A stretch of DNA of 64,000 nucleotides from Xestospongia bergquistia. Lineage: Eukaryota > Porifera > Demospongiae > Haplosclerida > Petrosiidae. Location of the stretch: the NCBI GenBank assembly GCA_963965975.1, contig OZ014412.1, positions 2,854,501 to 2,918,500 on the forward strand. The letters are read 5' to 3'. Below, piece after piece: positions 1 to 64,000 of the stretch. The notes under the pieces were generated by a model that saw only the letters and a program-made list of their open reading frames with translations, was not told the DNA's origin and did not search any database. A program made the translations under genes and the position numbers. The stretch's first letter is position 1, and the number at the start of each line of letters is the position of its first letter.

Positions 1-83
1 TTTGATCAAAATATGTTTGTTACAAGCAACTTATATACCCGTATATTGGTTAAATCAACCAATCAGTTTTAATAGTGGTATTG

Positions 84-722
84 TTACTAACATTATATAC
101 AGTATGTATACAGTACTGGCTAATAACATTATATATAGTATGTATATGGTACTGGCTAATAATATGATATACAGTACTGGCTAATAATATGATATATAGT
201 ATGTATACAGTACTGGCTAATAACATTATATATAGTATGTATACAGTACTGACTAATAATATGATATATAGTATGTATACAGTACTGGCTAATAACATTA
301 TATATAGTATGTATACAATACTGGCTAATAACATTATATATAGTATATATACAGTACTGGCTAATAATATGATATATAGTATGTATACAGTACTGACTAA
401 TAATATGATATATAGTATGTATACAGTACTGACTAATAATATGATATATAGTATGTATACAGTACTGACTAATAATATGATATATAGTATGTATACAGTA
501 TTGGCTAGTAACATTATATATAGTATGTATACAGTACTGGCTAATAATATGATATATAGTATGTATACAGTACTGACTAATAATATGATATATAGTATGT
601 ATATAATACTGGCTAGTAACATTATATATAGTAAGTACATAGTACTGGCTAATAATATGATATATAGTATGTATACAGTATTGGCTAGTAACATTATATA
701 TAGTAAGTACATAGTACTGGCT
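84..722. repeat. 36-bp tandem satellite
   Basis: About 17 near-perfect copies of a 36-bp unit (core ctggctaataacattatata, with tatgata variants), plus one short unit near 152-176. Because 36 is a multiple of three and the unit lacks stops in several frames, it creates long artificial reading frames on both strands (for example 50-712 and 156-764 minus, 189-728 plus). They translate into 12-residue repeats and are not genes. Confidence 0.95.
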
Positions 723-3700
723 GTATGAACTCAGCAATAGGCTGAATAAAACTCCAACCAACACATGAGATCAAGGAAATAGCTTCATTTGATGTTGATA
801 AGTTATAACAACTGGGAAAATCCTGTTATGATAGTTGATTACACCATTCACCTCCTGTTGCTACATACTATAGAGTTTATGTAAACAAATTAATTCATAT
901 ACTGAATATATGGGTGTTCCCAAGTGTTTTTAAGAATAGTCATATTGTACTGTTATCAATTTCTCATGCACTATAGTCCTTTTTATACTATATAGATACA
1001 CCTTTTATATAATGTTTCTGAATCTGGTGCTCTAATTATCCCAGAGACTAAGCTTGAGTTACAAACTTTGACATTGGTAAGAATATAACAATCTTTTTTC
1101 ATACACAATGTACATGTTTAAATAATGTGAAAGAGCATAAAGAAAACAGTTTCATTCCAAATTTTTTAAGCATAAATATATAAAGAGGAAAAAAATTAAA
1201 GCCCCTAATTTTGGCCACTATGGCATTACTGTGCTCATACTAGCCAGCACTGTTTGACTTAGCTAATTTCCATTCAGTCCAGAGTTACAAAAATTACCTT
1301 TGTGTTTATAAAATAGTGGACAGTCTGAATAGTGAGTAACAGCTGTATAGCTTGGGAAAATCCTGTTATGATAGTTGCAGTCACCTCTTGTTACTACATA
1401 CTATAGAGTTCATTTAGACATTCTAATTTATATATTGAATAGGTATTCAGTATTAAGAGAGTAGTCATAGATATAGTACACCTATTGTACTGTAATCAGA
1501 TTCTCATGTACTATAGCCTTGTTTATACTATATAATTAAAATTAAGAATCAATAGAAGGACAGTTCTATTGCTGACAGTTCTAAAGATTATGTGTACATT
1601 TGTTAGTAATAATATATCACTGTATTGTATGTATTACAATTATCTTGTGTACAATATACAGAGCTATGAATGTACACACCTATATTATATTACATTATAT
1701 CTAGGAGGACATTTCCTATACAGGAGCCAATTCAGTGCACATACACTGGGTCTAGTCCACTGTCATAGGAGGGAAAGACTATCCTCCTCTGAATGATTTT
1801 GGTTTAAAAATAGTTGATGTCCTAGTATTAACTCTGTCTGAACTCCTAAACTAGACAACATCGAAGAGAACCATGTCGTAACCAATTACAACAAAGTTAC
1901 AAGCTATTTAATGATAATGTAAGTAAATTATTATATTGATCAATGTTTTATTACACTATATGTAGTACATGTATATCTGGGGTATATACTAATAATGGTT
2001 TAGGAGTTCAGGTAGAATTAATGGTAGTGTATTAATCTTGCCTAAACTAGAAATATTCAAAATTGTTCATCACCTCCTTGTAATTAGTTGTATGTTGGAA
2101 CAATAAGATTATCGAACTATCATGTGTACCAGTTACTTCACTATATATTGTGAGCCTATACAAGGAGAGTGTACTCAGTATCTTCGAGGTATTAAGTTAT
2201 AAAACTCTTAATATATTATAAAGGTGTATTATTAACTTATTATTGTTTGGGTGTATCCCAGGTGGGACATCTATTATGGGTATACATTGAGACACATGTC
2301 ATAAACTACTCCTGTTTACTAGTTATGTTTAAGTTGCTTTTGTATCATCAATCATTCCCTAGACCCTAAATATAGTAACATATATTACTTGTTACTATTT
2401 TTAGTATGCATTGTTAGGTAACCAGTTACGTGAAAAGCAGCTTAAACTCACAACTAATCCTAATTCAGTAAACCCTAGATGAACCTCTAATACAACTTCT
2501 GACTGACCTAATTGAATTGGTTATATTATAAACAACCTATACATGTACAATATGTACTTTATCTTATGATTGTATTCTTAATAATATAAATAAGATTATA
2601 ATTGTTCTAAGATTATCTTGATGGTACTGTAGTTTTCCATGTCTAAAGCTAGGAGAAGTTATAGTGTCACTCAAAGCTATTTTCTCAAATTAATAAGTTC
2701 TCAAGCCTTAATCAGTCGTATCTACATTTGTGATATGACTAAATTATTAGTTGCTATGTGTTTTGGGCAGTTACTTTATTCACTCATTGGTCAGATTTGA
2801 AAGTCACATACAACAATATTTAGCAATACTAGTAAACATACAAGTATATGCAGATACACACATAATGGTCTAAGGACTTCCTGGCATGTGCAACTGTGCC
2901 AAGTGGAAATAGTTTCAAAATAGAATTTTAACGCTTGAAAGTAATTTCCTATTAATTATATGGATTATGTGACTTTAAAATGATCATTGACCTTTAAGTC
3001 TACGATAACAACATGTAACACTGTCTCCTCTTTTATTGTTTAAATGTAGTGTACCAAACTATATAGTCTTCTGTGTTAGCCCCACCCCTTATTATTAATA
3101 GTCATGACAATTTTATATTATATATTACATACACTTATTTCTCATTCACAGTTACTCATAAATGTCGTCTTGGTCTGATATAGCTCTTATAATTTAGTTT
3201 AGCCCATTTCTCATTACTTTAAAATGACATACAATAATATTGGATTAGATTTACATATAAGGGTTTAGTTACTATAGTGATAGACTAGACCTCATGGATG
3301 TAACTGAACTTCAGTAGTTCTTGGATTTTAAAGGATAGAATTATTGTTTCTTTTTGATGTTATTATATTCTAATTCTCATGTACACTACATTTTTATGAT
3401 ATTGTTAAGATAACTCAATTAAGAGACATGTTGTCTCATAATATAAAGTATATATATTGTAATATCATAGTTTGAACTTATAAATTGGATATAGTATGCT
3501 ATAATATGCACTAACAATAATAGTGTGTATGTATATGTATGCACAATGTGAGCTTATTATGGGAAAACATATACACTACATTAAACTATACTACACAAAT
3601 GATGTTTGTACTGCTGTCATTCAATGTTTGCATTTCCTTATATGTCAAGTAATTTTTAATAATAGTATAACATTTTATTTATACTATACTACCTTATAAG

Positions 3701-4312
3701 TACATAACCTTACCTCAATGCTTACTATCAATGTTATTTTTTAGTTAATGTACTTTGTCATTTCATGCTTACTTTTATCTAACTGGTACCATTATGAGAG
3801 AATATTGAAATAAAATTAAAATGTTGTGATACTAGCACTTATAATAGGTGTGATTTAAAGTACAACAATAATAGTTTATGTTTATGTTAACAATGATATA
3901 AAGTTTTAGTATATTTCCAAGTTTTGGTGTCCTAGAACTACCATAATGTCAGTGTTAATAAGCAATATGATTAACAGTCTAGTATTGAACCACAGCACAT
4001 GATTTCAATTGCAATGGGAAGCCTATACACTAGTGATAAAGAGCATACCATGTAAATTAGTTATCCTCATTGTTTATATACAGTAGTGGTTTTGTTAGAT
4101 GCATACTTAACAAGTAAATGATAACAATAAACTTGCTACTATTGACAGATAATAAATTAATCGTTGATATACTGTATACTTGATTACTACCTAGAAGGAA
4201 ACATGTTGAAAAGTGGAACTAACTAGTCATCACTTTGGAGACAGATGGATGTGTATTTTAAATAACTGGGTACAGATTAATAGTCAATTTGTGATAAACT
4301 ATTTGTCCTATT
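723..4312. other. Gene-poor AT-rich flank
   Basis: No coding exon with a recognisable domain was found on either strand. It holds diverged duplicated blocks: a segment with ggaaaatcctgttatgatag occurs at 814-840 and 1353-1378, each followed by a similar 'ctacatactatagagtt' stretch, and again inverted at 4663-4690. A block containing 'gtgggacatctattat' (about 2260-2330) recurs near 7577-7660. Confidence 0.6.
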
Positions 4313-4600
4313 TAGCCCCAAACCCACCTTGAGAGCATGCACTGCATGTGCACTATAACAATTTAAGACTTAAGAGCATGCACTGCATGTGCACTATAAC
4401 AATTTAAGACTTAAGAGCATGCACTGCATGTGGACTATAACAAGTTGTGAAATTTAAGACTTAAGAAGAGCATGCACTGCATGCTGTTGGCACATGATAG
4501 CAAGAAATTTCTAATAACAACGAGATATCTAGACAGCTGGAGACGGTAATTCTCATTCCTACTAGTCAAAAAATTTGCTGTGTTGTACCGTGCTATAATT
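4313..4600. repeat. Palindrome-rich repeat, copy 1
   Basis: Begins with a 'gccccaaacccaccttgaga' stretch followed by four copies of gagcatgcactgcatg spaced about 41-53 bp (near 4332, 4374, 4415, 4468), then 'ctgttggcacatgatag' and 'gatatctagacagctggaga'. The core is nearly self-complementary. The same modules recur at 6952-7335, partly inverted, so this is a dispersed element, possibly a foldback or MITE. Its ends are not resolved. Confidence 0.75.
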
Positions 4601-6011
4601 ATTCTTAATAAGTGTACTGTCAAGATATGACATGAATGGTATGTAGTAACAGGAAGTAATTGGTCTAATCAACTATCATAACAGGATTTTGCTACCAGTT
4701 CAGTAACCTGTTACTATGACAGTGTGACAAGTCTTCTGTCAAGCAAAAATGAGTTTCATTAATTTATAAATGGTATTATAAATAAATAAAAATATAAAAA
4801 TTAAAATATTATATAACAAATTATATAGAAGCAATAATCTTTGCTTTTCACTGATAAGGTGTATATATAACATATAGTATTTCTGGTTACAACCAATCAC
4901 CTGAGTTACTGTAATATTGTCTAGATATGGATGGGTTAAGGACAGTGTCATAATTCCAATCATTGTACTTGAGCATGTGTCATGTTTATTTAGATGCAAA
5001 GTAGGAATTACTTTATCTAAAGACAAATAACCTAGTTTTTGAAATATTGCTTGAAATGATTATTATAGTACAATAGAATATCTATAATCAAATAAATATA
5101 TTATTATAATTATAATATAATTATATAATAATTCTATAATCAAATCATAATTTACTAACTATACCAATTTGTTAATCTCATGACATACATGACCATTTAT
5201 TAATAAACTTATACTATAAAAAACAGATAAATTCTGCTGAAGTTACATACAAAGTATAAATTAAATCTGTCCAGCTGTTCTATTTACTCATGACACTTAC
5301 TTTTTTATACAAATTGTTGACTAGTAGGAATGAGAATTTCTTGATGAATCACATAATAATTATCAAATTTTCCACCATCGATTTCCAGACTGTACATATT
5401 ACCAAAGAACATAAATGTCACACTAAGAGTGTTGGCTGTACATATTACCAATGAAAGTTCATATCATAAATTAGACTACATATTACCAATGAGGTACTAG
5501 ACCAAGACAAAATGTTTGAGTAACTGTGAATGAAAGTATGTGTAGTAAAAGCATACTATTATTGAACACACAATTATATTACCTAATAAGAGTGTAGAGT
5601 AAAATTGCTTTTAAAGGTATAATTTAATTTATTTTATGCTCACATATGTTAAGATACATGTTAGCCTAATCACATTAAGAGTTAACTGAACGCCAAACTA
5701 AACACAATGCATAACAATATTTGTGTGTGGCTGTAGTCAAAGTCTGTTTTATACCAAGAATTCATGAAGATATAATTTAAGTTTTGAACACAGCTGATGG
5801 CAATGTGGCTAGAGATGAAAAGGCTGTTAATAATAATTAACAATATTATCCTCCTGACTCTCCTGTGATAACATTGAAGTCAAAAGTAAATGTCTTTCTT
5901 TAAGTTGTGTAAACATTAGTACCATCACTACCACCTTTCAATGTGGTTTACATATAATGTCACAATAACAAAAATGTGGATGTCTTGTGATGACTTGTGT
6001 ATCTAGATAGA
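4601..6011. other. Intergenic, no gene seen
   Basis: AT-rich sequence without a recognisable exon. A block with 'gaagtcaaaagtaaatg' and 'taagttgtgtaaacattag' (about 5870-5940) recurs, diverged, near 8175-8235. The reading frames here are short and resemble nothing I know. Confidence 0.5.
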
Positions 6012-6019
6012 TTACAGAG

Positions 6020-6512
6020 CAGCGGCGGAGGAACCTATGGGGCACCAGGAGCACGTGCCCTCCCCCCCCCCAAAAAAAAAATTACAACATGCTCATTGCC
6101 CCCCCCCCCCAAAAAAAAAAATATTTACGCTGAAGTATGCAATATGTAGAGAACAATGAAAAACACTCATTGTAATTATAATATAATTGTGGCAATTGGG
6201 TATTACTACATTCATTGTATGTAAACATTTGTAACAATGGATACAGGCATTAATGAAATTCATTGTCACATGGGTTATCACTTGGCCAGTTAAATAAAGT
6301 AAAGTTAGTAAACAACAACAAAAAAAAGCTTGAGGGATATGTCTTACCTCAAGCAATCACATAATCATATTATACAAAATTATATCAAAATTGATGTGTA
6401 TTTAAAGGATTAAAAGCAAAAACACTCCTCAGCTTCTTGGGGTCTGTGCTCCCCAGACCCCCCTCCTTTGGTGCCCCCCCTCCCCAAATTCAAATATGTT
6501 CCTCCACCCCTG
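6020..6512. mobile_element. Non-autonomous hAT-like DNA transposon (MITE)
   Basis: A 493-bp insertion with imperfect terminal inverted repeats: left end cagcggcggaggaac, right end gttcctccacccctg (13 of 15 bases pair). It is flanked on both sides by the identical 8-bp duplication ttacagag (6012-6019 and 6513-6520). An 8-bp target duplication together with CAGGGGYGG-type ends is typical of the hAT superfamily. The interior holds homopolymer C and A runs and no transposase frame, so the copy cannot move without help. The perfect duplication suggests fairly recent insertion. Confidence 0.85.
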
Positions 6513-6520
6513 TTACAGAG

Positions 6521-6940
6521 GATAATAATTCAGGAATATTAATATTTGACACTTGATATTCTATGATTTAGCACTAGTTCCATATATCATCAATAAACTC
6601 ATGTAAGTAGTGATGTTGACATTTGACATTTAAAAAATTACAAGAGAGACACGCAAGACTATAAAACTACTTATAAATTTAAAAAAAAACACAATTTACA
6701 ACATATGTCTTTATCCATCTCTTGTTCACTAGGGGTAGTTTACTTAAGTATTGTGATGTGACTTGTGAGTGAGGATTCTTGGATAATGGGATTTATATTA
6801 TTATACTAAGACACTGTTAACAGTACACCATAATATGCTAGGTATATTGGCTAAGTTAGCTAACATGTTAATACAATAAATATTAATATTACCGCTAATT
6901 GAAAGCAATGGAAAAGTAATCTGTACATATACCCTATATA
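6521..6940. other. Intergenic, no gene seen
   Basis: AT-rich sequence between the hAT-like element and the second palindrome-rich repeat. No exon, RNA gene or clear repeat recognised. Confidence 0.5.
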
Positions 6941-6951
6941 AGTTATTGACC

Positions 6952-7335
6952 CCAAACCCACCTTGAGAGCATGCATTGCATGTGTACTATATCAATTCGT
7001 GATATTTAACATTTGAGAGCATGCACTGCATGCTGTTGGCACATGATAACTTAAAATTAAGTTTTGTTAGTATTGAACTTATTATACAATGTGTTCATAT
7101 AATATGTCAAACATGTATATTATTTGTGTGCTAAATAGGACAAACAGTTAGTTTATCACAAATTAAATATTAACCTGTACCCAGTTATTTTAAATACACA
7201 CCAGCTGTCTCCAGCTATCTAGACATACTTTATTGCTATCATGTGCCAACAGCATGGAGTGCATGCTCTTAAGTCTTAAATTGTTATAATGCACATGCAG
7301 TGCATGCTCTCAAGGTGGGTTTGGGGCTAAATAGG
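6952..7335. repeat. Palindrome-rich repeat, copy 2 (inverted arms)
   Basis: Left arm (6952-7055) reads forward: 'ccccaaacccaccttgagag', then two catgcaYtgcatg units and 'ctgttggcacatgata'. Right arm (about 7130-7330) carries the same modules reverse-complemented, ending with 'caaggtgggtttggggcta'. The whole therefore has a long-inverted-repeat layout. It shares the 'ataggacaaa' and 'agctgtctccagctatctag' flanks with the copy at 4313-4600. Confidence 0.75.
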
Positions 7336-8458
7336 ACAAATAGTTTATAGGACAAACTGATATAACACACTATATACATGTATTACTTATTAGTAAAATC
7401 ATTAAATGTCAAATATACTGTTACTTGATTATATATACTCGTGTATATCTGTTTATGAGAATGTCTTAACATAAGAAAGAAAGATATATCTTGTTGGTGT
7501 TATTTAGGATTTATATACTTTATACACTTATATTAAAATTATTATGTGTGTTATTATGGTTTTGGTATATATACACAGGTGGGACATCTATTATAGGTGT
7601 ACATTGCAGTCTGTGTGTCTTCATCCATCTCCTTGAGACACATGTCTTAAACTACTTCATAAATTGTATATCAGTACTGTGCTTAGATTGACATCTATTT
7701 CTACATTCCAAATTAGCACTTTTATGCTGTTCCTAGACATCACCTTTAACAATTTTTAAAAGGTTTCCAAGAAATCATAAACTCTCTTTGTTCTCATAGA
7801 AGACTTGCATTATTATAGTAAGTTTGGTATGGTTTCCATACTCTGGGAATTAGAATACCAAGCACTAATGAATTATAAATTGATGTTGGTTTATATCCAA
7901 GACATACATTGTTATTCTTTCATCTTTATTCTAGAATAGTCAACGATTGGTAACTGTTATAATATGACATTAACTCAACTGGCAGTATTATATATACAAA
8001 GAGGTGAGGTTATGACATTATATGTAGCTACTGTTATATTAGAAATGCCTGAATAGAGCAGTAGTTTACAGGTTAATATATTGAGGAAAGATAGTTGTGA
8101 TATTAGCATAGGATAATATTGAATTAACCATAAATGGTAGTTTAGATTACAGTCACATCAATGCTATGATAAGAATGAAGTCAAAAGTAAATGGCTACCT
8201 TTAAGTTGTGTAAATATTAGTACTATCACTACCACTCATTGTAAGGTTAGTCAGTGACCAAGACGCTTATAATACTTATGTACAAGTACACCTGTATTAT
8301 GTACATATTAGATATACATGAGTACATGTACATGTATGTATATAAATAATGATAACATGAATGTGGCTATGTTATCATCATGTTTCCTGAAAGACCTTTG
8401 ATTACAGAATTGTGTATTGGGTTAAAAGGTGATCAAAGATTGATTCACACAATTTGAT
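7336..8458. other. Intergenic, no gene seen
   Basis: AT-rich sequence. Part of it (about 7960-8045, 'gtaactgttataatatgaca' followed by 'tatgacattatatgtagcta') recurs, diverged, at about 32570-32655, marking another dispersed repeat. No supported exon. Confidence 0.5.
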
Positions 8459-8515
8459 ATATAATAATGTCACACCAAATGTAGTACACACACATTTGGT
8501 ATGACATTATTATAT
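8459..8515. repeat. 24-bp-arm hairpin
   Basis: Left arm 8459-8482 and right arm 8492-8515 are reverse complements with one mismatch, separated by 9 bases. The core is 'gtcacaccaaatgt' against 'acatttggtatgac'. It could be a miniature foldback relic or a cruciform. No gene abuts it. Confidence 0.8.
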
Positions 8516-8961
8516 GTTTCATTGTTACTTTGTATGAGTCAAGCTTTCATCACTTTTTAAACATTATTGAAATCATTGTTCATCCTGTTGATATCAGAGC
8601 ATAGGAACTTGGGTACACATATACACATGTATTGGTCACACATGATACATGTATTGGTCACATGATAGCTATGGTACATATGCATCTCCTCATATAGTAT
8701 GTGTCAATCTCAATTGGCGCATAATACCACTCAGGGGTTAAATAAATTCTAACTAAAGAGGCTTACATCTCAATTCAAAACACCAGCCAACTTGACAATG
8801 TTCTAAGACATCTGAGCCATTCCCAACTTAATTATTATGTTAGTTGGTTAATATTGTGCAATAATGGTAGCTATATTTGGGAGGTTAAGAGATACATTAT
8901 GTGAGATGGAGATTGAGGCATATATTACATAGTATTTAGCTTTGTTAGTTATTATTACCAG

Positions 8962-9660
8962 TATAAGTTGTAACAGCATCTCACACTCCTGTGGTCACAT
9001 TCCACTATAATATATCTAGTCTTGTTAGTCTTGTCATAACATATTATATCACAATATAATTATGAAAGCTACTAAATATGAAATAATGCTATATCATTAT
9101 TGATCTGTTCCTTTATACCATTAAAACACAATAGTGGTCATATAATTAGTATACAATGTGGGATGTGAACTAGCATGTTATAAACTTTTATGTTAGTGGT
9201 TAAAATGGTCTTCTTCCTTTCTTTGATTAGAACCTTACATGTACATAGTACTTGTACACATACCAACTAGAAATATTATAATTTTTAAAGTAGTAACAGC
9301 TTCTCATGTGGCCTGTGGTCACACTCCACTATAATATCTCTATAGTTAGCCTTGTCATAACATCCTAATCATATTAGATCACAATAATTATTATGATAAA
9401 AGCTACTAAATTTGAAATAATACTGTATCATTATTGATCTGTTCCTTTACACTATTAGAACATAATAGAGGTTATGTAATCACTATTCACAGAAACAATA
9501 TGACATGTGAATCAGCACATTAGAAATGTTCATATTAGAATGTTTATTTTAGTGATTTAAAAATATACAGGCCTTCTTTCTTTCTTTGATTGCAACCTTA
9601 CTTGTACATTGTACCTGTACACATAACAACTAGATATATAGTATTTAAAGTAGTATACTA
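8962..9660. repeat. Tandem duplication of about 330 bp
   Basis: Two diverged copies, about 8965-9288 and 9293-9655. Shared landmarks in order are 'gtggtcac..tccactataat', 'cttgtcataacat', 'cattattgatctgttccttt' and 'gtacacata.caactaga'. No coding content seen in either copy. Confidence 0.8.
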
Positions 9661-9769
9661 TTATTATGCTAGAGGGAAGGGCAGCCAGCTGAAATGATAT
9701 ATCCCTCAGTCTAACTACACTAACAAAAGACTTATTATGATAGTCTAGCTCATTTGACATTATGTTACT

Positions 9770-10400
9770 ACTTTGCGTGTAATTAGATTAGGTGTATATT
9801 ATGATATGAGGTTTACTGAATTGATAGTATTATATGCATACATACATAATATAATGACAGCTGTGTTAGTGTTGAGACATTTAAATAAAATCACTATATT
9901 AGTAAAGTTGTAGTCTTTAATTAATTATAATATTCGTATGGATACATGAAAACTTGATACAAACCATACACATGTAGTCGCATATGTATACCTAATATGT
10001 ACATGTCCTAAAATGTTTGTATACGCTGCATAAATAAATAAATTGATTGTTTTGATCAATTCATGTACGTTTTGGTTGTATGTATCCCTACAAAACATAC
10101 TGAAGATTATATAAGATTTTATTATTATTATATATGTAAGCATACTAGCTGTCAGAGTTATGAATACACTTATCCTTTGTACCTATAATGCTCCCAGTTC
10201 AGTATATCATAACAGATACTTAAGGAGAGACAAACATACAGTAAGAGGTCTACTCTGTATTTAGATATGTTAACAGAATAAACAAGATTATGATAATTTA
10301 GTTTGATAGCATCAACCTATAATTTGTTGGCAGCTATATTTATATTCTCGTACATGTACAACTGTATTATAATTAATAACTGGCTTACTAATATAATGAT
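9770..10400. repeat. Dispersed repeat block, copies at 32.28-32.58 kb
   Basis: The first part (about 9775-9920: 'tttactgaattgatag', 'taatgacagctgtgtta') recurs in the same orientation at 32283-32425. The second part (about 10190-10390: 'ggagagacaaacatacagta', 'gaggtctactctgtat') recurs inverted at about 32415-32575. The two halves thus moved or rearranged separately. No coding evidence, and nothing further was recognised from 10400 to 11337. Confidence 0.7.
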
Positions 10401-11337
10401 TTTGTTAAAATGTGTTAACAATAACACAGCTGTCATTATTACATATGTAAGCATACAAACTGTTATTTGATTAGTTGCTAATTTAGTAACATGTCTATGG
10501 TGTAGGTATAACATGAGTACATTATAGTTTATTGGACTACCAACCTAATAAAGCATTAAACAATAATCTGTAGACCATAGCACAACGCTGCAATCTCTAG
10601 TATACTCTTTCACTGTTACACATCTAACTAGTAGTATGTAGTAGTATGCATACTAGTGAACTTTATAGGAAATGATACAATAGAACATGTTAACAGGAGA
10701 ACTACACATAAATTCATTTTTCTCATGGTTATATAAATCATATCATAATGTTACTTTTAGTGATATTTGTGTACAATGTTAACTGGCACTTCACATTTCT
10801 ACTCTCCCAATGTACACCTCTAATACCACACAATAGTAAGTGTAACATATACTACCTGTTAGTTTGTATAATATTTAAATCAACCTCATCTCTTTTAATA
10901 GGCAACCTACCCATAATACTTGCTATTATGTACACATTATAATATATACATATACAAACATACACAATGTATATATTGATAAGATAGCAAAAGGTCTGTG
11001 GGAATTGTGGACTCTATGTATAAAATTGTATTACATGTTGTATACTTATAGAAAACCTGCTAAAAACAGATATTAGTAATACAGCAGTTTATTTATAGTA
11101 ACAATAGTAGTGAGTATGCATTATGTGTATATATGTAATATTACTAGGACTGCTTATATAGCAGCCATACAGTAACCTGCCAGTATAATCAAGTAATGTT
11201 AATGTTTACTTTTATCATTATATAATATCAAATATGATATTAAGTAAGTATAAAAAGTGATACAAAGAGTAAAGCACAAAACACAGAGAATTATATCACA
11301 TGATACATATAGCAGCTTCAAGTGTACTCTAGTAAAC

Positions 11338-14193
11338 TCACTGTGTCCCAGGTATAAGGACATATTTTGGTACATTTTCTTGATTGTTCTCTTTGGTATG
11401 ATCTAGTTTGGATGAGGGTATTGTTATGTGGACATCTTTAGCAAGTTCAGCTTCATCCACAGCTGGTGAATTCAATATCATTAGCAATGTCTCCCAGGTA
11501 TACGGATGTCTCTTAGTCTCATACCAGAGTTGAAACACACCAGTGATACCTTGATGGTTCTCTTCAATTTCATCTAGTTCAGGTGGAGTTAGTGCTAGGG
11601 CAGTACCTATCTCTTGTAGTTTTGTAGTTACATGTGGAGCAACATAAGTAACTAGATCTTTATGGGTTAACTCTAATATAATAAATATAATATAATATCT
11701 ACTATATAGTAAAGTTTATTAACCTGTTGTCTTCTTAATAGTTAATTTATCACTTGTTTTATTAGACAAAGTAGAGTACTGACTGTCAGGTGATGATATA
11801 TAACTTGTCATATTACCATTAGTAGGTAGTGTAGAATACATAGGTGGAATAGGTGTTGAAATATGAGAATGAGGATGTTGACTATAGTCATAAACTCGGG
11901 TACTAACATGTACATTATGATTAAGTCTGGTATATTCCTCATTAGATGGTCCATTTACAAAATGTGAAGACTGATATTGTTGTATTAAACTATGTTGTTC
12001 CATTATTGGTGTCTCATGTACTACTGTACTACATGGTACTGTGGAATGGAGATGAGGAGGAGCATTAGGACCATTAAGTAATGGAGTCACATCAGTATAG
12101 AGTTGATCTGGTTAAGTGCAACATTTGTTGATATCTAAATGTGCAGTGAAATAAAATGTGCAGTATTTTCAATATTAATATAATAATCACATCACACAAT
12201 TACTTTGACAGTATATCTTTGTTAATTGATAAAGTATCAGCAATATTAAAAGCCAATAATGCAACAATGTTACATGCATAATGGTGAGACATGAACCAGT
12301 AGCAATATCAAATCTGACGTGTACATAGACAAAGTAGCCATCATTTATAACATATGTCATTGATGATTATTAACTTCAGTTTCTTGTTTTTCATCTTTTT
12401 GTGGCTTTCTCCATTTAACTGTATATGTGATATTGAAACATTTTTATATATCTTATCAAACTTACATTTTCTTGTTTTTGCTTTATATAAGATTACAAAT
12501 GTACTTAGTATGACAATTACAGCTGCAATAATAATAATGAATACAGATATTGCCACAGCAACTACAAAAGAAACTTATAATAATATTACTAGCTACATAA
12601 AATAAACATACCAACAAAAACTGATGAACCACCTTGTACATTTCCCACTACAATAGTTATTATATGAAGTATGTAAACAAAATATATAGTAACTTACAAT
12701 TATCACAATTTGGACATAATGTACTAGTAGGTGATGGAGATATAACAATATTAGTAGTGGTTATTGAAAACACCATTGATGATGAAGTAGGAGATAGACC
12801 ATTGATATGTTGATGAATTAATTGAAAAGCTGACTCCTCATTATAATCCATATCATAAAATGTCACATTATACATACTGCTATGTACTCCTGTCACACAT
12901 TTACTAGCAGTAGTGGTATCTACTGATGTTCTGTTAATTGTAACATTCCCATTGAAATCTGTATTGAGACATTTATAATCAACATAACATCCTTGTGATT
13001 GACTTCCAGTAACAAAGTGACAAGTAAAACAAACTTCTCCAATAGTAGAGTTTGTGACTTCTAAACTACCATTTTGTACATCAAATGTAGCTAGTAGACA
13101 AGTTTCATATACATATGATAATACAATATATTATATTAACTTACTAAATACAGTAGGTTGTGATACATTGATATATAATCCACTGTTATATACTAAACTA
13201 AATGATATCAACCATTTCTTTTTATCTGGTAAGACTCCCATATTTACAGTTCCTATAAATGTATCTTCTTTAAACTGTCCACTATCTTGACCATCAACAG
13301 GAGATGTGTCATTATTAACAGGTTTTATGTGGGCGCGTACATGTAATGGTTTGTTGTCCAAAAATGTTACATTCTAAATACATTAATATAATATACATGT
13401 ATTAAACCATACAATGTATTACCTTTATAACACAAAGTATGGTCCAATTTCTATTTATCATTTCAACTGTCACAGAATATTCAGAAACGGTTACTATGGA
13501 TAGCATATAATATAAATTACATACTACTAATAATACCTGTAGGTAATGTTACTGATGTAGTACTGATCTCTGCTTCTCCAGCTATGTTAAGACCAGCTAT
13601 AGACACTGTGTAGTTACGAAATTGACTGGGACAATAGATCCAGCTGGTAGTATTACTAGTTGTAGTATATTGCGTATTATCTCCTTCATTAGTGACATTA
13701 ATAATATAACTATATATAGGTACTCCATCAAGAGAGAAAGGAGGAGACCAGGAACACTTTATACAACAGTGACCTTGTCTGATACATATTAAACCTCCAA
13801 CTTCTGACAGTTTACCTGTGTGTGTGTGTGTGTGAGAGAGATTGAAGTAATGCTGTAATTACATGGGGTTCTTCATCATCATCATCAACATTAGACCATC
13901 TTTACATGTACCTTGAATTCTCAAAGTAGCACTATTGCTACCCTCCGCAGATCCATAGGCAATACATCTCACTACTGTATTGTTATATTGAGGATATCCA
14001 GGTATTATAAGACTGGAAGTAGGTGTTCCTGCTCCGCTTGTATTGATACCAAGTTGAGTAATATTAATGTTAGTAGAAACTGTACCATTAACAAGCAAAG
14101 CAACAATTGAATTATGATGATCCACTGAACATTGGTAATATGCTAGTTGATAGACTCCAATATTAGGAGATGGAATAAACATGAACAGATCAC
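11338..14193 (-). CDS. Ig-FN3 transmembrane receptor with cytoplasmic Death domain
   Basis: Nine minus-strand exons in consistent phase: 14193-13912 (Ig-like; both cysteines present, in YYQCSVDH and VVRCIAYG), 13815-13537 (FN3, with CSWSPPFSL), 13493-13423 plus 13373-13145 (two-exon beta module), 13090-12698 (membrane-proximal module, EVCFTCHF), 12647-12612, 12561-12466 (transmembrane VFIIIIAAVIVIL), 12107-11724 (tail rich in tyrosine and proline), 11672-11338. Together about 701 residues before the TGA. The last exon begins ELTHKDLVTYVAPH and contains LTPPELDEIEEN, then LWYETKRHPYTWETLLMIL and DEAELAKDV, the helix pattern of a Death domain. The tail before it has YTRL, MYSTL and SQYSTL; the last fits the S-x-Y-x-x-L inhibitory consensus. 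The ectodomain closely matches the gene at 19937-22481, but the signalling end is different. The usual Ig tryptophan is leucine here (IVALLVNG). I could not find a signal-peptide exon, so the 5' end is incomplete. Predicted role: cell-surface recognition coupled to Death-fold signalling. Confidence 0.88.
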
Positions 14194-14412
14194 CTATATA
14201 ATAAAGAGACATGGTACATAATTTAAAATTTTAATAATGTCTTTGGACAGAAATTTAGACCAGCTTCCAATCATAACAAAGGGACAGGTCAACCAGCTTG
14301 AGGTTTGAGCTTCCTCATGTGTTTACAAGGGGTGGGATAGTCATGCCAATGTATAAAAGTGAATATAGCACATAAGCACTTTGCACACAAGCTTAAATAA
14401 TTGACAAGAAGC

Positions 14413-14865
14413 ATGTTGGAGAGCCCTTTCCCTCTCTTTGTGGCCACAGCTCCAGACAAAGTACGTGTTACAAAACCATGTTCTATATCATTGTTTTAAT
14501 TATTGTTTGCTTTGCTATAATTGCTAGTACTCCTAATTAATATTTTGAACTTGATGGATTTTTGCAGGATCTGCAAGAAATTCTATTTGTATGCATGTAA
14601 CATATGATGCTACTAATAATTCTAGCTCCATACCAGTAGAACACAACATCATGATCCATATTATTAAAAGTTTGGATTTCAAGTAGAATCTAAATAGAAT
14701 ATTAAATACATAATTATAACTTTTATAATAGATTAGTTGAATAGTGTGTTTTCAAAACAAGTGCAAAATCTGTGCATACATTTTGTTTCCTAAACGCTGC
14801 ATTTTATTTTCCCTCCTGTCTTGCAGGAGAGCAAACCTTTCATTTTGATTAAGAAAAAATAAAGT
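14413..14865 (+). other. Possible 3' exons of an unrecognised plus-strand gene
   Basis: Three short coding-like segments sit between good splice signals: one ending before gtacgt (about 14413-14459, reading MLESPFPLFVATAPDK), one following tttttgcag and ending before gtatgc (14568-14588, DLQEILF), and one following cttgcag (14827 onward, ESKPFILIKKK then stop), with AATAAA just after. The frame is not fixed, since a second frame is also open across the first segment. I recognise no family. It could be the end of an ordinary gene outside the receptor cluster, or chance. Confidence 0.22.
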
Positions 14866-14899
14866 CTAAAATAAAGCAAAATGGGTCTAAAGATTGCAC

Positions 14900-15430
14900 T
14901 GGTTTAGAGCGGTATGAAACGTATAAACGTACAATATTACTGACTTACTTCATTGCCGCGAGATGAGATCAGACCAAACTACATAATACTAAAGACTAAA
15001 CTGACGCGCAATTTTTATAAGATCTATTTACGTGGGTGTGCCTACCAAAAACAGCGACTAAGCACTTTGCATTTCGCTGAACCCTGACCACAGTGACCAG
15101 TCTTCGAATCTCGAATTATCAACCTGAAAAATGTTGTCTCTTACTTATCAAATTGAGTAAGTCTTGTAATATGTCTATTGTTCTGTTCAACAGAGGAAAT
15201 CCATCCAGTACACTCCAGTCTGTCGTTGTCGCCCCTTCGCTTAGAGAGGAAGGTCTGGGTAAATAGGACCTCGGAATGCGGATGTGGGTAGGGACTCGAA
15301 TAAAAAAAGCAAAATGGCTGTTGTGATACGCCCTTAATTGAAGCACAGGCCGTCTTTACCAATTAACGCTACCTCGCATCGCATACTGCTTCGAGAAGCC
15401 TCAAGGACTTTACCATCGTCAACTAATATG
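14900..15430. promoter_or_regulatory. CpG-rich island, candidate promoter region
   Basis: This stretch stands out for many CG dinucleotides (for example ccgcgagatg, ctgacgcgca, gtcgttgtcgccccttcgc, cgctacctcgcatcgc), whereas CG is rare in the flanking DNA. It lies upstream of the minus-strand Death-domain receptor and could be a promoter or the 5' exon of an unseen gene. Short frames on both strands match nothing I know. From 15430 to 17480 I see no supported gene. Confidence 0.45.
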
Positions 15431-16013
15431 CGTTAAATGAAAAGGAGGAGCTTGTAAGTGTACAAAGCATTTCTGTGGATTTTTGTAGGCTACTATATAC
15501 GCTTGTCCTCAGACAAGCAATTCACTCCATTTTGTTGAAGAAGTGTAGATCCCTCATTCAAACCGACACAACTCCAAAAGTAATCAAAATTGGTCACAAC
15601 TGCTTATATTTAAACAATAGTTTGTTAAGTGAGGTGCCTAACTTCACATTTATAAGATCTAGAGTTCCTTCTCGAATAAGTTAGTGGTTCAACCTTCTCC
15701 AACTTACTTTAGAGATTTCCCTATTCAATTACCAAATTCACTCAGCTAAATCACGAGCCTTCTCCTATATGTTAGTCACCTTCTCCACTTGTCTCTACCC
15801 CCATAGATTGACTTCTAAAGAAGTCCATCCTCGTGTGTCTTTAGAATGGATAGAACTCAATTTTATTATTCAATTCCTTGTATTTAGTAAATCTTTTGAG
15901 ATATTTCCAGTGACTGAAACTTGATTGTCTGATTATTATTTCAGTAAGGAATTACTACTGTCTACTTACACTGTCTATTATTATGACAAAAATCCCATAT
16001 GCATTGGTATGGT

Positions 16014-16223
16014 GTATGGGGCACTGTTTGTATCAAAATTGGAAAATTATCATGATATATTAAATAAGTCAGTATAACATACAATATTTAATAAATTTAG
16101 CATTATTTAGTAACTCACAACTTTTTTAATAAAGCATAAGTTAATTTAACAAATAATGAACATTTAAAAGTAAACCATAACTTGTTAACTGTATTCAATT
16201 TTGATACAAACGGCACCCCATAA
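16014..16223. repeat. Inverted repeat, foldback-like
   Basis: Left arm 16014-16042 (starts gtatggggcactgtttgta) pairs with right arm 16195-16223 (caattttgatacaaacggca onward) with a few mismatches. The AT-rich spacer is about 150 bp. It looks like a small foldback element or MITE relic; no flanking duplication was identified. Confidence 0.65.
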
Positions 16224-17479
16224 TGGTGTTGTCATTGCTGCTTCAGACTCTATTCCTTCTAAATTGGGTCATGCTTCCTCAAACACTCAATTATTAGTAA
16301 TTGAAATTACTCTTTCCTCTATTGTTCTATTTTGTTGTCAATCTGAACTACATGATTACCACTACCATTCAATTTTCTGGAACAATGTAATTATGTTTAA
16401 TGAAACAATCATCATTTTTCCTCTTACACTTATGAATTTATATGCCTCTTATCTACAAATACATCAAATGCATTATATAAACTGTATAGGATATGTCTCA
16501 ATAAATTAATAGATGTTCAATCTAATGATAGTGTTGTTCATATTATATAATGTATTAATGTAGACAGAATGTATAACAACTATTAATCCATTGAAACATA
16601 TCCTGCACTATTAGTTTACTTAAATAACATTACAATCTTCAAACTATATCAACCATTTTTTGTATTTTTTACTAAACAAGATATACATTATTGTAAGGAT
16701 CAAATCAGCAATTTATTGGTTTCCCCTTACATGTTTTAAATGACTTATACAATATATTACACAAAGATTTATTTAATTAGTGAAGTATTTCAAGTTGACA
16801 TTGTTGCTCATTAAGTATCTTATCAACATAGTTTGGATAATTCAGAAGCTATATACAGAGAAGTAATAATTCCATCTTTAGAAGTAGACGACAGTATTAG
16901 TAACGATTTAATATTTAATAACTGAGTGGGTATATAATATAATAGATTAATTTAGATAATTATAGTCAACTATAGCACAGATACATGTATATATGGATAC
17001 AAAGACCAAATATAGTAATATATGTGACAATTAGTCAAAATAATGCAAATTATTAAAATAAGCACTTCTACAAACACAACGTCTCACTGTGTGTCTGAAA
17101 AGACATTATGCCACATAAGATGTTATGAATATTATTCATAATATCATGTGTTGGTATATTACCTTTTTTCATAGAACTATAATAAAGACATAAAAAATTG
17201 TCATGAACTTTAGTTGTTTATGTGTTCATTCTATGAATTTGATTAAGTAATTACAATCTGGACATTATTCCATTAGGTATCATATGCAGAAATTGGTCTT
17301 TTGTTAATGAGCTTTATACACATTAAATTGTATTACATAATACTTGAGAAATTATTTATTATGATGATGACCAGGTTGGTCCATTTTTAACCATTAGTGT
17401 AAAAGAGTATAGGTAGTTTCATCACAGTACATTAATGAATGGTCATGTGTTAAGTTACTTGGAATGAGTCATTATATGT

Positions 17480-19105
17480 ACATACTAGAATTAAAACTGA
17501 CACACCCATTAGACTTCCTAGATAATACATTATACAATATACATAATAATACAATTATATGACAACAGTTTTCATTTTGAGAGTTAACTATTTACTAACT
17601 TATAATAATATAACTACTAGTGTTTATATTATTGTCATACTTGTTACCTCCTAAAATATCACCAGCTGTTATAAACACTTTATTAACTTGTGTATCATCT
17701 ATATAACATACATAGAGATATAATAATGATAACAAATGTACTAATGATTACTTACTGGTCAAACATTTATATGTTCCTGTAGTAATAGAAACCTTAGAAC
17801 AAACCAGTGAATATTGGATAAGTAGTAGGAAATACTGTAATAATGTAATGAAGTAATGTAATATAGGACAAGTCATTTCAAGAAATGGGTAAGTTTGTTC
17901 CAGTCTAATAATAGTGATGTTAGTAGATGATATTGCCCACTCATCTGATAATCTATCCTCATCTTCAATATCATATACATACATATTATTTATACCACTA
18001 GGTAGATCATATGTACATCCAATTACTGTACTACTACATACTGGAGAACATATCAATGATATGTTAGTACTATAGGTAGAGGAGGTTAATGAAATAAGAC
18101 AACCTTTAACAATAGCTCCTCTTATAAAATGACAGCTGTAACATATTCTACCAATATTATTTAGGTCATTATATAGGGTAGCTTCACTAATATCATATGT
18201 ACCTAATCAATGAGAAAATATTTATAAGTCATTTATAATGTACTTACTTAGTACAATTGATTGTGTTACATTAATAACAGCTCCATTTGGTAATGATAAA
18301 GTCATTCTTGTCCTCCATATTTTATTCTCAGTTATATTTACAATATAGATGGTAACAATAATAACTCCTTCATCAGTTAGAATTATTGGATTATTTAGAA
18401 ATATAGAAGAATTATCTTCATTGTATATAACAACATTTAGTTGAGCTGACTCCACTGTATGTGGACATTGTTGAAGTTCCTAATATCACAAACATGAGGT
18501 ATCTAGAGATATCATAATGTAACTTACCAAATCATATATTGTTATATTTAGTATCCAACTATTAACTGATCTGATAAAGGTAGTTGTTAAATTACTTATA
18601 TCAACTAAAATTAAAGTAGCAATTATACATTAGTAACCATAGTGATAATACCTCCTGGTACATGTAGTGATGTAGTACTTATCTCTTCTTCTCCAGCTGA
18701 GTATTACCAGATACACTAATTATATATGTACCAAATTGGCTAGGACAGTACTGCCATTTTGTAGAAGATGTGGTGTTCTGTGTAACTAGTTCTCCACCAT
18801 AAGTAATATTGATGATATAACCAGGTATAGATACTAGAAAAAAAGGAGGAGACCAAGAACAGTTTATATATTGACTTTGTACATGACATATTAAGTTGTT
18901 AACAGCAGCTAGTTGACCTAATGAGAGAAAATATAATGACATATATCAGAGAGTGTGTTACCTTGTATTCTCAGAGTAGATTTACTAAAATTAATATAAT
19001 TATTTTTAGTGAAAAATCCTGCAACGTTTCAAGTCACAACTGTATTGTTATATTGAGGGTATCCAGATATGGTAAGATTAGACTGTTGTGATCTATCTCC
19101 ACAAA
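17480..19105 (-). pseudogene. Class I receptor pseudogene
   Basis: Same exon order as the intact class I genes, but broken. The signal-peptide exon and front of the Ig exon are absent. In the remaining Ig part (about 19105-18962) the second Ig cysteine codon is a stop (TGA, 19029-19031). The FN3 exon (18917-18652) is 266 bp instead of 267, a one-base deletion near its end that shifts the frame. The exons 18604-18528, 18479-18248, 18202-17756 and 17698-17648 keep normal phase. The transmembrane exon starts at 17517 and its homology stops near 17480, with no tail exon. The membrane-proximal exon also has an odd hydrophobic end (FITLLQYFLLLIQYSLVC). Non-functional as a receptor, though some exons could still be used by recombination. 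Confidence 0.85.
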
Positions 19106-19936
19106 AATCTTCAGTGTACATAACTAGTATTAACTACCATAAGTAATTTACTATGACAACTATAAGGTCATCATAATACTATGATGCAATTATTACTATT
19201 CATATAATAATCTTCCCTCTTTGTATATATAAAGCTTACTTGATGTCATATCAATATCAGTAAGTAGTATACCGGTATGTTATAATAACTTTAATGTAAT
19301 ATAACTAACTAAACTAGTTGCTTAATCTTGAAAGAAATGATAAAATATTTCATTTTTGGGCTATCAATATCCTCAGTCTGAAGGAACTCGTATCTTGTTA
19401 TAAACATTTACTTATTGTCATGTTGTATAATAGTATATGGTAATGTTACATATATAAGTAGTAATATAGAGCGTATTCTCAGTTTAGATAAAACAAATGG
19501 TCACTAGTAATTAGATAACAAAAGTATAGAACTGAGTTAAGTTAATAAAACAAAATATATATGTAGTTATAGAAATATATTTTATAGTTCCCAAATATCG
19601 CAGAAAGATCTAATCCTAGAGTTCAATATAAAACTTCTATACTGTCATCATCCTTAAACCAATCTTATTGCTGCAGTTTGACTGGCTGGCCAAATGCTTT
19701 TTAACTGGTAGCTAGATAACCCTTTTTCCTTTTTTTATGGTATAATATTATAACATATTACAACACAAAGGTAGTGTATGTAGTTGCTGACTCAGCACTT
19801 GCCAATTTGGGCTGGGTCATTTATAAATTGCATTGTAAGTCAAAGTCTATAGTGACATCAGCAAAAAGTAAAATAGAGTGTATATAATTATTATAATACT
19901 ATGTTCTCTTAATTTATTAATTAGATATTATCCAAA

Positions 19937-22481
19937 ATGACAGGACCACTCAGACTAACTTTATTGATCATCATGATAATGTTGTGTTCCAACATTATAG
20001 GTATTATGTAATGAACATTATATTAGTAGGAATTTAGTGATTCTTAGTGATATAAATAGTTGTACAAAACCATTAATTATTGTAATTGAAGTACTAGAGT
20101 TAGTAATTCTTGTATTAGTTGGAGATATAAACTATTGTAGTGATTGTATTTATTAGTTACATTCAAAACTTGAATTTAACAAAGTGAACATATATATAAT
20201 GTTAGCATATTATGTACATATGTATTAAGGTAATAATAATATAATAATTTGTGGTTAAAAGAATTTTATGATCACCTTTCTACTTTAAAATTTAGAAAAA
20301 ATGAAAGCTATTTTTTATTCATCTCATAGCTACTGTTCAGTTCATATTTATTCCATCTTCTAATATTGGAGTCTATCAACTAGCACATTACCAGTGTTCA
20401 GTGGATCATCCTAATTCAATTATTGTCTGGTATGTTAATGGAACAATTTCTACTAACTTTGAGATTAAACAACTTGGTATTATTACAAATGGAGCAGGAA
20501 CACCTACTTCCAGTCTTACTATACCTGGATACCCTCAGTATAATAATACAGTAGTGAAATGTATTGCATTTGGACCTGTGGAGGGTAATAATAATGCTAC
20601 TTTGAGAATTCAAGGTATATGCAAACATCTCTTTGTAATTATAACATTTTTCCAATTTCTCTCTCTCTGTAGGAAAACTATCAGACATTTGTGATATAAA
20701 ATGTACCAGACAGGGTCGTTGTTGTATAAACTGTTCCTGGTCTCCTCCATTCTCTCTTGATGGAGTATCTATATATGGTTATATTATTAATGTCACTAAT
20801 GAAGGAGATAATACACAATATACTACAACTAGTAATACTACCAGCTGGATCTATTGTCCCAGTCAATTTGGTACATATATAGTGTCTATAGCTGGTAATA
20901 ACTCAGCTGGAGAAGGAGAGATAGGTACTACATCAGTAACATTACCTACAGGTATTAGTAGTAGTATACATTATTTCTATTATATGGTATCCATAGTAAC
21001 CATTTCTGGATATTCTGTGACAGTTGAAATGGTAAATAGAAATTGGATCATAATTTATGTTATAAAGGTAATACATTGTAATGTTTAATACATGTATATT
21101 ATATTGGTGTATTTAGAATGTAACATTCCTGTGTAACAAATCATTATATGTACTTGCCCACTTGACTCCCATTAATAATGATGCATCTCCTGTTGATGGT
21201 CAAGGTAGTGGACAGTTTGAAGGAGATACATTTATAGGAACTGTAAATATGGGAGACTTACCAGATAAAAAGAAATGGATGATATCATTTAGTTTAGTCT
21301 ATAACAGTGGATTATATATCAATGTATCACAACCTACTGTATTTAGTAAGTTAATATATTATACTGTATTATCATATGTATATGAAACTTGTCTACTAGC
21401 TACATTTGATGTACAAGATGGTACTTTAGAAGTCATCAACTCTACTACTGGAGAAGTTTGTTTTACTTGTCACTTTGTTAATGGAAGTCAATCACAAGGA
21501 TGTTATATTGAATTTAGATGTCTCAAAACATATTTCAATGGAAATGTTACAATTAACAGAACATCAGTATATAACAGTACTGCTAGTAAATGTGTGACAG
21601 GAATATATACCAGTAACTATAATGTGACATTTTATGATATGGATTATAACAATGTACCATATACTACTGAGTATGCTGTAAAACTGACTAATCAATTAAT
21701 TACTGGACTACCTCCTATTCCTACTCTAACTACTACATCAAGTGTACCAGTTATTAATACATTGTCATTAATAACTAGTGTTATATCATCATCTCCATCA
21801 CCTACTACACTATGTACAGACTGTGATAATAGTAAGTTAATATTAATATTATAACAATTAAGTTCATATTATTACTACTACAGTGAGGAGTGTTCAAAGA
21901 GATCTAATAATAGGTAATACTAATATGATAACTTATAGTCTAGTTAACTAAATATATCACTATATATTGTAGGTAGTATTACTAGTAGTGTAGTGGGTGT
22001 GTCAGTTCTAATACTGGTATGTACTGTACTAGTACTTATAATGATATGTAGGATAAGAAGAACTAAGTCACTGAGACAAGGTATAGTTAACTACATTTTT
22101 ATATATACACTCTCTTATATAAGTTACTACTAGATACTGTACAACATCAAGTGATGATTGGTATACCTCAATATGAGAATATTACTAATTACCATCATAC
22201 TACTGAACTAGAGATGACCACATGTGCTGCATATGGTATGATATAATATTGACCATTAACAGTGTGTGTGTGTGTGTGTGTTTATATATATAGTATTGAG
22301 TAATGATCTCAGTATAATATGTTATTACATTGTAGGTACTGTACCATCTCCTGTTAATCCACTAACAGATACTGACCCTCATCAAGTTATATCTCAATAT
22401 GAGAATGTTAATATGATCACTAATATACTACCTACTACTGAACTAGAAATGAACACATGTGCTGCATATGGTGTGATATAA
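19937..22481 (+). CDS. Ig-FN3 receptor with optional tyrosine-motif tails
   Basis: The only intact receptor on the plus strand. Exons: 19937-20000 (signal peptide, MTGPLRLTLLIIMIMLC), 20330-20614 (Ig, HYQCSVDH and VVKCIAFG, with tryptophan IVWYVNG), 20673-20951 (FN3), 20997-21067 and 21117-21345 (beta module), 21400-21831 (membrane-proximal EVCFTCHFVNG, then a Ser/Thr-rich stalk), 21884-21913 (30-bp micro-exon), 21973-22080 (transmembrane, basic RIRRTKSLRQ after it), 22134-22235, 22336-22481. All phases agree, giving 581 residues. The last exon has SQYENVNMI, which fits S-x-Y-x-x-V and the Grb2-type Y-x-N, and ends TCAAYGVI. If the 22235 donor is not used, translation instead stops at 22246 after AAYGMI, giving a shorter tail. 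The start is the only ATG leading into a hydrophobic segment with a correct phase-1 donor. Likely a cell-surface recognition receptor signalling by tyrosine phosphorylation. Confidence 0.9.
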
Positions 22482-23586
22482 TATTAAACAATACCTGATA
22501 GTAGTAATTGTCTCCATATATAATTACTAGTGACCATATTAGTTTGATATAAATGTGAAAGAGAGGATAATTTATTGTTGTTATAACATGTTTAGAATCA
22601 CATTTCAAAGAAGACTCCTTTCAACAAAACTACTATATTTTACTATATTAATTTATCTTATGTGTACTGCTCTTTTTTAATTTGTTTAGTATTAAATAGT
22701 GGTTTACTACTAATTAAAGCAATTTTCATATTTTATATTTAATAATAATTTTAAAAAATAATGTTTACTAGAAATTAGAGATAACTAGCTGTATGAATAT
22801 TTCCCTCTTAGAAAAATTATAAATTGTCATAATAAAGTTAATAATTAATGAACATTTAACATATACTCTTTAATTTGTTAAATAACATTAGCATTTATAG
22901 CATTAGCAAGCTTCTGATCATCATAAAATTGATTGTCAGCAGAATCAGACATACCATGATGAATGCTTAGTATTACAATGCTGTCAATCCCATCTGTATA
23001 AATGTAAGGCAACCATTAAGTACTCTAGGAGTCCTTTTCATCATTGTTACCACTTGAAGATCCAGGATTGAATATTTTACCCATACCAATACTGATGTAT
23101 CCAGTCTATTTAAAATCTTGAAGAATGGTGGTAATGTTAATAATATACTGATACCAGTATTCATCTCCTACTATTAACCACATATGGTTAGTATCTGGTC
23201 TTCATCTTTTAAATAAAGATGTACATGATGATCAACACACTCCCATCTGACAGTAGGTTATCTTAAATGACATTACAAGTATTTCATGTTATAGTTAATA
23301 CAACAACTATATTTGTTATCTTATTTAAATGTTTTGAGATGATTGATTATAATGTTAATAGTCTGGTTTGTTGAGTTCATATTTTATGATCAACCAATTA
23401 ATATATTTTGATGAATATGTCCAACGATGTCTGTCTTATTAAATAAAGTTCATAAAATTTCTTTAATAATATTATAATCAATACATTCCTCTGGTCACCT
23501 TCAACTTTGTTTTATAGTGAAATTTCATTCATAAATTTATATGATCATAATATCAAATTATATAATGTCAGCTGTACAATGTACTT
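22482..23586. other. Intergenic, shared class I downstream flank
   Basis: No gene seen. The part from about 23290 to 23586 ('gattgattataatgttaata', 'ataaagttcataaa', 'ttatagtgaaatttcattca') is repeated downstream of other class I or hybrid genes at about 32800-33070, 37380-37565 and 50330-50540. The flank was therefore duplicated together with the genes. Confidence 0.7.
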
Positions 23587-24125
23587 TTAATATTTTATCA
23601 CACCATATGCAGCACATGTCTTCATCTCTAGTTCAGTAGTAGATAGTGTATTAGTGATCATATTAACATTCTCATATTGAGGCATAACTTGATGAGGAAC
23701 AGTATCTGTTAGTGGATTAACAGGAGATGGTACAGTACAACAATGGATAATATCATTTACAAACTATTTTTACTATTAGTATTACCTTGTCTCAGTGACT
23801 TAGTTCTTCTTATCCAACATATCACTATATGTACTAGTACAGTACATACCAGTATTAGAACTGACACACCCACTAGACTACCTATATATTACATTAATAC
23901 ATTATACAGTATACATAATAATATAATTATATGACAACAGTTTTCATTTTGAGAGTCAACTATTTACTAACTTATAATAATATAACTACTAGTGTTTATA
24001 TTATTGTCATATTTATTACCTCCTAATATACCACTTTATTAACTAGATTATATCTAATGGAAAGACCATTCATACTAACTTTCTTCATATATCGGTAGTA
24101 GCCATGCTGCCTTCACTAGATCCAT
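23587..24125 (-). pseudogene. Class I receptor collapsed by internal deletion
   Basis: A class I signal-peptide start (MDLVKAAWLLP, ATG at 24125) is joined within about 100 bp to a shortened stalk exon, followed by a transmembrane exon (about 23889-23794) and a tail exon with PQYENVNMI and TCAAYGVI. The whole ectodomain (Ig, FN3 and later modules, about 1.5 kb) is missing. The signal exon lacks its 3' half, and the tail exon's acceptor is damaged (tag replaced before GTACTG). A deletion between signal and stalk explains the arrangement. Confidence 0.85.
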
Positions 24126-24399
24126 ACTGAGTTTATCATTACATCATTATTACAACACTACAAATACACTGATAATACACTATATGACATATATCAGTAT
24201 ATCTTATATAAATTTGAATTAACCCGTTTTGTTTATATCAATCTGTTTTGTTTATTTTAACAATTACTCTGTTGTTCATATGTGAAATATATTACTTATA
24301 CTTGTCTATTAAGATAATGTCAAATTAAACAACACTTTATTAACATATTAAAAACTTTCACACAAAGAAAGAGAGAGTACACTGTAGTTAGTAAAGTTA

Positions 24400-26416
24400 T
24401 TATCTTATAATAACACAATATGCATCACACTCCTTCATTGTCATCATGTCAGTGATGACCTCTTTCTGTTTAGTTCCTATAATAATATATCAATGAAATA
24501 TTTATTATTGATAAATCTTAGAATGCTATTTATACTTCAATGTGAAATTAATTATAAATCCAGAACCCTAATTAATTAATCTTAGACCCTATATGTATTA
24601 ATTTCACATTAAATTATGTTAGTTACAATATTATCATACATATTATATTACTTTTAATATTAACTCACTGTTGATATATCTTCTATAACATATGACAACT
24701 GTAATAATAAACTAATAATGATATTACCATGACAACAGCTGATATAGTAAACAAAGTCACTACATGTTGTAGATGATAATGATAACAGATAATATCACAT
24801 AAGATATACATCACTTACCACTAATGGTAAAGTTATTATTATAATATTGTAATATATCAGTAGATATGGTAGTAATAGATATAACTAGAGATAAGTATAT
24901 TAATTGTTTAAACAAGGATATAGTTATATACACATTCAAAGCTAACCCTTCCTCCCAGAGATGTACACAAGATAAGATATATTAACAATAGTACATTATA
25001 TAATGGAGGTCATTACCTTTTATAGTAGGTACTTCACTAATACTATCAGTCATACTAGTAGATATCACAATAGATGGTCTAGAAAGTTCTATAGAAACTT
25101 TATCAGTGATAGTAATGTCAGTTAATATAACAGCTGAATTAGAACATGTATCACTGACATTAGCTAGTAGGACTCCATCACATACATATAATGTCCAATT
25201 ATTACCAGGAGGTATATTACTGAAACATTTAGTAAATATAAGTTGATTTACTAATAGATATTGTCATTATCAATTAAATGACATATGTAGTCAGAGACAA
25301 TCAGATTATAATGTTTATCTTCATTTCTCATATCTAGATGTAGTTCAGTTATTTGTCAACAGGATCATCATCAACAAGTTTAAATTGAAGACATAGGACA
25401 TTATCTGAAGTATTCCAAACAGTGAGACCTTGTAGATCATGAGTACCTTTAAACAAACTATAAATAACATATACAAACACGTATAATATACTTACTGGTA
25501 ACTACTGGAGTAGTTTGAAATATCTATCTACTATTATATTGTAAGTATACAAATGTATTGAACTTTTCTCTAGGAGGAAGATCAATTACTGATATTATAG
25601 TCTTATATTCATTAGAGTCAGTGATAATAGTAACATTAGTACTGTTATAACAATCAGAAGAGTTCTTTAAATTACAACTCATCACTGTTGTATTCATAAT
25701 AGGTTGAGTACAGAGTTGAGTAGACTTTAAGAGAGTAAGTCATGTGACATATTGATAGATCATGTGATCAGTTACTGGTAATTTTAGTAAAAAGTCCAGT
25801 TATTGTTTAGTTGATAAGTCATATGGTCACTATATGAGGTATTGAGCATCTGATCTATTAAAAGAAACAAAATTGTCCATTAGTAAATCAATGAAAAACA
25901 GATAATACTTTACTATATTAATTTCTATTATTATAAAATGAATATGAATTGTGTTATTGGAATATTTATATACATTACCTGTTTTAAACATTGTAGTATT
26001 ACTGTTCAATATTCCAGTCCCTGCTCCATTCATTGTAGTAATATTGAGTACAGAGTTGAGTGAACTGTAAGAAAGTAAATCATATGACATATTGATAGAT
26101 CATGTGATCACTTACTGAGATCTTTATACCACCATCAGTTAGATTAGTTTGTTTAACTGTTGCTGCTATAGATCCACTATAAGAAAATGTTAGAGTATGT
26201 CCAGTTAAGTTAGTAGCACATTCAAATGTCACATTATGATTGAGGTAGATATATTGTATCTCTGGTACAATAGTGAAGATACCTATAAAATAATGTCAGC
26301 ATTAACATAATACTTATATTGTACTTACTGGTAACACAAGGTATAATATACCAGCTGTAAGTTAATAGTAGGATCAGTAGACCTATCACCTCTATATAGT
26401 AACCAGACCCATCCAT
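24400..26416 (-). pseudogene. Class II receptor pseudogene
   Basis: Retains the class II signal exon (26416-26329, VIGLLILLLTYSW) and the start of the Ig exon, which breaks off after about two thirds. It is fused to a short piece of intron and of a downstream exon, then to the last third of the FN3 exon (about 26050-25980, TMNGAGTGILNSN). Further lesions: a stop in the next module exon (TAC TAA near 25796), TAG in the following one (AGTAGATAG, near 25525), and a stop in the membrane-proximal exon after LQFKLVDDDPVDK (near 25357). The tail survives as KECDAYCVIIR, with the usual glycine after tyrosine changed to cysteine. Not a working receptor. Confidence 0.85.
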
Positions 26417-26628
26417 ATTACATAATGTACATTAATGATCATAGATATAACCAGATGTCTTATGTAAACAAATTAGTAATTAATAGAGATAATATTTAAA
26501 AATAAACATAAGGTCAAAGGTCATTTAATCTATCAATTTCATTAGGATACATCATTGATAATATATAAAAAATTATATAGTGATCTGATTAATAGTCAAA
26601 TAGAGCAGCTGTTTCTTTAACTTCTTCT

Positions 26629-28776
26629 TTAATACTTTATCATGCCATATGCTGCACATGTCTTCATCTCTAGTTCAGTAGTAGGTAGTGTATTAGTGAT
26701 CATATCAACATTCTCATATTGAGGTAGAACTTGATGAGAGACAGTACCTGTTAATGGATTAACAGGAGATGTTACAGTACCTACAATGGATAATACCATT
26801 TACAAATTATTCCCACTCTTAGTATTACCTTGTCTCAGTGACTTAGTTCTTCTTATCCAACATATCACTATATGTACTAGTACAGTACATACCAGTATTA
26901 GAACTGACACACCCATTAGACTACCTATATATTACAATAATACATTATACAGTCTACATAATAATATAATAACATGACAACAATTTTCATTTTGAGAGTC
27001 AACTATTTAATAACTTATAATAATATAACTACTAGTGTTTATATTATTGTCATATTTATTACCTCCTAATATATTAGCAGCTGTTATAAACACTTTATTA
27101 ACTTGTGTATCATCTATATAACATACATAGAGATATAATAATGATAACAAATGTACTAATGATTATTTACTGGTCAAACAGTCACATGATCCTATAGTAA
27201 GACTTGTTGACTCTGGATATGTAGTAGGAAATACTGTTACCATGGAAACATAATATGATGTAGGACAAGTCATTTCAAGAAATGTGTAAGTTGGTTCCAA
27301 TCCAGTAATAGTGATATTAGTAGATGATATTACCCAATGACCTGATAGTTTACCCTCCTCTTCAATATCATATACATACATATTATATATACCACTAGGT
27401 AGATCATATGTACATCCAATTACTGTACTACTACATACTGGAGAACACATCAATGATATGTTACTACTGTAGGTAGAGGAGGTTAATGAAATAAGACAAC
27501 CTTTAACAATAGCTCCTCTTATAAAATGACAGCTGTAACATATTCTACCAATATTACTTAGGTCATTATATAGGGTAGCTTCACTAATATCATATGTACC
27601 TAATCAATGAGAAAATATTTATAAGTCATTTATAATGTACTTACTTAGTACAATTGATTCTGTTACATCAATAACAGCTCCACTTTGTAATGATAAACTC
27701 ATTCTTGTCTTCCATATTTTATTCTCAGTTATATTTACAATATAGATGCTAACAACAATAACTCCTTCATCAGTTAGAATTATTGGATTATTTAGATATA
27801 TAGAAAAATTATCTTCGTTGTATATAACAACATTTAGTTGAGCTGACTCCACTGTATGCGGACATTGTTGAAGTTCCTAATATCACAAACATGAGGTATC
27901 TAGAGATATCATAATGTAACTTACTAAATCATATATTGTTACATTTAGTATCCAACTATTAACTGATCTGATAAAGGTCGTTGCTAAATTACTTATATTA
28001 ACTAAAATCAAAGTAATAAATTATACATTAGTAACCATAGTGATAATACCTCCTGGTACATGTAGTGATGTAGTAGTTATCTCTCCTTCTCCAGCTGGGT
28101 TATTACCAGCTACACTAATTGTATAGTTACCAAATTGACTGGGACAGTACTGCCATGTTGTAGAAGATGTAGTGTTCTGTGTAACTAGTTCTCCTCCATA
28201 AGTAACATTGATGATATAACCAGGTATGGATACCAGAGAGAAAGGAGGAGACCAGGAACAGTTTATATACTGACTTTGTACATGACATATCAAGTTGTTG
28301 ACAGCAGCTAGTTGACCTAATGAGAGGAGATATAATGACATATATCAGAGAGTGTGTTACCTTGTATTCTCAGAGTAGATTGACTGAAGTTGACATAACC
28401 ATTACCATTCACAAGTCCTGCAGCATTGCATGTTACTACAGTATTGTTATATTGAGGATATCCAGGTATTGTAAGACTGGAGTTAGGTGATCCTGCTCCA
28501 ATTGTAATAATACCAAGTTGAGTAATATTATTATCATTAGAAGTAGTTTCATTAACAAGCCAAGTAACAGTCACACCAGTATGATCTACTGAACATTGGT
28601 AATGTGCTAGTTGATAGACTTCAATGTTAGGAGATGGAGTAAATATGAACTGAACAGCTATATAATAAAACTAAATAAAATAGTATATTAGTTATTAATA
28701 TAATCATACCTGTACATTTTAATATAATAGATACTAACAATATCAGTAGTAGCCATGTTGTCTTCACTAGATCCAT
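26629..28776 (-). CDS. Class I Ig-FN3 receptor
   Basis: Nine exons: 28776-28710 (signal peptide MDLVKTTWLLLILLVSI), 28657-28361 (Ig: HYQCSVDH, VTWLVNE, VVTCNAAG), 28316-28050 (FN3: CSWSPPFSL, WQYCPSQFG), 28001-27925 and 27876-27645 (beta module), 27599-27171 (membrane-proximal: RICYSCHFIRGAIVKGC), 27113-27063 (stalk), 26924-26829 (transmembrane, then WIRRTKSLRQ), 26780-26629 (tail). Phases agree throughout and give 555 residues. The tail contains PQYENVDMI and ends TCAAYGMIKY. Y-E-N-V suits a Grb2-type SH2 domain, and Y-x-x-V resembles an ITIM. Many N-x-S/T sites support a glycosylated extracellular protein. Sits between two class II copies, so the block looks duplicated as a class II plus class I pair. 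Ligand unknown. Confidence 0.9.
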
Positions 28777-29020
28777 ACTGAGTTACATTACATCATTATT
28801 ACATCACTACAAATACACTGATAATACACTATATGACATATGTCAGTATATCTTATATAATTTGAAAAAAAATGTTTTGTCTATTTTAACTAAAACATTT
28901 ACAATATTGTTAATATGTGAAATGTAGTATTTAAATTATTTATTTATTTATTTTGTTTATTAAGATATTGTAAATTAAATTTGAACAACACTTTATTAAC
29001 ATAATAAAAAAACACACACA

Positions 29021-29170
29021 AGAGGAGAGAGAGAGAGAGAGTACACTGTAAATAAATCTGCTCTGTTTATTATAACATAAACATTTACTGTGTTGTTCAT
29101 ATGTGAAATAGATTACTTAAACTTGTCTATTAAGATATTATCAAATTAAACAACACTTTATTAACATACA

Positions 29171-29215
<45 letters not shown>
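29021..29215. repeat. Two (GA)n microsatellites
   Basis: Runs of GA at about 29023-29041 and 29170-29212 lie in two similar ~140-bp segments just downstream of the class II gene. Both carry 'acaacactttattaacat' and end 'gtacactgta', so this flank was itself tandemly duplicated. The same flank with shorter GA tracts follows other class II tails (24.37, 40.08, 46.40, 54.63 and 62.55 kb). Confidence 0.8.
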
Positions 29216-29237
29216 CTGTAGTTACTTAGTTAGTTAG

Positions 29238-31631
29238 TTATTGTCTTATAATAATACCATATGCATCACACTCCTTCATTGTTATCATGTCAGTGATAAC
29301 CTCTCTCTGTTTAGTTCCTATAATAATATATCAATGAAATATTTATTATTGATAAATCTTAGAATGCTATTTATACTTCAATGTGAAATTAATTATAAAT
29401 CCAGAACCCTAATTAATTAATCTTAGACCCTATATGCATTAATTTCACATTGAAGTATGTTAGTTACAACATTATTATAAATATTATATTACTGTTAATA
29501 TTAACTCACCATTGATATATCTTCTATAACATATGATAACTGTAATAATATTAACTAATAATGATATTACCATGACAACAGCTGATATAGTAAACAAAGT
29601 CACTACATGTTGTAGATGATAATGATAACAGATAATATCATATAAGATATATATCACTTACCACTAATGGTAAACTCATTATTATAATATTGTAATATAT
29701 CAGTACATATGGTAGTAATAGATATAACTAGAGATAAATATATTAATTGTTTGATAAATTTAAACAAGGATATAGTTATATACACATACAAAGCTAACCT
29801 TTACTCCCAGAGAGATACACAAGATAAGATATATTAACAATAGTATATTATATAATGGAGGTCATTACCTTTTATAGTAGGTACTTCACTAATACTATCA
29901 GTGATACTAGTAGATATCACAGTAGATGTTCTAGAAGGTTCTATAGAAACTTTACCAGTGATAGTAATGTCAGTTAATATATCAGCTGGATTAGAACATG
30001 TATCACTGACATTAGCTAGTAGTACTCCATCACATACATATAATGTCCAATTATTATCAGGAGGTATATCACTGAAACATTTAGTAAATGTAAGTTGATT
30101 GTTACAATAGATATTGTCATTATCAATTAAATGACGTATGTAGTCAGAGACAATCAGATTAAAATATTTATCTCCATTTCTCATATCTAGATGTAGTTCA
30201 GTTATTTGTCTGCCATGAACTAACTTAAATTGAAGACACAGGACATTATCTGAAATATTCCAAACAGTGATATCTTGTAGATCATGAGTACCTTTAAACA
30301 ACTATAAATAATATATACAAACACATACAATATACTTACTGGTAACTACTGGAATAGTTTGAAATATCTGTCCACTCTTATATTGTAAGTATACAAATGT
30401 ATTGAACTTCTCTCTAGGAGGAAGATTAATTACTGATATTATTGTCTTATATCCATTAGAGTCAGTGATAATAGTATTATTAGTACTATTATAACAATTA
30501 GAAGAGTTCTTTAAATTACAACTCATCACTGTTGTATTGATAATAGGTTGAACACAGAGTTGAGTGGACTTTAAGAGAGTAAGCCATGTGACATATTAAT
30601 AGATCATACGATCACTTACTGGTATTTTAAAGTAAAAAGTCCAGTCATTGTTTAGTCGATAAGTCATATGATCACTATAGGAGATATTGAGCATCTGATC
30701 TGTAAAAGGAACACAATGATCAATTGTCCATTAATAAATCAATAAAAAACAGACAATACTTTAATGTATTAATTTCAAGTATGATTAAATGAATATGAAA
30801 TGTGTTAAGTGGACATACACTTGTATACATAATAAATAGAACAAATAGTTTTAGGTCTACTTGATATATGATTTATGTCAGCAAATAATAGTTGGATCGG
30901 TTCATGGAATATTTATATATATTACCTGTTTTAAACATTGTAGTGTTACTATTCCATATTCCAGTCCCTGCTCCATTGATTGTAGTAATATTAACTCTAT
31001 ATTCTCCATTAGTTAGGTCAATAGGACAATAAGTGTAGTTGGTTGTATAGATTACTTTTGATGACATCACTTCTTCTCCTACATTTAATGTCACTTGATA
31101 CCACACACTTAACTGTCCTAATGTGAATGGAGGATACCAGGAGAACACAATACAACAATGATCTAACTGGTATCCTTGGAGATCATAGACAGCTCCAGGA
31201 GGACCTAACTTGAGACAAGTTATTTAATATTTCATTAATTATATTAACCTTGAACATAAACATAGGTTATTGAAGTGAACATTGGTGTGTTAACACTGTC
31301 ATCAGCTATACATCTCACACTAGTACCATTGAATGTACTAGTTACAATAAAGGTAGTTGAGACCTTTATACCACCATCAGATAGATTAGTTTGTTTAACT
31401 GTTACTGCTATAGATCCACCATAAGAAAATGTTAGAGTATATCCAGTTAAGTTAGTAGCACACTCAAATGTCACATTATGATTGAGGTAGATATATTGTG
31501 TCTCTGGTACAATAATGAAGATACCTATAAAATAATCTCAGTATTAACATAATACTTATATTGTACTTACTGGTAACACAAGGTATAATATACCAGCTGT
31601 AAGTTAATAGTAGGATCAGTAGACCTATCAT
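29238..31631 (-). CDS. Class II Ig-FN3 receptor
   Basis: Nine exons: 31631-31571 (signal peptide MIGLLILLLTYSWYIIP), 31524-31249 (Ig: VTFECATN, VRCIADD), 31204-30926 (FN3: FSWYPPFTL, YCPIDLTNGEY), 30699-30620 and 30568-30340 (beta module), 30291-29869 (membrane-proximal: LCLQFKLVHG, TKCFSDIPP, NNWTLYVCDG), 29727-29662 (stalk), 29602-29510 (transmembrane VVMVISLLVNIITVIICY), 29317-29238 (tail). All phases agree: 528 residues. I chose the ATG at 31631 because the same position is open in all class II copies; an upstream ATG at 31688 is in frame. The tail is short (GTKQREVITDMITMKE) and ends CDAYGIIIRQ. Overall plan matches class I exon for exon, but with little sequence left in common. Predicted single-pass surface receptor. 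Confidence 0.9.
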
Positions 31632-31639
31632 CACATCAC

Positions 31640-33076
31640 CTCTACACAGTAACCACACCCATCTAATATAAGGTACATTAATGATCATAGATATAACTAC
31701 ATGTTATATATACACACATTAGTAAATGATAAACAATAACTTAATATATATAAGGTCAAAAGGTCATTCAGTCTATCAATTTCCTTTGAGAAACATCATC
31801 AACAATATGTAATATTTATATAGTTCTCTGATTAACATTAAACTAGAGTAGCTGTTTCATTAATATTTTATCACATCATGTGCAGCACATGTGTATATAA
31901 TGTTTGTGCATCTCCTGTTAGTGTTACAATTACATTGTTAACTTGTATTCTATATACATCATAGTTGTCATACAGTTAATTAATGTCATTAACTAATATA
32001 TTTGTTACATATTATATCAAATTCCTATTGACAGTAATTAATAACAGGTCAAGTAATGTACATTAATTATTTGTAATGCAGTCTTTAACAAATCATACCA
32101 ATGTATCTCATCTTTATAAAGTTTATCTCTATTCATATGATTATTTGACTTGTAGTAACATGTCTAGATTGGTATACTATTAGATTGGGTATATGTTCTG
32201 TATATGGTTTACTAAACTAGCAGCATTGTATGTATAAAGAGTAGAGTTGTACACATTGTGTAATTTACATTAGAATAATGTGATATTAGATTGGACATAT
32301 ATGTTATGATATGTGATTTACTGAACTGACAGTTTGTATCCTTACATATGTAATAATGACAGCTGCGTTATTGTTGATAAATTTTAAAAAATCATTATAT
32401 TAGTAAACTAGTAATTAATTATAATACAGTTGTACATGTACAGAGTATAGAGTGGCTGGCAACAAATTATAGATTGATGCTATCAATTTAAAGTATCATA
32501 ATCTTGTTTGTTCTGTCAACATATCTAGATACAGAGCAGACCTCTTATTGTATGTTTGTCTCTCCTTGGGTAACTGTTATGATATGAAATTTACTGAATT
32601 GGTCAGCATTGTAGCTACTCATAGGGTAAGTTTATGACATTATATGTAACTACAGTGAGAGTTAGTGAATACCTTCAATCCAATGTTTATACAACTTAAA
32701 GATAGACAACATTTTTGACTTTCATTGTTATCTTAACATTAATGTGACTGTCATCTAAACTATAATTTACAATTATTTCATGCCATAGCTAATAATACAA
32801 CTATATTTGTTATCTTATCTAAATGTTTTGAGATGATTGATTATAATGTTAATAGTCTGGTTTATTGAGTTCATATTTTATGATCAACCAATTAATATAT
32901 TTTGATGGATATGTCCAATAATGTCTTACTGAATAAAGTTCATAAATTTTCTTTAATAATATTATCATTAGTACATTCCTCTGGTCACCTTCAACTTTGT
33001 TTTATAGTGAAATTTCATTCATAAATTTATATGATCATAACATCAAATTATATAATGTTAGCTATACAATGTACTT
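31640..33076. other. Intergenic with repeat copies and a tail remnant
   Basis: Contains a worn class I tail fragment near 31860-31895 ('atcatgtgcagcacatgt'), the dispersed repeat also found at 9.8-10.4 kb (32283-32580), and from about 32800 the class I downstream flank. No intact exon seen. Confidence 0.6.
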
Positions 33077-35239
33077 TTAGTATTTTATCACACCATATGC
33101 AGCACATGTCTTCATCTCTACTTCAGTAGTAGGTAGTGTATTAGTGATCATATCAACATTCTCATATTGAGGTAGAACTTGATGAAGGACAGTATCTGAT
33201 AGTGGATTAACAGGAGATGGTACAGTACCTACAATGGATAATACCATTTACAAACTATTCCCACTCTTAGTATTACCTTGTCTCAGTGACTTAGTTCTTC
33301 TTATCCAACATATCACTATATGTACTAGTACAGTACATACCAGTATTAGAACTGACACACCCACTAGACTACCTAGATATTACAGTAATACATTATACAG
33401 TATACATAATAATATAATTTTATGACAACAGTTTTCATTTTGAGAGTCAACTATTTAATAACTTATAATAATATAACTACTAGTGTTTATATTATTATCA
33501 TATTTATTACCTCCTAATATACTAGCAGCTGTTATAAACACTTTATTAACTTGTGTATTATCTATATAACATACATAGAGATATAATAATGATAACAAAT
33601 GTACTAATGATTACTTACTGGTCAAGCAGTCACATGATCCTGCTGTAACCATTGATACTGGACAAGTAGAAGGAAATACTGTTACCATAGAAACATAATG
33701 TGATACAAGACAAGTCATTTCAAGAGATGTGTAAGTTGGTTCCAATCCAGTAATAGTGATATTACTAGATGATATTGCCCACTCATCTGATAATCTATCC
33801 TCCTCTTCAATATCATATACATACATATTATATATACCACTAGATAGATCATATGTACATCCAATTACTCTACTACATACTGGAGAACACATCAATGATA
33901 TGTTACTACTGTAGGTAGAGGAGGTTAATGAAATAAAACAACCTTTAGCAATAGCTCCTCTTATAAAATGACAGCTGTAACATATTCTACCAATATTACT
34001 TAGGTCATTATATAGGGTAGCTTCAGTAATATCATATGTACCTAATGAATGAGAAAATATTTATAAGTCATTTATAATGTACTTACTTAGTACAATTGAT
34101 TCTGTTAAATCAATAACAGCTCCACTTGGTAATGATAAAGTCATTCTTGTTTTCCATATTTTATTCTCAGTTATATTTACAATATAGACAATAACAACAA
34201 TAGCTCCTTCATCAGTTAGAATTATTGGATTATTTAGAAATATAGAAGAATTATCTTCATTGTATATAACAAGATTTAGTTGAGTTGACTCCACTGTATG
34301 TGGACATTGTTGAAGTTCCTAATAATTATCACAAACATGAGGTATCTAGAGATATCATAATGTAACTTACCAAATCATATATTGTTACATTTAGTATCCA
34401 ACTATTAACTGATCTGATAAAGGTAGTTGTTAAATTACTTATATTAACTAAAATCAAAGTAATAAATTATACATTAGTAACCATAGTGATAATACCTCCT
34501 GGTACATGTAGTGATGTAGTACTTATCTCTCCAAGTCCAGCTGAATTATTACCAGCTACACTAATTGTGTATGTACATATACCAAATTGGTTTAGGAAAT
34601 AAAACCATGTTATAGAAGATGTAGTGTTCTGTGTAACTAGTTCTCCTCCATAAGTAACATTGATGATATAACCAGGTATGGATACCAGAGAGAAGGGAGA
34701 AGACCAGGTACAGTTTATATACTGACTTTGTACATGACATTTCAAGTTGTTGACAGCAGCTAGTTCACCTAATGAGAGGACATATATCAGAGAGTATATT
34801 AGAGAGTGTGTTACCTTGTATTCTTAGAGTAGCATTATCAAAGTTGTAATAGAAACTATTAGGATCCATAGCATTCAAAAGTCCTGAGGCAATACATATT
34901 ACTTCTGTATTGTTATATTGAGGATATCCATATATTGTAAGATTAGACTGTTGTGGTACTCCAGTTGTAACAATACCAAGTTGTATAATCTCATTATGAC
35001 CATAAGCTGTTCCATCAACATTCCAACCAATATTGACACTGGAATGATCCACTGAGCATTGGTAATATGCTAGTTGATAGACCTCAATGTTAGGAGATTG
35101 AGTAAATATGAATTGAACAGCTATATAATAAAACTAAATAAAATATTACATTAGTTATTAATATAATCATACCTGTACATTTTAATATAATAGATACTAA
35201 CAATATCAGTAGTAGCCATGTTGTCTTCACTAGATTCAT
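33077..35239 (-). CDS. Class I Ig-FN3 receptor
   Basis: Exons 35239-35173 (signal, MNLVKTTWLLLILLVSI), 35120-34815 (Ig: YYQCSVDH, IGWNVDG, VICIASG), 34768-34496 (FN3), 34447-34371 and 34318-34087 (beta module), 34041-33619 (membrane-proximal, RICYSCHFIRG), 33561-33511 (stalk), 33372-33277 (transmembrane), 33228-33077 (tail). Phases agree: 558 residues. The Ig loops and the FN3 C-D region differ clearly from the copy at 26629-28776: here the usual FN3 WQYCPSQFG reads WFYFLNQFG, losing a cysteine. The stalk, transmembrane segment and tail (PQYENVDMI ... TCAAYGVIKY) are almost unchanged. This pattern would fit ectodomain diversification over a fixed signalling end, but needs a substitution test. 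Confidence 0.9.
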
Positions 35240-35444
35240 ACTGAGTTTATCATTACATCATTATTACATCACTACATATTATAGTAAGATACTGATAACA
35301 ATTAGTAATATAGTATATTATATTATATTAAAAGTTGACATAATAGTTTGTGTAGTATATATTTTATTTGCTAAATAAACAGAAATTGGATAAAAGTAAT
35401 ACATTGTACTGTTTAATACATGTGTATTATATTAATGTATTAAG

Positions 35445-35673
35445 AATACAACATTCCTTGACAACAAACCATTTCATGTAAATGTTCACTTAACTCCTAT
35501 TAGTAATGATACATCTCCTGTTGATAGTCAAGGTAGTGGACAGTTTGAAGGAGATACATTTATAGAAACTGTAAATATGGGAGTCTTACCAGATAAAAAG
35601 AAATGGTTGATATCATTTAGTTTAGTATATAACAGTGGATTATATATCAATGTATCACAACCTACTGTATTAA
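35445..35673 (+). pseudogene. Orphan beta-module exon on plus strand
   Basis: A 229-bp exon with intact frame and both splice signals (attaag before, gtaagt after), the same length as 21117-21345 and 13373-13145. It reads GQFEGDTFIETVNMGVLP and ends NVSQPTVL. A scrap of the preceding exon (about 35385, 'agaaattggat') remains. No other plus-strand exons follow, so it is a stranded remnant of a gene like 19937-22481. It could also be an exon donor. Confidence 0.8.
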
Positions 35674-35689
35674 GTAAGTTAATATATTA

Positions 35690-36238
35690 TATTGTATTAT
35701 CATATGTATATGAAACTAGTTACATTTGATGTAACAGTAGTATAGCAATATAGTGTAATAGTAATATTTACTACAACAGTACATCATACTCTAATTAGTA
35801 TGAGCAGCTGCTAAGTTATCATCTACACTTGATATACATCATTATGTGACTAATAAGAATGTAAGTTGATAACTCATTTTGAGTTTGTCTTCAATAATAC
35901 GAAATTAGTCAACATTAAATGTATTTAATGTATTAATGAGTACTCTATGTGGTTATATACATCTACATGTATATTGTGATGTAGTTATAGTACATATATT
36001 GGTACATGTAGTTATCATACTTGATAATGAATGATAATATTGACAGCTGCTATAATGATACAAGATGATTATATGAAGCTCATATTAATAAATTAATAAC
36101 TAGTCTTAAAATAAAAACTAAATAACAACTTAAAATAAAACATGACAGAATAAAATAATGAACTAAAAAGTTAAAAACATATTGTTATCATTTTAAAGGT
36201 GATGTGTGGAGGAGGTTACTGTTGTTAATTGTCCTCCA
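35690..36238. other. Intergenic segment duplicated at 55.7-56.4 kb
   Basis: No exon. The landmarks 'ttgacagctgctataatgat', 'gtacatgtagtta', 'taataactagtctta' and 'aggtgatgtg.agaggaggtt' occur in the same order at about 55750-56420. The intergenic DNA was therefore copied together with the adjacent tail exon. Confidence 0.75.
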
Positions 36239-36876
36239 CTATTGTAAGAACCCTGGGTTGGGACCAAGATTAGGAGGACATGGTGAAAGTTGTGGTTTTC
36301 CTAACTGAGTCTGAATCATAGCATTTCTTTTAGAGAGCCTCTGTTAATAACAAAAAAGAGAATGGTAACTATAGCAACATTGATATATCATGACATGTGA
36401 TACCTTATTAGGGTCAGTCAATACCTTGATATCAGTGTATATAACAGACTCCTCTATATTTGATGTAGAAGGTACCATTGGTCTGTTCTTAGGAGCATTG
36501 TCTAGTTCATCATATATTATATCTCCAGCTCCTTTTGGCTTAGCTCTGGCTCCAATTGGTTTGTTTATCTAATATGTTGTAAGTTATTATGATATAGTTG
36601 AGTGTATTATCTTTTACTTCATTATTTAGATTAGATTATAAAATTATTTATCAACATAGTAATAAATCTCACATTGATGTACTTCCAACATAACCATAAC
36701 TGGAGACACCAGTAAAGGCCAGTTGATGACATATCATATCACCTTCATTATAATCAAAAGAACTATCATCACAAATGTTACCCCAAGTACTAAGATAGTA
36801 AATCTTTACTATACCTGAACTATAGCTTGAGTTGGTGAGTAGGTACCATTTCTCAGTAGATGTAGTGCTCCAACAC
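36239..36876 (-). pseudogene. SRCR receptor fragment with tandem ITIM-like tail
   Basis: The exon 36876 to about 36671 encodes much of an SRCR domain: SGIVKIYYLSTWGNICDD, DYNEGDMICHQLAFTG, SYGYVG. Downstream exons 36568-36404 and 36340-36239 are joined in phase 0 and encode a cytoplasmic tail. It contains DIIYDEL and SVIYTDI, which fit I-x-Y-x-x-L and V-x-Y-x-x-I, with the tyrosines 25 residues apart, a normal spacing for tandem ITIMs. The tail ends NPGFLQ. No transmembrane exon lies in the 100 bp between the two parts, and the SRCR exon's possible donor (phase 2) does not match the tail exon (phase 0). The locus therefore looks truncated or is a fusion of two remnants. Each exon taken alone is open. 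Confidence 0.7.
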
Positions 36877-37569
36877 CTGAATACACAAGCATACAATATG
36901 TATAGTGTTGTGTATAAAATATGTTATATTAGTCATGCATATCATATGCTATCAAGTAAGTTAGTTCGTTGCAAATGTTATATACGCAGGAAAATAATGA
37001 TAATACAAAATGCATTTAAATCAAAGATAACATAAAAGAGAAAACTCTGTAATATGAAATCAATTATTAGTTAGCTATAATCCGTACTTCTCTACAGTTA
37101 ATTTTCAGTGTCCATTGGCAGTTGAGAACAAAGTAAGAAAAACAAAAAAGATCAGAGAGAGTTTTATTATAACCATCACTAAAATGGCAGACGAGAGCTG
37201 CTAGGAGGATTGTTGTATAACACAGATCTAATAGCACAGTACCACTATTAAATTAATAAGTGTTAAATGTGGTAAATACATGTAGATCTGATGATACATA
37301 GAGACACTCACTAATCTATTTAGTATTGATGAGATTGGTATTGTTGCCATGATAACTACAGGGTTATCTGCATATATTATGACCAGTCAATTTACTTGAT
37401 GGATATGTCTAATGAATTCTTACCAAATAAAGTTCCATAAATTTTCTTTAATATTATCATCAGTACATTACTCTGGTCATTCTCATACTTGATTTTATAG
37501 TGAAATTTAATTCACAAATTTATCATGATTATAACATCAAATTATATAACATCAGCTGTACAATGTACT
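36877..37569. other. Intergenic, no gene seen
   Basis: AT-rich; the right part (about 37380-37565) is the class I downstream flank. Nothing else recognised. Confidence 0.5.
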
Positions 37570-37785
37570 TTAATATTTTATCACACCATATGCAGCACAT
37601 GTGTTCATCTCTAGTTCAGTAGTAGGTAGTGTATTAGTGATCATATCAACATTCTCATATTGAGGTATATCTTGATGAGGGACAGTATCTGTTAGTGGAT
37701 TAAAAGGAGATGATGGTAGAGTACCTACAATGTAATAACATATTATACTCAAGTGAGATCATTACTCAGTACTATGTATAATTAT

Positions 37786-37823
<38 letters not shown>

Positions 37824-39834
37824 TTATTGGTCAATATTATATCATACCATATGCAGCACATGTGGTCATCTCTAGTTCAGTAGTATGATGATAATTAGTA
37901 ATATTCTCATATTGAGGTATATCAGTCATCACTTGATGTTGTACAGTATCTAGTAGTGACTTATATAAGAGAGTGTGTATATAAAATGTAGTTAACTCTA
38001 CCTTGTCTCAATGACTTAGTTCTTCTTATCCTATATATCATAATAAGTACTAGTACAATAGATACCAGTATTAGAACTGACACACCCACTAGACTACCAG
38101 TAATACTACCTACAATATGTAGTGATATATTTAGTTAACTAGACTAGAAGTTATCATACTAGTATTACCTATTATTAGATCTCTTTGAACACTCCTCACT
38201 GTAGTAGAAGTAATATGAACTCAATTGTTATAATATTAATAATAACTTACTACTATCACAGTCTGTACATAATGTAGTAGGTGATGGAGATGATGATATA
38301 ACATTAGTTATTAATGAGGATGTATTAATAACTGGTACACTTGATGTAGTAGTTAGAGTAGGAATAGGAGATAGTCCAGTCACTAATTGATTAGTTAGTT
38401 TTACAGCATACTCAGTAGTATATGGTACATTGTTATAATCCATATCATAAAATGTCACATTATAGTTACTGGTATATATTCCTGTCACACATTTACTAGC
38501 AGTACTGGTATATACCAATGTTCTCACTATGGTAATATTACCACTGTAGTAGTCTGTTATAAGTGAGTTATATTCAATATAACATCCTTGTAATTGACTA
38601 CCCTCAAGAAAATAACAAGTAAAACAAACTTCTCCAGTAGTTGAATTGACTATTAAACTTCCATTTTGTACATCAAATGTACCTATTGAGAAATAAAGTA
38701 TATAAAAAGTGAAAAAACTTACTAATTGTTTTAACTGATGAATTAAGAAATTTACAGTTGTGTCTTAAAATTAAAGCAATACTCCACCTTTGTCTGCGGA
38801 TTAATTCAATATTTATATTTCCAATTAACTTATTTCCAACAAAATCATCTACACTTCCATCAACAGTAAATGAAGTTCCAGTACTATTAGTTATATTGAT
38901 AAATACTAATGATGGCTGTAGTGAATATACAGTCTAAATAGAATATAAGAAAAAAGTATATGATGTTTATGTACAGGTTATCATACCTCTACAATATAGT
39001 TGATCAGATATGTGTCATTTAATAATCTTTTAAGAGTTGCATCATAGCTAGTAATTGTATCTATTACTGTCAAGTAGTTGACAAGTTAAAATATCTACAT
39101 TACCTACTTTCTGATACTACAACTGATGTAGTAGTTATCTCTCCTTCTCCAGCTGAGTTATAACCAGCTATACTAATTGTATATGTACCCAATTTACTGG
39201 GACAGTACTGCCATGTTGTAGAAGATGTAGTGTTCTGTGAAACTAGTTCTTCTCCATAAGTAACATTGATGATATAACCAGGTATGGATACCAAAGAGAA
39301 GGGAGGAGACCAGGAACAGTTTATATACTGACTTTGTACATGACATATCAAGTTGTTGACAGCAGCTAGTTCACCTAATGAGAAGAGATGTAATTACATA
39401 TATCAGAGAGTGTGTTACCTTGTATTCTCAGAGTAGCACTATCAAAATTATTATAAAGACTGTCATTCACAAATCCAAAAGCATTACATGTCACTACTGT
39501 ATTGTTATATTGAGGATATCCAGGTATGGTAAGACTGGAGTTATTTGATCCTGCTCCAATTGTAACAATACCAAGTTGAATAATATTATCATTATTAGAA
39601 ATTGTTTCATTAACAAGCCAAGTAACAGTCACACCAGTATGATCTACTGAACATTGGTAATGTGCTAGTTGATAGACTCCAATGTTAGGAGATGGAGTAA
39701 ATATGAACTGAACAGCTATATAATAAAACTAAATAAAATAGTACATTAGTTATTAATATAATCATACCTGTACATTTTAATATAATAGATACTAACAATA
39801 TCAGTTGTAGCCATGTTGTCTTCACTAGATCCAT
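37570..39834 (-). CDS. Mosaic Ig-FN3 receptor: class I head, plus-strand-type body and tail
   Basis: Exons: 39834-39768 (class I signal MDLVKTTWLQLILL), 39715-39419 (Ig), 39374-39108 (FN3, ending SVVVSE), 39066-38987 and 38933-38723 (a beta module unlike either neighbour), 38682-38251 (membrane-proximal EVCFTCYFLEG, KCVTGIYTSNYNVTFYDMDY), 38198-38169 (30-bp micro-exon), 38109-38002 (transmembrane), 37949-37848 and 37724-37570 (two tail exons). Phases agree: 582 residues. The head matches class I genes; everything from the membrane-proximal exon on matches the gene at 19937-22481, nearly word for word. The first tail exon has PQYENI and AAYG; if its donor at 37848 is not used the protein stops at 37837 after AAYGMI. 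The second has PQYENVDMI and ends AAYGVIKY. Best explained by exon shuffling between paralogues. Confidence 0.88.
37784..37822. repeat. (CA)n microsatellite in tail intron
   Basis: A CA run of about 38 bp in the intron between the two tail exons. The homologous intron carries (TG)n at 22262-22281 and (CA)n at about 50755-50776, so the tract is ancestral to these tail cassettes and varies in length. Confidence 0.85.
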
Positions 39835-40104
39835 ACTGAATTTCTCATTACATCATTATTACATCACTACAAATACACTGATGATACACTATATGACATA
39901 TGTCTTATATAATTGGAATAATATAATATAAACATAACAATTATTGTGTTAATACTAATTATATTATCAGTTAAATGTGATTTATAGTTTGAAGTACATT
40001 AGTCCAACTTGTTCATAAAGATATTGTAAAATTAAACAACACTTTATTAACATATTAAAAACATACACACAGGAAGAGAGAGTACACTGTAGTTAGTTAG
40101 TTAG

Positions 40105-40184
40105 TTATTGTTTTATAATAATACCATATGCATCACACTCCCTCATTGTCATCATGTCAGTCATAACCTCTCTCTGTTTAGTTC
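40105..40184 (-). pseudogene. Orphan class II tail exon
   Basis: An 80-bp exon, same length and phase as in intact class II genes, with acceptor and stop (EVMTDMMTMRE, CDAYGIIIKQ). No class II transmembrane or ectodomain exons lie upstream; the next exon upstream on this strand belongs to a different, fibrinogen-like fragment. Remnant of a lost class II gene. Confidence 0.85.
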
Positions 40185-40714
40185 CTACAATAACATATTA
40201 ATGAAATATTTATTAGTTTAAGATTGTAGAATAAAAATTAATTTTATTAAAATTAACCAATTTATAAATTACTTTTGTGGATTGCTATATTTGGTTAACA
40301 TGAAATAATTCATTAATTGGCAAACTAATTAAACAGTGATTACTTTAATAAATTTGTTTTTAATAATTATCCACTCATACAAAATACTTATTAATTTTTA
40401 CAGTGATACAATAAATTATTAAATTACAGAAATTTTGTACTACAATAAAATATAATAAAAATGTATTAGATATCTTTCCATAACTGATAGACATTGGATA
40501 CTCTCAAATATGTTTATAATTAATATTTGCTATTTCATTTTCTGTATGTTCAATTTAAAATAGTCTCTAGTACATAAGCCACAACTACTATTGTCATTAC
40601 TTTTAATAGAGAATTTCATATTACTGAGATAATACTAACCAATACTATTAAGATTATATCCAACAATACTAGAGTATCTTACATTAACTGTGTACTTAGT
40701 AGTACTGTTTCTAC

Positions 40715-41030
40715 CTTAAAAGATGACATGTTATCTGGTTTGATGGAATAGATACCACTCTTATTCTGTCCTTTCCTCGAAGCATCAAGATAGTCAAGAA
40801 AATAAGCTTCAGAAGTTATATTGTATTGTCCTTTCTCATTTAGTTCTATACAAGTACAAGAGACATCTTGTTCCTCTTTATCTCCAGCTTTACAACTATA
40901 CAAATACTCTATAAGAAGCAGTTAGTAATAACAAAGAGGACAACAGTAACATTATAAAGAAACAATCCTATTACTTCATTGTGTAGACTATACCTTGTGG
41001 ATCTGTTGGACAGTTTGCTGTCAGCAATAG
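40715..41030 (-). pseudogene. Start of a fibrinogen-like domain gene (fragment)
   Basis: Two exons in phase: 41030-40994 (ends TANCPTDPQ) and 40908-40715. The second encodes a cysteine-rich stretch (SCKAGDKEEQDVSCTC) followed by GQNKSGIYSIKPD and SFKV. S-G-x-Y-x-I-x-P...F-x-V is the usual entry motif of a fibrinogen C-terminal (FReD) domain. The remainder of the domain (GGWT, GEFWLGL, LRV) is not found next to it. No signal exon was confirmed. Probably a broken secreted or receptor FReD gene, related to the pieces at 49.4-50.1 kb. Confidence 0.55.
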
Positions 41031-41491
41031 CTAGAAAAAGAACATTTTATTAAGACACTTTATAAGAACAATGTGCTGTGATTTCAGACACTAAATGTTT
41101 CTTCAAATAGACTGCAATTGGAGTGCCAGATCATCATTTTATCTACTTACTCATACTCTTACCTGTTCAGTACTGATATGATAGTAAACAAACCATATCT
41201 AGATACTATAGACATGTAGTATCTATTCTTAGATGTAGTAGGTAATATTATGCTATCAATTGAAAACAAATGTTGATTCATTGATATGTCAGGTCTCTGT
41301 AGTTTGGTATTTTCGAGACTGACTTATCATTAATGCTCATATTAACTAAATAGTAGCGACTGTTAATTAAATTTCTTTTCTTTAAATTTTAAGGAGTAAT
41401 TATCACCTTTCTAATTATATCAAATTACTCCACTAACAGTCCTCTGTGATATTGAATGTATTGAGGTAAGATTAAAAACACCAATTCCTTT

Positions 41492-41923
41492 TCAATATAT
41501 AATACATAAATCATTATTATAATTAGCAGAATAATCTCCTTTAATTCGATTTTTAAATGTAGAATCAATGTTAGCACGTCTATAGAAGACCCCGTTTGTA
41601 TCAATATCACCAGAACTAACTGAAAATACTTTAAAAACTAGAGAAGGGGATGATTCACCAGCAGGAGATAGAGATGCTTCCCTTGTAATAGAGACCTAGC
41701 AAAAATCACAAGTACTACTAAGTAATATAACAAAGATACTGACTTTTAGTGATCTCACTGCACCACAACCTAGTCCAATATTAGGGGAAAAACTAAGAAT
41801 TGCTTCAGTACTTGTAACTTTTATATCATTAGCTATATTGCCATTTATAAAGAAGTCAATAGTAGGAATTGACAGAACAAATTTTATCAAAAAGAGCTGC
41901 AGAAGTAGACTCTTACAAAACAT
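41492..41923 (-). CDS. Unrecognised signal-peptide protein, two exons
   Basis: Exon 41923-41744 starts MFCKSLLLQLFLIKFVLS, a good signal peptide, and continues NGNIANDIKV and FSPNIGLGCGAVRSLK. The donor is the less common gtcagt, phase 0. Exon 41695-41492 (REASLSPAGESSPSLVFKVF, then YRRANIDSTF) runs to a TGA. Together they give 127 residues. I do not recognise the fold; it may be an extracellular domain of a truncated gene, since no transmembrane segment follows. It lies just upstream (on the minus strand) of the fibrinogen-like fragment, and the two could once have been one gene. Confidence 0.4.
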
Positions 41924-41929
41924 AGTGAC

Positions 41930-42530
41930 AGAGAGGGAAAAGAAACCACTCTATGATGTGTATTGAACTCACAAGTATGATTTGGTAGTTCAATAGCTTA
42001 TCTGCATGAAGCCAGTATAGTCTATACAAGTAAGGAAAGGATCCAAATATATTTATGCAGATGCAATCTACTGTCCACAGGCTCTTACTATGAGAGATGA
42101 GAGATTACGTAGATAATTAAATTAATATATTGTGAAGTACTTCTATAGTAGAGTAGTGTTTATCTATTGGTAGTGAATTGTAATATATACTACTACACAT
42201 ATAATGGAATGTTAACCACAACTTTAAAATTTATGTGAATCACCCACGTAAGTTAAGGTCATAGTTGTCATGGCAACCACCTCAGCAGATTGTATAGTAA
42301 CTCCTTAGCTAAATATATTACACTAATAAATATAATTAAATATATGTGAATCACTCACATCAGTTAAGTTCAAGGTTGTCATGGCAACTGTAATGTCCCT
42401 GGCAGATTGTATGGTAACAAACTTACTATCAATATTGATAATATCATCATTATGACATTGTTTTCATTTCACAATTGTACACTTCTAGTAGTTCAGAGAG
42501 TGAAGTAGATAGTAATATAACTTACATATT
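41930..42530. other. Intergenic with a tandem duplicated exon-like piece
   Basis: Two similar segments, about 42232-42307 and 42343-42418. On the minus strand the second reads TIQSARDITVAMTTLNLTD before a gtgagt donor, like the end of an Ig-type exon. The first is degraded. No complete gene. Confidence 0.4.
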
Positions 42531-42717
42531 TTAATAATCACTATTAACTCTGTTGAATGTAACACTTGATATGTGGTATTTGAACCTCCAGCTTTTAATA
42601 TATTGTCATTTTTATTTCAAATAACTTGAGTAGGTGACCAGCCAGTATTTGTACAGATGACAGTGATATTATAACCAGTTATTATATATTCTAATGGCAG
42701 GACCTCTAATGATACTA
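42531..42717 (-). pseudogene. Ig-domain exon with premature stop
   Basis: Reads YNITVICTNTGWSPTQVI, then TGA where a tryptophan codon is expected, then NKNDNILKAGGSNTTYQV. The cysteine and strand pattern suggest a C2-type Ig domain; the stop replaces the tryptophan-like position. A small second copy of part of it ('ttgagcagctggccagcaag') sits at about 43061-43085. Relic. Confidence 0.6.
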
Positions 42718-43129
42718 TAAGAAAGAGGAATAGAATTTAAAAATAATCATCGATATCACTTTTTCATAACAAGGAGTGGTATTGCTTATATAGAGCTCTG
42801 TGTGTTGACAAATAATTCCTAGTATAATAGATGCAATGTTGAAATGTTAATACAAACAGCATATGCATTGTGTCTTAATATAGCATTATTTGCAGTACAC
42901 AATAGTCTTATATCTTATAATACATAGAGAGTTATAGATCAAGCAAAAATGAATTAATACAATACTATAAGCTTTAAGAGTTATCAGTATTTCCAAAACC
43001 TGTCTCTCCTATTTCTATTATACACAGCAAATAAACTATAAAATTTTCATTCCAAATAATTTGAGCAGCTGGCCAGCAAGTATATGTACAATAACACATT
43101 AACTAACTATATTATCATACCTGTAGGTA

Positions 43130-44176
43130 GTGTTACTGATATAGTATTTATCTCTCCTTCTCCATTAGTTGGGTCAATAGGACAGTAAATGTAGTTAGTA
43201 GTATAGATTACTTCTGATGATATTGCCCAGTCATCTGATAATCTATCCTCCTCTTCAATATCATATACATACATATTATATATACCACTAGGTAGATCAT
43301 ATGTACATCCAATTACTGTACTACTACATACTCAACTAAAGGTATTTAGAAATATAGAAGAATTATCTTCATTGTATATAACAAGATTTAGTTGAGCTGA
43401 CTCCACTGTATGTGGACATTGTTAAAGTTCCTAATATCACAAACATGAGGTATCTAGAGATATCATAATGTAACTTACTAAATCATATATTGTTATATTT
43501 AGTATCCAACTATTAACTGATCTGATAAAGATAGTTGTTAAATTACTTATATTAACTAAAATCAAAGTAATATATTATACATTAGTAACCATAGTGATAA
43601 TACCTCCTGTTACATGTAGTGATGTAGTAGTTATTTCTCCTTATCCAGATGTGTTATTACCAGCTATGCTAATTGTATATGTACCAAATTGACTAGAGCA
43701 GTACTGCCATGATGTAGATGATGTAGTATTCTGTGTAACTAGTTCTCCTCCATTAGTAACATTGATGATATAACCAGGTATGGATACCAGAGAGAAGGGA
43801 GGAGACCAGGAACAGTTTATATACTGACTTTGTACATGACATATCAAATTGTTAACATCTAGTACAACTTAGTAAGATTAGACTGTTGAGATCCATCTCC
43901 ATTTGTAATAATACCAAGTTGAATAATGTCATTATTAACAGAACCTGTTCCGTTAACTTTCCAATTAATACTCACACCAGTATGATCCACTGAACATTGG
44001 TAATGTGCTAGTTGATAGACTTCAATATTAGGAGATGGAGTAAATATGAACTAAACAGCTATATAATAAAACTAAATAAAATAGACATTAGTTATTAATA
44101 TAATCATACCTGTACATTTTAATATAGTAGATACTAACAATATCAGTAGTAGCCATGTTGTCTTCACTAGATCCAT
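43130..44176 (-). pseudogene. Class I receptor, chimeric pseudogene
   Basis: Has an intact signal exon (44176 to about 44110, MDLVKTTWLLLILL). The Ig exon opens with a stop in its third codon (44051-44053, TAG where the others have CAG) and is truncated near 43860. The FN3 exon follows without an acceptor and contains TAA at 43641-43643, where intact genes have A-G-E. Short exon pieces follow (about 43560-43484 and 43430-43330), fused to a fragment of the membrane-proximal exon (about 43340-43215) and a scrap of class II FN3. Several recombination joints are visible. Confidence 0.85.
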
Positions 44177-44179
44177 ACT

Positions 44180-45130
44180 CAGTTTATCATTACATCATTA
44201 TTACATCACTACATATTATAGTAACATACTGATAGCAGTTAGTAATATAGTATATATTATATTAAAAATTGACATAATAGTTTGTGTAGTATATATTTTA
44301 TTTACTAAATTACATTACATGGTTTTATCAATTGTTATTAATATAAGTAACATAGTTAATAAATTAAGTGTTGTTTGAATTGAATATATTAGAAATTGTT
44401 AACATTTACTTGGTCATTTCTTGAACTAGGTTTGATATTAAGACAAACATTTTGCCAGTAACTATCAAACTCATGCAATTAATTGGTTAGTCAAAGTAGA
44501 TTAATTTGAGATGACTGTTTATAATATCTTAGTTTTATTGAGTTCATATTTTATAATAACTACAGATATTAACATATTATCTATTATCTATGATAAATTG
44601 ATGTCATATATTAATATTATATTAATAGATCATGTGATCACTTCTGTTTATTTTAAAGTAATAAGTCCAATTATTATTCTTATGATATGTCATGTGACTA
44701 AGATAGGAGACATTGACAATAAGATCTGTGAAAGATCTATATTTTCTTACTGATATCATTTACTTTATATTACCTGTTATAAGCTATACATTGTATATTA
44801 AATATTATTTAAAATACATCCAAGCTATACACAACATCATTCATTAATCTTCATTAGACCAATTAAGACATTGTCATGCCTAAAACATTTGTACACTCCT
44901 TTTTTTGATGTGTTAAGTGCATTGTATTTGTGGTTTTGTATAATTTATATACACACAATATAATTATTATATGTAAATGTATTTGTTCCAAACATCATAT
45001 GTATGAGGGAGTGTAGAAGTATAATATCTTAATTGAGATAGTAGTTATTACTGTCATAATATTTTATAATGTACAATAGTAAGTTATAACAGACATTCTA
45101 CTCAGAAAGGAATGATGTAGTGACAACTTA
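44180..45130. other. Intergenic segment duplicated at 54.9-55.5 kb
   Basis: From about 44620 to 45170 the sequence ('aggagaca.tgacaa', 'tttcttactgatatcattta', 'gagggagtgta.aagtataat', 'tattctactcagaaagg') matches 54920-55480 in order. It includes a worn class II beta-module exon piece near 44640-44720. No intact gene. Confidence 0.7.
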
Positions 45131-45179
45131 TTAAATTTTTAATAGAAATATACACAGACAAGTCTCTTAATTTTAAGAC

Positions 45180-45635
45180 AGTACTGATAGCTATAGATAA
45201 TGATAAAACATGTCTTACTAAATTGATGTATATTCATAACAAGAGTAGTCTGAATAACCCAGTTGATGACAAGCAATATTAGCATCAGTTGCCCGAAACT
45301 ATCACCACACACTGTTGTCCATTGTCCATTGTCTATTATAATATATCTCAAGACAACCTTGGTTGGAATAGGTTCCATTAACAATACAAATTTGTCCTAA
45401 ATAAGAATTGGTATTCCAGATCTTAGTAGTATCTAAATGAGACATGAGTTATTGTATATTATTTGATAATAGATCATTATACTTACAACAAACAACAAAA
45501 GCATCACGAATGTTATTGTTATGGTAAGTAGAGTATTGAGTACTATAACTACCCTGCAAGAGAACCAGATAGCTACTGGAGAACAGCCAACATCTTCTAG
45601 TGCATTTAAAGCTGTGTCTCTTCCATATCTGTTGA
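45180..45635 (-). pseudogene. SRCR-domain pseudogene
   Basis: One exon (about 45430-45215) reads CIVNGTYSNQG, then LEIYYN and, in a shifted frame, WTTVCGDSFG, then in another frame ACHQLGYSDYS. The shifts coincide with a duplicated acaatgg and a missing base near 45290. The exon to its right (upstream, about 45635-45488) has LNALEDVGCSPVAIWFSC and, in another frame, NNNIRDAFVVC, the C-terminal pattern of SRCR. All expected SRCR landmarks are present but not in one frame. Confidence 0.7.
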
Positions 45636-45804
45636 AAATATAAATACTAGTGGATTAATTGAGAGATAACTGAACAGGTATATATGTATGAGTAACTACA
45701 GTAGTAAAAGAAAGTAGATTTTGGTTTTGTTAATAACTAAATGTCAAATTGCTAATTTCTCTATAGAAATTATCTCATGTATGCTCAAAGTTAAGATCTT
45801 CATT

Positions 45805-46168
45805 ATATTAAAAAAAAAGCAAAACATGTCACTATTGTATTGTTATATTGATGATATCCAGGTATGGTAAGACTGGAGTTAGATGATCCTGCTCCATTTG
45901 TAACAATACCAAGTTGAATAATGTCATTATTAGCAGAACCTGTTCCATTAACATACCAAGTAATACCCACACCAGTACGATCCACTGAACATTGGTAATG
46001 TGCTAGTTGATAGACTCCAATGTTAGGAGATGGAGTAAATATGAACTGAACAGCTATATAATAAAACTAAAATAGTACATTAGTTATTATTATAATCATA
46101 CCTGTACATTTTAATATAATAGATATTAACAATATCAGTAGTAGCCATGTTGTCTTCACTAGGTCCAT
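45805..46168 (-). pseudogene. Class I signal and truncated Ig exon
   Basis: Signal exon (46168 to about 46102, MDLVKTTWLLLILL) and an Ig exon from 46053 (HYQCSVDR, ITWYVNG). The Ig exon is intact up to NNTIVTCFAF and then runs into an A-run and a stop at about 45805. No FN3 or later class I exon follows; the next coding relic is the SRCR pseudogene, so an SRCR segment may have been joined to a class I head before decay. Confidence 0.8.
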
Positions 46169-46432
46169 ACTGAGTTTATCATTACATCATTATTACATCA
46201 CTACAAATACACTGATATATGACATATATCAGTATATTTTATATAATTTGAATAAATCTGTTTTGTTTATTTTAACATAAATAATTAGTATGTTGTCCAT
46301 AAATAACTTCATATGTGAAATATGTTAGTCAAACTTGTTCATAAAGATATTGTCAAGTTGAACAACACTTTATTAACATATTAAAAACACACACACAGGA
46401 AGAGAGATAGTACACTGTAGTTAGTTAGTCAG

Positions 46433-48728
46433 TTATTGTCTTATAATAACACCATATGCATCACATTCCTTCATTGTAATCATGTCAGTGATAACCTCTC
46501 TCTGTTTAGTTCCTACAATAATATATCAATGAAATGTTTTAAATTTTAGAATGCTATTTATACTTCAATGTGAAATTAATTATAAATCCAGAACCCTAAC
46601 TAATAAACTTTAGACCCTATATGTATTAATTTCACATTGGAGTATGTTAGTTACAATATTATCATAAATATTATATTACTATTAATTTTAACTCACTGTT
46701 GATATATCTTCTATAACATATGACAAATGTAATAATATTAACTAATAATGATATTACCATGACAACAGCTGATATAGTAAACAAAGTCACTACATGTTGT
46801 AGATGATAATGATAACAGATAATATCACATAAGATATATATCACTTACCACTAATGGTAAACTCATTATTATAATAATGTAATATATCAGTAGATATGGT
46901 AGTAATAGATATAACTAGAGATAAGTATATTAGTTGTTTGATAAATTTAAACAAGGATATAGTTATATACATACAGAGCTAACCCTTACTCCCAGAGAGA
47001 TACACAAGATAAGATATATTAACAATAGTACATTATATAATAGAGGTCATTACCTGTTAAAGTAGGTACTTCATTAATACTATCAGTCATACTAGTAGAT
47101 ATCACAATAGATGGTCTAGAAGGTTCTGTAGACACTCTACCAGTGATAGTAATGTCAGTTAATATAGCAGCTGGATTAGAACATGTATCACTGACATTAG
47201 GTAGTACTCCATCACATACATATAACATCCAATTATTACCAGGAGGTATATCACTGAAACATTTAGTAAGTGTAAGTTGATTGTTACAATAGATATTGTC
47301 ATTATCAATTAAATGATGTGTGTAGTCAGAGACAATCAGATTATAATGTTTATCTCTATTTCTCATATCTAGATGTAGTTTAGTTATTTGTCTGCCATGA
47401 ACTAACTTAAATTGAAGACACAGGACATTATCTGAAGTATTCCAAACAGTGATATCTTGTAGATCATGAGTACCTTTAAATAATCTATAAAAATATATAC
47501 AAACACATATAATATATTACTGGTAACTACTGGAGTAGTTTGAAATATCTGTCTACTCTTATATTGTAAGTATACAAATGTATTGAACTTTTTTCTAGGA
47601 GGAAGATCAATTACTGATATTATAGTCATATATCTATTAGAGTCAGTGATAATAGTAACATTAGTACAGTTATAACAATCAGAAGAGTTCTTTAAATTAC
47701 AACTTATCACTGTTGTATTCATAATAGGTTGAGTACAGAGTTGATTGGACTATAAGAGAGTAAGTCATGTGACATATTAATAGATCATGTGATTACTTAC
47801 TGGTATTTTAAAATAAAAAGTCCAGTTATTGTTTAGTCGATAAGTCATATGATCACTATATGAGATATTGAGCATCTGATCTGTAAAAGGAACACAATGA
47901 TCAATTGTCCATTAATAAATCAATTAAAAACAGATAACACTTTAATATATTAATTTTAAATATGATTAAATGAATATGAATTGTGTTATTGGAATATTTA
48001 TATACATTACCTGTTATAAACATTGTAGTATTACTGTTCAATATTCCAGTCCCTGCTCCATTCATTGTAGTAATATTAAGTCTATACTCTCCATTAGTTA
48101 GGTCAATAGGACAATAAGTATAGTTAGTAGTATAGATTACTTCTGATGACATCAATTCTTCTCCTACACTTAATGTCACTTGATACCACACACTTAACTG
48201 TCCTAATGTGAATGGAGGAGACCAGGAGAAGACAATACAACAATGATCTAACTGATATCCTTGAAGATCAGAGACAGCTCCAGGAGGACCTGACCAATAA
48301 CAGTACATTAATTTATTAGTAATATAAGTTACCTATATCTCTTACCTTGTGCATATACATAGGATAAGTCTGATATTCCCTTGAATACATTATTCAAACG
48401 AGCTATACATGACACACTAGTACCATTGTTAGTACTAGTTACAATGAAAGTTGTTGTAATCTTTTTACCACCATCAGGTAGATTAGTTTGTTTCAATGTT
48501 TCATCTACTGCTCCACCATAGTCAAATGTGACAGTATATCCAGTTAAGTTTGTAGCACATCCAAATGTCACATTATGATTGAGGTAGACATATTGTGTCT
48601 CTGGTACAATAGTGAAGATACCTATAAAATAATGTCAGTATTAACATAATACTTATATTGTACTTACTGGTAACACAAGGTATAATATACCAGCTGTAAG
48701 TTAATAGTAGGATCAGTAGATCTATCAT
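46433..48728 (-). CDS. Class II Ig-FN3 receptor
   Basis: Exons: 48728-48668 (signal MIDLLILLLTYSWYIIP), 48621-48346 (Ig: VTFGCATN, VSCIARL), 48289-48011 (FN3: FSWSPPFTL), 47880-47801 and 47749-47521 (beta module), 47473-47054 (membrane-proximal: LCLQFKLVHG, TKCFSDIPPGNNW), 46914-46849 (stalk), 46789-46697 (transmembrane), 46512-46433 (tail). Phases agree: 527 residues. The Ig strands after the first cysteine (VTFDYGGAVDET, NNVFKGISDL) are the most divergent part relative to 29238-31631, while stalk, transmembrane and tail (REVITDMITMKE, CDAYGVIIRQ) are nearly identical. The 47521 donor is gtaata rather than the usual gtaagt. Confidence 0.9.
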
Positions 48729-49039
48729 CATATCACCTCTACATAGTAACCACACCCATCTAATATAAGGTACATTAATGATCGTAGATATAACTACATG
48801 TTATATATACACACATTAGTAAATGATAAACAATAACTTAATATATATAAGGTCAAAAGGTCATTTAGTCTATCAATTTCCTTTGAGAAACATCATTAAC
48901 AATATGTAATATTTATATAGTTCTCTGATTAACAATAGACTAGAGCAGTCAGTAATATTATTATAATTATATAAAATATATTAAACTAGTTAATAGATAC
49001 ATTATATGTATACTAGTAATATAATAATATTTAACTTAC

Positions 49040-49141
49040 ATACATTTCAACATCTCCTTCAGCTTTAGTTGACAGATAAAGAAGAGACAAGAGACAGAGA
49101 CACACACTATTAAAATAGATTGATTGTCTTAACTTGTTCAT
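49040..49141 (-). pseudogene. Orphan signal-peptide exon
   Basis: ATG at 49141, then MNKLRQSIYFNSVCLCLLSL and a typical cleavage region (STKAEGD), with a gtaagt donor after 102 bases, phase 0. The class II gene beginning at 48728 needs phase 1, so it cannot simply be an alternative first exon of that gene. It lies downstream of the fibrinogen-like pseudogene and has no partner exon. Confidence 0.5.
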
Positions 49142-49419
49142 GTTTTGTCTACAAAATAGTATATACACTAACTAAATTAACTACATGACTGTCAATTGTT
49201 GATCAATATATTAGTTATTAAAACTGACCACATCATAATACCTTATAGTTTATTATATACAAACTATATAACTATATATATTATATTAGTTAATGTAAAC
49301 CAATATATAGTTAAACCACCAAGGTCCTTTACTGCTAATGTCACATAAACCACTACTATTATCATTGTCATACTATATTGGTTTATTTTCTTTGTAAAAA
49401 TTTCATACCATTTAGATAA

Positions 49420-49830
49420 AATGTCCACCAGCTCTGTCTCTAACTAGTTCATCTCCAACAGTACCAGAATAACTTCATACATTAAGTGTTTACTCAGTGG
49501 TACTGTCTACAATACTGAACGTAGACTACGGGGCATAAGCTGTGTTGTTTTCAAAGTCTCCAAATTCCACTCGAAGAGAGTTTGTTCCATCTTGTGTAAG
49601 TTGATGTAATTTACTTAAAGCTAAACAAAATTCTCCAGTAATGTTACCAAAACCTTCCTCAAAATATCAATATCACAATAGATCTAGTAGAGTATAAGAT
49701 ACAATACATATATCATTAATTACCTCAAATGGTGTCTGTCCATCAGGGTTAATAATATATATATATACCACAAGTAGTATAACCTGACTCAAAACATTCC
49801 TTATAATCTGTTAGATTTACTAGATTTGAC
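49420..49830 (-). pseudogene. Fibrinogen C-terminal (FReD) domain pseudogene
   Basis: Minus-strand pieces in domain order: DYKECFESGYTTCGIY and, after a frame shift at an AT run, INPDGQTPFE (about 49820-49730). Then EEGFGNITGEF, LALSKLHQLT, SLRVEFGDFENNTAYA (about 49660-49555), and SYSGTVGDELVRD (about 49475-49440). These match the FReD landmarks (C-x-Y-x-I-x-P, GEFWLGL..H.LT, LRV, GYSGTAGD). Several stops and shifts interrupt it, and the usual tryptophan in GEFWLGL is cysteine. FReDs are carbohydrate or acetyl-group binding domains in secreted lectins and receptors. Confidence 0.75.
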
Positions 49831-49989
49831 AAATGTAAAATAGTACAAAGTATAGACAATAGATACTTATCTTACATGGACAAGAATTAGGTCTTGTAGA
49901 TGGACAGAGATAAACCTAGTAGGACTAGTTTCTTTCAAATAAAATCTCTTTCCCCTGTTATTTGATCAGTTACATTATTAAATTGCTTA

Positions 49990-50110
49990 CTAGCCTGGTG
50001 TAAAAATGTTAAACGTAGTGTTAAGTACATTTGGTATAAGTTGGTATATTTTACCAAGTCCTAGCCAAAACTCTTTAGTAAAGTTACCAAACTCTTCCTC
50101 ATAGTCAACC
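49990..50110 (-). pseudogene. Second FReD fragment
   Basis: Reads DYEEEFGNFTKEFWLGLGKI, then YQL, a better preserved copy of the same FReD segment as at about 49660. It then loses similarity. No other FReD exon adjoins it upstream. Confidence 0.7.
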
Positions 50111-50543
50111 CTGTTATGATAAAATCAACAGATTAATTTATCTTCTTCAAAAGACAATCCATCCACGACCATCATCATTAGGTATTTTAATAGTAACAGT
50201 CAAACAATTGAATAATTAGTCAAAGTAGATTAATTTGAAATGACAATTACAACTGCTAACAATTTCAATTTTATCATAACAAATATGCCAGTATACAAAG
50301 TGTTGATGCTGTTGCCATGACAACTACAAGTTTGTCTCAATATGCTATTATATGACCAGTAGATTTACTGAATGGATATGTCCATTGAATTATTACTGAA
50401 TAAAGTTCATAATTTGCTTGAATAATATTATCATCAGTACATTCCTCTGGTAATCTTCATACTTGATTTTATAGTGTAATTTCATTCATAAATTTATATA
50501 ATCATAATATCAAATTATATAATGACAGCTGTACAATGTACTT

Positions 50544-53089
50544 TTAATATTTTATCACACCATATGCAGCACATGTGTTCATTTCTAGTTCAGTAGTAGG
50601 TAATGTATTAGTGATCATATCAACATTCTCATATTGAGGTATAACTTGATGAGGGTCATTATCTGTTAGTGGATTAACAGGAGATGGTACAGTACCTACA
50701 ATGTAATAATATATTATACTCAAGTGAGATCATTACTCAATACTATATATATAAACACACACACACACACACACACTGTTATTAGTCAATATTATATCAT
50801 ACCATATGCTACACATGTTGTCATCTCTAGTTCAGTAGTATGATGGTAATTAGTAATATTCTGATATTGAGGTATACCAGTCATTACTTGATGTTGTACA
50901 GTATCTAGTAGTGACTTATATAAGAGACTGTGTATATAAAATGTAGTTAACTGTACCTTGTCTCAGTGACTTAGTTCTTTTTATCCTATATATCATTATA
51001 AGTACTAGTACAGTACATACCAGTATTAGAACTGACACACCCACTAGACTACCAGTGATACTACCTACAATATAAAGATAATTTTATAATTATATGTAAT
51101 ATATAATATTAACTACACTACCTATTATTAGATTTTCGTGAACATTTTTTAACTGTAGTAGTAGTAGTATGTACTATATAATACAATTACATATAATGAT
51201 AACTCACTACTATCACATATGTATGTACATAGTATAGGTATGGTTAATAGTAATAACAATTATACCTGTTATAGTAGGTACTTCACTAGTACTATTAGTG
51301 ATATTAATAGATATCACAGTAGATGTTCTAGAAGGTTTTATAGATATATTACCAGTGATACTAATATCAGTTAATATAACAGCTGGATTAAAACATTTCT
51401 TGCTGCCTTGAGGTAGTACTCCATCACATGCATATAATGTCCAATTATTACTAGGAGGTATATCACTGAAACATTTAGTAAAAATAAGTTGATTGTTACG
51501 AGAGAGATCTTCATTATCAAAAAGATGAAGTCTATGATCACACTGTAGATGTAGATGTACTTCATTTATTGTACTTCCATTAACAAAGATAAACTGAAGA
51601 CATAATATATCATTTGATGTATTAGTTATAATTAACTGTTGTAGATCATGACTACCTGTTATCAAAGATAGTAATGACATATATAAAAAATTATCTAAAA
51701 CATTTAATATACTTACTGGTAACTACTGAAGTAGTTTGAAATATCTGTCTATGCTTATATTGTAAGAATATACATGTAGTAAACTTCTCTCTAGAAGGAA
51801 GATCAATTACTGATATTATAGTCTTATATCCATTAAAGTCAGTGATAATAGTAACATTAGTACTGTTATAACAATCAGAAGAGTTCTTTAAATTACAACT
51901 CATCACTGTTGTATTGATAATAGGTTGAGTACAGAGTTGAGTGAACTGTAAGAGAGTATGTCATGTGACATATTAATAGATCATGTGATAACTTACTGGT
52001 ATTATTTCAAAGTGATAGGTCCAGTCATTATCTTGACGATGTGTCAAATAATTGTTATAGGCAACATCAATTGTTTTGTCTATGAAAATGAAGTATAATG
52101 TAACAATAAATAAAGTAAAGATGCAAGCCATATAATCTAATTATTATACTATAATTATATTAATGGGGTCCTAGTATGACTAATTGAATGTAAAAAGTGT
52201 TATATTATAATAACAATATTCTTTATTCATATCTCACTTATTTTTACATCAATATATTATAATGTCTTAATAGTTTAGTCAATTTTATAATTAGAAATTA
52301 TATCACATAGTAAAGTAAACTAAAGTATAGCAGATCAAATCACTGAATTATAAAATTAACATGATCATTATTAACCTGTTTTAAACATTATAGTGTTACT
52401 GTTCAATATTCCAATTCCTGCTCCATTGATTGTAGTAATATTAAGTCTATATTCTCCATTAGTTAGGTCAATAGGACAATAAGTATAGCTAGTAGTATAG
52501 ATTACTTCTGATGACATCACTTCTTCTCCTACACTTAATGTCACTTGATACCACACACTTAACTGTCCTAATGTGAATGGAGGAGACCAGGAGAACACAA
52601 TACAACAATGATCTAATTGATAACCTTGGAGATCAGAGACAGCTCCAGGAGGACCTAAGTTGAGATGTCTTTTTAATATTTTGTTAATTATAGTAACCTT
52701 GAACATAAACAGCAGCTAATGAAGTCAATATTGGTGTGTTAACACTATGATCAGCTCTACACCCAACTCTAGTACCATTGAGTGTACTAGTTACAAAAAA
52801 AGTAGTTGAGACTTTTATACCACCATCAGGTAGATTAATATTCTTCAATGTTGGAGTTAGAGATCCACCACTAAAGATGTAATTGAATGAGAGAGTATAT
52901 CCTGTTAAGTTAGTAGCACATTCAAACGTCACATTATGATTGAGGTAGACATATTGTGTCTCTGGTACAATAGTAAAGATACCTATAAAATAATGTCAGT
53001 ATTAACATAATACTTATATTGTACTTACTAGTAACACAAGGTATAATATACCAGCTGTAAGTTAATAGTAGGATCAGTAGACCTATCAT
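50544..53089 (-). CDS. Hybrid receptor: class II ectodomain, class I/plus-strand-type tail
   Basis: Exons: 53089-53029 (class II signal MIGLLILLLTYSW), 52982-52698 (Ig: VTFECATN, VGCRADH), 52654-52376 (FN3), 52079-51997 and 51945-51717 (beta module), 51655-51266 (membrane-proximal: LCLQFIFVNG, NNWTLYACDG), 51064-50957 (transmembrane SLVGVSVLILVCTVLVLIM, RIKRTKSLRQ), 50904-50803 and 50695-50544 (tails). Phases agree if the membrane-proximal exon is joined directly to the transmembrane exon: 562 residues. A micro-exon homologous to those at 21884 and 38198 is present (51152-51122) but is 31 bp instead of 30, so including it would break the frame. A scrap of the plus-strand-type stalk remains at about 51230-51205. 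Tail one has PQYQNI and ends VAYGMI at 50792 if unspliced; tail two has PQYENVDMI and AAYGVIKY. Shows that heads and tails of the two classes are exchangeable. Confidence 0.85.
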
Positions 53090-53329
53090 CATAGCACCTC
53101 TATATAGTAACCACGCCCATTTAATATAAGGAACATTAATGATCGTAGATATAACCAGATGTCTTATGTAAACAAATTAGTAATTATTAGAAATAATATT
53201 TTAAAAATTAACAAAGGTCAAAGGTCATCTAGCCATTGGGACATGTCATTGACAATATAAAAATCATGTGGTCATCTGATTAACAATCAACTAGAGCAGC
53301 TGTTTCTTTAAAGTTTTTTATTCTTTAAT

Positions 53330-54120
53330 ATTTTATCACACCTTATGCAGCACATATGTTAATCTCTAGTCATATTCACATTCTCATATTGAGGTATATC
53401 TTGATGAGGGACAGTATCTGTTAGTAAATTAACCAGGTACCAGTACCTATAATGGATAATACCATTTACAAACTATTCCCACTCTTAGTATTACCTTGTC
53501 TCAGTAACTTACTTCTTCCTATCCAGCATATCACTATATGTACTAGTACAGTACATACCAGTATTAGAACTGACACACCCACTAAACTACCTATATATTA
53601 CAGTAATACATTATACAGTATACATATAATATAATTATATGACAACAGTTTTCATATTGAGAGTCAACTATTTACTAACTTATAATAATATAACTAGTAG
53701 TGTTTATATTATTGTCATATTTATTACCTCCTAATATACTAGCAGCTGTTATAAACACTTTATTAACTTGTGTATCATCTATATAACATACATAGAGATA
53801 TAATAATGATAACAAATGTACTAATGATTACTTACTAGTCAAATAGTCACATGGGTAATGCTGTAATCATTGAAACATAACATGATACAGGACAAGTCAT
53901 TTCAAGAAATGGATAAGTTGGTTCCAATCCAATAATAGTGATATTAGTATATGATATTGCCCACTCATCTGATAATCTATCCTCCTCTTCAATATCATAT
54001 ACATACATATTATATATACCACTAGGTTTATCATATGTACATCCAATTACTGTACTACTACATACTGGAGAACACATCAATGATATATTTGTACTATAAG
54101 TATTAATTGTTGTTATCAAT
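53330..54120 (-). pseudogene. Class I receptor 3' half, pseudogene
   Basis: Membrane-proximal exon piece from about 54080 (SPVCSSTVIGCTYDKPSG, then YVYDIEEEDRLSDEW) whose end is shifted into a stop near 53850. A stalk exon (about 53762-53712), a transmembrane exon (about 53605-53495) and a tail exon follow; the tail has lost the segment between YENVNM and the C-terminus and carries TAA in place of the AYG tyrosine (GCA TAA GGT). No signal, Ig or FN3 exon is present. Confidence 0.85.
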
Positions 54121-54129
54121 TGTTATTAA

Positions 54130-54659
54130 TACGTGTAAAATATAAATTGATAAAAAAAACAATTTAATAATTATTAATTTTAGATAACTACTATATAATA
54201 TTGTTGTTAATTTGAAATATATTTATAGTAGGCTGGTTATATTGAATTAATATTTTATAATAACATTTTAAGTATTTATATCACACCTCTCAGTAGTAAA
54301 TATTGGATCATCTCCAAATTAATAATACAGTAACACAACATACTAATATTATGATGTTAATAATATTCACATGATTTGTCTCATGACTTATTAAGTACTT
54401 TATGGTAAGCAGAGAACTGTTAAAACTTTTATTATTATTAGTAAGTACTAAATATAATAATAAAATAAATTATCACAATATCTTATATAATTTGAGTAAA
54501 TCTGTTTTGTTTATTTTAATATAAACTATTTACATTTAGTATGTTGTTAATAAGTGATATATATTTGTTTAACTTGTCCTTGTCAAATTGAACAAGATTT
54601 TATTAACATAAACACGCACACAGGAAGATAGAGATAGTGCACTGTAGTTAGTTAGTTAG
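54130..54659. other. Intergenic, no gene seen
   Basis: AT-rich sequence; the right end carries the standard class II downstream flank (acacgcacacaggaagatag, tgcactgtagttagttagtt). No exon seen. Confidence 0.5.
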
Positions 54660-54739
54660 TTATTGTCTTATAATAACACCATATGCATCACACTCCTTCA
54701 TTGTAATCATGTCAGTAATAACCTCTCTCTGTTTAGTTC
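54660..54739 (-). pseudogene. Orphan class II tail exon
   Basis: An intact 80-bp tail exon (GTKQREVITDMITMKE, CDAYGVIIRQ) with acceptor and stop, but no class II exons upstream; beyond it lies only duplicated intergenic DNA. Same situation as at 40105-40184. Confidence 0.85.
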
Positions 54740-55633
54740 CTACAATAACATATCAATGAAATATTTTATTATTTTAAGATCTTAGAATGATAATTACAAT
54801 TCCATGTGAAATTAATTATAATATTTATTTACAAACATATACAATATAGTATTATCAATAGGTTGAGTACAGATTTAAATGGATTATAGGACATAATGTG
54901 ATATGACATATTAATTATTAATAGATCATGTGATCACTTCCTGGTATTTTATAGTAATAGGTCCAATTATTATTCTGATAATAAATCATGTGACTAAGAT
55001 AGGAGACACTGACAAAAGGATCTGTGAAAAAGTTATATTTTCTTACTGATATCATTTACTTTTACATTACCTGTTATGAGCTATAAATTGTACATTATAT
55101 ATCATTTAAAATAAATCCTATATGTACAAATACAATATCATTCATTCATCTTCATTAGAACTCATTACCAATTCTAGACATTGTCATGGCTAGACTATTT
55201 ATATACTCTATCATTGATGTAGTAAGTGTATGATATTGTAGTTTTATATAATTATATACACACAATATAATAATTATATTATGTGAATATATTTGATCCA
55301 AATGTCATATTTATGAGGGAGTGTACAAGTATAATATCTTAATTGAGTTAGTAGTTGTTGTTGTCATCATATTTTCTAATGAATATTAGTAAGCTATTAC
55401 AGATATTCTACTCAGAAAGGTGTAAAATGGTGTAAAAACTTGTTAAAATTTTAATAGAAACATTCACAGACAAGTCTTATTTGAAAGATAACTCAATAGA
55501 TATAGAAATGAGTAACTACAGTAGTAATGAAAAGGAGATTTTGGTGATAATAATTCAATGTCAAATTGATAATTTATGTAAAGAATTTATCTTCTGTATG
55601 CTCAAAGTTAAGATATTTAATATAACATTATTT
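54740..55633. other. Intergenic, paralogous to 44.6-45.2 kb
   Basis: Contains a worn class II beta-module exon piece (about 54940-55030) and the segment shared with 44620-45170. No intact gene. Confidence 0.65.
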
Positions 55634-55697
55634 ATCACCATAGTAATAAATCTCACATTGATGTACTTCCAACATAACCATAACTGAAGACACCAGT
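55634..55697 (-). pseudogene. SRCR 3' scrap
   Basis: Reads GVFSYGYVGSTSM and continues into the same flank as the end of the SRCR exon at 36671 ('gagatttattactatg'). Only the last residues of the domain are present. From 55700 to 56420 the DNA is the duplicate of 35690-36238. Confidence 0.75.
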
Positions 55698-56459
55698 AAT
55701 GACATATCACATTATTATATTATAATGTTATTATATAGTATTATTATTATATTGGATGATGCCTTAACTGATATTCAGTGATAGTATTTGAACAACCTGA
55801 TATATAGTATCAGGTTGATATGTAATATGAGTGTACATACTCTACTAAGTTTATTATCAGTAGTAGTAGTATAGTAATATAATGTATTATATACTGATAT
55901 ATAATAATATTAACTACAACAGTATATCATCATACTTTATTTAATATGAACAGCTGTTAAGTTATAATCTAAACTTGATAGACATCATTATATGACTAAT
56001 AAGAACGAAAGTTGATAGTTCATTTTAATATTGTCTTCAGTAACATAAAATATACTCAATGTATATATTCTATGTGGTTATATACATGTACATGTACATG
56101 TATATTGTGATTTGGTCTATAGTACATATATTAGTACATGTAGTTAAGTTATTGTATCATACTTTATAATGAGAGATAATATTGACAGCTGCTATAATGA
56201 TACAACGTGATCACATGAAGTTTATATTAATAAATTAATAACTAGTCTTATAATAAACACTAAATAATTCAACAACTTATAATAAAACATAACAGAATAA
56301 AATAATAAAATAATAAACTAAAAAATGACACATTATAATATTAAACAAGTCAACAGTGAGTTAAAAACATATTAATATCATTTTAAAGGTGATGTGTAGA
56401 GGAGGTTACTGTTGTTGATTGTCCTCCATTATTGTAAGAACCCTGGGTGGGATTCAAGT

Positions 56460-59050
56460 TCAGGAGGACATGGCGAAAGTTTTTACATGAACTGTCACAT
56501 CTTTTTTCTTGACTTCAGAGTACTGAGCTGTCAAAGGTCCATTATATGGAGGTACATGAAGTTCATCTCCACCATGGTATGAAGGTATAGGAGGTGGTTT
56601 GTCATTATCAACTGAGTAAGGTGGAATGAGAGTAGGAACTGTATCATATTGTAGAGATAAAGATTGTGGTTTCTTGTTTACTTCAGCATAGACAGGATTT
56701 GAATATAACTATAATGAAGATCAGATGTGACTATTAATATTAATAATTCTAATTTAAAGGAATGATGACTAACCCCTGATATTAGATTGACTTGAATGTT
56801 TTATAACTAATGGTGAGTTCAATTGCTCATTTTAATATCAAATAAATGTTCTATTTTATTTAATGTATTGTGTAGATATTGTATAGGATATAGAAACCTA
56901 ACTCCTGTTCTTAGTATTGAACATGTAATTAACAATAGTATACCTTTTCTAAGTTATTGTCTTTGATACTTCTAAAATATGATCATTGAACTGTTAACAC
57001 ATATGATTGTATTAGCTTACCTTAGAGAAACAGTTAATGGACTACCACTTGGTTTGTTATCTATATTGAGAGTTTTAAAGTTTTAAGAAATTACAAGAGT
57101 GTCTGACTTTTCTTTTGTCTTCTAATCATTATACAACCAGTTAGAACTAGTACTATAGCAATTAGTATGATAACAATAATACCTCCAACAACCCCAATAA
57201 CATAATATAGTCCAACAGATGATGATGATGATGTTGTTGTAGTGACTGTCAAAGTAGTAGTTATTTTTATTAGAATAATTAAATTAATACTTGTTACATT
57301 AATATGAAATGATCTTAAAAAGCAATAGATAGAACCTGATATATATATATAAATTTAAATGATATAATCGTTATATTTACAATTAACAATTACAAAACTT
57401 TTTTTAAAAAACATAAGACACACTAACTAAGTTTGAAGATGTAGTAATTGTCTGAACTATAATTTGTAATAAAAATATTGAAATACTTGTAGTTTCTATA
57501 TATCATTACAAGTTAATATGACAATAACATTTAAATACATTATTGTATACTTCCTAATAATTGATGTATAATTTGTCATGATTACAGTTGTAGACAATGT
57601 AGTAAGTTTACCTAATGTTGTCGATGATTTTAAATAATTGATTTTTAAACTTAATTAATATTTTTATATCAAACAGTCTTACTATGATATTCAGATGATG
57701 TTATTACAATAGTTGTAGATAATCTACTAAGTATACCTGATGATGTTGTTGTTTCTAAATAATTGATTACTTTAAAATTAAATTATTTTTCATATCAAAC
57801 AATCTTACTATAATATTGAGATGATGTTGCTATATCTCTAGTACTAGTAATAACTGGTTTTTCATCAGGAATAATAACTGTATGAGAAGTAATCATATCA
57901 CACTTTATAATAACATTTCAATATTTTAATAACCTTTAGTCTTATTAGGGTATCCATCTCCTAGTATATTAACTGGTACCACTGTTATAATGTAGGTATA
58001 TCCAGCTAGTACTCCAGTCAATGTAATGTTAGTAACAGTAGTTATATTAACAGTTAGTGAACCTGATATGTTATGATAGACTTTGTAGTACAAGAGAGGA
58101 GGACTAGAGGAGAGAGGAGGAGACTAAAGGAAACTAAAATAATATTAAGTGATTATTAATAATGTTATACCTCCCATAAAATAGAAATATTATAGTCCTC
58201 TGTGTTATTAGTGATAGTATAAGTGATTAGTGGTACAGCTTGTAGAACTAGTAAAGCATATTACTTAAGATATTAAAACTGTTCAATTCTTACCATCCAG
58301 AGTGAACATAGTATATTGACTATAGGGTCCTAATCTATTGATAGCATCAGACCCTGCTACTCTGAATTGATACTCTACTGACTGAGAGAGACCAGTAGAT
58401 ACTTTAATAGTGGTGATATTACTACCAGTACTAGGACTATTGATCAATATATTATCGCTGGTTGTCCTGATCTCAACAGTGTAGTCAACTATACAGTTAG
58501 GGTAAAGAGTAGGAGGTGACCAGTTTAGAATAACTGAAGTGTTTGTGAGAGCTATAAAACCCAGTCCTGTAGGAGCATAACTTGGAGGGCCTTATAATTA
58601 TAGTACATGTTAGTTATATATATGATACTGTTAGTGACATACCTGATATCATAATAGTACAAGTCATTGAATCTCTATCTTCACACTTGACTTGCACTCC
58701 ATTCTTATGAGTAGTGGCAATAAAGCTTAAATTAGTTGTTATTCCAGGATTGTTAACACTCACAAGAGCAGCAGTAAATCCAGTATTACCAAAATGAATA
58801 ACTTTTCCAGAACGTACTGTAGCAATTTTATATGATAGAGGAGAATACCAAACTGCTACATTGCCTGATATTGTACAAGTGACTTCTCCTTGTGTCTGTG
58901 GACATACTCCATGATTACAATCTATACTTGTAACTGAAGCTTCTATTTTTACTATAAGAAATAAACTTCAAATATTGTATTATAATATATTAACTCACTT
59001 ATGATAAGTAAGAGAATAGAAATCAAATATGTTGTAGCACACTTATTCAT
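56460..59050 (-). CDS. Class III Ig-FN3-FN3 receptor with multi-tyrosine tail
   Basis: Exons: 59050-58999 (signal MNKCATTYLISILLLII), 58951-58643 (Ig-like: GEVTCTISG, VQVKCEDRD), 58590-58294 (FN3: VILNWSPPTL, QFRVAGSD), 58247-58171 with 58123-57934 (second FN3, split by a phase-0 intron: SILWESPPLSS, TVVPVNILGDGYPNKT), 57877-57809 and 57754-57683 (Ser/Thr stalk), 57245-57108 (transmembrane IGVVGGIIVIILIAIVLVL), 57060-57021, 56971-56944, 56708-56460. Phases agree if the transmembrane exon uses a gtcaga donor (47-bp intron): 506 residues. The tail has PVYAEV, LQYDTV (fits L-x-Y-x-x-V), PPYSVD, PPYNGP and AQYSEV with many prolines, suiting SH2 and SH3 partners. Its last bases align with the tail exon at 36239-36340 but one frame off. 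Different family from classes I and II. Confidence 0.85.
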
Positions 59051-60031
59051 TTTGTCTAAATGGATCATTAACTTATGATATTATAATAGACTTAATTATG
59101 AAGATGATGTTTTTGTGGGTTAAGTTTATATATTATAGTGTAATATCTATTTATAATAACACATGGACTACTAAATAAATAATACACACCTCTCAAACCA
59201 CAACAATAGTGTAATTCTCTGTATTCTTTGTAATTCTTTGTGGTACAGCCTGTTGTACTAATTAATGAAGTATTCATAACTTTTTTATAAAAACTATACA
59301 TATTTTCTTCACACTGTTCAGTGTAAAGGCACTTCCTAAATATTAACTATACACAGTGATGTATCACGTCCTGTTAGACCTATAGGCATTTTCTGATGGA
59401 AATATCATCTATAATGTTGGTAATGTCATACTTAATAATGATCAATGTTAAAACTGTAAAATTACTAATTATGTACAGAGATACCTCATAACTGTTGGTT
59501 ATAAAGGAAATGAAGTACATAAGTTATGATAGTTAATGTAAACCACATGTTATATTACTCATTGTGTGGTCATTGTTAAGTACTATATATGACCTGATTT
59601 ACAATAAGGGACCACTTCTGTCAAAGCATTTGTAATGTGACTTATGAAAAAAGACCACTTTTAAAGCACTTCAAAAACAGTTTTATATGCATACATGCAG
59701 TTACAATGAACAGTTGTCCATATATAGCAACTGTGTATGTACAAAAACTTTTACATGTTATATCAGATAACAGAATATACTTAAGATGTTAAATGATGTA
59801 AACTTTGTTAGTTCAATGATAGTAATAATGTAGTAACATAAAAAAAAAAATAATAATGGAGTAATATAAATAAAGTATTCACTTTATTATTTATTTTGTT
59901 ACCAATAAGTAATAACTTAATAATAACTTTTCTAAGTGAGTATTTTTATTCTTTATAACAAAACATTAAACATACTGTCATGACATAAATTGACTGACTT
60001 TGTATAAAAAAGTTTTAAGTAAAAAATGTTC
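59051..60031. other. Intergenic, no gene seen
   Basis: Separates the two class III genes. No exon supported; a 69-codon open frame at 59092-59301 has no recognisable features. Confidence 0.55.
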
Positions 60032-61868
60032 TTAATTAATATATCCATATGCAGTATTTCCTTGTAATTCAATGATCTCTTTCTGTTCTGAGGTCTCTGG
60101 TAACTTAACATCATCATATATCGGACCTGATTGGATAGTAGAGTGGGTGGGGTGTCTTTATTGGAGCTCCTCCTCCTTATAATGAGATAGACAATAAATG
60201 TAGTAATAACAGCAGTTAATAGAGAAGAGAGGAACATACTAACTGGAATACTTACTGTAATGTAAACAATTCAGTAATGTATCATGTTTATTTTATAAAT
60301 CACCTGATAAATATAATGTTTGTTGGTTTACATTAGCTATAATAGAGATTTATCTAATTGTAGTTTATTATAGTGAAGTCATACTTGGACAAACAGCAGT
60401 AGTTATTGGTGAACATACTGTCACTGTCAAAATAAGGAATTAATATTAAAATCTTAATATTAAAAATGATTATAATTTTGTACTTACTAACAGTTGATAT
60501 ATCACTTGTAAAGACTACAGCTGTAGAAGAAGGACTAGGCTCTTTTACTGGTGTTACTAATACTAAATAATATGTAATTTTTATTATAAATTATATTGAT
60601 CACTCTTACAATGTTCAGATCATAATATTACAACACTAATAGTTGTAATTATTAGTTCTTTAGGAATAATAACTATATGAGAAGTAACCATATCACACTT
60701 TATAATAATATTTAAATAACCTATAGTCTTATTAGGGTATCCATCTCCTAGTATATTAACTGGTACCACTGTTATAATGTAGGTATATCTAACTAGTACT
60801 CCAGTCAATGTAATGTTAGTAACAGTAGTTATATTAATAGTTAGTGAACCTGATATGTTGTGATAGACTTTGTAGTATAAGAGAGGAGGACGAGAGGAGA
60901 GAGGAGGAGACTAAAGGAAACTAAAATAATATTAAGTGATTATTAATAATATTTTACCTCCCAAAAAATAGAAATGTTATAGTCCTTTGTGTTGTTAGTG
61001 ATAGTATAAGTGATTAGTGGTACAGCTTGTAGAACTAGTAAAGCACATTACTTAAGATATTGAAACTGTTTGATTCTTACCATCCAGAGTGAACATAGCA
61101 TATTGACTATAGGGTCCTAATCTATAGATAGCATCAGACCCTGCTACTCTGAATTGGTACTCTACTGACTGAGAGAGACCAGTAGATACATTAATACTGG
61201 TGATATTATTACCAGTACTAAGACTACCAATCAACATATTATCACTGGTTGTTCTGATCTCAACAGTATAGTTAACTATACAGTTAGGATGAAGAGTAGG
61301 AGGTGACCAGTAGAGAGTGACTGAAGTGTTTGTGAGAGCTGTAAAACCCAGTTCTGTAGGAACACTACTTGGAGGACCTCATAATGATATACATGTTAGT
61401 TATATATATATGATACTGTTAGTGACATACCTGATATCGTAATAGTACAAGTCATTGAACTTCCATCTATAGCTGTGGCATCACTACACCTGACTTGTGT
61501 TCCATTCTTATCAGTAGTGGCAGTAAAACTTAAATTAGTTGTTAGTCCAGGATTGTTAACACTCACAAGAGAAGCAGTAAACCCAGTATTAGGACCATTA
61601 AAAACTTGTCCCAAAGTACTTACTGTAGCAATGGCAGTATCTGATGGAGGAGAATACCAATGTATTAAACTGCCATTTATTGTACAAGTGACTGCTCCTT
61701 GTATCTGTGGACACACTCCATTATTGCAGTCTACACTTGTAACTGAAGCTTCTATTTTACCTTGAGTAAGTCGTAGTACATTTTATTTTATATTATGTCA
61801 TCAACTCACTTACATACAAGAAGGATGATAATAAAATTTACAGATGCAGTAAACATGTACTTCTCCAT
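60032..61868 (-). CDS. Class III Ig-FN3-FN3 receptor, tail frame broken
   Basis: Exons: 61868-61814 (signal MEKYMFTASVNFIIILLV), 61760-61431 (Ig-like: GAVTCTINGS, VRCSDAT), 61377-61081 (FN3: VTLYWSPPTL, EYQFRVAGSD), 61034-60958 with 60910-60721 (second FN3), possibly 60672-60637 (weak gtgttg donor), 60562-60488 and 60423-60385 (stalk), then 60254-60032 (transmembrane and tail). Up to the membrane the frame is intact and very close to 56460-59050. In the last exon the transmembrane frame (LLTAVITTFIVYLIIRRRSS) runs on without tail motifs, whereas the next frame gives GPIYDDVKLPE, IIELQG and NTAYGYIN before a stop at 60032. One missing base near the C-run at 60145-60155 would reconcile them. 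Either a recent inactivating deletion, a sequence error, or two alternative tails. Confidence 0.75.
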
Positions 61869-62289
61869 TTTGAGGAGAGGTATGATTGTGGGTTGAGTTA
61901 ATGATAGTGTGTATAAGAGTGTATTGTTATAAGTTTTATATATTTGTTAATGTGAGTCTTGCTATACAACAATACAACAGTCATATATTAATTTATTTAA
62001 AAGTGATATATGATAATGTATATAAAATACAACAAGGCAACAACAAGCATTAATATTTTAATCAAAAATCTTTGAGACATAAAATATTAACAAATGAGGT
62101 ACATTAATGATCATAGATATAACCAGATGTCTTATGTAAACAAATTAGTAATTAATAAAAATAATAAATGAAAGAATAAATATGAAATTAAAGGTCATTT
62201 AGCTATTAAATTCCCCTGGGACACCCACATCATTGACAATATATGAAATGTTTATATAGTCATCTGATTAATAGACCAGAACAGCTGCT

Positions 62290-62440
62290 TCTTTAAACTT
62301 TTAAATTTTTTAATATTTTATCACACCATATGCAGTACACATGTTCATCTCTAGTTCAGTAGTAGGTAGTGTATTAATGATCATTTTGGAGAACACATCA
62401 ATGATATGTTAATACTGTAGGTAGAGGTGGTTAATATGTA
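62290..62440 (-). pseudogene. Class I tail and membrane-proximal scraps
   Basis: A class I tail end (cacaccatatgcagtacaca, ttcagtagtaggtagtgtat) is fused directly to a fragment of the membrane-proximal exon ('ttggagaacacatcaatgat'). The deletion joint lies near 62383. The surrounding 61869-62579 holds no other exon. Confidence 0.75.
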
Positions 62441-62579
62441 TTATATATGTTGTTCATATGTGAAATATATTAATTAAACTTGTTCATTAAGACATTGTCG
62501 TATTGAACAACAATTTGCTGACATATTAAAAACACACACACACAGGACGAGAGAGAGTACACTGTAGTTAGTTAGTTAG

Positions 62580-64000
62580 TTATTGTCTTATAATAACACC
62601 ATATGCATCACACTCCTTCATTGTAATCATGTCAGTAATAACCTCTCTCTTTTTAGTTCCTATAATAATATATCAATGAAATATTTTATTATTTTAATAT
62701 TGTAGAATGATATTTAATACTTCAATATCAAATTAATATTAAACCAAGAACCCTAACCAATCAACGTTAGACCCTACACATATCAATTTTACATTGAAGT
62801 ATGTCAGTTATAATATTATCATAAATATTATATTACTATTAATGTTTAACTCACTGTTAATGTATCTTCTATAACAAATGATAACTGTAATAATATTAAC
62901 TAATAATGATATTACCATGACAACAGCTGATATAGTAAACAAAGTCACTACATGTTGTAGATGATAATGATAACAGATAATATCACATAAGATATATATC
63001 ACTTACCACTAATGGTAAACTCATTATTATAATATTGTAATATATCAGTAGATATGGTAGTAATAGATATAACTAGAGATAAGTATATTAATTGTTTGAT
63101 AAATTTAAACAAAGATATAGTTATATACACATACAAAGCTAACCCCTCCTCCCAGAGATGTACACAAGATAATATATATATTAACAATAGTACATTATAT
63201 AATAGAGGTCATTACCTGTTACAGTAGGTATTTCACTAATACTATCAGTCATACTAGTAGATATCACAGTAGATGTTCTAGAAGGTTCTATAGACACTCT
63301 GCCAGTGATAGTAATATCAGTCAATATAACAGCTGGATTAGAACATGTATCACTGACATTAGCTAGTAGTACTCCATCATATACATATAACATCCAATTA
63401 TTACCAGGAGGTATATCACTGAAACATTTAGTAAATGTAAGTTGATTGTGATGAGAGAGATCTACAATATAATGATACCCAGCCACAATCAGAATATAAT
63501 GTTTATCTTCATTTCTCATATCTAGATGTATTTTAGTTATTTGTCTGCCATGAACAAGTTTAAATTGAAGACATAGGACATCGTCTGAAGTATTCCAAAC
63601 AGTGATACCTTGTAGATCATGAGTACCTTTAAATAAACTATTAATAATATATACAAACACATATAATATACTTACTGGTAACTACTGGAATAGTTTGAAA
63701 TATCTGTCTACTCTTATATTGTAAGTATACAAATGTATTGAACTTCTCTCTAGGAGGAAGATCAATTACTGATATTATAGTCTTATATCCATTAGAGTCA
63801 GTGATAATAGTAACATTAGTACTGTTATAACAATCAGAAGAGTTGTTTAAATTACAACTCATCACTGTTGTATTCATAATAGGTTGAGTACAGAGTTGAG
63901 TGAACTGTACGAGAGTATGTCATGTGACATATTAATAGATCATGTGATCACTTACTGGTATTTTAAAGTAAAAAGTCCAGTCATTGTTTAGTCGATAAAT
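62580..64000 (-). CDS. Class II receptor, 5' part beyond window
   Basis: Exons seen: from the right edge to 63956 (beta module part 1, incomplete), 63904-63676 (part 2), 63626-63216 (membrane-proximal: LCLQFKLVHG, TKCFSDIPPGNNW), 63072-63007 (stalk), 62947-62855 (transmembrane), 62659-62580 (tail GTKKREVITDMITMKE, CDAYGVIIRQ). All phases agree with the complete class II genes at 29238-31631 and 46433-48728. Signal, Ig and FN3 exons must lie to the right of the window. In the membrane-proximal exon the D-N-D-N-I-Y-C segment of the other copies is replaced by IVAGYHYIVDLSHH, so a cysteine is lost. Confidence 0.88.

Follow-up and report, generated by a model that had tools for sequence, protein, structure and literature searches.

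Receptor genes at the locus

We analysed a stretch of 64,000 nt (the window), in which ten receptor genes lie inside or nearly inside the borders; one more gene is truncated by the right border, and relics number at least nine (Table 1). A preliminary description of this DNA had counted at least ten receptor genes and many relics; its genes, relics and tail differences were borne out, while its tail list, single exon plan and extent had to be revised. As predicted from the sequence, the genes encode a leader and a membrane-distal domain of Ig type, followed by Fn3 and Fn3-like domains, a single TM and a cytoplasmic part that is short. The host had been taken for an early-branching animal, and this is supported by an 18,997-bp contig that encodes atp9, which among animals we take to point to demosponge mtDNA.

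Table 1. Receptor genes and relics in the window.
Position	Strand	Feature	Exons and details	Basis
11338..14185	-	14 kb gene, B2-type, with multi-tyrosine and Death exons	Ig 14185-13906, Fn3 13815-13537, D3 13493-13145, D4 13090-12698, TM 12561-12466, multi-tyrosine 12107-11724, Death 11672-11338	stop-free spliced model; family profile
17450..19100	-	class B gene relic	broken Ig, cut tail	exon matches, model
19937..22484	+	20 kb gene, B2-type, opposite strand, QYENV/AYGVI tail	probable leader ~19937, Ig 20335-20614, Fn3 20673-20951, D3 20997-21345, D4 21400-21831, TM 21973-22085, tail exons 22124-22484	exon matches, model (scripted model makes all but one tail join)
23590..24035	-	class B 3' relic	TM and tail exon	exon matches
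24400..26389	-	class A2 pseudogene	broken exons, one stop	exon matches, model
26629..28776	-	28 kb gene, class B	SP through QYENV...AYGMIKY tail	scripted model misses one D3 join
29238..31634	-	class A2 gene	short tail ECDAYGIIIRQ	exon matches, model
33077..35239	-	35 kb gene, class B	QYENV...AYGVIKY tail	scripted model misses one D3 join
35445..35675	+	B2 D3 relic	single exon	exon match
36344..36923	-	relic	broken SRCR fragment beside displaced class C tail exon (IIYDEL...VIYTDI)	
37570..39834	-	39 kb gene, mosaic	class B Ig/Fn3 with B2-type D4/TM/tail; tail exon ends AYGVIKY	DNA comparison
40108..40182	-	stray exon of short-tail type		
43107..46168	-	two class B relics and class A D3 fragment	one class B relic has a leader and a truncated Ig, the other has stops	exon matches, model
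46433..48731	-	class A2 gene	short tail	exon matches, model
50544..53092	-	53 kb gene (A1), mosaic: class A head, B2 TM/tail module	SP 53092-53029, Ig, Fn3 52654-52376, D3 52079-51717, D4 51655-51266, TM 51064-50952, tail exons 50914-50803 and 50695-50544	model, DNA comparison
53328..55007	-	relics: class A 3' end and class B 3' half		exon matches
56460..58949	-	class C gene	Ig, Fn3, Fn3, TM 57245-57094, tail 56708-56460 with YAEV/YDTV/YSEV, shorter than neighbour's at C2:2923.6k	two joins missing from scripted model
59953..61870	-	class C gene	probable leader MEKYMFTASVNFIIILLVC in ORF 61946-61809, Ig 61758-61431, Fn3 61377-61067, Fn3 60910-60689, TM and tail from ORF 60270-59956	
62313..62434	-	class B fragments		exon matches
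62583..64000	-	class A2 gene	5' half beyond window; whole gene C2:2919431-2917083	

Gene plan and domain folds

Three head classes occur in the cluster, namely A, B/B2 and C. The single exon plan described earlier applies to classes A and B, which follow the order SP, Ig, Fn3, D3a, D3b, D4, TM and tail, with introns mostly in phase 1 and a phase-0 intron splitting D3, but not to class C, which runs Ig-Fn3-Fn3-TM-tail and lacks D3 and D4. In all eight A/B models of the window the D4/TM junction is in phase 1, and unequal exchange at this junction would thus leave the incoming tail in frame.

An Fn3 fold is predicted in both plans: the A/B Fn3 profile matched titin (E 7e-11), DCC (E 2e-5) and other Fn3 proteins in the PDB, and the class C Fn3 matched Pfam fn3 (5e-11). 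The D4 model (pLDDT 69.9) returned 50 listed Foldseek matches, nearly all of them Fn3, the best at E 1.7e-3 and none of those listed at or below 1e-3. For the A/B Ig profile, every PDB match up to E 10 (7/7) was an Ig-superfamily chain, led by DSCAM (E 0.0025; the next at 0.11). Pfam Ig_3 matched the class B Ig at E 0.018, below the cut-off, and no Pfam Ig match was found for the distal domains of classes A and C.

Cytoplasmic tails

The tail modules are YENV plus AYGxI, a short AYGxI, multi-tyrosine plus Death domain, and a class C tail with multiple YxxV/L/I motifs. Several tails that had been listed separately proved to belong together: YENV and AYGxI sit in one exon (PQYENV...CAAYGVIKY), and the multi-tyrosine and Death parts are consecutive exons of one gene in the window. 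The class A2 tail is a shortened form, AYG[VI]I without YENV. A further tandem ITIM-like tail was rejected as a type of its own; at 36.4-36.6 kb there is a relic in which a tail exon of class C, out of its usual place, adjoins a broken SRCR fragment, and in neighbouring copies the same exon ends a class C tail. Position -2 of the AYG tails is A or D, which does not fit a strict ITIM; I/V/LxYxx[VLI] motifs are contained in the class C and L047 tails. Among 26 tail exons scored (stop-free and near full-length, broken copies being left out), the YENV residues are kept in at least 90% and A-Y-G-x-I in at least 80%.

A Death exon follows 24 of the 37 multi-tyrosine rows examined (of 75 matches), in 16 cases after exactly 60 bp. 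The profile of a nine-sequence Death family matched FADD at E 5e-6 and scored 94% by hhalign against the genome's own Death exons. The window exon alone gave a Pfam E of 0.068, below the cut-off, and a single-sequence AF2 pLDDT of 42; together with two close copies it scored 1.2% by hhalign against the genome's Death exons, with no PDB match. Pfam Death was matched in four of six relatives, in none over the cut-off, and was absent in the other two, one of them a close copy. Identification of the predicted Death fold thus depends on the wider profile. No TNFR cysteine-rich ectodomain was found in the Death-tail protein (E<=1). Upstream of the 14 kb gene, the only Death gene of the window, a search for a leader recovered no recognisable signal-peptide exon, and the case for Death tails is therefore built chiefly on copies from elsewhere in the cluster.

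Extent of the cluster

Exon searches of the genome and gene models together revealed a linked cluster of single-pass Ig-type receptors. The cluster, which had been described as far as position 64,000, runs over ~C2:2.73-4.37 Mb, so that the window is a slice of ~1.6 Mb on one sponge chromosome holding well over 100 cell-surface receptor genes and remnants taken together. The Ig_B exon has 149 matches in the genome, 143 of them at C2:2.736-4.359 Mb, and 124 of these 143 are near full length and stop-free as counted by eye. All 70 matches of the class A D4 exon lie at C2:2.74-4.33 Mb, and 95 class B2 D4 exons were kept over ~C2:2.73-4.37 Mb. The AYG tail exon has at least 150 matches, with 143 of those listed on C2 (own count); all 75 multi-tyrosine matches are on C2, and all 35 Death matches at E<=1e-20 are co-located. 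Counting stop-free exons by eye, ~124 Ig_B and some 30 class A D4, we estimate some 150 Ig/Fn3 receptors. As the queries were drawn from the window, each matches itself, and the weakest fragments lie at ~1e-3; where two different genes match over full length, E is in most cases 1e-20 or lower, far beyond chance. Matches of identical score occur ~65.4 kb apart in this one assembly, possibly a haplotype duplication.

Exchange of heads and tails

That related heads carry different tails was upheld by switches at the DNA level, in the 53 kb gene and between the 14 and 20 kb genes. The 53 kb gene is 79-84% identical to A2 genes as far as the end of D4, and 85-88% identical to the 39 kb and 20 kb genes from the next intron into the 3' flank; the DNA-similarity partner changes in one gene within ~26 bp past D4. 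The 14 and 20 kb genes have heads that are 86.4% identical in DNA and do not share the tail. In the 39 kb gene, Ig/Fn3 is 87.8% identical to the 28 kb gene and D4/TM/tail 90.3% to the 20 kb gene. Both mosaic genes of the window have their switch points in introns adjoining D4.

Across 19 genes, A and B heads are 22-29% identical whereas their tails are 83-87% identical, the same as within classes, and Ig identity does not correlate with tail identity (r=-0.05). D4 and TM identities do correlate (r=0.66), indicating that exchange of parts is not free everywhere. Of the 95 B2 D4 exons, 39 precede a YENV/AYGxI tail. A multi-tyrosine exon comes after 20 others, in 16 cases together with the FADD-like Death exon, and 35 have no recognised tail within 1.8 kb. 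Identity to one B2 D4 query spans 68-100% before AYG tails and 62-94% before multi-tyrosine exons. By these comparisons, the tails are modules that recur on different heads. L041 has four tandem tail exons behind a single head, and a fifth 0.6 kb further.

Closely related ectodomains with different cytoplasmic tails were thus found, in a tandem cluster with relics, which supports the paired-receptor reading proposed earlier in these respects; that the tails are functionally opposed is an inference, and both tail types could activate.

Variation, selection and decay

Within class B the Ig is the most variable domain (mean identity 73, against 86 for Fn3, 90 for D4, 95 for TM and 84 for the tail), and synonymous divergence of tails and TM is far below that of B-type Ig/Fn3 exons. 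The class C Ig has a dN/dS of 2.02 (bootstrap interval 1.19-3.81), the only interval above 1, an excess that is borderline after correction because it is one of 18 exon sets tested. The class C Fn3 exons gave 0.78 and 0.80, and neither the class A Ig (0.57) nor the class B Ig (0.75) exceeded 1.

This excess of amino-acid change, with the copy number and birth-and-death, would suit a germline-diversified repertoire by which a filter feeder separates food, symbiont and pathogen; other sponge immune families are expanded as well, such as the NLRs of Dysidea avara (PMC12909245). We consider this reading somewhat unlikely. The same excess argues against a homophilic adhesion or cell-identity family that would serve development and have no non-self role, its tails adjusting cytoskeletal or survival signals. 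Adhesion proteins typically contain Ig and Fn3 domains, and both DSCAM and DCC were among the PDB matches, but Death tails, many relics and turnover of copy number and tails would be unusual in developmental adhesion genes, which makes this reading improbable.

Of the 50 multi-exon groups modelled by script over 260 kb, 29 have no fully joined stop-free model, although in some of them, the 28 and 35 kb genes for example, a single D3 join is all that fails. The dN/dS of TM_A1 and of long-tail exons is near 1. Both results would be expected of a recombination-prone tandem array with a few working genes and the rest debris. Such a largely non-functional expansion is very improbable, given the conserved residues of intact tail exons, the retention and spacing of the Death exon, and the constraint seen in the dN/dS of Fn3 exons (0.49-0.54) and of the A2 short tail (0.46).

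Proposed function

We propose, with a probability of about 0.6, that the window belongs to a ~1.6-Mb demosponge complex of paired recognition receptors that swap tails and evolve by birth and death, most likely in non-self use. Ligand binding at the variable Ig end would bring receptors together; YENV/AYGxI tails would become phosphorylated and then bind adaptors of the SH2 or PTB kind, and multi-tyrosine/Death tails would additionally nucleate FADD/caspase- or NF-kB-type complexes. As the two tail kinds are proposed to recruit different partners, similar specificities may be wired to different outputs. The locus may serve self/non-self or microbe recognition, and its most likely use would be recognition of non-self, whether microbes or conspecific cells.

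All or some of the receptors might instead decide fusion or rejection between sponges, as Alr does in Hydractinia, with Death tails executing rejection and tyrosine tails licensing tolerance. The large linked Ig-type family with relics, the modular heads and tails and the FADD-like tail are consistent with such a role, as is a pro-apoptotic candidate, DD2, raised in allograft rejection according to a reference title in PMC5450542. We nevertheless regard it as unlikely: more than 100 genes seem more than a matching system would need, and in an Amphimedon graft transcriptome genes for adhesion, apoptosis or aggregation factors are reported not to be significantly enriched (PMC5450542). A bolder reading, which we hold to be less likely than not, is an analogue of the leukocyte receptor complex, in which a single 1.6-Mb germline complex recombines tail modules onto heads and governs how a non-bilaterian tells self from non-self; besides its specificities it would diversify its outputs, through phosphotyrosine versus Death tails, even tandem tail cassettes.

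If the proposed complex of paired, tail-swapping receptors is real, paired-receptor logic exists outside bilaterians, including one specificity wired to a death pathway, and tails can be the diversified part. A mapped recombining complex with Death and phosphotyrosine tails also offers a single interval whose genotypes can be related to the outcome of grafts and to the response to microbes.

Comparison with known systems

Sponge aggregation factors are secreted proteoglycan cores with other domains, none of which occurred in five proteins scanned. They are proposed self-recognition molecules (PMC5450542). Sponge Ig-TIR (TLR-like) genes couple an Ig domain with a signalling domain of innate immunity, but this is TIR instead of Death, and PMC12909245 gives six genes in the species concerned, not a megacluster. 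Like Death receptors and FADD, some of the sponge receptors have a cytoplasmic Death domain, nearest FADD by profile; they differ in their Ig/Fn3-type ectodomain and in the multi-tyrosine segment before the Death domain.

Vertebrate paired receptors form tandem birth-and-death clusters. Paired receptors are defined by ectodomains that closely resemble each other and signalling parts that differ (PMC3533184), and the sponge complex shares this trait by layout with KIR/LILR, CEACAM and FcR-like receptors. Unlike these, the sponge A/B tails hold no strict ITIM/ITAM pair, and the alternative output is a Death domain. The Hydractinia Alr complex is likewise similar in layout, being a large linked cluster of single-pass Ig-superfamily genes with many pseudogenes in an early-branching animal. 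Different from Alr, the sponge complex has more loci by exon count (124 Ig_B by eye) over 1.6 Mb, and its receptors have Fn3-type membrane-proximal domains, Death tails, and tails exchanged between unrelated heads.

Gene content and exon plan of the receptor cluster

The genome spans 146 Mb in an assembly of 15 large and six small contigs, and the window lies on one of them, C2 (OZ014412.1), at C2:2854501-2918500. Translation, splicing and mapping uncovered ten receptor genes that lie wholly or almost wholly inside the window, an eleventh truncated at its right end and no fewer than nine relics, in agreement with the preliminary description of at least ten genes and many relics. Class A and B genes are ordered as leader, Ig, Fn3, D3a/D3b, D4, transmembrane segment (TM) and tail, in which D3a and D3b form one domain interrupted by a phase-0 intron and D4 is a domain encoded by one exon. 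Their introns are mostly of phase 1 and ~40-110 bp long, with a few of 200-300 bp, and the D4/TM junction is of phase 1 in 8 of the 8 class A/B models in the window. Class C genes have the order Ig, Fn3, Fn3, TM and a long tyrosine tail. No leader was recognised upstream of the window gene carrying the Death exon. An ORF conserved in class B between D4 and TM (query TM_B) was considered as an exon; it is probably intronic, since D4 and TM join in its absence, although a dN/dS of 0.42 still allows the exon reading. Outside C2, contig C21 (18,997 bp) matches atp9 (PF00137, E 3.5e-11) and encodes three tRNAs within its first 3 kb; among animals, such an atp9-bearing contig points to demosponge mitochondrial DNA.

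Coordinates of receptor genes, loci and other features on C2
Feature	Position	Strand	Remarks
36-bp tandem repeat	window 88-722		~18 copies; several frames open
14 kb gene	window 11338-14185	-	B2-type
20 kb gene	window 19937-22484	+	B2-type
Relic of two genes	window 36.4-36.9 kb		
SRCR fragment	window 36675-36923		Pfam SRCR E 6e-7; in/beside receptor array
SRCR fragment	C2:2803800		tblastn; in/beside receptor array
SRCR fragment	C2:2732528		tblastn; in/beside receptor array
39 kb gene	window 37570-39834	-	
53 kb gene (A1)	window 50544-53092	-	mosaic
Class C tail	window 56460-56708		shortened relative to the neighbouring tail, stops after YSEV
Neighbouring class C tail	C2:2923600-2922860		about nine YxxV/L/I motifs across several exons
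Contiguous 260 kb examined	C2:2715001-2975000		
Main cluster	about C2:2.73-4.37 Mb		
L041	C2:3692001-3697500		tandem tail exons spaced about 250 bp
Like tail exon spacing	near C2:3594033 and 3715776		
Identical-score match pairs	C2:4084719/4150111 and 4086332/4151724		C2:4.085 and 4.150 Mb
Distant class B D4 group	C2:0.44-0.77 and 1.84-2.37 Mb		
L047	C2:546501-549500		
Second class C cluster	C2:5.92-6.25 Mb		contains L046

Exchange of heads and tails

Several genes of the window are mosaics at the DNA level. The 53 kb gene is of class A in its 5' part through the end of D4 (DNA identity with A2 genes 79-84%); from the intron after D4 into the 3' flank it is B2-type (85.4% and 88.3%), and the similarity changes over within some 26 bp. 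In the 39 kb gene, class B Ig and Fn3 (87.8%) are combined with B2 D4, TM and tail (90.3%), and the 14 kb gene has a head 86.4% identical to that of the 20 kb gene, followed by a tail of multi-Tyr and Death exons. Across the 19 genes of the 260 kb having Ig, Fn3, D4, TM and tail, classes A and B share 22-29% identity in their heads and 83-87% in their tails, compared to 84-88% for tails within classes. Identity in Ig is uncorrelated with that in the tail (-0.05), while the correlation of 0.66 between D4 and TM suggests that these two often travel together.

Locus-wide, 95 rows were retained from 150 matches for the B2-type D4 exon. The AYG tail exon follows 39 of these (26 at 614-670 bp) and the multi-Tyr exon 20 (16 with Death); Death alone follows one, and none of the three follows the remaining 35. 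Both main tail groups, AYG and multi-Tyr, include D4 exons with over 90% identity to the query. The DNA mosaics, together with 39 AYG versus 20 multi-Tyr tails among 95 B2 D4 exons, substantiate the earlier claim of related heads with different tails. Of the 75 multi-Tyr rows, 37 were examined, and 24 of these are followed by a Death exon, at a spacing of exactly 60 bp in 16. Another Death-type exon lies within 1 kb after D4 in three class A-type cases, two of which were read; the one scanned matched Pfam Death (E 0.031). L041 has B-type Ig and Fn3, a B2-type D4 and a first tail exon, followed by four tandem QYENV-type tail exons, one of them with QYEDV, and a fifth copy 0.6 kb further.

Tail motifs and identity of the Death exon

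YENV and AYGxI, previously described as separate tails, are in the same exon, and an SRCR receptor with a tandem-ITIM tail, considered for 36.4-36.9 kb, turned out to be a relic of two genes. We take YENV to fit a Grb2-type SH2 site and AYGxI to be a YxxI site; a strict ITIM was ruled out for the AYG tails by an unfitting -2 residue. Because a GT sits inside the AYG codon, both ending at AYGMI* and splicing onward are possible in the sequence of the first tail exon.

Scanned alone, the window Death exon had a single Pfam match, to Death (E 0.068). An alignment with its two close copies gave 1.2% against the seven Pfam-Death exons of the genome and no match in PDB, and AF2 prediction from the single sequence was uninformative. 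A wider profile of the window exon and eight genome relatives (27-36% identical) found FADD Death domains (E 5e-6) and, much more weakly, CRADD (0.13) and RIPK1 (0.48), and gave 94% against the genome's seven Death exons. Pfam Death was detected in four of the six relatives scanned (E 0.0009-0.03), none above the cut-off. Death domains are abundant genome-wide, with at least 150 matches (best 150 of 983 candidates scored); the abstract of PMC12909245 gives 128 DEATH-domain genes in another demosponge.

Domain identity of the ectodomains

Pfam was weak alone, with fn3 exceeding its cut-off in class C and in no other class. Against PDB, the A/B Fn3 profile matched titin (E 7e-11) and DCC (2e-5), and the A/B distal-domain profile matched DSCAM (E 0.0025); its six further matches up to E 10 are all to Ig-superfamily chains, none better than E 0.11. 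In class C the distal domain, without an Ig match in Pfam, is labelled Ig solely from its position. D4, modelled from ten sequences, is predicted to fold as a seven-strand sandwich (pLDDT 69.9), and Fn3 accounts for nearly all of the 50 Foldseek matches listed (best E 1.7e-3, all above 1e-3). A wholly new fold for D4 was ruled out on this predicted model, as Foldseek returns Fn3. The D4 profile gave a best PDB match of E 0.055, to a non-receptor, and only 0.3% against the Fn3 profile.

Scale of the cluster

In whole-genome exon searches, nearly all receptor exon matches fall in the main cluster. When the best 150 of 159 candidates were scored, Ig_B gave 149 matches; 143 of them are on C2, and 124 of these, counted by eye, are near full length without stops. 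The AYG tail exon, for which scoring covered the best 150 of 203 candidates, gave at least 150 matches, of which a manual count places 143 on C2. All 70 class A D4 matches, all 75 multi-Tyr matches and all 35 Death exon matches at E<=1e-20 lie within the cluster. Class B D4 has 151 matches, including a distant group of about 35-44% identity. The one locus of this group that was read, L047, has a D4-like exon followed by TM and by an ORF containing the motifs VVYQEL and VLYSDI. Stray exon matches were found on C1, C9 and C14. ORFs at L046, in the second class C cluster, contain the AYG motifs NEAYGIT and NTAYGYIN (at the ORF end), plus ENVAYSTM, so that AYG is not confined to classes A and B.

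Within the 260 kb, A2 genes alternate with B genes in a tandem arrangement, and a block containing class C genes is repeated about 94 kb away. By script, 21 of the 50 multi-exon groups there yielded fully joined stop-free models, and several others failed at one D3 join only. Gene counts derive from exon matches in one assembly, and haplotype duplicates may be among the tandem copies. The identical-score match pairs, ~65.4 kb apart, represent either a segmental duplication of very recent date or a leftover haplotype duplicate in the assembly.

Selection and divergence

Bootstrapped NG86 dN/dS was calculated for 18 exon sets, as paralogue comparisons with non-independent pairs. Class C Ig reached 2.02 (1.19-3.81), with 0.3% of replicates at or below 1, which is borderline after correction for 18 sets, and D3b_A 1.84 (0.94-5.35). 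Values above 1 were not found in class A/B Ig (Ig_A 0.57; Ig_B 0.75, 0.51-1.08). Fn3_A and Fn3_B gave 0.54 and 0.49, D4 0.68-0.96, long-tail exons 1.05-1.09 and the short A2 tail 0.46. The Ig_B and Fn_B sets have a pS of 0.21, against 0.05-0.08 for TM_A1 and the long tail (T_A2), two sets to which class A genes also contribute; this suggests a 3' end that is younger or has been homogenised by conversion. Class A shows such a contrast less clearly (Ig 0.25, Fn3 0.09, D4 0.14, TM 0.09).

Proposed function and comparison with known systems

The locus combines modular genes, in-phase D4/TM junctions, recurring tails and relics. The Death exon would recruit FADD-like adaptors, and with the putative phosphotyrosine sites YENV and AYGxI on other tails, similar specificities may be coupled to different outputs. 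These receptors most likely serve to recognise non-self; between allorecognition and recognition of microbes, the sequence of one assembly does not discriminate.

No description of a sponge Ig/Fn3 receptor cluster of this kind was found in the literature searched, which comprised few subscription journals and mostly titles, abstract openings and passages; in such parts, sponge papers (PMC12909245, PMC5450542, PMC11999971) cover NLRs, SRCR, Ig-TIR genes, adhesion molecules and aggregation factors. The cluster fits the architecture of paired receptors as defined in the abstract of PMC3533184, with putative opposed signalling. Nearest in kind is the Hydractinia Alr complex, for which a passage of PMC11067881 gives at least 41 loci.
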